From: Gavia stellata
Lineage: Eukaryota; Chordata; Aves; Gaviiformes; Gaviidae
Length of the DNA stretch: 64,000 nt
Assembly (NCBI RefSeq): GCF_030936135.1
Contig: NC_082598.1
Location: 31,614,687 to 31,678,686 of the forward strand
Reading direction: 5' to 3'
This document shows, in pieces, positions 1 to 64,000 of this stretch. Position 1 is the first letter of the stretch, and the number at the start of each line of letters is the position of its first letter. A program made the translations under genes and the position numbers. The notes under the pieces were generated by a model. That model was not told the origin of the DNA. It did not search any database and saw only the letters and a list, made by a program, of their open reading frames with translations.

Positions 1-429
1 TATTAAATGGCTAACTGTAAATGAAAATTATAAAGAGTATTTTATCAAATTCTCCTCAACTCTAACAAGCATTATAAGAAGTACTAAAAGATTATTATCA
101 ATATCTAAACTTCTGCAATGTACAAATTGGGCTATGCAGTTAATTCAGTTAAAACACAGAAATTAATTCAACTGAGAATGCCAAAATACAAGCAGGAAAA
201 AAAGTCAATATAATGAAAGCACAGCCCACAGAAAAAAATATGGTAATTTCCTGTTCATCATTCCAACAACCTAAAATACTATCAAAAGTTTCTCAGCCCA
301 ATGGGAACTTAAAATGCTGTATTAATCTGTGTATCAGAGGCAGACACCAAGTAAAATAATCAACGTATTATTAAAACTCAATCAATTTCTAAGAAAAGTA
401 TCTTAAAAGAATAAGAAATATCAAATGAC
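1..429 (-). other. AASDH intron (part)
   Basis: AT-rich intronic sequence between exon 6 and the out-of-window exon 7. No exon or repeat was recognised. Confidence 0.6.
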
Positions 430-536
430 CTATGAATATTTGTCCCTCGCCTTCTACAACTGCAGAACCGTTGGTATCTCTGACTTCAACTTTTGTTCCA
501 AGGAGCGGTGATCCCAAAGGTATAGGGAAATCAGTT
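430..536 (-). CDS. AASDH: AASDH coding exon 6 (residues 376-412, last in window)
   Basis: The acceptor ATGTATTTAG precedes 536. It reads TDFPIPLGSPLLGTKVEV and RDTNGSAVVEGEGQIFIG. The only GT at the family exon edge is GTCATT (429-424), a weak 5' splice site. The next exons lie beyond position 1. Confidence 0.87.
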
Positions 537-3500
537 CTAAATACATTAAAGAGAGAAATAGTAAAAACCTTTCCCTTCTGAACACAAAGCAACTGTTCCA
601 GAAATGAGCTAGCATACAGTCTTTTAAAGGATTGGTATTAGAGCAAAAGTAGATGCTTCGGGCTTCTCTCTACAAATGTTTCTTCTTTAAAAACACCTCA
701 ATTTGTTCAAAATTCAAACCCTCATCAATGTCCATGGGTTTCATTATCACATACTAAAACCCAAAGAATGATAGAAAAATAAGGCCTGAATGGACCCTGA
801 AATACCCTCAGAGTACCCTGAGAGTTTCAGACAGTTTTTAAGTCCCCCAGGTTGAAACTCCCATCAAGTTCAACCAATTTAAACACATGTAACTGCTTTC
901 TAATTAATTCTTTCCCTGTCCTACCTAGTTTGAGCTTTTATTCTATTTTATTACTGATGTTGTGGCACAAGTACAGTTGACTCTTTCAGAAAAGACTGAA
1001 ATAAAAGAAACTGTGATTTCAATGTCATGTATCTATTATAGATGACTTCTATTGAGCTGCAGACCAACTCCTTCCTTTCCCTTCACTCTCTAGCCTCTTC
1101 AAGCACTTGCAGAACATCATTTATTGAATATATTTCTGAGTGGGAGTAGTATATTTTCTTCAGTAAAGCAAAATTTAAAAAACAAAGTAACTTTAAACAA
1201 CTTTGGTAATACATGAAGTTAGGCATGGGTTCCAGTTCAATTTCTATCATAAACTATCATATTTTAACCTAGCTCCTCTTATTTAGGCTGTTGAAACTTC
1301 TCCTTTTCTCCGATCAGACAATGAATTCTTTATCTCCAGTTGACCAAAAAGCAGTCAAATTTTGTAAAATGTGTATTTCTGCCAAGGGAGAATCTTCTCC
1401 TCCTTTTCCTTCCTCTGGTCAACTTCAAAATAGAATTACTTGACAAACAGGTATGAGAAAGCATCCCAGATATTCAATGTGTCTGCTCCATACTATGCGG
1501 AAGTCCCAACGCAAAGACAAAACCAAAAAATGAATAGAATTTAACACTGCCAAACCAACCCCAAGATTCCTACATATACCATAGAACAGCAAAAATAAAA
1601 GACAAACAACACGTCATTTGGACGTTATTATTAAGAGACTAGGGATTAGACATTTAATTCTGCCAAACTTAGCTAAAAGACAGAGGGGTGCAGACCACTA
1701 AGGCACTAACTTTGTGCTGATTTTTTTCATTTTCTAGCATCCTCTAGAAACTCTGCCAGTTTTCATCATTCAGCTAGCAAAAATAAAAGCCCACTGTACT
1801 CCAACTGTCCCACCAATACTAAGAAACAAAGAAGACATAAAATGGCCTGTCCTGGTTTTGTTGTATCTGGGGCTGCTTACTGCAAAGGAACCCTCTTTTG
1901 CTTTGCAATGAGGCGTAGAGGGAACAGGCTCTCAGGTGAAGGTTGGGAGACAACAGTCAGAGACTATAAAAACTTCCGTCATTCTAACTGCACCTCAGTT
2001 AGGACTGTAGAACACCACATGGTCTCCGGAGCACAGAAACTTTTGAGTAGAAAAAACAGTTTCACTAAGGAGAAAGTAATGTTTGAACTCAGAGAAACCA
2101 AAATGAAAATTATTTTTGCATGATAATTTAGTAACACTTTATGACCATCCACCATTTTTCAGTCTTCAAGGGTTTAAGTACCAGGTTAATAGATCGCATC
2201 ATTTGTCCAAAACATCCCATTTCATAGCACATGTCTAACTCAAGTCACATGTATAATTATCATTCCAGGGAATAATTACACATTTCAGAAAGCAAATGAA
2301 ACATTGAGCTAACTGGAAGTACCTTTCACAACCTTGACACTCCTGCAACTCTCTTTATAAAATACAATGAACAAAAAAAAGTCAGTAATTGAGTAAAAAT
2401 GGCAGAGTGGCAAATGATGAAAAGAAGTACTTCTGGAAGTCCAAGTAAAATTACTGTGAGACCCTGGGTGAGCCACTTTGGACAAATTTCTGTCATCCAT
2501 ACTAGTCAAGTAATATCAGTGGGATCATTTGCTGAATAGTGTATTATCCAATATTAGAAAAAAGACCAGTACCTAGTCTCCACTTAATCGATTATTTGTG
2601 GAGTTTTAAAAACCGTAGGCAAAAGCATGGTACATGTATACCTACTGACTAAATTTAAAAGTAATCTTTGAGCATTTTTGCTTAAAATAACTAAATCTCA
2701 GAAGAAACATTCTGAACTTGATAGAGCTAAACCACGAGTATATCTTTGTTCTGAGGCTATGATTAAGAGATACAGAGCCCCATTTCTTTACTCTCAAGAC
2801 AGCTGTGTTAGGTTTCTACTCTTTGAACGTGCAAGATCTCACTGGCAAAGCCTCATGATGAGCAAGAGTATGGCTAACTGATGTTACTAGCAAATTAGGT
2901 AGGAGCCGTTTGCCTGCCGAAGTGCAACACTGATTCAATACTGCCACATATTCAGAGACAGTACACCCTAGACTAGGCTAGTCCAGGTTCAGCATGTGGA
3001 ATCACAGGCTGGAACGAGGAAGAGGTCTAGATACAGAGATGACTAAAACAGAGACCATCAAAACACGTTATGTGAAACTTAACAGGTCGACAAGTACACA
3101 GAATTTCAGACTGCAGTTCTGTTGTTCAAGAATCACTCATCAACAACTTTTACTTGAGGGGGGTGTATTAGAGCAAGAGAAAATAGATTAGTCTATTTCT
3201 ACATAAAAACCAAATGTAACTTCTACCAGCATAAAGACTCATGAGGACTCAGTAGCCCTGGGAACATGAGACCAAGGTTCTATTTCTAGTGATTTTCATC
3301 ATTCACATGCCAAGCCATGAAAACAGTGAATTTTCCTACCTAAAATCAGCACTAAAAACCTCTTCAGGCACCTTGTAGCAAGTGGCCCAGCTTGACACTT
3401 CAGTAATACCATACAGATTAAAAATACTTGTTTTGTTCTCCTTGTGCTTCCAACTTTTCAAGAGATTGAGTACAGGAAATGCTTCACCACCAAGGGCTAA

Positions 3501-6500
3501 GACACGAAGTGAAGTATTTGCAGACAACACTGTTGATTTAATAATGTGAGCTCCAAACCTTCTGAGAAGTGTTGGTGTTGCCTGAATGATACATATTTAA
3601 AAAAAAAAAAAAATTAGAAAAAGATCTGTTGTATTTTTTCACTATGTGTGTACACTCTTCCTGCTTTATCATATCTACTGCACAGCTATATTGTGGATGT
3701 ACTTAACAATCATCTACATATAGCAGGTACCATCAACCATCATATACTAGTACAGATCACGCTGGTGTTTTACGAGATTTTGTTTCTTATGTGAAGCCTT
3801 TAATGAGTACTATCAGCACCAATCTATGTTCTTTTGCAAGGTTTCTTCTTTACTTAGATGCATTATGGGTTCCCTGTGGTGTCTCAGCTATTACCTAAAG
3901 TGTGTGCACATTAGTTCTTATGCTAATTACTTTGAAACAGAAAGCAGCAAACACAGTATTCTCTTGATGTTACTGTTTGAGCTTTTTTCCCTTCGTTCCA
4001 GCATGTTACAGCTAAAATATAGCCTATACATCTGATTAACCTGCATTTAGAACATTTAAAGACCTTTCCATAACACTAAAAAATCCTAGGATGCCATATT
4101 CTGGGTTGTTCCCGATTTGTGTAACTATAACAGTTTACAAAGATTAGTTTTTCTGAAAGCTTTCACATTACACTCTAAAATGAGCAGGGGAAAAAGAAAA
4201 CTATTGGTGATGCAGAGCCCCTTCACCAAAGGGAAAAACAACAAATCATTTTAACAGACACACTTCACTCTCATTCTTGCCTACTTTTTCTAGTAAAGAG
4301 GACTGGAAAATTCATGGAGTTATTTCTTACCAGGTTATTTTCTTCTAGTAATATATGAAGACCATAACTTTTCAACTGATCATTTTAACTTTAGTGAATT
4401 ATAGTGAAGAAAAAAGGGGGAAAAAATTACTCTTCCCCTCCCTCATAGTAACTTTTCAGATTTCTCAAGTATGTTCAAGCAAGTCAAGAGGAGAAGGAAT
4501 TTTCTTGCTATAATTTAAGAAACATCATAAAACTATTCATCATCAGTTAAGCTATAAGGAGAACATTTTTGTCATTAATTCAGCTGAGAAGCCCTTCCTT
4601 CACTGATAAAGGCAGTGATCAAAAAAATCGCAAAATCAAACTTTTCTTGGAAGGACATCTCAAATATCTTAATTCATCAGATTTCGCCTTTCTCTATTAA
4701 TGCTTTACATGCTTAAAAAAATACATATCTTAAAGAGTCTTAAAAAACATACTTAAAAAATCCTGCTAATAAAGATTAGTATCTCTGAGATTTTTTTCTA
4801 AAAGCAAGTGAGCTAAACTGATGAAGAAACTTGTGTATCGTAGGAAAATCTACACCGTCGAGATTTATAGCAATCATAATAAATAAAAATAAGAGCAGAG
4901 AATAAAATTACAAAATATTTATAACTAGTGGATTTTTTTCTGCTGTGGAATCTTCAGCTAACTACTCAAGTAATCTTAAATTTATACCCCACAGTCTCAA
5001 CTACTACCAATCCTCCAAACGAAAAGGAAATTGCAGCATTTCTATGAGTGCAAATACTTCAGAATTACATTCATGACAAAGCAAGGCTTAGGGGTTGATT
5101 TATCACAAATAATAGACTAATCAGACCACACTCATTTTGTTCAAAGTCAGTTACAAGTGAGATCTATTTCTAGCAACTCTTCCCCCCACACCTGATTTAA
5201 GTTTCTATATTCAATTAACAGTTTTACAAAATTCCTCGTTACAGTACAAGGCAAGGGCTAGGCTTACTTAGCTATCCTGGATGCTCATAACTTCAAGTAC
5301 ATTTTCCAAAAATGAACTTTGAAATTATGAAAATTGAGATAATATAGGAGATGATCTATTCCAAAATATAAGAGGCACATGAAGCCTCATTTAAGCAGGT
5401 GGCCTGAAAACATAAGTGTTGCTGTGGAATCAATTATTCTCCTGCTCTCATTATTGTAAAAACGACAAACATTTTATTACCCTATAAATGGCACTAGTTT
5501 AGTTGTTGTATTTTTAGCATAGAGACTACCGTTAAAACTGAAAAGTTGTTTATGAGGACAGGCTCTAAGATCAAGCCCACTAAAAAGTGCTAAAATGGTC
5601 TGTAACAGATTACTCCATTACCAGATTCTTCAGAACTAACTGCTTAATTAACAGAATAAATTAATTCTTAAGAATTAATGGTTTCTTACGATGAATGTTG
5701 GTTTTATCTTTAGTTCATTGTCTTCTGCCACAATATGTTTGAGGCTTCAATCAAATGGTAATTTTCTAAACAGCTAACACTCTATAGCAAAAAGGATAGC
5801 ATGAGCTATGCTTTCAAGGAAGAATGCTCCTACTCTATTATCCTTAGCATCTAGACTGATGAAAAGTAGTACACATTAGCAAAGGTGAGAAGCAAGACAC
5901 TGAAGACACTTATCTTGGGTGTTACCCACCTGCAACACTGTCACACGGTGATGATGAAATAGAGCAGCAGACAGCTCCACCGGCATCATTTTAATAGTGT
6001 TTGGTACTACAAGAATAGAGGCTCCACTTGTCAGAGCAATGAACAATTCAACCACGGATGGGTCAAATGTTAGAGGAGAAGCCAGGAATAGCGTATCATC
6101 CTGTGTGATCTCAAATATGGATCTAAAATAAGAAAGCTAGGAATTACAAACCTGATGCATGTTTCCGTCTTCCAAACTGGAAGAGCAACAAGAAAGAAAC
6201 GCGTTTTAGCAAAGCTATGGTCCTAAGGGCTGCTCTGAATATACAGCCATATGCAGGCCAGACAATTTGAGCAAGAGCTTCTGCCTCAAGACTGTAACTA
6301 TTGATTAAACTAATGAGGCCCTTTACAAAGATATCCACCACATTACACACCTGTACAGTACATTGAAGGGCATATTTCAACTAATGGAGGAAAAGAAAGA
6401 AGAAAAAAAAAAGAGAGAAGGAAAAAAAAAAGAGAGAAGAAAGAAAAAAAAGAGAGAAGAAGAAAAAAAGAGAGAAGAAGGAAAAAAAAAGAGAGAAGAA

Positions 6501-9500
6501 GGAAAAAAAACAGCGAAGAAGAGTTGGTATTTTCCATAATAGGTTTTTTCCGAAAGTATTAAATGAAACAGAAAGAAACCCAGTTAGCCTAAAAAGGAAT
6601 TAGGACTTAAAAACTACAGAAATATAACTGTGAATGAATAATTAACTTTGTTATCTATTTCTTCTAAGCCACAAGCCAGAATACAATACTTACAGGAACA
6701 GCATATTATTTGAAGTACACCCCTCAAAAATTCAGGTAAAGCACCATTCGAACATTAAAAATAACATTTAGAGAAACAAAATTTTATACAATACTGTTTA
6801 GAAACAATAGAAACAAACACAAAGAAATCTGAAAAGGCAGGGAAGGAGGCAGAAGCGAAGGAGCGTTAGCAAAAACCCGATCTACGCTCATCTGAGGTAT
6901 TAAAAGTCCCTAAATGTCAAATTTGTAAAAGCACTTAAAAGGAAAACTGGAAACCACACTTACTTAAGATGCTGAATATTTGGCACTATACATTTATGAG
7001 GCACTCTGACTATTTTGGGGATCCCTGTAGTTCCTGATGTATGCAAGACGTATGCTAAAGAGTATTTCTGGCCAACGTCCATGTATCCTCCTTCTGATGT
7101 TTTTACTTCTGTTTGATCTGGGCAAACGGTATATCCTGGCTGCGAGTTACCCATAGCTTTGAAAGGCTCATATTTATTTTTCACATAGTCTACTTGTGAA
7201 TTTAAATCAGCGTTGCTCGAGCTCATTTGGAAGAGACTTAAACCAATATGTTCTATTGTGGAAGAACTGTGGTAAAACCAACCAACATGGGACATCCGGA
7301 ATTTCTGTAAGAGAAAATAAACAATTTAAACAGTAGAACTCAGGACGCACTGTTATTGTTCTACTGTATGCAATGAAATATGAAACAGCGTTTCATACAA
7401 ATAAGCTGTGATTTTTCATCTCTCTACTTTTGGAGGACACACATCAGACAGTTTAAGCTCATGTATTTTTATATATTAAGTATGAGTGAACACAGACTTT
7501 ATAAATGAGGAATAAACAATTCTCTGAGCAAATAATGAAAAGAAAGGGAAAATATACAAAAGACTTCTGAATTCTGCAGAAGACAAAGAACTCTGAACTG
7601 TAACTAGATGGCCCAATCTTGTCTATTCCTTTTGCAATGACTGAGGGTACAAGATTTGGGAGGAGTTGAACAAAGGGAAATCAAAGAATTAAATGCAGAA
7701 GTTATTTTCAACTATTGCAAAGACTTCCAACTCTCAACCTTGACATATGGAGAAACAAGTCTGGAAAAGTCTTCCAACGCCAGTGCCCTACAAGCTTGCC
7801 TGGACAACACTATAATAGGAAAGTAGGCAAATTTTTTTTAACAGGGGGAGAAGCACTTTGTACTTCTAGTTTTAAAGATGTTATTTTCTGAATGAGAAAG
7901 ACAACCTCTTGACATGAAGAAACAAAACGACTCCACCCAAGTTTATTAAAACAGAATACAATCTGAATAGCTACACATTTCTAAATTGTCCTTTAATGCT
8001 TCCTGTAGAAGCCTGAACACTTACATCTATTTTGTCATTCTCAACAAGAATATATTGAAGATTGCTTTTCTTCATGAAGTAAGCAGATAACATTGGTGGT
8101 GCATCTGGATCAATAGCAGAATAGGCAGCTGGAACTTGAAGGATTCTAGCAAGACAAAAATGTTTTAAATGTATTGAAAAAAAATAAGAAAATCCTCTTA
8201 AATCTCACTAACATTTCTTTGATGCTGCAATTAGTTCCCAGAGCCAGAAAATATAGTCATAATATGACTTTTGAAGTTTTTGTTAGAAATAAAATAGGAA
8301 ACAAATTATAATCAGTGTTGCCTTTTGGTATTTTACAGCAAGGAGAAAGATTAAAAGCTACATGAAAACATTCCAAATCCTTCCTGGCCAAGCAGGTTGG
8401 TGATGACAAAGGTATCCCTGACATCAACAGCACCACGTTTTAAAAGCTTCTGCTATTGACTAGGAACAGAAATGTAAACTTTTCATTTATACATATACAA
8501 CATGTATAAACATTTTTTAAAAAAACACCAAAAGTCTGCATACTGAAAACACTTTTTGTTCTCACTAGTCTAAAGAATCCAGCGTAAGAAAATCTGAGCA
8601 CGTACTGGAATTTCTTCCCTAATAAACAAAGAGAGGAACGCTAAGTATCATCCTGCGCTCGGCGTGCTTTACGTTGTACTGCTTCCTCAACAGTTGCTCA
8701 CTACCATCCCCCCCTCTAGTGGCTCCATTTGGTAAAGACAAGCACTTGAATGTCTTAACGCCACAAAAAGCCAAGACGAGTAAGTGGTGAACAGTTCCCA
8801 TAAATCTTCACATTTCTTCTAAGGCTGGGTTCTCAAGTACGATTAGTTATATTTCCTCTTTCTGCAAGTGATTTATCCCTGCAGTAACGATGAGATCCAG
8901 AATGAAGACTTGGATACCGCAGCATTCTGCATACTTTAACAGCCACTGGAATCAGCAAGCACCTAAGCCTGCCCTGCTTCATATATAGCAGCGACAGCTG
9001 TAAGACTCAAAACACCCCAGTAGCTCCCAGTCAAAAGAAAACTGTGTTGCTGCTCAGTTCATATGGACATAAGATAAATCAGGTTGGAAGGCACCTCAGA
9101 ATGCCTAATCCAACCTCCTGCTCAAGCAGGGCCAGCTGTGAGACCAGACCAGGTTGTTCAGGACTTTATAAAGTCAGGTTGTGGAAACCTCCAGGGATGG
9201 TGCCTGCACAACTCTGGGCAACCTGCTCCACTGCTGGACTGCGGGAAAAGTGTTTCCTAATCAGTGAGAAAGCTCCTCAGTGCTTCTGGGAGGTTTACGA
9301 TTACAGCACTCGCTCACTTCACTGAAATCTTTATAGTCAACTGCGATACAACTTGCGCTGTTGTGTATTTTGGGTGCAGTGTGACAACAGGCAAACACAG
9401 AGACAGATGATCCTCCTAAGAAGCGCAACTGCTGCTGTATACATCAGCTGAAAAAAATATGCTTTTGATGCTGCAATTCTATACCACATCAGAAATGGAT

Positions 9501-10371
9501 ATAAAAGATACATATATAAAGGATACAAACATTAGAATTCATGAACAGAAGCAGGATTTTCAAAATTGCTGAATTAACATGAGTGTTGAGATCACAAATA
9601 TTTCCGTTTCCTAGCCATTAAATAATCAATGTCACTCTACTGCTGCATTGCTCATTACTTTTTTCTACAGTATTTGTAATGGAACTGTAACTGTATACTC
9701 ATTTAGCTTAAAGCATGACATTTATTTTCAATGCTTATTTTTGCTAGCAAGAAAAGAATACATTAAAAAACCTGCATAATCATATTTATTCTGTTAGATC
9801 ACCTCCATTTTTAAACAAGCACAACAAAGATACTAGTCATTAATTTTTAAAATTTCTATAAATATACTTAATCATACACTTTTAAGAAAATGGATATTGT
9901 TACATACACTTTAGACCAATGAACTTAAGATTCAAAACAACTTTAGCAGTGGCTTTTCAAAAGATTATAATACTGCCATTTTTTTTTCTTAAAGAATGCA
10001 AGACTCCAATGCCTCTTGACCATATTACTATGGTATTACTGCATTTTTGTTATTATTAAAAATATAAACAAACTGAAAATTTGCTTTTATAGACATGACC
10101 CTTAAAAAACCAACACAGATTGCAAGCATTCAAACCATTACCCTAAGATCCAAGAGGGTAAGTTTATTCCTGGGTAGCAGTAAAGGCCAATTTCACATTT
10201 TCCTTGCTGATCACAGTGCTTTCGAAGGAAAGCTGTTAATTCCATGGCAAGCTTAACCACCGTCCCATATGTGTAGAAAGTTGGAGGTTTGTCACTGCAT
10301 TCATCAAACCAAACTGCTTTTCTATCAGAGTACAGGCCAGCTGCCTGATTCACCAGTTCCTGAAGAGTCAT
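430..10371 (-). CDS. AASDH: AASDH (acyl-CoA synthetase family member 4), coding span in window, 6 exons, 3' part missing
   Basis: Minus-strand gene whose six visible exons (10371-10142, 8145-8025, 7304-6964, 6122-5930, 3581-3340, 536-430) join in frame to 411 codons plus one base; the full family protein is about 1,100 aa, so the rest lies beyond position 1. The product is an ANL-superfamily adenylating enzyme, also called beta-alanine-activating enzyme. In the family an AMP-forming domain is followed by a carrier domain and C-terminal PQQ/beta-propeller repeats; only the adenylation domain is visible here. Seen: phosphate-binding loop HTSGTTG at residues 205-211, LALGGEAFP at 323-331, and the A5-type motif YGITE at 352-356. 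It is transcribed in the same direction as PPAT, downstream of it. Its proposed role in lysine degradation comes from family naming and the physiological substrate is unsettled. The identification is firm. Confidence 0.93.
537..3339 (-). other. AASDH intron, 2.8 kb, nothing recognised
   Basis: AT-rich sequence between coding exons 5 and 6. Open frames here are short and resemble no known protein. No repeat family was recognised by eye. Confidence 0.6.
3340..3581 (-). CDS. AASDH: AASDH coding exon 5 (residues 296-376)
   Basis: The acceptor ATCATTCAG precedes 3581 and the donor GTAGGA is at 3339-3334. It reads ATPTLLRRFG..., LRVLALGGEAFP and IFNLYGITEVSSWAT; YGITE is the adenine-binding A5-type motif. 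It ends two bases into an Arg codon (AG|A). Confidence 0.94.
3582..5929 (-). other. AASDH intron, 2.3 kb, nothing recognised
   Basis: AT-rich intron between coding exons 4 and 5, with a short poly-A run near 3600. No exon, RNA gene or repeat family was recognised. Confidence 0.6.
5930..6122 (-). CDS. AASDH: AASDH coding exon 4 (residues 231-295)
   Basis: The acceptor TTCTTATTTTAG precedes 6122 and the donor GTGGGT is at 5929-5924. It reads SIFEITQDDTLFLASPLTF... through ...HHHRVTVLQ and ends on a codon boundary (193 nt plus the two carried bases make 65 codons). The segment LASPLTFDPSVVE is characteristic of the family. Confidence 0.93.
6386..6510 (+). repeat. 125-bp uninterrupted homopurine tract (A-runs alternating with GAGAGAAG)
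   Basis: Every base from 6386 to 6510 on the plus strand is A or G. It is a degenerate tandem array of an A-run followed by GAGAGAAGAAGG-like blocks of roughly 20-23 bp. It lies in the AASDH intron between exons 3 and 4 (6123-6963), about 265 bp past the exon 4 acceptor. In the AASDH transcript it is a long pyrimidine tract. Such tracts can form triplex (H-) DNA or bind pyrimidine-tract proteins; either effect here is inference. Confidence 0.9.
6964..7304 (-). CDS. AASDH: AASDH coding exon 3 with the ATP phosphate loop (residues 118-231)
   Basis: The acceptor TTTTCTCTTACAG precedes 7304 and the donor GTAAGT is at 6963-6958. The first 70 or so residues are poorly conserved and polar. The end holds LAYVLHTSGTTGIPK, the Gly/Thr-rich loop that binds ATP phosphates in adenylate-forming enzymes, then VRVPHKCIVPNIQH. 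The exon ends two bases into a codon. Confidence 0.94.
7305..8024 (-). other. AASDH intron, 0.7 kb
   Basis: Intron between coding exons 2 and 3, AT-rich. No feature was seen apart from its splice sites. Confidence 0.6.
8025..8145 (-). CDS. AASDH: AASDH coding exon 2 (residues 77-117)
   Basis: The acceptor TTGTCTTGCTAG precedes 8145 and the donor GTAAGT is at 8024-8019. The 121-nt exon completes the Gly codon and reads ILQVPAAYSAIDPDAPP... to ...QYILVENDKID, ending on a codon boundary. It belongs to the N-terminal half of the adenylation domain. Confidence 0.92.
8146..10141 (-). other. AASDH intron, 2.0 kb, carrying a CR1 fragment
   Basis: Intron between coding exons 1 and 2. The only recognisable content is the CR1 piece at about 9066-9285. 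The rest is AT-rich and unremarkable. Confidence 0.6.
9066..9285 (-). mobile_element. CR1 LINE 3' fragment, minus orientation
   Basis: The sequence aggttggaaggcacctcag, then a run resembling 'taatccaacctcctgctcaagcaggg' split by small changes, then 'cctccagggatggtgcctgc' and 'ctctgggcaacctgctcca', is the reverse complement of the familiar avian CR1 3' region. It is diverged and truncated, with no coding capacity. It is in the same orientation as AASDH. Edges are approximate. Confidence 0.8.
10142..10371 (-). CDS. AASDH: AASDH coding exon 1 (residues 1-77)
   Basis: The start is the ATG at 10371, giving MTLQELVNQAAG, which matches the family N-terminus. The same frame is open back to the acceptor (TTCATCTTTCAG, exon boundary 10395/10396), but no earlier in-frame ATG lies in the exon. 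The donor is GTAATG at 10141-10136, after ...LPSWILG. The exon ends with two bases of a Gly codon that is completed by the next exon. Confidence 0.92.
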
Positions 10372-10395
10372 CTCAGCTGCATATCTGCAGTCCCC
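10372..10395 (-). promoter_or_regulatory. AASDH: AASDH 5' UTR tail with a four-codon upstream ORF overlapping the start (ATGA)
   Basis: Between the acceptor and the main start there is an ATG at 10382-10380 in another frame. It reads four codons and stops at TGA 10370-10368, whose TG is shared with the main ATG, giving an ATGA overlap. This geometry resembles termination-reinitiation control. Whether it works that way is inference. Confidence 0.6.
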
Positions 10396-10739
10396 CTGAA
10401 AGATGAACAAGACTGCGTTGTCATCTCCTAACTTTTAGTACTTTAGTCAAAATATGTAAGTACACAAAACACTACCAAATAGAAAAAAAGGTCCTTGGCA
10501 GAAAACATGCAGCGTCACCACACCTTATATTGCATAAGTATAAAGCTTAATACTTTTATCGTTTACCATGGGTCTCATCCTAGGGCCCAGGATATTGACT
10601 AAGATTTCATTGCACAGAGGTAGTTTGTTCCTCACCTTTACACCTTTATTTTTAAAGCTGGGCACGACTGAATTAGTAACTTTATTAGCACAACTTAATT
10701 AACAGTTTTTTCTGTAATACAATTGTGAAATACGAATCT
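10396..10739 (-). other. AASDH 5' intron, part outside the CpG island
   Basis: Sequence between the acceptor of the start-codon exon and the CpG island. It turns from AT-rich to GC-rich at about 10740. No exon was recognised. Confidence 0.5.
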
Positions 10740-11129
10740 TTCCTTTGCCAGCAGAAAACCCAAGGCGTCGGTTGCCAAGGCCTTTAGGGTACTGCTCGTG
10801 CTGGTGCACCTCTCTGCCCAACGGGGCCCTCCCGTCACGCCCCTACCGGACGACCGAGCCGCGGACCTACGGGCTCCGGGCTGAGGCCAGGGTCAGGACT
10901 CCACAGCGGTCCCGAGCGAGGACAGGCGGCTCCCGCACACTCCCGCCACGCTCAAAGCCCCCCGTTTCCACACACGGCCTGGCCGCTCCCAGGGCGGGTG
11001 GCTGCGCCAAGAGCACCGCGGGACCTCTCCGGGACAGACGCTATCAGCACGGCCCCGCCGACCTTTGCCGCTGGCCCCAACGGCCGGGGCTCCGAGCAAC
11101 GGCAACGGCTACGCCGCACGGGTCCCCAC

Positions 11130-11250
11130 CTGAGGCAGCGCCGAGCTACACCTCCCAGCGCCCTCCTTCGCTCCGTCACCGCCTAGCAACGGAAGGTCAA
11201 CGCTTCTGACTGGCGGGACAGTGTTAGTCCTGCCCGACTCTGCAGTAACG
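11130..11250 (-). promoter_or_regulatory. AASDH: Putative noncoding exon 1 of AASDH
   Basis: The coding exon begins at a splice acceptor, so an upstream exon must exist. The best minus-strand donor in the island is GCCTCAG|GTGGGG, with the exon ending at 11130. The 5' end is unknown; a CCAAT palindrome at 11261-11270 would sit just upstream. Splicing should be confirmed with transcripts. Confidence 0.4.
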
Positions 11251-11260
11251 CGGCGCTCTC

Positions 11261-11270
11261 ATTGGCCAAT
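11261..11270. promoter_or_regulatory. Palindromic CCAAT box (ATTGGCCAAT)
   Basis: A perfect 10-bp palindrome presenting a CCAAT box on each strand, in the AASDH CpG island. CCAAT boxes in such islands usually bind NF-Y. The symmetry would suit firing in either direction. Confidence 0.65.
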
Positions 11271-13183
11271 GGCCGTCGCTCTCTTTGGGCATCAACAAGC
11301 TGCGCCCAGCTCGCCAGTGGCCTGCGTGGGGCGGCGCCATTTTCCCTGGGGGTGAGAGGAACGGCGAGTCGCCAAAGCCCTCCCAGCCCTCCTCAGTTCC
11401 CCGGCAACTCTTCTTCAGACATGAGAAAGAGGCTAAAGCAAACGCAGGGGTTCGGGGTAAAGGGCAAGGTTTCCCCTCCTCCAGTCACGGTTCCCTCGTG
11501 CCTGCACCCGTGTGCCCCCCACCCCCCAGGAGGAGGTACGGGCCTTCCTGCCGGTGCCATCGCCGTTGGGCCGGGCAAGTACGTCATTTCCGGGGGGACG
11601 AGGTGGGTCAGGCGTTGCCGCGGCCGTTGCGGCGGGGCGGGTAGCGCTTCGCTCCTCGGCCGAGCTGCGGCGGCGGCGAGCGGGGCCCTGAGCAGCCCCT
11701 GGCGGGGTGAACGGGGGCGGCCGGGGCGTGCTTCCCCCTCGGCTGGGTTTTAGAGGCGCCAGCGGGGAGAGAGGGTGACGGGAACGGGAGCTGGCTCGGG
11801 GAGGGGGCACCGGTAATGCAGTATGGGCTGCGTGCGGGAGAGTGTGATTTACTATGAGGCACGAAATGATTTGCTCCAGCTTCGAGGCGCTTTCAAGGTG
11901 GCTTTATTAAAGAAACCTTCGATGCCTAGTGCCGGCGAGTGCAGTGAAGGGAGAGGTGACGAGAAGACCAGTTCATAACCACTTTTAATATTATGTTTGG
12001 CAGAAGTTAGACACTCACTTCCTATTGTTTTGTCACATTTTGTAAATGATCATTTGGCACAGTTGCACATAGGTAATACAGCAGAAACAGTTTCACAGTA
12101 AACCGTTAAAATAATACAAATAGCGACATCTAAAACCAGAGGAGTTTTCTCCCTCAACATAGTCACTGCATGTGTGTGTCAGCTGTATGTGATTAAAAAA
12201 AGGCCTGGTAACCTGAAGCATAAATCCAGCTGTCAGAGAAGAAAATGACACTTGAAAAGTATCTCCCCTTTAACTTAAGGTTTTGAAAAATATGTACTAA
12301 AGATTAGGGCATGTAGTGTATCTAAAAATTACAGTGCTTACAGTAGCAGACCTTGTAATTTCACATGCATAACATGGAAGAAAAAAGGCATCAGGATTCA
12401 TTTTATTCAAATCAGAATTGTGCCACCCAATGCTCAAATCACATTTAAGCAATTATTATCAGACTTAAAAAATAGCAATTTTGTTGAAAACATGTTAAAA
12501 GAGTATTTGCACAAGTTTCACTTATAGTCTGTTCTATAGATAGTTTCAGGTAAATTGATAGACTTCTGCTTGCAACCTTGTTAAACTGTACACCTGTTTC
12601 TGTCTCAAGTAGAAAGGAAGGGCTCCTCACATGTATCTATAACCTAAGAGCTTGACTTATGCCTTCTTTTAAAAATGATTACTTTTTGTGAGGGCAGGAA
12701 CGGTGGAAGGTGAAAAAATGTCAATGACAGTTTTTCTGTTATCTCACACTCCTCCCTGGTTAATCTGGAAGAGGGGGCAGTCAGAGTGACTCCACCCTGT
12801 TTTTTTGCTCACTTTACTGTCCAGGTGAACTGTTATGGTTCTATTACAAAGCAAACAAACTTGCTAATTAGACGGAAGAGATCTACATCTATCTCCCAAT
12901 ATGCAGATCTGGGAGTAAGAGCCCGATTCTTACAAAAATCTAGATTCTCTCATAAACTTGACTGCAAGTAGGTTCTGGTTCCACAGAGAACCTGCACAAG
13001 GCTCAGTCTTGACTTCATTAAATGTATTTACATGCTTTCTTGAATTGGGACTTTTGTTTTGTGATTGTCTGTCAGGCACAATTGCTACAAATCCCACGCA
13101 AGAAAGCTCCCTTTTGAATTTAACCACCAGTGCTGTAATTCAAAATTATGTGGGAGATGACGGGGAAGGAAGAAGCTCTTAAA

Positions 13184-13218
13184 CTTTTTTCTTTTTTTTC
13201 TTTTTTTTCTTTTTTTTT
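13184..13218 (+). repeat. T-rich pyrimidine tract
   Basis: Thirty-five consecutive pyrimidines made of T-runs separated by single C (roughly C-T8 units) on the plus strand. On the PPAT strand this reads as A-rich. It is a simple-sequence tract. Confidence 0.8.
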
Positions 13219-13608
13219 GGTAACAGTGTCACAAACAATTATAAGGCCAAAATACACAATATTAAATAGAAAATCTAAAATTAAGTTGCTGGTATTCAGT
13301 GAAAAAAATGAGGTATAAAAAATATTTTTACAATTGTGCGTAAATTTGCAGTAGTTTTCAAAAGGTGCTTTTCCATTTTCAGTTAGTGGTTCATTGTCCA
13401 AGTGATCTTCATGTATACAAGTAACTGTGTAACTGTGACCAAATAAAAAATACAGTGTATTCAATAGCTAATGGTTCTTCAGAACTCTTTTTTTTTAAAA
13501 CATTACATTTATTGTAACAGCAGTAATGTAGCGAAATAAGACTATACCCAAAACAACTCATAATCTTCAGCTGATATATTGTATTTACTGTTAAGAATGA
13601 AAAGTTAC

Positions 13609-13614
13609 TTTATT
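13609..13614 (-). terminator. PPAT: Candidate PPAT polyadenylation signal (AATAAA on minus strand)
   Basis: TTTATT on the plus strand is AATAAA on the PPAT strand, about 880 nt past the stop codon. Another lies at 13513-13508, and more distal ones at 12407-12402 and 11908-11903. Which are used cannot be told from sequence. Confidence 0.4.
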
Positions 13615-14495
13615 TTTCAGGTTACTTTGGATGTTGACATATGAAAAGCACACTGAGCACTAGCTCAGACTTCAGAAATTGTCAGGACTTATCTGGAGAA
13701 AACAAGATATGAAGCAGAAAAAAAAATGGCAGTGCCAAGTATTTTTCTCCTTCCACATCCTATTGGCAACTGATAGAAGCAAACAAAGATAATGTAATTA
13801 CACTGGACTTCAAAAAAAGAATTTGGAAGTTATAAAATCAGAGGGCTTTTGGCTGAGCATTTCCCTGAGTCTTCAATTTTTAAAATTATATGCTAGACAT
13901 TATGTTCATAGAATCTGGACAATGGGTTACAGAGGGCTTCATTAATAAAGGCTGTTTAGCTGTATATGCAAAAGTTAGGCACTTCTATTCTTAAAAAGCC
14001 TAAGCAAGAACTGCTGAGGAAGCAATTTGATTCTTCAGAATCTGGTATTTTTCCTAAAGAGGAAAGCAAACTTTACATACTTTTGCATTAAGACTTTGAT
14101 AATTTGAAATTATACACCACACAATTCACAATTTATACTTTGTGAACAAGTCTAACAGGGATATCTCACTTCCAGGGCAAGACTGAAACAAAAAACTCTG
14201 GGACTGCTACATACTTAAAAAACCTTTGGTTTTTATAATATTTTATGAGAAAATAGAAGGCACAACTGTGCATCAAAACAATATGATTTTGTATTTTAAT
14301 CTGCTTAACATTGTTTTCATCAGCACATTGGATTTTCTGTAAGCCTGTACTATAAAGATGTATTTTAGTAACAGTAATTAGTTATCTGTAATAAGCTTTC
14401 TGTATCACCTAAACATAAGAAGGCTATTAGCAAGGAGACATCTTTGAAAAAGGTACGTTCAACAACAGATGAACTGGTGTCCATCCACTAAAAAT

Positions 14496-14671
14496 TCACC
14501 ATTCTAGCTCTACGGGATACTCTCCGGTGAGACATGCTGTGCAATGACCAATCTTTCCCATACGCGATTTCTGGGTTTTAAGGCTGTTCTCATTCTCTTG
14601 TCTTGCTTTGATGCTTTCTTGTACGGACGATACCAGCCCTTCCACAGAGAGATAGACAACACTGTCTGCTC
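14496..14671 (-). CDS. PPAT: PPAT exon 11 (residues 453-510, stop)
   Basis: The acceptor TTTACTTCCTCTAG precedes 14671. It reads [20 protein letters not shown] to ...[18 protein letters not shown] and then TGA (14498-14496). The CxxC pair C496/C499 supplies two ligands of the 4Fe-4S cluster. The C-terminus matches the vertebrate family exactly in style and length. Confidence 0.96.
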
Positions 14672-17600
14672 CTAGAGGAAGTAAAGAATTCATCAGTTAA
14701 AGCTGCAATGTTGTACCAGATGCAATGCTCTTTGGAAATGCAGTCACATTATTGTATTGAGGTGGATCACCTTCCCTAAAGAGAATGGATATGAAAAATT
14801 ATCAGACCATAATAAGCCTTGCCCTTCTCAAATTCTTTGTGCAGGGAGCAGAGTCACTGAAATCTAGACAGAAGGTTCTGAGTTGGGAACAACTATGTCA
14901 CCCATACTGCAAAAACAGAAACAAAGTCCAGAGTGTTTTATTAAGACTCCATAAACTCCCAACAGTTACCCAGAGTTCAGGTCTGGAAGCAGATGTGTGC
15001 GTGGCTGGTGCATCCCAAACTGCGCACCTAGGACTACAAACCCTTACTGGGACGTGGAGGAGGGGAAGACCATCGTGTTAAAAAAAATTCAGTATGCAGT
15101 CCATGCAAATGTTCTAGCAGTAGGAAAGTTTGATAGCCTCTTCACATGATTAGTTTTCTGTCATTTGCACTCATCATTTTATGAATAATACTTAAAAATG
15201 AGATCCTACAAACTTGAAATATTTCAACATGCCTTCACAATATTTTTGGGGAAAAGAATTCATTGCAATATTAGGCAGTAAGTATTTAACACAGGAAATC
15301 AGAGTTTACAGTTTTCTAACTGTAACCACAGCTATGTTCTTAAACCATTTTAAAAAATGTTTTGCAGCACAATAGGCCATATATAGTAGATGCCCTCACT
15401 CACAAGCCTTCACATGACTTCTGTTACTGATATCCTGATGATGAGCACGTTATTTACCACATCACAACAACATAAGCTGTTGGTTCTTTTGTTCTGCAAA
15501 CGTGACTTATTCTAGAGATTTGAGAATGTATTTAACGTTCTTCGATTAGCTTCAAATGTCATTTCTTTCAGAGTGAAATATATAATGCAGTTTAAATTAT
15601 TTACATAAATTTAAATTTGTAGAAAAATCAGTGGCTGTTTACAAATTCAGAACATATTTTTTATGAATATCTCATGAAAGCAAAACTACATTAGCTTTTC
15701 ATTATAGGACAGATTTTCACCACTTACTTTCTTCCTGGTATTTTGCCTACAGTAGCTCCTTGTAAAGACTTTTCCAGAAGGAGCTCTAAGTATTGAAAAG
15801 GTTGTCACACCTTATTTGTAACTCATAATTATGCAGTAATTCTAATGCTTTCTGTTGTTTGGAGAAATACAATTCACTAACTGTGTTAAAGCACGTAGCT
15901 AAATTGGTTTGATCTGTAGGGTACCTACAATGCAGAGATTTAGTGTATCAACCTTGCAATTTTTTAGTCAGTTTTGCCACTGTTGCCTTGATGTGTTGTG
16001 TTTTATTTTGACGTTGACAATAAATACCTACAGGTGAAAACTCTCTCAATAAAAAAAAAAGAAGAAAGAGTAGCATTTACCTATATAGTTTGCAAGATCA
16101 TGAAATTCAGGTCTGTTGGCAATGAGTTCTTCTTTAGTTGGAATGTTTATTCCCATGTAACAAGGAAATCTTATGGGAGGTGAAGCCACACGGATGTGCA
16201 CCTGAATAAAAATACAGTTTCAAAATGGACTGCTATAAGTTGAAGGTCAGCAGATTGTAACACAATAGCAGAGTCCCAGTTCTGCAAAATAATCATGAAG
16301 AACAGAACACAGCACTGCACAGAAGACATGGAAGGGTTAAAAGATAAAGTTTTTTTCAGACGCCAACACAGCAGGAAAGAGAAAGACAGTTTTAGAATTT
16401 ATTTTTACAGTATTTGCTGATGTTATTAAAAGGTTCCATCCTGATTTTGCTTTTCTTCTGTGGTGTTCAATCCTTGATGCACATGTTTCAGTTTACGAAG
16501 TCAAACATTTTTGAACATTTTTGCTCTGGTGACAGACTTGCACACTTCGTTTCAATTAAAAAATCTAATCAATTAAAAAAATTGTACTCTGGTGACTTAA
16601 GGCACATGCTGTTTACTGCAGCATGTGGTTGTACTTAATGCAGTACCACAAGTCACACATGTGCCAGGAATACCACTGATACTTGATTTTCTGATCTTAA
16701 CTAATTTGTTTTCCATTCTCTCTTTATTTGCCAGATAGTTCTTTGTAAATGGAGACCTGTTCCTCTCCCCTTAATCACCCAAAAATCACAGTCATACAAA
16801 AGAAACTTCTTAACCTATCTTCACACTGAACACGCACTAGCCATTGTTTTTTTGCACACTTGCCCTTTTAAATAAGGAAACAATGTATAGTACAAATGAA
16901 GACAAATCCCTGTGCTTCACCCTCCCATCAATCTTCTATTTACATCTGTATTGTACTGACTGAAAATTAACTTACCTCTTTGGCTCCTGATTCTCTCAGT
17001 AGTTTGATTATGGGTGAAATGGTATTTCCCCTCACAATTGAATCATCAATGATAACAACTCGCTTGCCTTTAAAATTATCAGACAGAACACCAAACTTCT
17101 TTGCAACACCAAGTTGCCGTAACCTCATATTTGGCTGGATAAATGTTCTTCCCACGTATCGATTTTTACAGAGTACTTCAACATACGGTAGTCCACACTG
17201 TAAACAGGAGACAGTTAAACAGAATTAATATCTAAAGAACTGGTTATTCTCAGTTACTGTTTTTTTAAAGCAATGTTAGGACTTTGCATGACTTCATAGT
17301 AACCAAAAAACTTTGAAATCCTTCATATAGTGGAATAACAACAGAAAAAGCAAGTGCAGATGACTCAATAGGAGTACCCAGCGTACTCAAGATACAAAGC
17401 TTTATCAATACAAAACTCTAATGGCCCATACCATTATACTCCCATTACAAGAAGAGATACGTGTAAATATGCTTGGGGGAAAAAAAAAAGGCAAGTTAAC
17501 ATTTACCTTTTGAGCATAACCAAGAGCTGCTGGGGTTGCAGACTCTGGAACAGTGCTGACCAGGTCTGCTTCCACAGGTGCTTCAATAGCAAGCTGCTGC

Positions 17601-20600
17601 CCGCATCTTCTCCTGACTGAATACACCATCTGACCTAAGAACAGCAAGAAGTGTTTTTCCTGGTATGCATAATTCAGATTTCCTCTCAGTCTGCTGTACA
17701 AATTTCTGTGGCAAGTTGCAGGCATAGAAGTCAGTGAGAACAGCTCCAGAACTAGTAAGCAGTCACTCATATAAGGTCAGTTTTTATTTCCTTCCATAAT
17801 GTCATATTCTAACATTCCCATTCATATCACTACACAAGAGAATTAAAATCCAGTTTGCTCTAATCAGGTAACTAAAGGTCCTGTGGATGGTACAAAACCT
17901 ACATACAGGAGGAAAGAAGTAGAAATTATGCCTGCCTGTTCATAATGTGCATGTTCTGTCTCTAGCAGACAAAGTTTGTGCAATCCTGCTGTCTGCCTCT
18001 GCCGACTTACTAACTTTGAATCAGTTAGCAAAATTCACCCCAAGTTTAGTAAGGGGATAAGAGGTCTCAGAAGCTTTTAAGGTCCTAAAAGATTTGCAAC
18101 ATGGGAGGGAACTGGAGGTATTGTGATGAGGCACAGCAAAGGGTACAGCAGCAGTACTAAGGAATGTAAGAAGTGAAGATAATGAAGGGTGAGAGGATCA
18201 TGAAAAAAAGGAATGTGGGGTGAAACTGGCTTTATAAAGGTGGGGAACTGTATAGGATCAACAGATGGCATGGCCGAGGAAAGCAAAGAAGAGCTTGTTT
18301 GTTAGGTATGAGAGTCCTGGCCAATATCTTGTCACTGAGACAATTTTTGAGGGCTTCTACTGAAATAATAGTAAAAGCATTAGACTGACAACCCCAAGTA
18401 CTTAGATAATGCATAGATTTACAAGTTCTATTAAAAGCATCTTCCTGAAATAACCCTTTCTTGCAAAGAAAACACCAAGATAAAGTTGTTTTGCAGATCC
18501 TATTTCATAAGTCTAATTTTTAAAAAGTTTTCCAAGAACCACTAAAGTTCCTTTCTCAAGTCTCTCACTTTTACGGGATATTTCCTCTACCTTAATCATG
18601 TTTGTGGCTCTCTTCATCTCTTCCATAGAATTACACAGGCAGCCTGACTGAGGCCATATGCACAGCCAGGAACAGGAAGGTGATGGTAACGTGCTCTTCC
18701 TGATGAGTTTCATGTCCTCAACAACTGTGCCAGCCCATTCTGTCCCAGCCCTGCTCTGCAAGCTCACAGTCAGTGATACCCTACTATGATCCCAGATCCT
18801 TTCCAGAGTCATTGTTCTCCAGAATAACATCTCCCCCTATTTAGGGAGGAGCTTTGTATGTTACATCTTCTTACCTTCGAAAATACTGTCTGGTCTTGCA
18901 AAATAAACATATTCAAAGATGCAGAATGCTGATGGATCTCCTTCAGGTCTTGGTACAACATCCAGTGTCTGGACGTCATACCTGGATATTTTCACGATCT
19001 CTCCAGGAAGGACCTCACGATAGTACCTTGAAAGAGAAATACACAGCATTTAGAAATGTCCTGAACCTGGATGACAGTTTTGAAATATAAATAAGATTCA
19101 ACTGAAAGGAAAAAATGCTTTTGAACATAGTAACACGACGATTTGCTTCTATCTTAGGATTTCACCTGGCATGTTTTAAGACCAACATGCTAAGGCAAGT
19201 GACCCTTACTAAAACAGTCTGAATTAATACCCAAAAGCAGTAAATTAATACTTAGTACCAAAGAATTATGGTATTCTTCCTATATGTGAGATGTACAGTA
19301 CTCAGTCTAGTACAGGTTTAGTTAACATTAAATATATTTTAATAATGTAGTCCTGGCTCAATACTAGAGGACTTTTCTATGAAAGCTAATAAATATTACA
19401 AAGTAATATAAAAAACATAATCAAGAATAAAGATGGTAGCCAAAAAAATCCTGCCCCACAAGCCAATATCTAGAGAAATATCTGTCTAGTGGTTACAGGC
19501 AGCTACCCCTGAATGACATAAAGCTGACTGGAAATGTATATTCCAGTTCCTGTATCTGAAGAAATATGGAATAGTATTAGGTTTATTATGTTACAATGTT
19601 CACCCATATTAGACGTTTTTCTAGATCCTTTAGTGAGTCCTCAGATGGCTATTATAACAATTTCAATCTAAATCTATCCCAAAATATTGCAATATTATGG
19701 AGATATAAATCAGAGATGAGCAAATCTGTGATTATTTGCTGGTCAGATACTAGCGTTAGCTGGCAGCAGCACTGACTACAGCAGAAGTTTAGACAAAATT
19801 GCTTTTTTAAAAACCCACAGGCTTCAGCTGGTGGTCCTATATGGTAAGCTTCTCTTAACAGAGATTTTGAAGAAGTTTCAGAAAATGGTTATTCTTATCC
19901 ATATGTAGAATAAATTGTCTCGAGAAAGCCCCTGTTACCAACAGCTAATAATTCCTACAGAGACAGGGTAAAAGTTAACAGCAAAAGAACACAGACCACC
20001 ACACCTACAATAAAACCCTGCAGAATGGAATAAAAGACCTATTCAGTGCCGTCATGTTGCTTCCTGATTTTGCTTTACATTTCTTCTTTTTATTCAGTAG
20101 TTGTTTTCTTAATGCAATTTTTCAGTTTTTTATCTGAAGAGGATCCAACTTTTTTATAATGTTTGATTAGGAAATGAAATATGCTTCCTCATAATCATTC
20201 TTACTTTAATTATGTTTTAATTCACAATTGCCTTCCACTTCAAAGTTCTAAAGATCAATTTGCAGTCTCGCGAAGAACCTCTTACCCATCTCTTTATGTC
20301 CAGAGAAAGTATCACACCTTTCTTTTCAGAGTATCTTAGCTAGAGAGGCAATGCGAATGTCATCTCATGTTTTGGCTCTGATGGGTGTTTGCATGCATGG
20401 AAATAGTTTCAGATGCCCATCATTTTTTTTGAACAAGGAGACTGGCCCATCAGACAGCATATGCTACAGCTCAGGTTAGTCCAGCCTGTGAGCTACCAAT
20501 GAAACCTTTCTGTAGTTGAAGAATTATTTTGTAATACAATGATTCTGCTGCAAACGAGGCCAAAATTAAGAAGTCATACGGATAACCAGATTTAACGCAA

Positions 20601-23600
20601 CAAGTAAGAGGCATTTACTTTACAACAGTAAAGGCGTCTTTGCTGTTACTTTCTGAACACATAATTCTTCTTTTACATTCATCTACTCAAGAAAATAAAC
20701 TGGCAAAAACAGGACTGGCAAAAAAAGCCCCTCCAAACAGCCCAACAAACTAATCCTTGATGTCTTTCAGGTTGTTATAGATTATGATATTTGGCAATTT
20801 GAGGTTTAATGTTTAATCCCTGCCGGAGGAGAGCTTTCAGATAAAGTGAGAATCAGGGGACTTACTCTGCACCAATAGACAAAAAGCTACAGGATTCAGA
20901 AGAGACTACCCATCCTTCTGTTTCACTGTTATCTTTTCCTGAAATGAAAGATTAGCTCAGTTAAAGTCCACAATTCTTGTTACCATTACCCCCCCACAAT
21001 TGCATTTCTACTGCATTATCTGGCTTACTATGGTTTAGGTTGCCAAGTGCACAATTGAAGACTGTTATAACTTCTAACTAAAAGGTATAGCATTCCAAAG
21101 TTTCTGTAATATTATTTAAAAACCCCACAACATAAACATCATAAACCTGTTCTAGGCAGAAGTAGAAGTAACAGCATCATATTCACAGTTCATGAAGAGA
21201 GACAATTCAGATAACTACCTTTGTTATCTCTGCACTATTTCATATTTTTCCAATTCTAGTTCAGTGACTTTAGATATACATAATCACTTTTGTTCAAACA
21301 AGAAACTCCTTACTTTTCCTATGCTAAATGTGTTGATAGATAGATCCTTTTGATTACAATGGATGCTGGATTGAACTCCAATCAGGAGAGTTTTCAGAGA
21401 CAGGCACAGGAAAGACCAAATTGTGTAACATAGGGTAGGAATGTTTCTATGCTTTAAAAAAAATCTTGATAACTTTCCTTGTGGTTAAAATTATGAAGTT
21501 TTGTGAAGATACGGAAGCATTTACTACTTTGCCTTTGAATTATTTTATTTTTATACAAATGAACAGATTTTAATCTCACTTCATGGAAAACGTTGATTTG
21601 CAGGCTAAACAGGCACACAAAGAATTTTTCCCATAAACAGACTGTACAGTGTTCCATCACCATACTACGTGTGACTGGGAGTGCTTGGAATTTGGAAATA
21701 CATTGCCAGTAATACAGCACTTTTCGGCCACCTTACTACAGGAGAAAGGAAGAAACCAGACTTGTTTCTGGACTGGACATAGTCCTGAGCAACTGGCTTA
21801 GGTGGCCCTGCTTGAGCAGGGGATTTGGACCAGATGACCTCCAGAGGTCACTTCCAACCTCAACCCTTCTGTGATTCTGTTCATCCGTGCTTTCCTGTTT
21901 AGGTGAGGAGATGTTAATTAAATTTTCACAAATATTCTATTATAGTTAGGCTGCCTAATTCTGACACTGTCATCAGGTGACTAGGATTCCCTTTTGGGGA
22001 ATGAAAAAGATGTTTGCAGACTTCTACAAATTATTTTTTCCTTACCAACATTTTTTTTGTTTTGAATTTTCAAAACTGACTTTTACATCATATATTCCTA
22101 CTTACACCTCAGTAAGTGTAGCTTTAATTACTTATATCGGTGATTTCAGGCACAAACTATATATATATACATATATATATATGTATATGTATATGTGTAT
22201 GAATATACATGTATGGTTTACCTTTTCCATTCATGTCCCCTACTGGAATAAGGCGACCAATGCAGAGTGGGCGATTCCCATACGGATCACGTACTGCATA
22301 GATTATGTCTTTATGCATAATTAGCAATGAATATGAAGTTGGAGTTTCATTCATTAAATTTTTTATTCTGAAATGAGACATAGGTGAACATAATTGTGTG
22401 TCACACAAACAGCTGTGTGCATTTACAGCTGCACATCATGCTGAGACTAGATTGCTGTTCTTGATTCTGAAACCCACCCTCCTCACCTTGCTACCCAGTC
22501 GGCTGTATCGTCATTTTCTAGAGGAGGCGTGAAAGCCAGCAGCTGGGTGATCAGTTCACTGTCAGAACTGGTAGACAGCCCTACACCATGCCGCATAAGC
22601 TTTTAAGACACAAAACAAAAGTGTTACCAACATCATTAAAAAAAAATCCCACATAACACTGCTCAGATTTTAATCTAACACCACCTTTATGCAATGAACA
22701 AATGTTTTAAAACTTATCAGTGCTTCAGGTGATCAGATCGTAATAATGTCAAATGTCTTCCACCAAATGAAATATGTAAAAAGAGCTGGTACAATCATCT
22801 ATGCCTGGTACTACATTTCTCCCTTTAAATCTCATTCCTTTGCTCCACATGCAACCAAAATTAATACCACCAACATTCAGGGCATAAATTCACGTTTGGG
22901 CCATTTAATCAGCTTTGTGCTTCTGCTTGCACTGGGAAGAGAGGTAAAATATACAAGGGAAAATAGGAAATTACCTATAACAGATACAGAAAGAGATGTC
23001 AAGGCAGAATGGTGGTTTGGGCACAAAGCAACAACAAAGAAGAGGAGGTGTGAAGGGAAACACAGTGGGATTCAAAAACTGAAATCCCACAACTTAAAGT
23101 TTGCTAGAGCTGGTCAGTCAAATTGTTCTGTCTTGGCGTATTTATGCTTCTAAGGGAGAAGAGAATCTGCAGTGTATCTAGCCAACTATTACAACCCATT
23201 CAATGCTGCATGCACTACAGTTCCTAATTTTTATCTCTGGAAATCATTTTACATCTCATGTACCTCTGATTCTGCACTCTCCATCTGCATTTCCTCACCA
23301 CTTTCTCCTACCCATTCATACACTTGTGGCTCTGATTGAAGACGGGCTAGATTCCTTTGAGCATGCCATACATTTGCCTCGCTTCAATGCAAGAGTATGT
23401 CCTCTTGCTTTTGGATGGAACATATCATAGAAGAGATTTCACAATGAAACATCTGCTAATTGGTTCTTTAACACATACACTTCTAGCCAAACACACTATA
23501 AAATTTGGCATTTGTTGGTTTATGTCCCAAGAGTGCTTATGATTAATTTCACAAGCCAGCAATACAAATAAAGACAATATTCCAAACCAGACATTTCATA

Positions 23601-26600
23601 TTACAATGCATAAGCATATGATTTGCTCCTTCTATCAGCCACCACAAAGGAGCAGAGCTTCAAGCCAAGATACCTTTTGTAATGGCTGAGTTAGTTTTCT
23701 CACTTGACCAACAGGAATGTGACCATCAGTCTAGAGGACTGGTGAATTATCCCCCGTGACGGTTACAAATGCCTCCCCTCCCCAGGACTTTTTCCCCAAA
23801 AATGATCTATTTTGATTATGGGGCTCTTTCACTACCCCAAGCAGTTTGGTATTAAGGAAAAGTCATAGCAAACTTACTGCTCATTGCTGCCTCATACTCA
23901 GAAAGAAATGATGCTGGAGCCGCCAAAAGGAGATACTAACCTTCCTCCTGAGTCGTACAGCATTTGTTAGCTCCCCGTTGTGCGCCACAGCGATCTTCCC
24001 ATGAAGAGTTTCTACAACAAAAGGCTGGCAGTTCTGCAGCTCAGAAATTCCCGAGGTGGAGTACCTCGTGTGCCCAATACCAAGGTTTGAAACATACAGC
24101 TTCTTCAGGCTGTCTGCGTTGAAGACGTGATTTATAAGACCCATTCCCTTCGGAGAAAAAGGAAAAAAAAGTTCTGTTTGATTTTGTTTTCCTGGCAACT
24201 TCTGCATGTCTTCTTGTGTTTGTTTTTGATACAGCGTTAATGCAAGCAACTTTAAGAGAAAGGCAAATAACCTGAAAGACGCGGGAAAGAAAGAAGCTGA
24301 ATAGATGTCACAGTGATGTATCAGATCCCATTACTCCTGTTTTTAAATAAAGCAATATACATTTTTATGCTGAGGATTTTCATGGAAGAATCTATTCCCT
24401 GACTAAAAATACATCCTCTGAAAAACACTACCAAACTGTTGTGTTGTTTTAAAACACCAGACAGAAGTCTGCCAGAAGACAGGCAAAGAAGAAAAAAGTT
24501 GCGAGAAGGAAATTCTACGTAAAGAATACCTTTTACAAGTTAGCAGTATATTGGATTTGCTTTTGCACTGGGTCCATGATAATGTTTATTAGATTCCACT
24601 GTCATTCCTGCCAATGTCAAAAGCAAAGCTTTTTTGAAGAGGTTTTATTGTTTCCTTAAAACAAACTTTTATAGCCAGGTTGCCTTCTATCTAAAGCAGA
24701 AATGCATCAAAACTTTTTAGTCAGTTGTCAGGAGCTTCCTTTGGCAACAAGCACTCTGTGGAGACAATTTAGCAGCGAGAACAGTCTGAAAAAACTGCAC
24801 AGAGAGTAGAAATTAACACAGGACTCTAGGCCCTCCTACAAACTCCTGCATCTGCTGCTGCCTGTGGAAAATACTTACATCCTTCTATGCTTGGTTTCCC
24901 TGTCACGCATGGTAATTACAATATACACAATAACACACATGACAATACTCCTCTAGGACCTTCAAAGATACACGGGAGAGGTCTGAAGCTATGAATGGTT
25001 CATAACCTGTGCTGTAGGTACAACAACAGGAGAGTGGGATGGGACAGGAAGGATGGAAATGGGTTGAACTGTTTTCAGAGCTTAACCAAAAGAGCTTGAA
25101 GAAAGCTCAGCTTTAGGGTATTTTCTGCTGCAACTGCTATAGAGTCAGAATACCAAGAGGCAGTGGTTTTAGGGTACTATCACGTTAAAAACTTACTGCC
25201 TCAAACTGTCAAACTGGTATAAGTTTGCTTTAATTGTTCAGCAAAATTTATGCCAAATCAATTATCATCTGTTGTCTCACAGGTGACATAAAGGTGGTCT
25301 ACAGTCTACGTCATGTGCTTATGTATGTACAGAAATGCAACCATGCACTTTTATTTTTTTTAGGCCAACTTTATCCTAACAGGAGATCTGGCAGTTCACA
25401 GGTCCAGTATTAATGGATGTGGCCACGTTAAGCATTGCAATAGCTTAAACAAGCAATGTCGTTTTAAACCAGATTTGGTTACACAAGTATATAATCTTTT
25501 AATCGCAGTTTGAAATATTCCTCTGATTTAGATTGTACTGGTGTGGGATGGCGAATGTGAATTACACCAGTATAAAAAGTTCCCAATTAAGACAATCTTA
25601 TGTCTGTATTATACAAGGCCTGGTACATGCCAGAACATGATAATGGTCTGATGAATAGCTACTTTAATACACTTTTCTGCATACCCAAGTATGAAACAAT
25701 CAAAGTCTTTCTCCTACTGGCATCACTATGTCTGTACAAGAGATTTAAGTTTTTCCACATCCTGAGCTAATAGAGCTATGACAGTAATGTTTTGTTATAT
25801 AAATCTAGCTGAACAGCTCTGACAGACAAATCTGGACGAGTCTTTCTGGGAGAGTTTAAAAGAAAGGATTAATAGCCTTTGTCAAGGGCTATTAATCCAT
25901 GGTCAAAGACTGGTAACAATCAGAAGGGAACACATACCCATGCCTTAGGTGTTCCAGTTCATACTCTAATGTATGTGTTGCCTTAAACTGTTGACAAAGG
26001 TGAGTTTGCATGGAAGCATCGGGTAGTAAATCAATACATGAAGCAGGCACCTTTTCCACCCTGTTGTCTCTCCAACGAAGAAGAGTCAACTGGAGTTCAG
26101 AGGACAAATGGATACAGGAGCATCTTAGCTGCTGACATTTTTATGGACTAGTTTACAAGCCAGAGTCCTAAATACATTTTCACCAGTGTAGCAGACCCAA
26201 ATGTTTGTCACATTAGCACCACTTCCAGGATTAAACAAGTCTCATAAATTGTACTCCACAGGCTCTTTATTACACTGTGGTTATTACAGATTTTAAAAGT
26301 GCTGTAGCTGAGAAACGTGTTTCAAGGATAAAAGAAACCATCACATGCTCTGCAACTCTTAAAACACCAAAGCTGATATGATGAGATAGTAAATTAAATT
26401 CTTAGCATGACAGCTAAGTATTGCAGCTCAGTAACATGGAAACACTACAAATTATGGTATCACCTGCTGGAAGCTGATTCGGAGAAGCTCTTTTTACTAC
26501 GGGATATATAGAGCAGCCCACTTTAAAGGAAGCTGGAATTCATGTAAACCTTAAGGAAAGCTGAAACCCAAGCAGGAGCAGGAATGAAGAACAGGTAACA

Positions 26601-29600
26601 CGGTGCTGTAATTGAGAAAAGCTGCATTTAAAAGTGTGTGTGTGTTTGCGTGTGTGTGCACACGTGTGCGTGAATCAGGCTGTAAGTAACAGGAGGGGGG
26701 AAATGCCTGAAGAGGCAAAAAACATGATGCTTGATGAGACAAGATTTTGCATGAGGCATTGAGCAGTCACACATAGATATGCATGCTGCTGCAGCAAAGC
26801 AGTTCTTACTCTTGCACTCATTTGAACAGCTTAATTAATCTTCCTCAGAGACCTCTGAACATGAAGACAAACTGCTTTCTGATTGCGGTTGGCGAACACA
26901 CATCAAGAATTCCCCCATGGTTATTTTGCTCATGTAGTTTTATTTCCTGCTCCTCTTTATTTCTCTGTTCTTTCAGGATGGAATAGGCTGATAATTTTTT
27001 TTTTCCTGATCACTATTCAATACAGAATGAGCAGAAATATCCCCAGAGCATGCAGGTATTCTCCTGGCATACTCCTTTCGAAGCTATGTCTTTTAACATC
27101 CCCTGGGATTCTCTCAGCTTGAGAAAGACTGCGAGACCTTCTCAGGCCTCCATTCGATCTTTTATTCGGTTTATTTTTACCTATGGGTAAAATAGCTGCC
27201 ACTTCCCTGAGTCTCACTAATGCAAGAATTAGGCATCCATTTGTGCATAGCCTGTAACAATATTTCTTTTCTCTTGATCTCAAGTTGCATTGGTGCTCCA
27301 TAGTTAACACCTTAAGTGTTGGGTGACTTTGGTAAGTAGTTTTTGTGACATCAATAGCCTGATCTGGATACTTCTGTGTGTCTGCCACTGTGTGCACGGA
27401 TACACCCAGCAGGATAACGTTGGCATATTTGTTTTAAACATGCACTTAAGACGGAAATTGCATAAATAACAGAATTAGATACTATCACTGACAAAACCAC
27501 AACAGTCCATCAAAACATGTTACTTTCCCCCTAATTATTCTGTTTCCTAGCTGAAACAAACTTTCATGCATCTCAGTTAGGCATCTACAAAACATTAATT
27601 TACATTTTACCTTGTGCACTTTGAATGCTTGGGATGACTCTCCATCACTTGTCACAATTCCAGCACTCTCCTGGCCCCTATGGACAAAATATAATTAACA
27701 CAAAGCACTGAAATGCTTAGAAAATGAAATGCTTTAACAATGGATTGGTGTTTTTTCATCTATTTTTTACAACATGGAATTTTAATGTAGGTCTGTTTGT
27801 TGTTTTATTTTACAGGCTTGTAATTACAACTGGTTTCTTTCCCGTGTTATGCTTTATTCCAAAACAGTCACATAAGGTTTGTGCCTAAGCCCACTGAATT
27901 CGGTGGGAATCTTTCCACTAATAAGCACTGGCTCAGGCTCTTACGGCAGTCCTATTTCAGTGTGGGCATAAAATAACAGCAGATGCTTAATCTGAAAAGC
28001 TACTTTACAGTGATAGTAGTCTAGGCTCTATAGTGCTACTCTATTTCTGCTTTGGGTTGGGGGGTAGGCTATTAAGAAACTGATGGTTTTGCCTAGGGGA
28101 ATGCATTGTCTCTTCCACAGATCACCTATGCAGAAGCTTTTGCACTCTTGCACTTTAGCAGTCAAGCTAGCATTTAGACTTGTAAAAGCTATATGGGCCC
28201 TCTGATAAAAGCGTTTGAGCACATAAACCTAATATCGGGCATCACAGCTTCTGAACTCAAGTGAAGCAAGTCTGGCATACAGTGTCACTGCAAATGGAAA
28301 TACTTCTCTTACAGCAGATCAACCTCAGGCTGGCAGTTGTGCTTTGTTGAGCAGAAGAGCTGTGTCAGCTGAAATGACAGAGTTTTCCCCAGCCTGCTCC
28401 CTGTTCTCCCCAGCCCTGTCCCCCTGCTTGGTCCCCCAGGCATACGCCCAGCACCCGGGCAGACAGCACGGGCAGGTTCCCTGATGCTGCCCTGCCAGAG
28501 GCAGGCAGAATACTGCACAGCTGCCCAAGGCTCTTAATTCAGTCCTTATCCATTGAAAAGGTATGTTTTGCAGACTGGATTTTTTGTGGGTAGCAGTGCA
28601 GGCTGCTCGATGTCCCGTTAAAAGGCTTCCTGGAATAAGGCCGAGTGTTACCTCTAACAAAACTGCTGCCGTATACCCGCCATGCCTGTAACACCCATAG
28701 GGACTTTGGTGGACTGGTAAGCTCCTGTCCACGCTCATCTATAATAATGACTGAAAAGCAAAGATGTTTTTCTTAAAAAAAGGAAACACTTAGAATATTT
28801 TTAGAATATTAGATGGAGATGCTATTTGTGCATTAGACTGGTTTAACTCAACTGAAGTCACTGGAATTATTTAGTATAAGCAACAATATAATTGGGCACC
28901 AAAAAAAATCTACAGAATAGGTGCTCCTCTGCACCTGACCTAGCTCATGACAAATTTTCTCCAGTTCCTAAAATCCCTTTATTGGTCACTAGCCCCAGTT
29001 CCATGTAAAGCAAAATTTAAAGAACGTTTGCTTACAGAAAACCAAACCAAACAAACTTCACACCTGTCTGAACGAATTTACCCTGTTACTGACACAGATG
29101 ATCCTCAAGAGAAAAATCAGAGATGAGAATATTCTTAAACGCATTTATTTTACCTCAGGAAGATACCCCATCTATAAGCACTAAGACTGGTTGTAAAACC
29201 CGAGGGTTGATATACTGCATTCAGCAACTTTAAATTCAGATGTTAACATTACAGGCAATTGCCATTTACATACTGACACTGTCCCTTTAAACAACAACAA
29301 AATCAACAGCCAGAAAGAGCGAAGCAAACATCCTGAAGGGAAGAAAGGCCTTTCCAGTCGTCGGATTACATCTTTCACGTAGCGCCGATGAAAGAAAAGG
29401 AAGCTCAATTTCATTACCACGAAGCTCACACAGTTTTACCAATTTAGTGAGATTTTTGAGTATGCAAGCTTTTTATTAAAACAGCATGAATACGAGAGTT
29501 AAAGCCGCGTATCTATGACCATCAGCTCACAAACACGCGCTACCCCGCCAAGCAAATGTAAAGCCGGATGACCCTATCCCCGCTACTGTCGTGCCTTCTA

Positions 29601-32600
29601 CGGCAAACTTGCAGCTGCTTTGGACGGCTCAGCCCCGCGGCTGCCCCCCGCGAGGCAGAGCTGCCGCAGTGCCCACCCGGCCCCACCCCAGCCAAGGGCC
29701 GGCACCAGAACGGGGTTCGCGTGCCGGCTCCTCCGTGCCTTCTTTTCCCTTTCCCGAGGGACCAAGATAGCGCCGCTCCGTCTTTCTTCTCTCCCGCGAC
29801 CCCCCAGTGCCCGCACGGCAGCCCCTGCCCACGAGAAGGGTTAAAGCAGCCCCATCCAGGCGCTGCCCCGCCCGCGGAGCCCGCCGCCCCCCGGCACCGC
29901 TCCCGCCCGAGCTGCTTTATTCGCCTGCCTCGAATACCGAGCCTGCTTATTTGGCAGTTTCTCAAGTTACTCCCCTCAGGCAGCTTGAGCCAGTAAAACT
30001 AGATCCTTTCATCTCGGCGGAGCTTACTGACAACCAGCCGTCTGGTTTCCTAGGAAACAAAATCTTGGCTAGAAATAGTGAATCATTTCCAGGTCACTTT
30101 CAACATGGAGAGTGGAGCAGGGAAGCATTGGACTGAGGAGGAGGTTAAAGCCTTGTTAAGCGTCTGGTCAGAAAAAAATATCAGAAAGCAACTCCACGGC
30201 ACCCTGAGGAATAAAGGAATATTTATCTACATTGCTAAAAGGTTGCAGGAGTTAGGAGTTTGCAGGGATTGGAAACAGTGCCGTGCAAAGTATAAAAACC
30301 TGAAGTATGAATACAGAACGGTTAAATATGCCCACAACTCTGGGGATGTCACTAAAACCATGAAGTTTTTCCATGATCTGGATGCCATATTGCGATATGA
30401 ACCTGTCACACAATTAGCAGCAGAAGAAAACGGCAGGTGTTCTGCGACTGAGACGCAGCTGAACACAAGCCCCACAACAGAGAGCACGCAAGGTAAAAAA
30501 CTGTTTTTGCTTCTATCTTTCTCTCTTTGCTTAAAAACCAAAGGGAACAAAACCGAAGCCTGAGTTTGCTCGAGCCGAAGCGGAGGTTGCGCAGCCCCAA
30601 CAGCGCTGTTAGAACTGACTTGATGCACTCCTCGCGCAGGGGAATAAAATGTTAGCACCCACCAGTGTTGAAGTCTGTAAATACAGCGTAATTCCAGCAA
30701 AATTATGCTAACTGCTTGTATTGCAGCCTCGGTGAGTACTTGCTGGTGACAAGGCTCCTGCACTGGGTTGAAACGTTAAATTAAGAAAAGCTGTCTTCTT
30801 TCCCTTTGACATTGGTTTGCAGTACTTTGGAAGCAGGTTTTGTAGAGCTCCAATTCAGATGTAAGCTTCAAGAAAGCTAAAAGTAAAGGTTGAAGCTGTC
30901 ATAATTTTTTAAAAATCGTTATTTGTCATATAAGTGAAATGTAGGGTTTTATTCGTATTTCTCAGTAACTGAAAATTCAGGTATGATGACTAAAGGTAAA
31001 TTATTTGGTAAGCAATTAAACTTAAATATTTGAGAAACAGAGGGATGTTTAATAACATCTCATTAAAAATTGTAAAGTAGTGAGGAAAGTGAAAATTAAT
31101 CATGTTTATCAGACTATTTTGCGGCAAAGCAAATGAATACAACTGCTTTTATTCTGAAGGGGGTTTTACCAAATTATTTGCATCTCTTGTTTTATTCAGC
31201 CCTCTCTACATATGCATTTAAGCTGTGCTTAACATTTCATTAGGGTCAATCTGCTATTTGACATCACTCAAATCTCCTTGTCACATCCTAAATGTCACTG
31301 AAGCATAAGCCCCAATAATAGTTACAAGTACCAAAATAAGATGCCTAAAAAGAGAAATTCAAAGCTTAGCCGTTTGCTCCCACAGTGTGTGCCAATATAG
31401 GTTAATTAAGATTGTGAATCTTTTTTAAGAAAACAAAAACCTCAACATTAGTATTGGGAGTATCAGGCAGAGAAGGAAGCTGGACACCTAGCTTGCCCTT
31501 GTACCCCTCCATGTCTCCCTCTACAATGCTGTTTTACAGGTCTGAAGAAAAGAAATTGCCATTTTTCTTCTCATCGTTTACCCTAACGAAAAGCTTGACC
31601 TTAAATTTGTCACCACTGGCAGAAAGCCTCTAATCTGTCAAAGTCACGTTAAATTAAAATGGCAATTTTATAATATTTTAACATGTGCTCTCTGCACTGT
31701 GTATTGCAATCCACTTTTATTTTTAAACTTGCAGAACTAAGGCTAATACAAGCTGTTACACTTCTGAGGACTACGTGAAACTAAGATAGCGTCTTTCATC
31801 TGAGGATCTGCCCTTAGATTACCCTCTGTGTTTTGATGTAGTTTGCACCAATTTTAATGCTAATTTTCATCTGCCTTAGACCTCTAGCAAGTTGAAATCA
31901 GAAAAGGTTGATTTCAGTTGTGAATCCCAAACTAGAATATAAAAAAAAAAATTACCCCGGGTGAGACACACCTCAGTTTGAAGCATTAGGACAGCCTGCT
32001 TTTAAAGGTGATATAATTAAATATCTCTCTTAAATGCACAAGCATTTCTGTCACTCCCTTAAAGAAAAAGAGCAAGTTTTATGGATTAACAGAAATGAAA
32101 TGCAACTAGCTGTAATAATGCAAGACTAAGGGTAAGAATTTAAATGCAAAGATTCCCACAACCACCATAATTCAGCCACAAAGAAAACACACTAAGATAG
32201 AAATGCGTCCTGCAGCTATGCGGAATGCATACATCCCCAACAAGGGGCAGAGAGAACAGCTGTGAGAACGTGAACTTTCTTCATTTAAGCACACAAGTCA
32301 AGCAAGTAAGGCCATACTAGAGGCCCAGTCCTTTCCTGACTGCAGTCGGAGCTGCAATGTCTGCCCAGCCTAGTCCTTCGAAGGGCGCTTGTAAGGCTGA
32401 AGCGGCATCTGTGGCTCTGCAGCTGATGCTCACAGCTCCCTCCGTGGGGGCGGCTCTGACGGTCTCGCTCCCAGGGAGGGAAAGGCGATTCCCCCCCGCA
32501 CAGGTGAAGGCAGATTCCCCCCCGCACAGGTGAAGGCAGATTCCCCCCCGCACAGGTGAAGGCAGCCCCCGCCCCGCGGTGAACCTGGCTGGTGCCCTGC

Positions 32601-35600
32601 GGGAGGAGGGGGCCTGCTTTAATTTGGGCATCACCCTCCCTAAGGCAAACTGACCGAAGTACAGCAGGTCCCCTCCTGGGCTTCTGCCTTTCAACCACGG
32701 GGTGTCACAGGAGGGGAGGGGAAAACGGTCCCTCCCCACCTTAAAAAGAGGCTGAGAAGCCTTATTTTGACAGCTGGAGGAACCAAGGATGTCTAGGCTT
32801 GTGACTTGGGTAGCAAGAACAAAATGCTATCCACAAACTCAAACCTGTGCCAAATAATACTGTCCACCATGCACACCTTACTTTATTTTAAGGACCTACG
32901 AGCTATGCTAATTTGTTTTGTTTAAAAAGCATGACAAGGGACAGGGCGTGCTCCCAAAGAAATGACTGTATTTTTACCATTCTGCTTGGCCTCAGTCTAA
33001 ATATTCATATCCATCCTTAATGTAAAGCTATAAACCCTGTCTTTGTGTTTGATTTGCTTGATTATCTCAACTACTGGGAGATTGCTGGGGAGTGGGAGGA
33101 AGGGGAAGGAAGGAAAAAAAAGAGACTACTTTTATGGGACTGAATGGTATTTCTATAGTGTTTCCCTGAGTTTTGTCTTCATATCTTGTAAAATCAAGTT
33201 TTCTTTTGAAAGTGTAATTGAAGAAATTAACACTGAAAACCACAATCAAATCTAAGAGAGAGGTGTCTCCGGACAAACTTGGTAGCAACACACACACCAA
33301 TTCCCAGCTCATTCATGGAAAGACGACCGACACTTTTTGCATAAGCGCATACAGCATCGCAAGGCAGAGATGTTCATGTTGTCCTCCCAGAATACATGTT
33401 TTCAGAGGCAAACAGAGCTGTAGCTTAAATAATTGTTAAAAAATATACAACTCAACATGTTCACTTCTCTTAAAATTTAGTTTGTGTATTATCCCAGTAA
33501 CAAACAACCAAGAAAATCCACGTAGAGTGATGGCGCACTACGAAAAATGGTATCATTCATTACAGTTCAAATAAATGACCTTCCCATTTTGTTAACCAGT
33601 TTTGATTGTTTCAAGTTAAATCAAGTATTAACAAGTCAAGTACAGGATTTACCAAAGTAAAGTTCACTTAGTAATTCATGTTAAGTTACTTACGCTCTTT
33701 TATATTTCTCTCTTTATGTTTAAATGTTAACGCACTGGCCACTTTCCTTGCCTTTCACTTTACCATAGCAAATGCAGAAAAATTATCAAGTCTGAGCAGA
33801 AATGCATCAGCAATGACAATATTATCATACGGACAAAACTCATTCGACAGCTCCTAGAAATGCAAAAAGCTCCTTCAGAAATGCCGATTTGAAAACGCCA
33901 TTCATACATAGTTTTCCATGTCTGGACTTTAACATTAAACATGCCATTGACAAGTATATATATATACCTTTTTTTTTAATAAGTGTGCAATACTCTTATT
34001 GAGTAACTTTTTTTTTTTGCTCATCAGATGCTTTTTTTCCCCATCAAATATTCTAACATCGTTTTTGTTAACTGTTCTTATTTACTTAAAATAATAAATT
34101 GTTTCTTTTTACTATTACAATGTAATTAAACTTGCTCATCCTAGTACGCATGGCACATTCAGCAGCCTTCCAAGAGAGAATTTATTTCCCCCTCCGTAGT
34201 TTGCTTTGCAGCTCTTAAGCAGGTAAAACACCAGCCCTGGCGCTAGCGGCGGAGGCATGAGCGCACCTTTCCCTCTGCCAGCCTGGCGTAGCAGCTCCTG
34301 CCAGAGAAGCAAGGCGGACAGTTGGGAGCAGTCAGAGATCAGGCTACTGCATCTATGAGTCATTCTGAGCCTTGCTGAAAGTTAGGAGGATTTAGGATAA
34401 TGTTTTCAAATGAATCCAGATGCAGTTTCCAGTTTCACCTACGTCAGGGATACCAGGTTGCATCCTAACCGCACCTCGTTACTGTTCCTTGTGACGAACT
34501 ACCGCAGTCCCTTTGAACAGGTAGCTTTGATCTGTGTGACCTGCCTGGCTGGAGCTGACGGTAGCTCACTCCCTGTACAGTGAATCAACATTTCCAACCT
34601 CCTGTTAACGTGGTACCTTGAATACAGCATATTACCATAGAACAACTTAAAAGCCTGTCCTCTGTGAAAATTAAGCTGATTCAGAACCTGACTTACATAT
34701 GTTGCTTTCTAAACTTACATAGCTATTGCTATTAATGCTGCTTTTTAAACAAATGTAGGAACACTGTACTGTGAAAAGCTAGACTGAATCCTGCCAGCTA
34801 CAAATACATCTGTTCTCTAGTCACACTACTTTCCTGCTTTCCCTATGCCATTAACGAATTCCCTAGATTTCCAGAACTCTTTGCAGAACATTCTTGTTTT
34901 CTTCATACACTTCTCTAAATATTCTTCTTGGAATTTTTTGTTACATAAATGGATTTGTGGTTATCTGAATCCATATGCAAAGTCCACTTTTATTTGTATG
35001 TCTCTTACTTTCCATTATCTACTTTCAAACAGTACTTTTAATGTGCTGTCCACCCCAAATACTGAGTCAGAAAAGCGTACAAGTCACTAGAATCAATTCG
35101 GTTTCTACAGGAATTTTAAATTTAATTTCAAACAGACTTCATATGCAAGATACAAAATAATTTAATTTACCTCCTATAACTCGTGTCCCCTTACGGGGAC
35201 AGGCCAAATTAATTTTAGATTTTATTTAAATACAAATTAAGTGTGGAGATTACAAAGTTAATAATCTTCTTATTGTGTATGGACATTTTCACTTAAACTA
35301 ATTTAAGCTAATTTAGTCCATACCTATTTTTCATCTAAAAACTCTTTCCTTCTCAGGTGAAATATCAGTTTCTTTAGAAGATGATGAGGATGCTCCAGGA
35401 GATCCACTACTTTTTATGTCCCATGTCAGACCAGTTCAACTAGGTATAGTATGATGGCGCAGAGAGATCAAAAACTAAAAAGCAGCATGGCTGTCAGAGA
35501 ACTTTCTGATAGCTTGAATACGCCGTCATTCTGTTTCTGATCAACATAGCTTTAAAATAGCCACGGTTTTGCACCATCTCCTTCGCAGTTTCAGCACTCA

Positions 35601-38600
35601 GCAGTCTCATGCATCACTAGATACTGACCACTGTATACGATAGAACATCTGCATGACCACCATTCACATTCAAAACACATCCCATGCTATAGCTTAATCA
35701 TATTAACCACATTAACCACATTAATTTTGTTAAGTGCTAGTGGAAAGTATGCCAAATGGTAGTGTGTGATACCCATGTCAACTTGTGGATTTTCTCTAAC
35801 TCATGTCATTTCTGCCTAAAGCAGCATGAGTGAATGGCCTGAGCCAGGAGAGATATGCAGAGGTCAGACCTGTCCCACTGAGCAATCCAGATTTGCAGTG
35901 GTCTTCAAAGCAACTGTATCCTCTTCTCCAGGCAGTGGTGGTGACCTCCAAGGGGTGGTCAGCAATGCTTTAGTCCAACCAACCATACAACAACTCATCT
36001 GGAAACCATCCTACTATAGTAGTTCTGCTCAGGAAAGTCATTACAGAGCAAAGGCACAAATCTGGCAAGCCAGAAAGAGGAGTAAGATCCTAGGTGTGAG
36101 CCCTTTCACAGGGCTGCTAAAAGGAATGGAGAAACCTGAACACATTTTAGGCAGAATTAGGCAACCGATGAGCTGATTCCTTGCCTGGATGAACAGCAGC
36201 ACTGTCCTGAATTTCCTACGTGCTCTTTCCATTTTTTAGATACCCTCTATGCCCTAGCATACATCCCAGTCCAGTTGTAACAGCTTTCACTCCAGAATCT
36301 CCAAGGTGCCGTATTCAGGGAGAAAACAAGGCCCCAGCTAAACCTACAGCTCTTATGTTACACACTACACCCCTCTTACCCAGCGTAATAAGAAATTAAG
36401 GAAGAGACAGGAATCTCACATGGAATTATATGCACATAATATATAAACAAAACTTTTCTTCCAGTAAGTATCTGAATCAAATTTTACAGGAATATGTCTG
36501 TGTTGGTGCTCTTACAACACGCTGCCAAGCAGATTCATTTGGCCTGCTAAAAAATCTTCAATTCTGAGAAAGCTGCTTTCTACAAAGCCAGCAAAGTAAC
36601 TTCAGTTGCATGGGCTCTCAAGTATGTACTGATACTAAAATGTCTTCCCTAGTGCCTCTCTTAGTCTTTAGATTTCAGGCACTATTTCAGGCACTACTGA
36701 AAGAAAAATTTTGAGCCCTTTGTATCTATATTGCTTAATATTTTTGGTTTCATTTCAGCAGATTTCTCATTTTGAGGAAGCTCAGAAAAAAATCAAATAC
36801 GACATAAACACATTTCAGATCAAAAAATAATGTATATCCTGTCTTAACAATTTTTTTAGAACAAAGTAGAGCTAAAATACATTTGAGACATAAGGAAAAT
36901 TTTCACAGTAACCATAACAACTTTGTTTCAAAGTGGTGCTTGTGGGTAAGATATTTTGAATCACAATGTTTTTTAAAGGGAATAAGGAACAAACAAAACC
37001 ACCGTTTTCCACTCTGCATACAGCAGAATGAATGAGCAATATACCGAGTCACTAGAACTCATTTGAACTAATACCCACAACCAAAAGTGAACTCAGCTGC
37101 AAATGAAAACTTACTAGTGAGAAATACTGGTCTATACAAGAACTAAAGAAACCTTATCCCTCCCAGATAGCCCCCCACTCTATGGCTTTGACTGGGAAGC
37201 GCAGGGAACACCTTCTGCATTCTTTTTCCTCTTTTCTTCCCCTGGGCCTTTTCTCTCTGGTGTCTCTGGTACTCTCTGGTAGTGAAGAATGAACCACTCT
37301 GGAAATAGAGACAGTTGAAATACTCCCGATAACACTGAGCAGAGACTACATCAAGCCTATCTGATGTTGGCAGTTGTCAACCGTGGCAGTCCCTATGGTT
37401 GCATTCACCTGTAAACAAGCATTTTCTTTCACTCCCTCGGGAAGAAATGAAGAAAGCCTAACTGATATGTCACCTGAAAATTACCCTCCTCAACAACATA
37501 CCAGTGAGCTAGCTGCTGCAGAGGTCCGATTAACACAGGGCTAACAGGAAAGAAATTGGTATCTGTTAGTACAGCTTTTTCACAAGTAGAATGAATTACA
37601 GAGACTAGCAAAGAATGCCTCTATCTAGGACAAGTTTGTCCCCAGACAGGTTATTGTATACAAGTATGCTCCACTGAAGCTGTATGTGCAAGCAAAGGTC
37701 AGATATTTTTGCCATCACACAAAGCTCAGTGACTATAAAGTATCCAACCCCCATAACCTGGCTTGCCCTTTTAGAATAAGACACTTGCAAAGGCATTTAT
37801 CACATCAGTATGACTGCAAACAACTGTGTCAGTTACTGTGCACTTTCATGTTTGCTCTCTTTGATGAAACACCACAATTGTGGGTGTTTTTTTAAATAGT
37901 TATTTTTGCAAAGATTTAGAAAATGCATGAGAAACCACTTTCCAAACTAATTTGATAATCAAAATGAGGTCTTAAAGCAAATTCATAATTAGAAACAAAG
38001 AAACATTAAAAAACTGCAAGAGATCATATTTCTGTGGTTTAAGTAATTGCATGGCATCCTTTACCTTCTAATATTAAAAAATAAAAGTTGAAGACTGGAG
38101 AAAATAAAAAAATATATTACTTCCGCAGAGTAAGATAACGCAAACTTTAATTTTTACTAAAAAACCCCAATATTTTTGATTGACCTGCACTGAGAAAAGG
38201 AGAGGTTCTGTACTAGGAGAACTGCGTTTGTTATCACACAAATATTCTTGTGTGACTTAAGGCAAAATTCTCCATTCCTCAGCTCCCCACAAAAGGGAGC
38301 TTTGTTAAGAGTTAAGGATCAGATTTTTCAGATCCCTACCCAGTTTAAAGCTCTCCATGTGTGTAAAACCAAAAGTATGACATGAATGCAGAACGCTAAG
38401 TCTTGATGCTAGTGTCAGTGACTCAGAGCCCAATTTATTACTATGCTGATACAGCACTTTGTATCTTCCAAACAGCACTTTTCTCCTCTTTAATGTCTTG
38501 AAAGACAAAACAGCTCACCGGTTATTCTCAAAGGTGTTACCAGTAAAAGTTCAATATATTAGGGAACAGAAGAAAGAAATGTTCCTTGCAGATTAGTTAA

Positions 38601-41600
38601 ATGTACATCCACTATCTTGATAACGGTTTTCAAGAGAAGGCAAAACCAATGTCAGAATTGACAAAAATGCTGGCAAATTAATAAGCAATAGCTTGATTTT
38701 AATGTCACCTCTGCTCCATCTTTCTCTGGAGAGGCAAGTCCTGAGGAAACCGCATACTTCATTCTCATTCTCTCTGTCCTTTCCCCACTCCCACCACCCA
38801 ATGCAGGTAACCCATATCTGTGTCTTTCCCTTACCCCACACGATGCAGGTAATCCAACGTCAGCAATAGAGGCTTCCAAAACACCGGCTTTTATTCCAAC
38901 AGTAGCAAATGAAGGAGGAAAACACTGGACTGTTAATGAAGTCAGAGCTTTGATACGCATATGGTCAGACAAAAATATCCAGCAACAACTGGAGGGGACA
39001 GTGAGAAATAAAAGAATATTTGAACAGGTTGCTGCTCGACTTCAAAAGTTCGGAATTGACAGGGACTGGAAGCAGTGCAGGACAAAATATAAAAATCTGA
39101 AACATGAATACAAGAGTGTAAAAAGTGCCCAAGACTCAGGGAATACAAGTAAAAGTATGAAATTTTTTAATGAACTGGATGCTATTCTGGGGCACAGCAC
39201 CATGGAACAAGCAAGTAAATCAGATAATGATGAAAGTGAGAGACCTCCAGAATGGACAGAAGCAAAATCAGAAAAGGACTCCATAGGTAAGTACTTCATA
39301 CCCATATATAATTTAAAATTTTTAGTTTTCCAGCACTAGAGAGACCTTAAAAGAACAAAAAAAAAATGCAAACAGCTAGATTTAGATTAACCAATTTGCT
39401 GGGGGGGAAAACAATGAATGGAAATTTACTATTTTGTCCAGTTGTTCACTTTACATTGTAAGGTAATCTTTACAACTGATTCTTTTTTTAATAGAATTGA
39501 GAAATAAAAAAGAGTAAAAAGAGATGAAGACGTAGGATAAGATAACTTGATACAGAGAGATCATTCCAGTTAAAATCATAGCAGAAGAGACTGTTTTCAG
39601 CTTAGCTAAAAAAATGGATGAGAGAGATAGTCAGACTGGTACTGAAAAAATGTAGACATCGAGCAAAAGAAGTCTGTAGTTACAGACATTAGTTAAAAAA
39701 TTAACATTTAAACTGTCTTTCTCTTATGGTCCCCAGTAGCCCTGTTTTACTGGCCTTTGGAGCAAGAGTCCGAAACTAGTGAGACAACTATTGTGAAAAT
39801 AGCAAAAGGAATAGCAGCAAGAATGCCAGCAGACCTTGCCTTTATTTTTGTGTAGTTATTGATAAATAACTTGGTAACGGATGGATTCATGCAGAATTAG
39901 AGTAGGCTGATGAACCTACACTACCCAGGAGTTAAAACATTTTTTATTGGTATGTACAACCAAAAACAGGCCTGTTGCTTAAGAACAGAATTAAACATAA
40001 AACTCTTTATTATACAGTAAGAAGCTTACACAGGGGATGATATAAGACTAGAAGCTAGTAAAGTAATGGAAGAAGACAAGAAAAATATAACACAGTCTCT
40101 GGCTGAAAACTACGAGAGCATTTTGGGGAAAGATTCACTCTTCAGTTGCTGTTTCTAGGCTCTTTGGTAATGTGTCTACTACTGCCTGCTGGCATAAAGA
40201 GCATCCTAGGTTGGACGGATCTTTTGATTTGACACAGCACAGCTGTTCTTATGTAGTACACAAATGCAGTGCCCTAATTAACATAGCATTATTTACGCAG
40301 AAATGCCTGGAGACACAGGTGAAGAGGACTCTGTTAGTAATATGTCAGAAGACCTACGGGTTGCAGATATAAAGAAAGTTTCTGACTCAGGTAAACTGAA
40401 AAGTCTTCTCTTTTATATAAATCCCTAAATTTAGTAAGTTAAGATGGATTTCTAAAATAAGCCCACATTGTAATGACAGAAAATGCAGAGGCCTAAAAAA
40501 CTTTTAAGCAGGAGATAATGTCATAGTGATAACCATACTTTCAATAAATACTGGCACATATGCACATTTACAGTGCTCTGCGAAATTTGATAAAAACAGT
40601 CTACTAAGTAATTTTTCCAGACTCATGAGCCAAGATGTAAAGAAGATGAAACTACTGGTCTAAGCAAGTTGAATGCAATGTATTACTGTATTTACTTTTA
40701 CTTAAACTATGTCTTCCCAAGGATTAGAATTGTTCAGTCTCCTGTGCATAAACTAATACGGCATTCTCTTTTTCACAATATAATGTGATCAGTGTTACAA
40801 TATAATTGTGTAAATGCTCATGTCAGGGGATCAAAACTTCATTTAAGAGTACGGCTACTACCCCTGAATATGAAGGTCATACACTCTTTACAAAGAAACA
40901 TGGTTTACACCTGAAAGCATAACTTTCAGGGGACGTGGGAATTTAACATTCAGCTAGAGACACATGAAAGTCTCGAAGGCTAATGGGCTTGACTGTCCAC
41001 AACAGAGGACCTCATGATCTCTTCCAGTAGCATGAGGCAGAATATGGTCTAAATTAGGCATTAAGGAGAAGTCTTTCAGAATTTAAAATGGTCAAATGTG
41101 AACTTGAAAGATTTTAATGTCAAATTAAAAATCTTCTGACAGATAATGTTACTGTAAACACTACTCCAGAGAAACTGGCAGCTCTGCCTATAGCGAAAGA
41201 AACAGCTATGACAAGTAAGTAAAGCCATGGTTGATCATGAGAGGTAATTTGAAGTACACTGGACAGTAGTATTCTTGTTTTACCATTCAAGGGCAATTAC
41301 ATTTATTAATTTAAATTTGCTAACAAAGAAATATATAACTGGCCTTTTACCAGATCACCGTAGGCACCTGAGGCATTCATTAGGGAAAAACAGATTGTCG
41401 TGAAAAGTGCATTGCTTATAGGGACCTCATTTTGAGAGAGACAAAATATATAAGAAATCATAAATAATACTTTGTGGGATCCAATTAAAACTACTTGTAA
41501 AATGCATCAAATTCCATTTCTCCCCTCAACAAGTAAAATTACTACATACACATGAACAGTAGTAAGACAGTGTAATAATACATAGGCTCAGCAGTGCCAC

Positions 41601-44600
41601 TAAACTGTCATCTGACATAGTTTTCAACTGCCTGAAGCTACATAATATCGTAACTTTTTGGATTGCAATCTTCCAAACAAGTTACTTAAGACGAAGTTAA
41701 CTGAATACTTCCAGTAAAGTTCTGAGTACTCATTTTTGACATTCCTTTAGGATAAGTGTTAGGTGCTAGATATCTATAGCTTACCTTGGTTACCATTACC
41801 TTGTCAGATATTTTTTAACTGCATATTTTGTTTGTTTCTGGGTAATTGTAATTGCAATCTGATTTTGTGGGGAAAGATTAAAATGGCAAGTGTTTCAGAA
41901 GTGTCTCTGGCTCAATCTATCCACTCTAAAGACTACTGTTCAAACTTCTGTGGGGAAAAAAAGGCAAAACCACAGCACTCCATCATGAAGAGATGCAGTT
42001 TCAGTTTCCAAAATTCTTTCCCTCATTCCCAAATGAACAATACAGACTCATATCATTTTATCACAGGTGGTAAAGAACACCTAGACTTTAATGTTATTAA
42101 TGGTAACATAATTAGCTATTATATAAAGCAGAGAAAAGATGCATGCTTTTTATATTACAATATCATGGAGCCCCTTTATTCTCTAATTGTGGTACATGTC
42201 TTTCCTAGACAGTTCAAATAAATTTAAAGTGCAACACTGGTAAGTAAAGAGATTGTATGTACCTCTGCGTTCATAAATTTACTTGCTGATAAATAGTGAA
42301 AAAGGCAGTCAGGCAGGGATACCATATTACATTGGTTCTTTGATATCAGTAGATGTCTGACAATTGATAGCCTTTAGGATGTGACTTCTTAAGGACTACT
42401 CCATATTCGACAGAACTTTTGTAGAAAACTGGTTCTCAACAAGCATGTAATTATAATTTATATATACATATTCATGCCTTTTTGTAAAAAAAAAAAAAAA
42501 AAAAAAGACGTAAATAAGAATTGAGAAATTCTGTTAACCTTGTATCAGGATATCTTCCTCATTAGTACATGGAGTTAATGTACTCTGCAGTCAGAGTTAT
42601 ACATACACTTGTCTAGATACATACTAGCTAGCCTGGGCAGACATCTGCTTTCTGGCAACTGCAGCTGTGTAAATGCGCAGACGTGCACAAGCTCCCTCAG
42701 AAGTGCATATGCTTCTCACGATCTTACGTGTGGATCTGAGTTATTAACCACAGTTACATTGTTGCCACTGCCAATCTTTATAAATAGTCCAATCAGATTT
42801 GCCGTACTCCAGTAAGGAAAAAATGAAGATGGTATTCGTCAAAAGACAAGTGCACCAGTTTCAGGAAAATACCTAGTTATTTGATGTTTCATGGTATTGT
42901 TTTTCTCCTCTGCCCACATGCATTTGCTCACATGCCCACCTGGGAAGGAAAAGACAAGGTAAATAAATCCTTCCACGTCCTGCAGTCTGTTACCAGTTCA
43001 CTGAAGTGTCTCCGGCGGCGCTGCCCTGGAGTACCTTTCTCAGCAGAGTGGCCAACAGAGGGTGCGAGAGCATCACAGCAGTCACAAACCCCATTTCATC
43101 CCAGCAATCACAAACCCCATTTCATCCCAGCAATCACAAACCCCATTTCATCCCAGCAATCACAAAACCCATTTAGTTTTTTGCAGAAGCGGCCTAGGAA
43201 AGGCTAGGGTCACTGTAAATTCTTCTCTTTTCTGGTAAAAGATACCCATATTAAATCAATCTGGAAATAAAACCTTATTTAGTCATTTTGACTGCTGTTT
43301 TCTATTTCATGGGATCACTTTTAAGGACAGTTAATTACAGAAATCTATTTAGAAGAGCAAATGGCTTCAGTTTGCACAGGCAGTAGTCAGTCAGTTTTAA
43401 CTCCATGTACATGTATGCTCCACATGTGTCAGAGTTTGCAGTATGACCACAAACTGTGTATAGTTGTTGGATTAAATCCAAAGTGGCATGGGAAACAACA
43501 GTGGAGATGAAAACAAGATTCCAAGGGATGTCAGTAGCCTGATGTTCTTAAAAAATATCTACAGCAAGTATTTTGTTTCAAACAAATTACTTTTCTTGTC
43601 ATTATTTTTTTCGCTTTTTTGGTGCCCTGTGTACTTTACTATATGTCCCTCTCATGACAAATATGGAATAAGTCATGACATTGCCGAGATATATTCCTAA
43701 GCAAGGGCTTTTTAAAAGTTGGTTGTTTAAAGTCTAGATCTTAAGTTGGTACACATTCAAGCACTTATGTTGGCTTCTTTTGAAAGTTTACTGCTGTGTG
43801 CTTGGAATTTTAAAATGTACAGACATAAAGTCAAAAGATAATGTTTTAATACATATGCCCCAGGCTGGTGTGAAGCAGCGTTTCAGAGAAGTGCAAAAGC
43901 AAAAGTTCTTGATTATTCACTGGCTTAGCCCAAGGAATACTCAGGCTGCAGACACAAACTCCTGACTGTGCATCCAGAGCTGTCTGTAGGCAGTCTCAGA
44001 GATCTGCATGACAGAGATGGCAGCAACTTTGCAAGCTGTTGGAGAGTAAACATAGGCCACATACTGAAAAATTTTCCCTAGCTTTGACATTCCCCACTCC
44101 CATTTTATACTATACAAGACACACATGAGAGTAAGGATTAGGAGACAAATTACTTATCTTGCCTCGTGAGCCAGAAAACAGGATAAATAGTGATAGTGAC
44201 AGAGTGCCAAAAGAGAACAGAGCTTCTATCAGTCTGAGCGGGTAAAAGGAAGGAGTGCGACAGCATTGCTCTGGTGGCCTTGTGAGCAATGCTTCAAACA
44301 TGAAGTAGAGATTAAGCATATTTGCTGGCAACTGTCTATAGCTTCACTAAACAATGCGGACGGAGCCACTGTGTTTTATCCATGCCAGAAACTGCCGATG
44401 GTTTGTTCTGTTTGGCTCAGTCTTGCTCTCCTCGTGCCCTCCCTCCAAAAACTCTGAACGGTGGCTTAGAAAAAAAAGCCGGGCTCCCTACCCACAGTCT
44501 TGCCTCGCCAAGGAGAAAACAAAAAAGGCGCATGATGTTGGTCACATCATAAAGAACGTCCAATGCAAACAAGGCCGTATTGATTTGGGGGGTAATTTTT

Positions 44601-47600
44601 AATAAAATGGCTCTAGATTATGCTTTATTGCTCAATGTTTAGCAGCAATATTCTTGAATGGACTGAGAACAGGCTGGGAGCCAGAAACTGCTGTCATCGA
44701 TCCGCAGTGTGGCCTTCACCACTTAATCTCTGTACAGCAGTGTCCTCACCTGGAAACGAGGATCGGAAAGACCACTTGCATCATCTGCCTGTCCACCCCT
44801 CCGTCCCAGGGCGGAGGGGTGGAGTTCCCCCTTAAACAGCAGAGGGCCAATGGCAGAGGAGCGGAGATCTCCTCCCCGTGGAGGGGAGCCCAGGGACACC
44901 TCTGTCACCAGGCTGTCTGATGCAAACCCCTCCAAGCCACAGCAGGGGGGATGCTCTGACGACAGGCATTTAGTACTTTGCCTTTATCACGCAGACAGGC
45001 AGCCTTGCAGATCAATCATCCAGGCACAGCACCCTGATGCAATGTCGGTGAACGGACCCTTGTCCCTTTTGGGGCTAATTCAGTGTCTCTTGGCATCAGT
45101 CACTCGGGAGACTTGCAGTATGGAGCACCCCTTACAAAAGTCACTGTCTTGCCTGTTCTGCTGCATAGAGGTTCACCAATTACTACATGTCATACAACCA
45201 CGATCAGCGAACCATTCTACAAATTCTGATCCAGGCTTAAATAACTTAAGAGTTTGCACATTTCATCTATAAACTTATCTTATGCAGCTGTTACTTGTAC
45301 ATGCATACACTCTGCTCTTAAGCCCACTGCTACAGAGAAATGGCAGCTTTAGTGTATTAAGAGATGAAATCTTTAACAACAGTTATCATTGATGGCATTC
45401 TGAAGTTAGCGATCATCAAGACATAACTCAAGACCTGCTTAGTTAATAAGAACTCTGTAAATATTTTTTTTACAGAAATCATTGAAGATGAGGGTGACTT
45501 TGCCAACTCCACCCCAGCAGCTCTGGAAGCTACACAAATAAAGAAGGAGACAATTGACATAGGTAGGTCAAGACTGTCTTGATGTTTATAACAGCACATT
45601 CTACTTTACTGGCAACTGCATATTTCTAAGATTTGCATGTTATTCCCGCGCATTATACTCGTTCTACTTCCAGGTTATAATAAAACCTGGTTTTTGTTTG
45701 ATTTCATAGTGCAAAAATGCATAAACACTTATTTCTCCTTCCCCCAATTAATAACAAATCTTATTTTCTCAGACAACATACTCCTCACTATGCTAGACGT
45801 GATAAATCTGCATTTGATTGTGACAAATACTGTTCTTTTTCATACACAGTTGCTAGAGAGGATAAACTGGAGAGCTAAACAGCTGTCTCAGAAACAGGGA
45901 ACATTTTATGCCTTGTCTGTCTTTTCAAACTACTTCATGACAGTGCATTTAATTTCAGACTGTTCACTATCAAACAATTGCCATAAACATTCTGAATTAT
46001 TTTACAAGTAAAACTGAAATCAGAGCCTGAGCAATATGTAGAAGTCATACATTCAACGACAAGTATTCAGGAGAAGATCTGTTTTATTAAAAACGTTAAA
46101 ATTTAACATTAGACTACAGTAGGGATATTAATCTTCTGCAATAAATGAGCATAGAAACCATGGAAAGTCATGAAAAAAAGGCATCAGAGGAAATAACGAT
46201 GACATTGAAATCTATTGACCTGACATCCTGGATCAAAACATACTTTATGGTAGTGTTGTTTACACGCAGAAGTTAATGGAAAGAATAAAAAATTCTATTA
46301 TAATTATTCTGTGAACAACAATTCCTTGCCCTTTTACATTGAAAGTTTCTACCATAAGAGTATTTCTATTGTATGCATCAGTATTTCTGTGATCCAGGCA
46401 AGAGCTTCCTTCTCAGCAATTATGTTACCTGGAGTTTGGGTGTTGAGACACCCTATCCAACACAGCTTTTACAACTGTTTGCATAGGCTGATCTTGATTA
46501 TGAAAGACAACTGTAAGGAGTATGACACTGAGGACAACTTCAGAGCAATGCTATCACAGCAATGACACACAGAAACACAAGTTACATTGAGGGTAAAGTA
46601 AAGCTGTGTCCCTGAAAGTTCAGGGACATAGCGAGGTCACACTAATGCAAAGAGAAGAGTTCATACACAATGACACAGAATAAAATGTCATGCAAATCAA
46701 CTAACTGCCTTATACACACAAATTACCTGTTCCTGTCATGTAATATCCAACTGACAATACTAATCAAGCAAGTCAGCAGTACACAAGTGCCATTGCCAAA
46801 GGCAGAAAGAGATTAGAGAGCCAGCATGGTTGAGAGAATGAGCACATGAATGAAAGCCATGGGGTTTTTTGGTAATAGTTTAAAAAAAAAATTAAAAAAA
46901 ATCACTCAAGAGCCCAGAAGTAGACGTACTGCTCTATTTTGGCCCAAGCTTGTATTTCCAATAGCTGCAAATGTTAAAGGAAGATGCAAGAATTTTCTTA
47001 AGAGTTATGGCGTAGACTATTTATGAAAAAACACTTTTTTTCTAGTGCCCCAAGTAAATCACACACACATGCTTATAAAAGTATAATTTCCAATTCTAAG
47101 TTTTCCATAGGTATAAAATTTATTCCTGCATATGGCTTATGAAAACAAGTATTTGCCAAATCACTTAAGAGATAGCAAGTTATAAAGCAAATATTAATTC
47201 CAAGTACTACTCTGTACATATGTTAGCAAGTACCATTATAGAAAGCTCATCAAATGAACCACTGCTTATTTATCAACGATCTCTTATTTCTAACAAAGTC
47301 TAAACCATGCACTCAGTTTTTCAAAACATATAAGGAATATTTACTTCTACTCTTTACTGAAAACTGTATTGAAGATAATTAGTCTATGACATCCCCTACC
47401 AAAACGATGAGAACTAACCTTTCTCTCCCCCCCAACCCAAAAAGTAATTCCACACAAAAGTGAACTTTCAGCCTCAGAGAAGTCCAAGCATGAGGAAATG
47501 AGCCCACAGTCAGCAAAGCTGGGCTTTGATGTCCATAGATGATTTCAAGAATTCTGAGGACTTCTGAATTTTACTTCTGAAAGGAATAGTTTTTGTGCTG

Positions 47601-50600
47601 TGAAAGAGTGCAAAGCTGTTATAACCTCAGCTCTGCACAGGGAAAAAAACCCTGGCAGGTAGACATGCAGAAAAATAATATAATGATGTTGCTATCCTGT
47701 TAGAGATGGAATTTTGAAGAGAACTCAGATGCTGGTAGAATGAAAAATAGTTCTTCTGTCTTCCCTGTTTTGTCATTTAAGCCGCATAGAATAGTTTCGG
47801 ATAGAACCATCCCTACATATAGAAAGTGGAATTTAAGCTGAGGCTAGAGATTTCCACAAAAGCATTAATGAATTGGGTTCTTTCCAATTTTTCTTCTCCT
47901 TATGTTATCTCCATCACAAAAGCTCTGTATCAGAGACTAGCCTTTCACCCAAAAGTAAACAAACATGGCTTTCTCCTAAAGGAAGGCAACAGCATGCAAC
48001 CTTCCCCACAAAACATAACATCCCGCCCTGCCCTCCCTCCCAGATTCAGGGAAAGGCATACCTCAAACAAAGCTCAGCTTTGAAACCCACCATGGCAGCT
48101 TACTAAAATGGACTCTAAACTACTTTTTTTTTTTGGTGGTAAAAAGGAGTCCTGAATAGAGGAGAACAAGTAGGAATAAGGAGCAAAGGTCTCTTTTCAG
48201 TTCTTTCTGCTGTACCAGGGAAACTCGCAAAGATCTGAGAAAAGCCCCATCAGCAGTATGAAATGCAGCTGATGCAAAATCACACTACACGCAGGTCTGC
48301 TGACAGGTGCCTGTGCCTCTCACGCCTCCTCATCGCATCCGAATCACGTGCACAGCTTCCAAACTCTAGAGAGGGACAGTGGTCTTCTAGGGCCCAAGTC
48401 CCTGCTCATTTCATGACAGCAGTGGGGGAGCATGCACGACCCCACGAAGGGAAAGGCTGCAGTCCAAACCCTGTTAGGTGTGAGTGAATCTGCAGACACG
48501 CCCTCACAAATGGCACCAAAGCCTCACCAAGCCTGCCCTACCCACATTGCCTAGGAAGAAAACTGGAAGCCACACCTGTGCTCATCAATGTGTACAAACA
48601 TGTTATGCAAATCAACTTACATGTGAGATACAAACCATCCACGTATGCCTGCATGTTTAACCAAGTATTTTAAATCTGTGTTGCATCAACAGCTACCTTT
48701 TGAGGAATGTGAGGGCAGAAAGAAAGATAGGGCTTATGAGAAATACCAATAAATAATTTGATTTAGGGAGGCATATGGCAGAAGACTTCTTATAACTAGT
48801 GAGTTAGACTAATGTTTTACGACATTTTTAACTGAAGATAGGTGCTACCTGCAGAGGATGACAGTAATATTAGCAATTTATTTGTCTAAGTCCAAGTCCA
48901 TTTTATTTAAAACTGTGTGTTTCTATAGATGATGATTCTATAAGCACTACCTCAGAAGACAGATCTTGTACACCAGTAGCAAAACGGATGGTGGGGACAG
49001 GTGAGTATTAATTTCCATGCATTTATTCTGAAACAAGAGTGCATTGTAATTTCAGTACCAAAGCTGGAGCAACCAGATCTCTACTGTAAACACAGCTCTA
49101 CTTTTCTACTTCTGACTCCAGTCTAGCTTTATCACTAAACTTAAAAATTAGTTTCATAGCTCTATGCCCTGTCATGAGCAAAACTTGCATTAATACTGCA
49201 GTTCAACTTTGCATTCTATACTTACCTGATGAGCAGCATCTGCCTCTTCTGAATATGTAGGTAAGATTTTTTTCTTCTATTAAATCCCCAGTAGCTTTTT
49301 CATTTGCATGATATTTTGCCTTGCCATTCTAATTTGAAACCATACTGAAAAACCATTTTCTTATCAATGCTGGTATCTTCTTGCTTTAAAGCTTAAGGCC
49401 TGTTGCTTTCCTGCATGTAGCACTCAGATACATCTGTCTTTAATTTGACAAGAACAGCAACAAAATTACACTGACAAAATGTGGAATTTTAGATGCCTTG
49501 GAGAAACAAGAGATTTCACTTGCTACATATTTTGCATACTTAAGAGAAATGTAATCATGTATGGATATTAACATTGTAAAGTTAAAAGATTTTCATAACA
49601 AGAGATTATTATAGACATTAATTAATCCTTCAGCTTGTTACAAAATCATTACCTACAATTATAATTCAATGTATGTATATTCAGCAATACTCAGTTGTTT
49701 CTTTTATATTTTCAGACAATCATACTCCCTTGGAAGAAGCACAAAATCACTTTAAAGTTATTACAGTTAATGATACTGGAGCAGGGAAACACTGGAGTGA
49801 TAATGAAGTCAGAGCTCTGATAAACATATGGTCAGATGAAAAGATACAACAAATGCTTGAAGGAGCCACAAGAAATAAAGAAATATTTGAGGAAATTGCC
49901 AGAAGGTTAATGAAACGTGGTATAGACAGAGACTGGAAACAATGTCGCACAAAGTATAAAAACCTAAAATATGAATACCGTGCACTGCAGAAGGAAAATG
50001 AGCATCTTGGTAATCCCAGGAGAAAAATGAGATTTTACGATGAAGTTGACTGTATCTTAAGAAGACAGCCTCTGGGTCCCTCGAGCTGGGGATGTGAAAG
50101 TTCAAGTCTCCTATCAGGTACTAAAAACTTCAGTGATGAGATAAAGTGCTTAACATGAAACTTAAAAGTCGCCTGTTGACCCATGCTGTAGGGGTGAAAT
50201 ATGTGCCAGAATAGGGAGGGAAAATAACTGAAGAACCTGTATCTGCATGGTCACGTAGGCAATACTCAGCTAACAGAAATGGTCTTTGGAGGAGTTTAGA
50301 AGTGAGAAGTGAAAGCACCTGAAGCGTTCAGTGTTTCTGGAGAATCTTTGTGGTTTGAAGCTCAAGTGAGATACAGTGAAATGGTGCTAGAAAACATGGC
50401 AAGTTTTAGAGGTGATCTAGCAGGCTTGTAAAGTCTTATGGATAGAGGGCTGCAAGCTCATACCATTTAGAACCGCAGAAATCTGTAACAAGCCAAGTGC
50501 AAGGACTCCATAAAAGCAGGGTATCCAGCTCCCTGAGCTGGAAGACAAGGATGGAGAGCAAAATAAACTCCCCATGATCCAGGAGGAAGCAGTTAATGAC

Positions 50601-53600
50601 CTGCTATGCCACCTGAACACTCATAAGTCTATGGGGCCTGATGACATCCACCCAAGGGTGCTGAGGGAGCTGGCGGAGGAGCTTGCCAAGCCACTCTCCA
50701 TCATTTATCAACAGTCCTGGTTAACAGGGGAGGTCCCAGACGACTGGAGGCTTGCCAGCATGACACCCATCTACAAGAAGGGCTGGAAGGAGGATCTGGG
50801 GAACTACAGGCCTGTCAGCCTGACCTCGGTGCTGGGGAAGATTATGGAGAGGTTCATCTTGAGGGTGTTCACAGGGCACATGCAGGTCAACCAAGGGATC
50901 AGGCCCAGCCAGCACGGGTTCATGAAAGGCAGGTCCTGCTTGACCAACCTGATGATCTCCTTCTATGACCAGGTGACTCGTCTAGTGCATGAGGGAAAGG
51001 CTGTCAGTGTTGTCTACCTGGACTTTAGTAAAGCCTTCGACACCGTCTCCCACAGTATTCTCCTGGGGAAGCTGGTGAATCGTGGCTTAGACAGGTACAC
51101 TCTTCGCTGGGTTAAAAACTGGCTGGACGGCCAAGCCCAGAGAGTTGTCATGAATGGAGTGAAATCCAGCTGGCGGCCGGTCACAAGTGGTGTTCCCCAC
51201 GGCTCAGTATTGGGGCCGGTCTTGTTTAATAATACTGTGTTCAGTTTTGGGCCCCTCATTACAGGAAGGACATTGAGGTGCTGGAGCGTGTCCAGAGAAG
51301 GGCGACGAAGCTGGTGAGGGGTCTGGAGCACAAATCTTATGAGGAGCGGCTGAGGGAACTGGGGTTGTTCAGTCTGGAGAAGAGGAGGCTGAGGGGAGAC
51401 CTTATTGCTCTCTACAACTACCTGAAAGGAGGTTGCAGAGAGGTGGGTGTTGGTCTCTTCTCCCAAGTGACAAGTGACAGGACAAGAGGAAATGGCCTCA
51501 AGTTGCGCCAGGGGAGGTTGAGGCTGGGTATTAGGAAAAATTTCTTTAGTGAGAGAGTGGTGAAGCATTGGAACAGGCTGCCCAGGGAGGTGGTGGAGTC
51601 ACCCTCCCTGGAGGTATTCAAGGAACGTGTGGATGTGGCATTGCGGGACATGGTTTAGTGGGCATGGTGGTGTTGGGTTGATGGTTGGACTTGATGGTAT
51701 TTCTTACAGGTCTTTTGCAACCTTAATGATTCGGTGATTCTGTAATTCAGTTCACACCACAGTCAAGAGAGAAAAAAATCCAGGGCAGTGATGTTTATTT
51801 GAACACTTGTAATTATTATATTAACTTTGCTAAAAGCAGAGTTCTAAATAGATTTTGCTTCTATTTTAGTACCAAAAGACCTCTGATCTCAGAACCACAC
51901 AGCTAACCTTGTGTCTGCTGTAAGGGTTCTCATGACTGGCCAACTGCTCCAGCTCTCAGGGGCACCTGCCCCTACACCAGACAGATCAGATGCTCTTGTA
52001 GAAGCAACTTAACCACTGCAGCTTAGAGCTCAGTAAGTTATGGTAAACCAGAACTAATTCTGATTTTTCTCAATATGTTAGATAATAATTTGCAGTGTCA
52101 CAAATATTGAGGACTTGAACCATTTCTGCAGCAGAGACCAGATGGGCAGCTTGAGCAGAAACCACTGGAGTCATCCTTAAGCCAGCTGTCCGCAGTCATG
52201 AATCAGAGCCCTAATGTGGTGTCCAAGAGCACCATATGGTAGTGCCATTAGTTGAGGCTGGAGTGACAGCCAGACAGCCACAGGATGACACCGCTGCTTC
52301 TCACCTGCCTCTTTCTTGTGCTCAATCACATTCTTAAGACAGACATTTTCTTCTAAATCAAGAAGCTAAAGATATTACTGCTCATTTCTGCTCTCCATGA
52401 ATGGAATTTGTCAACACCAAGAATATTTGAGCCAACCTGGCTGTTTCACATTTTAGCGTGCTGGAAAAGGACTGTGCAATCTGTGCTGTGAACGCTGATG
52501 CAGGAGACAGTAAAACAATAACCTTTCAGAAAAGAAGCTTTAGTTATTAAGCTGTTGTAGGCATCTGCCAAATAAATGTGTCTCCACCCTGATTTTGTGT
52601 GCCAGCCCAGCACCTAACTTTTCTAGATGATTCTTATTGCTCCAGGTCACTTGTCCCAAGGCATTTGGTTTTGTAGTATAAAGCTTTTTGGTGTGTGACT
52701 GACTGTGCTTTGAGAATCTCTGCAAAATACTTAGTCACATTGCTTTTCTCTTCTAAGTTTCAGTGGGAGATGTTACAGCAAACACAGGATCCTTGAGTAT
52801 CAAGAGAAAAACATGGAATGATGGTAAGAGCCCCTGACTTTTGAATTGGATGCCAGATTCTAGTTTCCGGTACTCAAACAGTTAAAAAAAAAATCCTAGA
52901 ACTTAACACCAAGCTCCAAACCAACATTCTTCTCTCACCCTCAACAATCTGCAAAAGAAGGGTCCTGATAAAAATATAGGCCTAAGGAAGACTGCAATTT
53001 CTTTATTTCAATCCTCATCCCTGGTATAAATGAGGTAAACATCAGGAAATAATTCTTTGATTTATAAGAATCAAGTGCAAGGAAAAGATAAAAAGATCTC
53101 AAAAAGAACATGATGTCTTAATTACCTGTGTTGCTCAGAGGAAAATAGGGACAATATCACAGTCATGGTTGTGGTTCTTCATATTATACTATGTGTCAGT
53201 AAACAAGAGGAAACATTACATGTTTAGACTTATAATGTCTAACATGTAATGCCTAACATGTTGTACAAGAGAAAACAGGTTAAGACAGCTATTCCAAAGA
53301 AAAGATATGGTATAGAATCACTAAGAGAGAAAAATGAAGGGATAGATAGAAATACGTGGCATGCAATCTGATAATAGGAAAGTTCAGGAGCTTATTTTTC
53401 TTCCTGGCAGAATTGTCAGGCCCTAAATAATCAAAAAGTCCAACAATGAGAGAGGACAACCTTAGTGTTTAGGAGGCTTGCCCCTATTTTTAATACTAAA
53501 ATGATGTCTTGTCTACCGACAGATGAACACAAACAGATCCGACCACCACAACATTTCTGAATTCAACCTGCTCAGTTCACCATCACAAACTGTACTAACA

Positions 53601-56600
53601 GGACTAACTCTATGTGATTAAATATACTTTCACTTATTGCCTATTAGATAAGTAAGTCTTGCAGATGGCAGTAGCTAGGCAAAGCTGAAAGTTTCAAATA
53701 TGAGTGATTTTTACAAGGTCTACTTCATTCCTACTTGCTGTTGTACAATGACCCCTTACACAACACCAGGCAACACCTGCCAAAAGACCGTAACAGAAGA
53801 ACAGCATTAGGAAAATCTAGCATGTGCTAAACTTCGGTGTCAACTTTTCATTGACTTGTGCACTCTAACTACATACTTTGCTTTTGTCCACAGAGATGTC
53901 ACCTGTTCCACTTAAGAAAAGTGCTTCTGAAAACACCATACTCCACTTCCAAAAACTATTAACAGAGAGAGTGCACACAGTAACAGAAGGCAAAAAGTTA
54001 CTGTTAGAAAGGCTTTGTAAGCAGGAAGAAATGCAAGACCTCAACAGAACACAGCTGTACGCTGATCCATCAGCCATGCAACAGGTTGGTTTTATGAATT
54101 TTCTATGAAATTAGCATGCAAAAAGATTCTCTCAGATAGTAAGAAATTAAATAGACTTATTTATGAGTGTAGGTCACCCACATGAATACATGCTTGCTCC
54201 CCTTTAGTATATTCACCTTCAGTCATTTAAACTGAAACGAGGTATGAGTTGCCATCATAATCCTTAACTATGAGCTTTTAGCAGTGACGTCAATTAGTCT
54301 AATAAAAGATATAACCTCTGCCTACATGCCTTGGCTCACCTACATGCCACAACTAACAGGCTTAACTGAAAGAAAGTAACACTTTGACTGATCAAAGAAA
54401 ACATGTACAGTTAAAATTTCATCCCATCATTTCCAATTAGCATCTGTATGACCTCGCTAGCAAGTTAGTCCTCTGCAATTAACCAAACAGTTGAAGCCAT
54501 GAGAGAACTTCTTTTTGGTTAGGCAAGGCTGCTGGGGAAAACATGACACTTATTTCTTTTATCAGCATTTACCCTCCTCCTAGCCTCACCACCTGCCTAT
54601 GCTGGGGTGGGGGACCATCCCCATCTGCCCGCTGAAGGTATGGTGCTGTGCAGCAAAGAATTGGAGAATTCAATGAGGCAGAAAGGAGGTACACAAAGTT
54701 GACGCCCACATAGAAGGGGCAGGCATGGGTTCTGGTACCTGTTCTCTACTGGGCAAGGCATCTGCCTTGTCCAGTAACCAAATGAAGTACAGAAAACACA
54801 GGAACAGTGCAGGGAACAATATAATGGTAAGTGACAAATGCCATGGCATAACTAACTCTGCAAAATCGTATGAGCCACTACTTCATTTTGTGATTGTGTA
54901 AGTACTCTATAGCCTGTACTGCCTGCAAGGCATGCATTTCCAGGGTTTTACTTTTAGTGTATTCAAGCAGAACAACTCATTTCTGGATCTCAGTCATGTT
55001 TGGGCATAGACCTACACAGCCCTGCCAAAGCTAGTTGGCCACACACAAGGGCACAACTCAAGTCAAACAGTCAAGTCCTTACTGCAGTAGCAACAGCCAC
55101 CAGGTTTTTTATACACAGAGGCCTAAATTCCACCCAAGTCTCTCTTCACAAAATCTTCCACAAAAATATTACTGGATATAGTGCTTTGTTTCCTGCTCTA
55201 CAATTAATTATTTTCTTGTTAATTCTTTCATGAGAGACATTACAAAGGTAAATAATTTCCACCAAGGTAGATTTTATCTGCCATTTGACTAGCATTTTTA
55301 AAACAATTCTGAGAAGTCAGAGAGAGATCCCTAGAAAATCACAGTTTTTTGATCAAGTTCATTTATACAATGACACGGACACACAGCTGTTCCAGTGTAT
55401 GCTTATCTACCACTTTTCACATTTTACATTGGTTTCTCTAGTATCATTGTTGGTTTAAAAATCTTTTTCTCTTTGCAATGAGTTGGTTCAAAGATACCTC
55501 CTTGAACTTGCATCATAATACTTGCATACAGAACTGCTGTCTTTGGTAGGAGAACAAGGGATCTATCCCTGCCATCATGGCAGTCAGGTATCCTTCCATA
55601 ACATGCTGAACCAGCTGAAGACCTCGCCATTCCTAGCAGTACTAAAATCACAGGTTACTCCTTCCACATGTGAACCAGAAAAATGTGTGATCCAACCCTA
55701 ATTCACTCTAGTACATTTAAACAGTTTAGTTCAATTTAGATTTAAATTAAGTTTTAAAAACAACTGTACTGAAGACAATATGGATCACTCACATGTTCTG
55801 CTTTACCTGCTCTGTTCCATGAGTGCAAGGCTGAAGTTGCAGAAAACAGCTGAAGCTGATTTGATAACTCATTGCAACAAGAAAATCTCCTTTTCTCTGT
55901 GCTACTCTGAGCAATCTGATGCTTGCTGGATCCCCTATAAACCAGTTCAGCTCACTAACCTGAGACAAGACTAGCCCAGTTGGGAAAAAAAAAAAGCAAA
56001 TGGTTTTCTGTGTGAGTTGAAGCAGCCCAGCAAGTTCTCAGCTGTGCTAGCCCTAACTGTGAGCAGCTCAAAGGTTGTTTTTGTTGCAGTGTGACTGCCC
56101 TCGCACAAGAAAGGCTAACCTGAGGGAGGCAGTTAGCACTGCAAAGACAACAAACTGCACTCAAAATTCTGAGTGATGCATAAGGATCCCAATCTTTCCA
56201 AAACTTTGCTGTCACTTCCAGTACAATGTCCCCCCAAACCCTTTTTCTTCTTCCAGAAAATAAAACTTATTTTATTCATCAAAATAAGCAGATCTTTCAA
56301 GAAATATGTATCGGTTTTTAAATGCTGTTGTTCAGCTGAAAACTGCACAAAAGCACTGAGGCAAAGGACTGTCTAAATTCTTAGTAGGTCAGAGCAGAGA
56401 ATTGCAGAGCACACTTGCAGCCTCTGCTTGGAAACTGTTCATATCAACACTAGAGGGTAGACATGAAGAAGAACTGACAGAAAAAAAAAAAGAACACAAG
56501 TGGCTTTCCTAGTAAAAGGTCTTTCTCAGAAAACTTTCCAGAGAGCGGGATTTACCTGACAAACAAATGTCCAAAAAAGGTGGATGTTCCTTTGTGTGGG

Positions 56601-59600
56601 ATTCCACTTCTATTCTGCATTGTATCTGCAAAGCATAACTTGCTTTTTGTAATTGTTTTGTCAGAAAGCTATCTCCTTCTTTCCTGCTGTTCACATTTAG
56701 TTTCGGTCAAAGATGGTAAGAGATGTCAAGGGCATGGGGGCATTTGGCATCACCCAATATTTCTGTGCTACTCCCATTTACACAGATAACAACTAATTCA
56801 CTTGAATATGTAGGATGCTGAGATAAATCAAAGTGGCATCAAGATAACCTTTATTCACTGCAGTTGTAGTCATGATTCCACATGACTTTTTGCTTAGAGA
56901 CAAAATAATATGAATGTTGCACATTTAGAATTCTGGTTGTCTAGAGCTATGGTCTGTCTCCTTTTGACAGCTTCTCCCAGGGTAGTGACAATGGGCTAAA
57001 TAGAATGTCGCTAGAGTGAAGGATTTCTAAAAAAAAAGCCCCTTCAAAAATAGCACTAGTTAATCCAACTCATCCTTCCAGTGTATTTTTATATCCACTT
57101 GAGCTTGTGCTGTGGCTCTGCTCTGATCACAGCTTTACATTTATTACAGTCACACAATACTTAGTCTAGGCACACTCATGGGCAAGTTAAATGGAACTTG
57201 GGATACCACCTGACACATGCTAAATGGTTATGTGTGAGAGCACTACTGTACGACTGAAAGGGAGAAGAGGCCACCTTAGACATAGATCCACAACATGGTT
57301 CCTTTTTAGCAGAAAGGCCGAACCAAGTTGTTTCCATGTAACTGCTCCTGGGAATCTTAATATAAATTACATCATGAAAATGATTCAGCTTAAAAATCAA
57401 AACCAACACCAAGCAATGATGGCAAGAGGAGCAATCCTATAAATAACAGAGATCTTTGCTCTTCTCCCTCCTCAAATATCTGCACTATTACCAGGGGGCC
57501 ATTCAGATTACTGTGAGGGCAAATCTGTCTCCTCTCCAGTTTGCAAATGGCAATACTGAAATTTTTGAGGTGTGGCAGATAAATGGAGCAATCACCACTC
57601 TGACCTACATTAAAAAGTTCCATTCTTCTCTAAAGCACACTCATTCACTGAGATGAATGGATCACTTTACACATCTTTGATAGGGCTGTTACCCTGGAAA
57701 GTCCTCTGAATGCCCCATTTAGATTATTTCCTGGTGGACCAAACTATATTTGGGCCAAATGAGTGGAGAATGCGCTTCAGGGAGCAGAAATGCCTGCATT
57801 GTTGGTGCATCCACAAGAACTATCAGTATCCCTGTTGGCTTAAAAGACTCTCCCTCCAGACTCTCACCCTTTGTTCCTTCTGCAGCAAGGTCTCCTTTGT
57901 GCTGGCACAAGCACTCATGTGGCCAAGTGGTTAACCAATTGACAGAACTGATTTAAATTAAAACTAAAGTAATAAAAAGCCCCTCCAAACAACCCTGCTC
58001 TTTTTAAGTCCAAGGAAAGTAGTGTAAGACACGGCAGAAAGAGCAGTCAGGACAGTTTATTTGAACTGAACTACCCAGCATGAACCTCCTTCCATGCATT
58101 AGACTCAAATTTAAGGTATGGGCAGACAAACCAACAGAGCAATCCTGTGAAAATTACTGGAGAGCTGTATCATGCCTACATGGATGACTTAACTACAGTC
58201 AATGTGAAGAAAAATGAACAGTCTCACCCCAACTCTACGGCTAGGTCAACGTAATGGAAAGTCTGTCGGCCACAATAAACATAATGGCTGTCTCTGAAAC
58301 ATCCTCTTTTATATACAGTTTATCAGCACTTCCCTCCTGTTTTTTCCATTCCTTCTTACATTATCTCATTCCAGTTGGTTACTCCATATCCAGAGATAAA
58401 AGCTGAGACCAAACTGCATTTTGTGACATGTACATCTAAGAGATTTGAACTTGGTTAGAATGGAAATCTGGCTTATCTTCACTTTTGAAAACGAGCATGC
58501 AGGAACCTGAGCCCTACAGGAAGTTATGTAAAACAACCGAGCGGATATAACAGCTCACCACTGCAAAACCGTCTCGCTCCTCCTCTCTTCCTGCAGGAGT
58601 AAGCTTTGTGGCATGTAATTAAACTGGGCTGTCAGCACCTAGCAGCACAGAATGGTCTACAAAGGAAAAGCAAGATAGAACTAAAAGATAAAGTGTTACT
58701 ATATCCACATTCAGCAAGTGCCTGTGAAAGTACTAAGGAATGTTTTACCAGCACATACCACATGAATGTTCTGGTAAAACAGCATACAGGCTCAATCACT
58801 AGCTAGACAAACATCTTACCCAGTATATTCCATAGGGAATTTACATAGAAATATCGTTAATTACAAAATTTGGCATTTAGACAATTAAAACATTTAACAC
58901 TGCAGTTCTTGCATCTGGGGATGGGGGATCTGCTGAACTCATAATGGGCTCGTGAGACGAAATGAAGAGGTAAATATGTTACATACCAAATTATCAGGAT
59001 CATTACCTGTAGCGTATCCATGCTCCTCAGAAAATTCCCATCCAAACACTATTGCAATTTCAAGCTTTTTCTTTGAAAGATTCACGGTGTGAGACAGGAT
59101 ACCAATAGCTTGCTAAATAGACTTTTAAAAAATCTATCTTGTAGCCAAGAGGTTGTATATAAAATGTAGATACACACTTTCATTATGCTATATTGAGTGT
59201 AGATATTTGGCAGGATGGCTAATGGGAAGCAATCAGTAATTTTACTAGATTGAAAGAGAAGTAAAAATTCTTAACTTACACTGGTGATTATTTGGGTTCT
59301 CTTGTGTGGGTTTTAATAGTGGATAATAACAGGGAAGGTATCAAAAAAGCATGCTGGCCAAGCCTGCACTCTCCATTTACTATGATTCTTGTAACAAATT
59401 CCATACCTAGACCCAGCTGAGTTGGGACAAGGAGTATTCCCTGACTTAATAGGACTTCCACACGCACAGATGAGGCCTTTTAAAGACCTGTCCTAAAAAT
59501 CAGTACAAAGCTGGATACGTTCGCGTTTCAGTACACAGTATTACTGCCAAAAATATTTTCCAGGGAATTTTGCAAAAAGTTAACAGAAATCACACTTGTT

Positions 59601-62600
59601 CCAAGATTAACTTCGCAAATTTGTCCTGGTCAAGGACTCAAATGACGTTTAATAGATTTGTAACTCAAAGTACTCCTCCTCTCTCCCTCACCGCCCCCAA
59701 GAAAGTTTTCTCCTTACCAATATCCTCTGACTCGATTTTGGCATGCTGTCAGTGGATTTTGCAGTGACTTTGTTCCCTGGCTTACAAATTGTAATGGTGA
59801 TTTAGAACATCCAGCTTTAAGCCCTGTTAAGGCTGATGCCAGAGTAACAACATTAGCTTTAGCAGCTCTAAAGTTTCAAACGTAATGAGAATTCACTGCT
59901 AACATAACTGTAAAATGTGTTAAAGCCAGATGAAAATCACTTTAAAATTGTCTCACGTTAAATTGGTACAATATTCTAAGCATGTGGAAGGCCTTGATTA
60001 GCCTGTGAGTAGGAATACACTGGTTTTCATTTTAATTCACAGTTCACCATTCTAAAGTAAAAAACAATAAAAAGCCACGTTCTAACTTCTGCTACAAAGG
60101 AGTGTGAATTTAAGCCTCAACAATCTAGCAGCTGCTTTTTAATTTAAAAAAAAAACTTTAAAAGTTGTGGCTTATGTCAAGATAGTGAAATTCCAAGTCT
60201 ATCTTTTGTCTTTCATGATGTGCCTACTTGTGGGCACACTCCAGAACCTTGCTTACAAATACACATTGTACGATTTTTCATGCAGAATAGTTTCAGTGAA
60301 ACAACGAGCACCACCCAAAACATGCCGTTGAATACACTTAAATATTGTGGTGGCTTGATCCAGAGTACTGAGTTTCAAGTTCTCAGTTACAAACATACTC
60401 ACTGAAGTAAATCTCTCCAGTGCTGTAGTATCTTTTTAACACTGTAATACAAACTATCAACTCGTTTTAGGCCATTTATCAGGAACAGCAAAGTCCTTCA
60501 CATTGCTGCAACCAGCTGTATCAGAACATAAAGCACAAAGAATTTATGCTGCATGCTTTTGTGGCATGGAACATATACTCTCGATCTTTATGTATACAGA
60601 TAAGATTTCAAAGATTAGAAATGATAACGCGTTCCCAACAGCTGCCTCTTCTTTGTGGATCAGCCATCTCAAAAATGCAGTTTGATAATGCCATGCTTGA
60701 ATATTCTGATTTTTAAAATCTAAGATGAATTAAGGGCCAAATTCTGTAATTTGATTTATCGCACATGACTAATTTGCATATAAAAGAACATGCCTATGAG
60801 TATCTAAGGCCAGTAGTCTTTACCTAAACATCCTTACTAATTTGAAGGTGAGGTCTAAGGACTGATGGCCAATCAAACTTCTGTTAGTCACTTAGGCCTG
60901 ATTGGGACTGCCCATTAATATTTATCATACCTCTCTTTCATACTTACTTATTTTTAAAGGAATAGGGTTAAGAGACACTTCTTGGTTTTTAAGTTTAAAA
61001 GAACAGGCTTAATGAAATTTACTGATACAGTTAATGCTAAATCTTAATTCTGGTTTTCAAGAGACATTCCAAAAAGAAGGAAGAAAAATAGCTGCTATCC
61101 TATTACTTCCTGATAGGGATGCCACTTCTTCTACATCTCACAGTAGGAAAAAAAGAGGTTAGAGAGAAACATTAAAGAAGGAAATGGGAACATTAACATC
61201 TCAGCTATTTAATGGAATTTTATTGAGTGCTTGCAAAGGTGTACCTAATTGAACAGACTGTTTCACTTTACAGATGCAATAATGTTTATGTTTCTAAGAA
61301 AGCATCCCTTAAAAATTTTAACAATTATTGAGTTAGAAGATCAGAATCAGAAGTAGTGCATATATGCCTTTAGGTGTGTATCTTCCTGTAGAACTTGTGA
61401 ATTGCTTACAGTTTCAATCACAACATTAGTATTACTGTCTATAGTTGTGTCTTCCACAGGGGATATTTGGTATTAAAGAGCCCATCAAGAAATCAAATAT
61501 ACTTGTCAAGTGCCCATCAGAAAAAAAAAGAAGAAAAAACGTGTATTGAAAAATCATGAAATAAAATTGCAATGAAAATTCATATAATAAGCTGCAAAGT
61601 AATGAAAATACATCAGTCATTTTATTTCCAACTAAGAAACTCCAGGTCCACCAGTGTAACTGTGTAAGCACAAATTAGGTAAGATTTTTTTCCAACCTCT
61701 TCACAGAAAAATGGCACAACCTAAAATGAGACTGTTGATTACATGGCTTTGTTCCTTGGATTCTGCAGCTCTATCACTCCCAATAAAAACATTTTTGATG
61801 GACACTGACAAATATATATAGTTTAGGAATGATACACCTGCAACCCAAAGAAAATTATTAGTATATGAGTCATGTAGGGATGCAGCATTTTACCAGTAAA
61901 AGTATATGAGACTCAGCTGTAATAAACAGAAAATCTCAATGTAAACAGTTTTCTGTTGATGGTCCAAAACAATTTCAGAGCAACGTTCACATGTCTGTGA
62001 CCTCAAAAATACAAAGAACATATAATTTTATCTATTCAGTACATGTGTACTTAGAGAAGCCCAGCTCCCCAGACTGTCAGGGATGTGATTATTTAGCAAA
62101 CTTTTTGCAAATGGAAAGTTAAGCATAGTATATAGGTGTTTGTACTACAGAAGCCTAGCATGTCCTACAAAACTGGCATGTGCGTGTTTGGCTGTGCATG
62201 TGTTCCCACAAGGATATACCTTGATGGCACCACTGAAAAAATGATTAGTTTATGTCAGTGCATAACATTATTACTTTGAATACCAGATGGAAGCAGAACC
62301 CAAACTTCATTCTGCAGCTCTGCATCCACATGGATCACAGTGAATCTAGTCTGTTTTACATTGCCATAGACATATCAGGTAGAAAAGAAGTTTTATTATA
62401 TCATGGTGATGAATCTAAACAACTATGGCTCGTAGGAGCCTGCAGATTCTTAAGAACCACTCCGTGTCGGTAGTCTCGATTTGTCTGAATTACACTTCAA
62501 CACAAGCATCTCGAGTAACGCGGAGAATGACGGCCGGCTGGCTGGGTGCCTGGGACGGGGCGGCGGGCGCAGCAGCCGATGAGCGGGGGGCATCCCCGCC

Positions 62601-63234
62601 GCCCGGTTGCGCGGCCACGCCGCGGGCTCCGCACACGCAGGCCCACGAGCAGCGCGGGACGTGCGCACGCCCGGGCCGGCAGCGCGGCTCCCCACGGCGG
62701 CCGGCAGCCGGAGCGGATGCGGCTTAAGTGAGATGCAGCCGCGGTCCCAAGCACGTCCGAGAGCTGCTCCTTCGGCGGGGCCGGCCCGGGAGGGCGGGAG
62801 GCGGCGGGGCGTTCCTTGCGCTTCGCCACCGGGATGCTGCCGGAGCTCCCCGCCGGCGCGGAGCGGGAGGGAGCGACGGGACGCTCCGGAGCGGGCAGGC
62901 CCCCGGCCGCGCCGCGCCGCTCCCCTCCCCTCCCAGCCCGCTCCCTCCGCCGCCGGCGAGCCGGGGCCCTCCCGGCTGCACGTGCCGGCGCGGGGCCCCG
63001 ACCACCCCGGGGCAGCCGCCGCGGCCCGGCCCGCCACAGAGACGCCGGTTTCGGACGGTGGCCCCGTCCAGCCCGATCCCGACCCCCGTGCCCCCCGCCC
63101 CCTTACCTGTGCTGCAGCCCCACCAGCCCCAGCGTGATCACATGGGGCACGTCCAGCTCCGTGGGCCACACGCCGGAGGCGATGCAGCCGAACACGCCGC
63201 ACTCCTCCCGGATGCCCAACTCCTCCAGCTCCAT
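14496..63234 (-). CDS. PPAT: PPAT, amidophosphoribosyltransferase, complete coding span, 11 exons
   Basis: Glutamine PRPP amidotransferase makes 5-phosphoribosylamine from PRPP and glutamine, the first committed and feedback-controlled step of purine synthesis, in the cytosol. Eleven exons join in frame to exactly 510 codons, the usual vertebrate length. Seen: an 11-residue propeptide ([11 protein letters not shown]) before catalytic Cys12; glutaminase motifs [18 protein letters not shown] and STSSDSE in exons 3-4; the PRPP loop [13 protein letters not shown] at residues 385-397; and Fe-S cysteines C280, C426, C496 and C499. The ATG at 63234 is chosen because cleavage must expose Cys12; an in-frame ATG further upstream would add over 70 low-complexity residues. 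Intron 1 is 35.4 kb and contains a gene on the other strand. PPAT shares a divergent promoter with PAICS. Confidence 0.97.
14672..16080 (-). other. PPAT intron 10, 1.4 kb
   Basis: AT-rich, with no feature recognised beyond the splice sites. Confidence 0.6.
16081..16201 (-). CDS. PPAT: PPAT exon 10 (residues 413-453)
   Basis: The acceptor TTTTTATTCAG precedes 16201 and the donor GTAAAT is at 16080-16075. It reads [20 protein letters not shown], then [21 protein letters not shown]426 in FPCYMG is a cluster ligand. Confidence 0.95.
16202..16975 (-). other. PPAT intron 9, 0.8 kb
   Basis: AT-rich intron. Nothing else was recognised. Confidence 0.6.
16976..17197 (-). CDS. PPAT: PPAT exon 9 with the PRPP-binding loop (residues 339-412)
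   Basis: The acceptor TCCTGTTTACAG precedes 17197 and the donor GTAAGT is at 16975-16970; both ends fall on codon boundaries. It reads [19 protein letters not shown], then the 13-residue type I PRPP loop [13 protein letters not shown], then ...LLRESGAKE. The two acidic residues and the following SIVRGNT bind the ribose and pyrophosphate of PRPP. Confidence 0.97.
17198..17506 (-). other. PPAT intron 8, 0.3 kb
   Basis: Short AT-rich intron with a run of A on the plus strand near 17480. Confidence 0.6.
17507..17634 (-). CDS. PPAT: PPAT exon 8 (residues 296-338)
   Basis: The acceptor TGCTGTTCTTAG precedes 17634 and the donor GTAAAT is at 17506-17501. It reads [20 protein letters not shown], then [20 protein letters not shown] and QK. 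It belongs to the phosphoribosyltransferase domain. Confidence 0.95.
17635..18874 (-). other. PPAT intron 7, 1.2 kb
   Basis: Nothing recognised. Short open frames here match no known protein. Confidence 0.6.
18875..19026 (-). CDS. PPAT: PPAT exon 7 (residues 245-296)
   Basis: The acceptor TTCTCTTTCAAG precedes 19026 and the donor GTAAGA is at 18874-18869. It reads [20 protein letters not shown] to [20 protein letters not shown]280 is an Fe-S ligand. The split codon at the exon 6/7 junction reads GA|G, Glu, where the human protein has Arg. Confidence 0.95.
19027..20865 (-). other. PPAT intron 6, 1.8 kb
   Basis: AT-rich. No exon or repeat was recognised. Confidence 0.6.
20866..20938 (-). CDS. 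PPAT: PPAT exon 6 (residues 221-245)
   Basis: The acceptor TTTCATTTCAG precedes 20938 and the donor GTAAGT is at 20865-20860. This 73-nt exon reads [20 protein letters not shown] and IGA, the family's [14 protein letters not shown] segment joining the glutaminase and transferase domains. Confidence 0.93.
21765..21890 (+). mobile_element. CR1 LINE 3' fragment, plus orientation
   Basis: Reads 'ctgagcaactggcttaggtg', 'gccctgcttgagcagggg', 'gaccagatgacctccagagg' and 'tcacttccaacctcaaccc', ending in 'ttctgtgattctgttc'. This is the typical avian CR1 3' end with its terminal 8-bp-like ATTCTGTG repeat. It has no coding capacity and is antisense to PPAT. Confidence 0.85.
22159..22215 (+). repeat. TA/TG microsatellite touching the PPAT exon 5 splice donor
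   Basis: Alternating purine-pyrimidine (TA, then TATG) repeat of 57 bp, ending one base before the GTAAAC donor hexamer at 22221-22216. It is self-complementary enough to fold in the pre-mRNA. Length variation here would lie next to a splice site. Confidence 0.85.
22222..22367 (-). CDS. PPAT: PPAT exon 5 (residues 172-221)
   Basis: The acceptor TCTCATTTCAG precedes 22367 and the donor GTAAAC is at 22221-22216. It reads [20 protein letters not shown], then [20 protein letters not shown]. It is part of the N-terminal nucleophile (Ntn) glutaminase domain. Confidence 0.96.
22487..22599 (-). CDS. PPAT: PPAT exon 4 (residues 135-172)
   Basis: The acceptor TGTGTCTTAAAAG precedes 22599 and the donor GTGAGG is at 22486-22481. 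It reads [20 protein letters not shown], then [17 protein letters not shown]. The Asp in SSDSE binds the glutamine substrate. Intron 4, between exons 4 and 5, is only 119 bp. Confidence 0.94.
22600..23940 (-). other. PPAT intron 3, 1.3 kb
   Basis: A 135-codon open frame lies on the plus strand at 22746-23153, but it has no recognisable protein character and no splice context. Nothing else was seen. Confidence 0.6.
23941..24147 (-). CDS. PPAT: PPAT exon 3 (residues 66-134)
   Basis: The acceptor TTTCTCCGAAG precedes 24147 and the donor GTTAGT is at 23940-23935. It reads [29 protein letters not shown] and [27 protein letters not shown] carries the glutamine-binding Arg, and HNGEL forms the oxyanion hole. 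Confidence 0.96.
25866..25898. repeat. Hairpin/palindrome, 12-bp perfect arms extendable to 15 with one wobble
   Basis: GGATTAATAGCC (25866-25877) is the exact reverse complement of GGCTATTAATCC (25887-25898). The inner bases TTT and AAG extend the stem to 15 bp with one G-T wobble around a 3-nt loop (GTC). It lies in PPAT intron 2. Function is unknown. Confidence 0.8.
26634..26672 (+). repeat. GT-rich alternating purine-pyrimidine tract
   Basis: Starts as (GT)n, interrupted by TTTGC, then GTGTGTGTGCACACGTGTGCGTG. Such alternating sequence can adopt Z-DNA. It lies in PPAT intron 2. Confidence 0.8.
27611..27677 (-). CDS. PPAT: PPAT exon 2 (residues 43-65)
   Basis: The acceptor ATTTTGTCCATAG precedes 27677 and the donor GTAAAA is at 27610-27605. 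This 67-nt exon completes the Arg codon from exon 1 and reads [20 protein letters not shown] and HK, the family's HRGQESAGI glutaminase segment. Confidence 0.94.
27678..29495 (-). other. PPAT intron 1, segment before the internal CpG island
   Basis: No coding signal. Open frames near 28310-28740 lie in moderately GC-rich DNA and resemble no protein. Confidence 0.55.
29496..30060. promoter_or_regulatory. CpG island inside PPAT intron 1, likely promoter of the opposite-strand triple-SANT gene
   Basis: CpG-dense GC-rich block of about 0.5 kb in AT-rich intron, immediately upstream of the start codon at 30105 on the plus strand. No TATA box was seen. Its position, together with the coding exons that follow, makes it the best candidate promoter. 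Open frames on both strands inside it look like composition artefacts. Confidence 0.65.
30105..30492 (+). CDS. Nested gene exon 1: trihelix/SANT-like domain 1
   Basis: The ATG at 30105 (AACATGG context) gives [20 protein letters not shown], continuing with [23 protein letters not shown] and [11 protein letters not shown], then a Ser/Thr-rich tail. The donor GTAAAA at 30493 leaves one base (G) of a codon. The frame stays open upstream to a TAG at 30051-30053, and this upstream part resembles the protein upstream of domain 3. Confidence 0.85.
30105..54108 (+). CDS. Uncharacterised triple trihelix/Myb-SANT-like protein gene nested in PPAT intron 1, 10 exons
   Basis: Ten exons with good splice signals join in one frame to 636 codons plus stop. 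The product has three Myb/SANT-like (trihelix, Myb_DNA-bind_4 type) domains at about residues 7-100, 183-277 and 436-530, like those of ZSCAN20 and ZSCAN29, but no SCAN domain or zinc finger was seen. Each domain keeps KHW(T/S)..EV.AL..(V/I)WS, RNK.IF and RDWKQCR.KYKNLK.EY. By hand count over the first 67 positions, domains 2 and 3 share 49 identities (73%) and domains 1 and 2 share 43 (64%). Acidic Ser/Thr-rich linkers join the domains, and a charged helical C-terminus may be a coiled coil. All nine introns are phase 1. A nuclear DNA-binding role is inferred. The start ATG has A at -3 and G at +4. It runs antisense to PPAT, from its own CpG island to a poly-A signal at 54301. I do not recognise a specific named gene; further 5' exons are possible. 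Confidence 0.8.
30493..35356 (+). other. Nested-gene intron 1 (also PPAT intron 1), 4.9 kb
   Basis: AT-rich, with a 26-bp minisatellite at 32488-32565 set in a small GC-rich patch (32.28-32.74 kb). No additional exon was recognised, although short phase-1 exons cannot be excluded. Confidence 0.5.
32488..32565 (+). repeat. Minisatellite, three exact copies of a 26-bp unit
   Basis: Unit ATTCCCCCCCGCACAGGTGA followed by AGGCAG, starting at 32488, 32514 and 32540. It contains a C7 run and an E-box-like CAGGTG in every unit. Confidence 0.92.
35357..35443 (+). CDS. Nested gene exon 2: short acidic linker
   Basis: The acceptor TTCCTTCTCAG precedes it and the donor GTATAG follows. Its 87 nt in phase 1-1 read [20 protein letters not shown] then SHVRPVQL. 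It is acidic, then hydrophobic. The donor is weaker than the others. Confidence 0.65.
35444..38848 (+). other. Nested-gene intron 2 (also PPAT intron 1), 3.4 kb
   Basis: Nothing recognised. A 116-codon frame at 35826-36176 has no family character and no suitable splice sites. Confidence 0.55.
38849..39286 (+). CDS. Nested gene exon 3: trihelix/SANT-like domain 2
   Basis: The acceptor CACACGATGCAG precedes it and the donor GTAAGT follows. It is 438 nt, phase 1-1. It reads ...[46 protein letters not shown] and [13 protein letters not shown], then an acidic tail ending EKDSI. It is the closest match to domain 3. Confidence 0.88.
39287..40300 (+). other. Nested-gene intron 3, 1.0 kb
   Basis: AT-rich. 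Nothing recognised. Confidence 0.55.
40301..40390 (+). CDS. Nested gene exon 4: acidic linker exon
   Basis: The acceptor CATTATTTACGCAG precedes it and the donor GTAAAC follows. Its 90 nt in phase 1-1 read [20 protein letters not shown] then [20 protein letters not shown] resembles [11 protein letters not shown] of exon 7. Confidence 0.72.
40391..41142 (+). other. Nested-gene intron 4, 0.75 kb
   Basis: AT-rich. Nothing recognised. Confidence 0.55.
41143..41214 (+). CDS. Nested gene exon 5: 72-nt linker exon
   Basis: The acceptor ATCTTCTGACAG precedes it and the donor GTAAGT follows. Phase 1-1. It reads [20 protein letters not shown] then TAMT, and aligns without gaps to exon 7, which is also 72 nt, with 8 of 24 residues identical. 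Confidence 0.72.
42486..42506 (+). repeat. A21 homopolymer
   Basis: Twenty-one consecutive A. It may be a simple repeat or the tail of an unrecognised retroposed sequence; no source was seen upstream. Confidence 0.8.
43076..43174 (+). repeat. Minisatellite, 26-bp unit, nearly four copies
   Basis: Unit CAGCAATCACAAACCCCATT followed by TCATCC, starting at 43076 (one base different), 43102, 43128 and 43154, with the last copy partial and drifting. It is unrelated in sequence to the 26-bp repeat at 32.5 kb. Confidence 0.92.
44792..44823. repeat. GC-rich hairpin, 12-bp perfect arms and 8-nt loop
   Basis: TCCACCCCTCCG (44792-44803) is the exact reverse complement of CGGAGGGGTGGA (44812-44823), with loop TCCCAGGG. 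It lies in a GC-richer patch of AT-rich intron. Role unknown. Confidence 0.85.
45476..45562 (+). CDS. Nested gene exon 6: acidic linker with a sumoylation-type motif
   Basis: The acceptor TTTTTTTTACAG precedes it and the donor GTAGGT follows. Its 87 nt in phase 1-1 read [20 protein letters not shown] then [12 protein letters not shown] fits the psi-K-x-E consensus for SUMO attachment. The pattern is acidic, Ser/Thr-rich, then basic, as in the other short exons. Confidence 0.72.
45563..48928 (+). other. Nested-gene intron 6 (also PPAT intron 1), 3.4 kb
   Basis: AT-rich, with an inverted repeat at 46603-46632. A 124-codon frame at 45637-46011 is not protein-like. Confidence 0.55.
46603..46632. 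repeat. 30-bp palindrome
   Basis: GCTGTGTCCCTGAA and TTCAGGGACATAGC pair over 14 bp with one G-T wobble, separated by AG. The inner ten pairs are exact. Function unknown. Confidence 0.8.
48929..49000 (+). CDS. Nested gene exon 7: 72-nt linker exon
   Basis: The acceptor TGTTTCTATAG precedes it and the donor GTGAGT follows. Phase 1-1. It reads [20 protein letters not shown] then MVGT, with acidic-Ser/Thr and basic halves. It is paralogous in appearance to exons 4 and 5. Confidence 0.74.
49001..49715 (+). other. Nested-gene intron 7, 0.7 kb
   Basis: AT-rich. Nothing recognised. Confidence 0.55.
49716..50117 (+). CDS. Nested gene exon 8: trihelix/SANT-like domain 3
   Basis: The acceptor TTATATTTTCAG precedes it and the donor GTACTA follows. 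It is 402 nt, phase 1-1. It reads [26 protein letters not shown] and [20 protein letters not shown], then a divergent end ([15 protein letters not shown]). The sequence before the domain, [18 protein letters not shown], resembles the translated region upstream of the ATG in exon 1. Confidence 0.87.
50118..52763 (+). other. Nested-gene intron 8 (also PPAT intron 1), 2.6 kb, with a CR1 insertion
   Basis: Occupied mainly by the internally deleted CR1 at about 50515-51745. The remainder shows no features. Confidence 0.6.
50515..51745 (+). mobile_element. CR1 LINE, 5'-truncated and internally deleted
   Basis: A plus-strand frame from 50574 carries CR1 reverse transcriptase sequence: a [20 protein letters not shown]-type segment, palm motif A region [14 protein letters not shown] and motif B region [14 protein letters not shown]. 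After about 51235 the sequence jumps, in another frame, to the C-terminal part of the same ORF2 ([14 protein letters not shown] to [18 protein letters not shown], to 51658). The region with catalytic motif C ([FY]ADD) is missing. The 3' end shows the CR1 tail (attcggtgattctg). It is dead for self-mobilisation. It is sense to the nested gene and antisense to PPAT. The 5' edge is uncertain. Confidence 0.92.
52764..52823 (+). CDS. Nested gene exon 9: 60-nt linker exon
   Basis: The acceptor CTAAGTTTCAG precedes it and the donor GTAAGA follows. Phase 1-1. It reads [20 protein letters not shown]. An alternative acceptor six bases upstream (TTCTAAG) is also in frame and would add two residues. It is short, so confidence is lower. 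Confidence 0.6.
52824..53893 (+). other. Nested-gene intron 9, 1.1 kb
   Basis: AT-rich, with an inverted repeat at 53214-53251. Nothing else recognised. Confidence 0.55.
53214..53251. repeat. Inverted repeat, 15-bp arms with one bulged base
   Basis: CATTACATGTTTAGAC (53214-53229) and GTCTAACATGTAATG (53237-53251) are reverse complements except for one extra T, around a 7-nt spacer. Confidence 0.75.
53894..54108 (+). CDS. Nested gene exon 10: charged helical C-terminus and stop
   Basis: The acceptor TTTTGTCCACAG precedes it. It reads [20 protein letters not shown], then [20 protein letters not shown] and [20 protein letters not shown], and ends [12 protein letters not shown] at 54108. The leucine/charged spacing suggests a helix or coiled coil for dimerisation. 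A GTTGGT after CAACAG (54084) could be a weak donor instead, so the last eight residues are less certain. Confidence 0.72.
54109..62519 (-). other. PPAT intron 1, 5' part, 8.4 kb
   Basis: AT-rich. Apart from the nested gene's likely 3' UTR and poly-A signal at its left edge, no exon, RNA gene or repeat family was recognised. Many short frames on both strands have no protein character. Confidence 0.55.
54301..54306 (+). terminator. Candidate polyadenylation signal AATAAA of the nested gene
   Basis: First AATAAA after the nested-gene stop, 193 nt downstream, with a T-containing region following. It supports exon 10 being terminal. Confidence 0.5.
63107..63234 (-). CDS. PPAT: PPAT exon 1 (residues 1-43): propeptide and catalytic Cys12
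   Basis: The ATG is at 63234 and the donor GTAAGG at 63106-63101. It reads [20 protein letters not shown], then [20 protein letters not shown] and QH. Cleavage after residue 11 exposes Cys12, the N-terminal nucleophile that hydrolyses glutamine. Confidence 0.97.
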
Positions 63235-63612
63235 GGCGCGAGCGGCACGTGGCGGCGGGCGGCGCGGCCCCGGCGGGCGGCCCCGGCCCCGCTCCCGGTC
63301 GCGGTCCCGCTCCCGCTCCCGCTGTGGCGGCTCCCGCGCGCTCTTGCCGGCGCCGCGCGCAGCCAACAGCGCCGCGCCGCGCGGGGCCGCCGGTAGCCTG
63401 CCGGCGCGGCCTCCCTCATTTACATACGGGGGGGCGCCCCCGGCCCCCACACCGCCGCCTCGCCCGTCCCCTCCCCGCCCCCTCCCCCGCTTCCAGCCAG
63501 GCCCGCGACCCCGGACCCGCTGCCCCCGCGGGGCGCAACAGGCCGGGGGGGGTGTTTGTCCGTGGGGTGGGGGGCGCGGGGAGTCGGGGGCCGGGCGCGG
63601 CGCGGCGCCGGC

Positions 63613-63617
63613 ATTGG
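63613..63617 (-). promoter_or_regulatory. Inverted CCAAT box
   Basis: ATTGG within GCATTGGCCG on the plus strand, in the divergent promoter. It is a possible NF-Y site. Confidence 0.5.
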
Positions 63618-63752
63618 CCGGGAAGTGGGCCGGGGCCGTGTTTGCACGGGGGTGGCGGTGGTTGGGCGGGGGGAGGCAGCCGGCCGGGGCTCGCCCGGGG
63701 GTCTTGGCGGGGCGGAGAGGGATGCGGGCCGTCCCCGCGGCGTTGGGCGGCG

Positions 63753-63757
63753 ATTGG
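63753..63757 (-). promoter_or_regulatory. Inverted CCAAT box
   Basis: ATTGG within GCGATTGGCGG, in the half of the divergent promoter nearer PAICS. It is a possible NF-Y site. Confidence 0.5.
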
Positions 63758-63897
63758 CGGGCGGCGCCGCTGCCCGCTGACCCGCCTGCCCGCCCCTTCC
63801 GCCGGCCCCTTCTTACCCCGGCGGCGGGAGCCGGCGGCGTGTGCTGAGCCTCTCTTCTGTGCCCTAGGTGTCTGCTCCCGCTCCTGCCGCCATAGCC

Positions 63898-63916
63898 ATG
63901 GCCCCCGCAGCATCAG
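63898..63916 (+). CDS. PAICS: PAICS first coding exon (6 codons plus one base)
   Basis: The ATG sits in a strong context (GCCATAGCCATGG) and reads MAPAAS, followed by donor GTAAGT. PAICS is the bifunctional AIR carboxylase/SAICAR synthetase of purine synthesis. The assignment rests on position opposite PPAT, the short first exon and the family's MA-rich N-terminus; the rest of the gene lies beyond the window. Just upstream, CTCTCTTCTGTGCCCTAG|GTG resembles a splice acceptor, so an untranslated upstream exon is possible. Confidence 0.85.
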
Positions 63917-64000
63917 GTAAGTGCCTGCCCTCCACCCCACCCCCGGCAGGGCAAGCCGTGAGGGGGCGGCCCGCGCGCCGCGGCCGTTGAGCGCTGAGGG

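Follow-up and report, generated by a model that had tools for sequence, protein, structure and literature searches.

Trihelix exons within PPAT intron 1 as a probable alternative 5' half of PAICS

Ten plus-strand exons inside the first intron of PPAT are probably an alternative 5' half of the adjacent gene PAICS. We estimate at roughly 70% the probability that these trihelix exons provide the front of a long PAICS isoform and also, when the splice donor at 54084 is unused, a standalone product. Based on the sequences compared, a DNA-binding form of PAICS is predicted for many land vertebrates. The exons lie in a 64,000-nucleotide stretch of DNA from Gavia stellata (NCBI RefSeq assembly GCF_030936135.1, contig NC_082598.1, positions 31,614,687 to 31,678,686, forward strand). 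This whole stretch is called the window, and positions are counted from its first letter.

Ten trihelix exons nested in PPAT

An earlier note on this DNA placed the exons, antisense, wholly within the 35.4-kb first intron of PPAT, and this arrangement was confirmed. PPAT intron 1 occupies 27678-63106 on the minus strand and encloses all the trihelix coding exons (30105-54108). The identity of PPAT was established with three joined reading frames, which match the PDB amidophosphoribosyltransferase 9q0n (E 1.7e-67). The coding part of PPAT exon 1 is at 63107-63234 on the minus strand. The trihelix exons are antisense to PPAT; PAICS shares their strand and follows directly downstream. The start codons of the two enzymes, ATG 63234 for PPAT and ATG 63898 for PAICS, flank a shared promoter. 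The coding exons are nested in an intron of an opposite-strand gene, while the fusion form itself extends beyond PPAT intron 1. Rfam gave no match to a known structured RNA at gathering scores.

Judging by base composition, the plus-strand CpG island at 29400-30104 probably provides both the promoter and the 5' leader for the trihelix exons. At 29.4-30.0 kb, GC content reaches 68% and the CpG observed/expected ratio is 0.83-0.98, compared to a background of 0.26 at 31-54 kb, as expected from the earlier claim that the exons have their own island. The ten exons splice into one open frame, and all internal boundaries are AG/GT and in phase 1, both as previously described. The length given before, 636 codons, needs correction, as the encoded protein has 638 amino acids (639 codons including the stop).

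Exon 1 (30105-30492) contains the ATG and trihelix domain 1 and ends in a phase 1 donor. It is followed by exon 2 (35357-35443, phase 1/1), an acidic linker also found in crocodile and turtle orthologues. Trihelix domain 2 is in exon 3 (38849-39286), which has an alternative longer form starting at 38807; the extra residues of this form are found in turtle P0175 and crocodile P0231. Exons 4 (40301-40390), 5 (41143-41214) and 7 (48929-49000) encode linkers. The first of these is 76% identical in crocodile, and the second is fast-evolving and unaligned in several orthologues. Exon 6 (45476-45562) encodes a SUMO-consensus-like IKKE followed by acidic residues; this SUMO-like pattern, a loose one, occurs in 190 of the 236 listed orthologue proteins. 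Exon 8 (49716-50117) carries trihelix domain 3. Exon 9 (52758-52823) encodes a nearly invariant KRK basic motif, a possible nuclear signal, with K561, R562 and K563 (P0003 numbering) kept in at least 90% of a 24-row alignment. As spliced in the fusion, exon 10 spans 53894-54084, ends at the donor CAG/GTTGGT and is predicted, with low confidence, to form a long helix. Without this splice, a retained-intron tail with a stop codon (54085-54108) ends the standalone form. An AATAAA at 54301-54306 is a candidate for its poly-A signal, so the signal in the earlier note is present as sequence. A simple matrix scored some splice sites as weak: acceptors 38849 and 41143 were at the 76th-78th percentile (41143 at the 76th) and donor 35443 was at the 85th.

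The three Myb/SANT-like domains reported before were tested with the Pfam profile Myb_DNA-bind_4 (PF13837). Domains 1, 2 and 3 scored 67.5, 77.0 and 71.1 bits, respectively, all above the gathering cut-off of 27 bits. No further copies of the domain were detected in the window at E values up to 1, and a search for phage relatives of domain 1 gave no match. The KHW, RNK, RDWKQCR and KYKNLK cores are invariant across the three copies, and pN between copies is 0.21-0.28 compared to a pS of 0.66-0.87, supporting the purifying selection proposed in the earlier note. The model of the domain has helices at 11-21, 37-49 and 56-80 (mean pLDDT 71) and a low-confidence helix at 88-97. For the model of domain 3, the best PDB fold match was GT-1 (2jmw), with a Foldseek probability of 0.98 but an E value of 0.63; no fold match reached E 0.001. 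GT-1 2jmw was also the best sequence match (E 3.7e-6). In a model of the full fusion (mean pLDDT 42), the trihelix blocks were fairly confident and the PAICS part was poor, reflecting a shallow alignment.

Joining of the trihelix exons to PAICS

Orthologues were collected as 236 distinct proteins, the best 120 of 503, 289 and 525 matches in three homology searches. They come from birds, a crocodile, turtles, squamates, mammals, caecilians, gar and sturgeon, and full-length orthologues are up to 98% identical over 100% of the length. The listed records, labeled ncbi, nr and uniref, include Gallus, Anas, Tyto, Crocodylus, Chelonia, Mauremys, Leopardus, Panthera, Halichoerus, Megaptera, Geotrypetes and Rhinatrema. 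No primate or rodent names occur among the listed matches, which says nothing about human or mouse.

The earlier note described a self-contained gene ending at 54108. This is only one of two 3' ends, since in 178 of the 236 listed orthologue records the exons continue into PAICS sequence. In 165 of these 178 fusions, the trihelix tail is joined to the stretch just before the PAICS start methionine, in birds, turtles, the crocodile, mammals and caecilians. Most record names are incomplete and the clade of unnamed fusions was assigned by sequence type; on this basis, the direct joins comprise 134 sauropsid-type, 23 placental-type and 5 marsupial-type fusions, in which the linker is 6-17 residues long, plus 3 caecilian fusions, whose linker could not be matched to the others. 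These counts are not independent, as most of the fusion records appear to have been predicted automatically and one locus is often represented by several isoforms. The shared frame is also partly an ascertainment effect because annotation would not report a fusion where the frame is broken. In the two sturgeon records with PAICS sequence, the join is at another place: one lacks the first part of PAICS and the other is flagged as contamination by its source. Extra segments, some GC-rich, occur in 10 of the 178 listed fusions and look like prediction noise.

The window contains the splice sites for this join. The donor at 54084, which lies inside the last exon of the earlier note, can be spliced to an in-frame acceptor at 63868 in the PAICS leader. 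In the fusion, PAICS exon 1 covers 63868-63916 on the plus strand, with the acceptor CCCTAG/GTGTCT, ATG 63898 and a donor after 63916. The acceptor is 30 nt before the PAICS start codon, and the join is in phase 0 with all ten in-frame leader codons open. By the simple matrix, this acceptor is at the 98.6th percentile of 4543 AG sites; the donor is not strong (93.6th percentile of 3071 GT sites). The window ends after PAICS exon 1, and the completeness of both PAICS enzyme domains was judged on the orthologue fusion P0002. Its last 422 residues (648-1069) match human 2h31 (4-425) end to end (E 1.3e-251).

An alternative explanation is that the exons form a nested transcription-factor gene that stands alone and has its own 3' end at 54.1-54.3 kb, and that the PAICS fusions are artefacts of annotation chaining same-strand neighbors. 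Consistent with this, 58 of the 236 listed proteins are without PAICS, among them all four squamate-named records and the gar record. The tail VG[LF][ML]NF, which is the window's retained-intron tail, ends 15 of these 58 standalone records, and 2 more stop right after VG; these come from birds and turtles. The AATAAA at 54301 would also fit such a gene. However, chaining does not readily account for the recurrence of the same non-obvious junction, in the PAICS leader rather than at PAICS exon 2, in birds, turtles, the crocodile and mammals. This junction is seen in both ncbi and uniref records, in records with submitter-style names (Paics of Columba guinea) and in exon-skipping variants, and the strong acceptor in the window is exactly at that position. 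We therefore consider it unlikely that the fusions are artefacts and favor the trihelix exons as an alternative 5' half of PAICS.

Age and conservation of the trihelix exons

In a tree of the domains, domains 1, 2 and 3 separate before the split of gar and sturgeon from tetrapods, with weaker support for domain 2. Each of the three groups spans the range from birds to gar and sturgeon. The trihelix gene is real and old, of bony-vertebrate age. Chance exons are ruled out by the full-length orthologues, and a recent pseudogene or transposon copy by the age and the intact frame. A gene confined to birds is also ruled out, since matches reach turtles, squamates, mammals, gar and sturgeon. The trihelix domains are conserved about as well as PAICS (94-97% compared to 94% in Mauremys, and 79-85% compared to 86-87% in caecilians). 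Conservation of the tail that precedes the junction is low in mammals and caecilians (21-31%).

Another possible explanation is that the read-through mRNA is real and the fusion protein is a by-product, with antisense transcription through PPAT and the shared promoter tuning PPAT and PAICS. The geometry would allow this, as any plus-strand transcript that starts at 30 kb and reaches PAICS has to pass through PPAT exon 1 and the promoter lying between ATGs 63234 and 63898. However, transcription alone needs no coding sequence, and the orthologues compared conserve the trihelix coding sequence about as well as PAICS, making this explanation improbable.

Myb/SANT-like domains occur also in Harbinger-derived host genes, which could point to a PIF/Harbinger-type transposon gene, either recently domesticated or in decay, or to a retro-copy, but this origin is very improbable given the ten exons, the intact frame, the bony-vertebrate age and the fixed position before PAICS in fusion records. 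A recent transposon event is contradicted by these features; a very old transposon origin may apply. Harbinger-derived host genes are the subject of PMC9710019 and PMC11893794.

Proposed function and closest known systems

If the trihelix exons do serve PAICS as an alternative 5' half, the CpG island at ~29.5-30 kb would act as a second promoter, 34 kb upstream of PAICS. Plus-strand transcription would run through PPAT intron 1, then PPAT exon 1 and the promoter that PPAT shares with PAICS, and splicing of 54084 to 63868 would give a long PAICS of ~1065 amino acids. This protein would begin with three DNA-binding domains, continue through a flexible acidic linker and a long helix, and end in the whole bifunctional enzyme. 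When donor 54084 is not used, translation would stop at 54108, giving a standalone three-domain factor. We infer that Gavia stellata makes this mRNA and its protein. The basic IKRK motif could direct the protein to the nucleus, and the trihelix domains may bind GT-like DNA. In ordinary PAICS octamers, the N-terminus is flexible at the plate edge, according to PMC9035706. Fusion subunits entering the octamer might present many DNA-binding domains at once and so connect purine synthesis with transcription, perhaps that of PPAT/PAICS itself. A more speculative proposal, less likely true than not, is that tetrapod long PAICS with three or four N-terminal trihelix domains, mixed into octamers, forms a multivalent DNA-binding enzyme particle. 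Such a particle would sense purine flux and feed back on transcription, first at the PPAT/PAICS promoter, through which its own transcript runs.

If true, a conserved second promoter, an antisense nested unit and a DNA-binding PAICS would change the reading of this locus. PAICS knock-outs, antibodies and expression counts may mix two proteins, and purine metabolism would be linked to transcription by a direct route that can be tested. PPAT and PAICS, both core enzymes of purine synthesis, are transcribed divergently, and their levels rise together in lung cancer (PMC4695129); in PMC2670823, their promoter (GPAT/AIRC) is one of the cited examples of bidirectional promoters. We found no description of a trihelix-PAICS fusion or of the locus in a broad keyword literature search, which covered top matches by title and abstract start, with most subscription journals outside its scope. 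The earlier statement that no named gene is known here fits this literature but not the annotations, since many genomes label the locus as PAICS ("multifunctional protein ADE2") isoforms, "trihelix transcription factor GT-2/PTL", "ZSCAN20/29-like" or uncharacterized LOC genes.

The closest known system is PAICS itself (SAICAR synthetase/AIR carboxylase). Direct fusions keep its start methionine and add ~640 residues, which include the three DNA-binding domains and come from the distant promoter. The domains resemble those of the plant trihelix/GT factors (GT-1, GT-2, PTL), as the Pfam scores and GT-1 matches indicate, but here they are found in vertebrates, usually number three (four in caecilians) and are joined to a metabolic enzyme. 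Several orthologue records are named after ZSCAN20, ZSCAN29 or ZKSCAN2, which are therefore presumably the nearest named human proteins. Their SCAN domain and C2H2 zinc fingers have no counterpart among the Pfam matches of exons 1, 3, 8 and 10 or the Pfam labels precomputed for the orthologues listed, in agreement with the earlier note. An old multi-domain trihelix gene may help explain the origin of the Myb domains in ZSCAN20/29-type genes. Read-through, or conjoined, transcripts likewise join two adjacent same-strand coding units by splicing. In contrast to these, the present join is predicted across birds, turtles, the crocodile, mammals and caecilians, is in frame before a complete downstream enzyme, and has its upstream unit within a third, antisense gene.

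The nested trihelix gene and its domains

The earlier note read ten plus-strand exons as one frame with junctions of a single phase, and this was borne out: positions 30105-54108 splice to a 638-aa protein, and all internal boundaries are AG/GT and phase 1. The complete exon run lies within intron 1 of PPAT (27678-63106), on the opposite strand as proposed, and the CpG island ascribed to the gene is located at its start. An HMM check of the three supposed Myb domains found Myb_DNA-bind_4 in exons 1, 3, and 8 at 67.5, 77.0, and 71.1 bits, respectively (cut-off 27). The three domains show 50-60% pairwise identity, and nonsynonymous changes between the copies are much rarer than synonymous ones (pN 0.21-0.28 vs pS 0.66-0.87). 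The DNA is avian: among the matches listed, the closest to the protein have 97-98% identity over nearly the full length, the closest with a readable name being from Aptenodytes forsteri. The gene's introns contain two short 26-bp tandem repeat arrays (32482-32565, 3.3 copies; 43071-43174, 4 copies). Between exons 8 and 9 are plus-strand LINE reverse transcriptase fragments (50514-51658; RVT_1 in 50514-51317, E 5e-24), which we take to be CR1-like.

Domain 3 was modeled alone with a mean pLDDT of 71, giving three helices (11-21, 37-49, 56-80) plus a fourth of low confidence (88-97). The best PDB fold match of this model is the Arabidopsis GT-1 domain (2jmw), with a probability of 0.98 but an E of 0.63; by sequence, 2jmw matches the trihelix domain at E 3.7e-6. 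A basic KRK motif in exon 9, near-invariant in a 24-row alignment and absent from sturgeon record P0195, may be a nuclear signal.

A possible splice route into PAICS

The gene had been described as a self-contained unit, which overlooked PAICS downstream on the plus strand. A donor inside exon 10 (CAG|GTTGGT, 54084) and an acceptor in the PAICS leader (CCCTAG|GTGTCT, 63868) allow an in-frame join, followed by ten in-frame codons and the PAICS ATG at 63898. Scored with a simple weight matrix built from general knowledge, the acceptor falls at the 98.6th percentile of the window's 4543 AG, and the donor, compared with all 3071 GT, at the 93.6th. By this matrix, some of the nested gene's own splice sites score lower. 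Read past the donor, the intron start (54085-54108) encodes VGFMNFL-stop, with opening codons similar in birds and tortoises, and is perhaps conserved above the level of plain intron.

Protein searches with 503, 289, and 525 hits yielded 236 distinct orthologues among the matches listed. PAICS sequence is present in 178 and absent in 58. The trihelix tail is joined to the stretch preceding the PAICS Met in 165 of the 178: 134 sauropsid-type, 23 placental-type, 5 marsupial-type (classed by resemblance to Sarcophilus and Macrotis records), and 3 caecilian. Linkers of the first three types are 6-17 residues long; for the caecilian linker, no match to the others was established. Ten PAICS-containing records carry extra segments, some GC-rich, that are probably spurious, and three have different joins (P0164 and two sturgeon records, P0195 and P0199, of which P0199 bears an UNVERIFIED_CONTAM flag from its source). 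Fifteen of the 58 PAICS-less proteins end in the window's own type of retained-intron tail (VG[LF][ML]NF), and two stop directly after VG; all 17 are from birds and turtles. Since the databases hold both fusion joins and PAICS-less records with the retained-intron tail, two ends of the gene exist there. All four squamate-named records listed are standalone.

Human PAICS (2h31) matches the PAICS half of the fusion P0002 end to end. In the fusion model, fair confidence is limited to the trihelix blocks, and exon 10 forms a low-confidence helix (582-622).

Several individual records were also noted. Seven fusions of 1157-1423 aa (P0226, P0229, P0230, P0232-P0235) have a GC-rich-looking insert between the trihelix tail and PAICS, possibly, at a guess, an antisense reading of the PPAT promoter region. 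P0207, from humpback whale, is a trihelix-PAICS sequence named "capping protein-inhibiting regulator of actin dynamics isoform 6", either a misnaming or an even longer read-through. The chicken 837-aa fusion P0159 has the source code "lgn" and two contigs; if we guess correctly that "lgn" denotes assembled sequencing runs, this record might count as RNA support for splicing to PAICS.

Age, constraint, and novelty

Orthologues among the matches listed come from birds, Crocodylus, turtles, squamates, marsupials, carnivores, whale, rhinoceros, caecilians, gar, and sturgeons. A tree built with 41 domains of 13 species places domain 1 and domain 3 each in a single clade (support 100/96 and 100/99) in which gar and sturgeon branch first; the domain 2 grouping has weaker support (83/67). 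Because the domain clades each span gar and sturgeon to tetrapods, the tripling is older than the split of ray-finned fish and tetrapods. Caecilians have four trihelix domains, domain 2 being doubled (P0219, P0220, and P0221 are caecilian-type, two so named).

Identity was measured against the bird protein P0003. For the domains and PAICS, respectively, it is 93-97% and 94% in the aligned turtles and crocodile, 82-93% and 85-88% in the aligned mammals, and 79-85% and 86-87% in caecilians. In gar and sturgeon the domains have 64-79%, and a partial sturgeon PAICS has 68% over 268 residues. For the tail preceding the junction, identity drops to 40-47% (squamates) and 18-31% (mammals, caecilians, and gar).

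Database entries for the locus carry many different names, and the top matches of a broad keyword search of the literature held no description of the trihelix-PAICS locus or fusion. The trihelix domain, PAICS, read-through splicing, and nested antisense genes are each already known; their stable combination is new.

Proposed mechanism

The CpG-island promoter would drive a plus-strand pre-mRNA that runs through the host intron of PPAT and the PPAT/PAICS promoter. Long PAICS would arise where this pre-mRNA is spliced to the leader of PAICS; otherwise, the standalone factor would be made. PAICS is described as a stable homo-octamer whose flexible N-terminus projects from the plate edge, so an N-terminal addition is sterically plausible on that description (PMC9035706). 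A mixed octamer would bear DNA-binding domains in several sets. For action in cis there is a precedent: a transposon-derived MADF protein is described as controlling its neighbor (PMC11893794).

Elsewhere in the window, a tandem repeat at 6391-6522 is strongly purine-rich (A/G) on the plus strand. A minus-strand reading frame (10138-10434), beside a second GC-rich stretch (about 10.8-11.7 kb), may be the start of AASDH.
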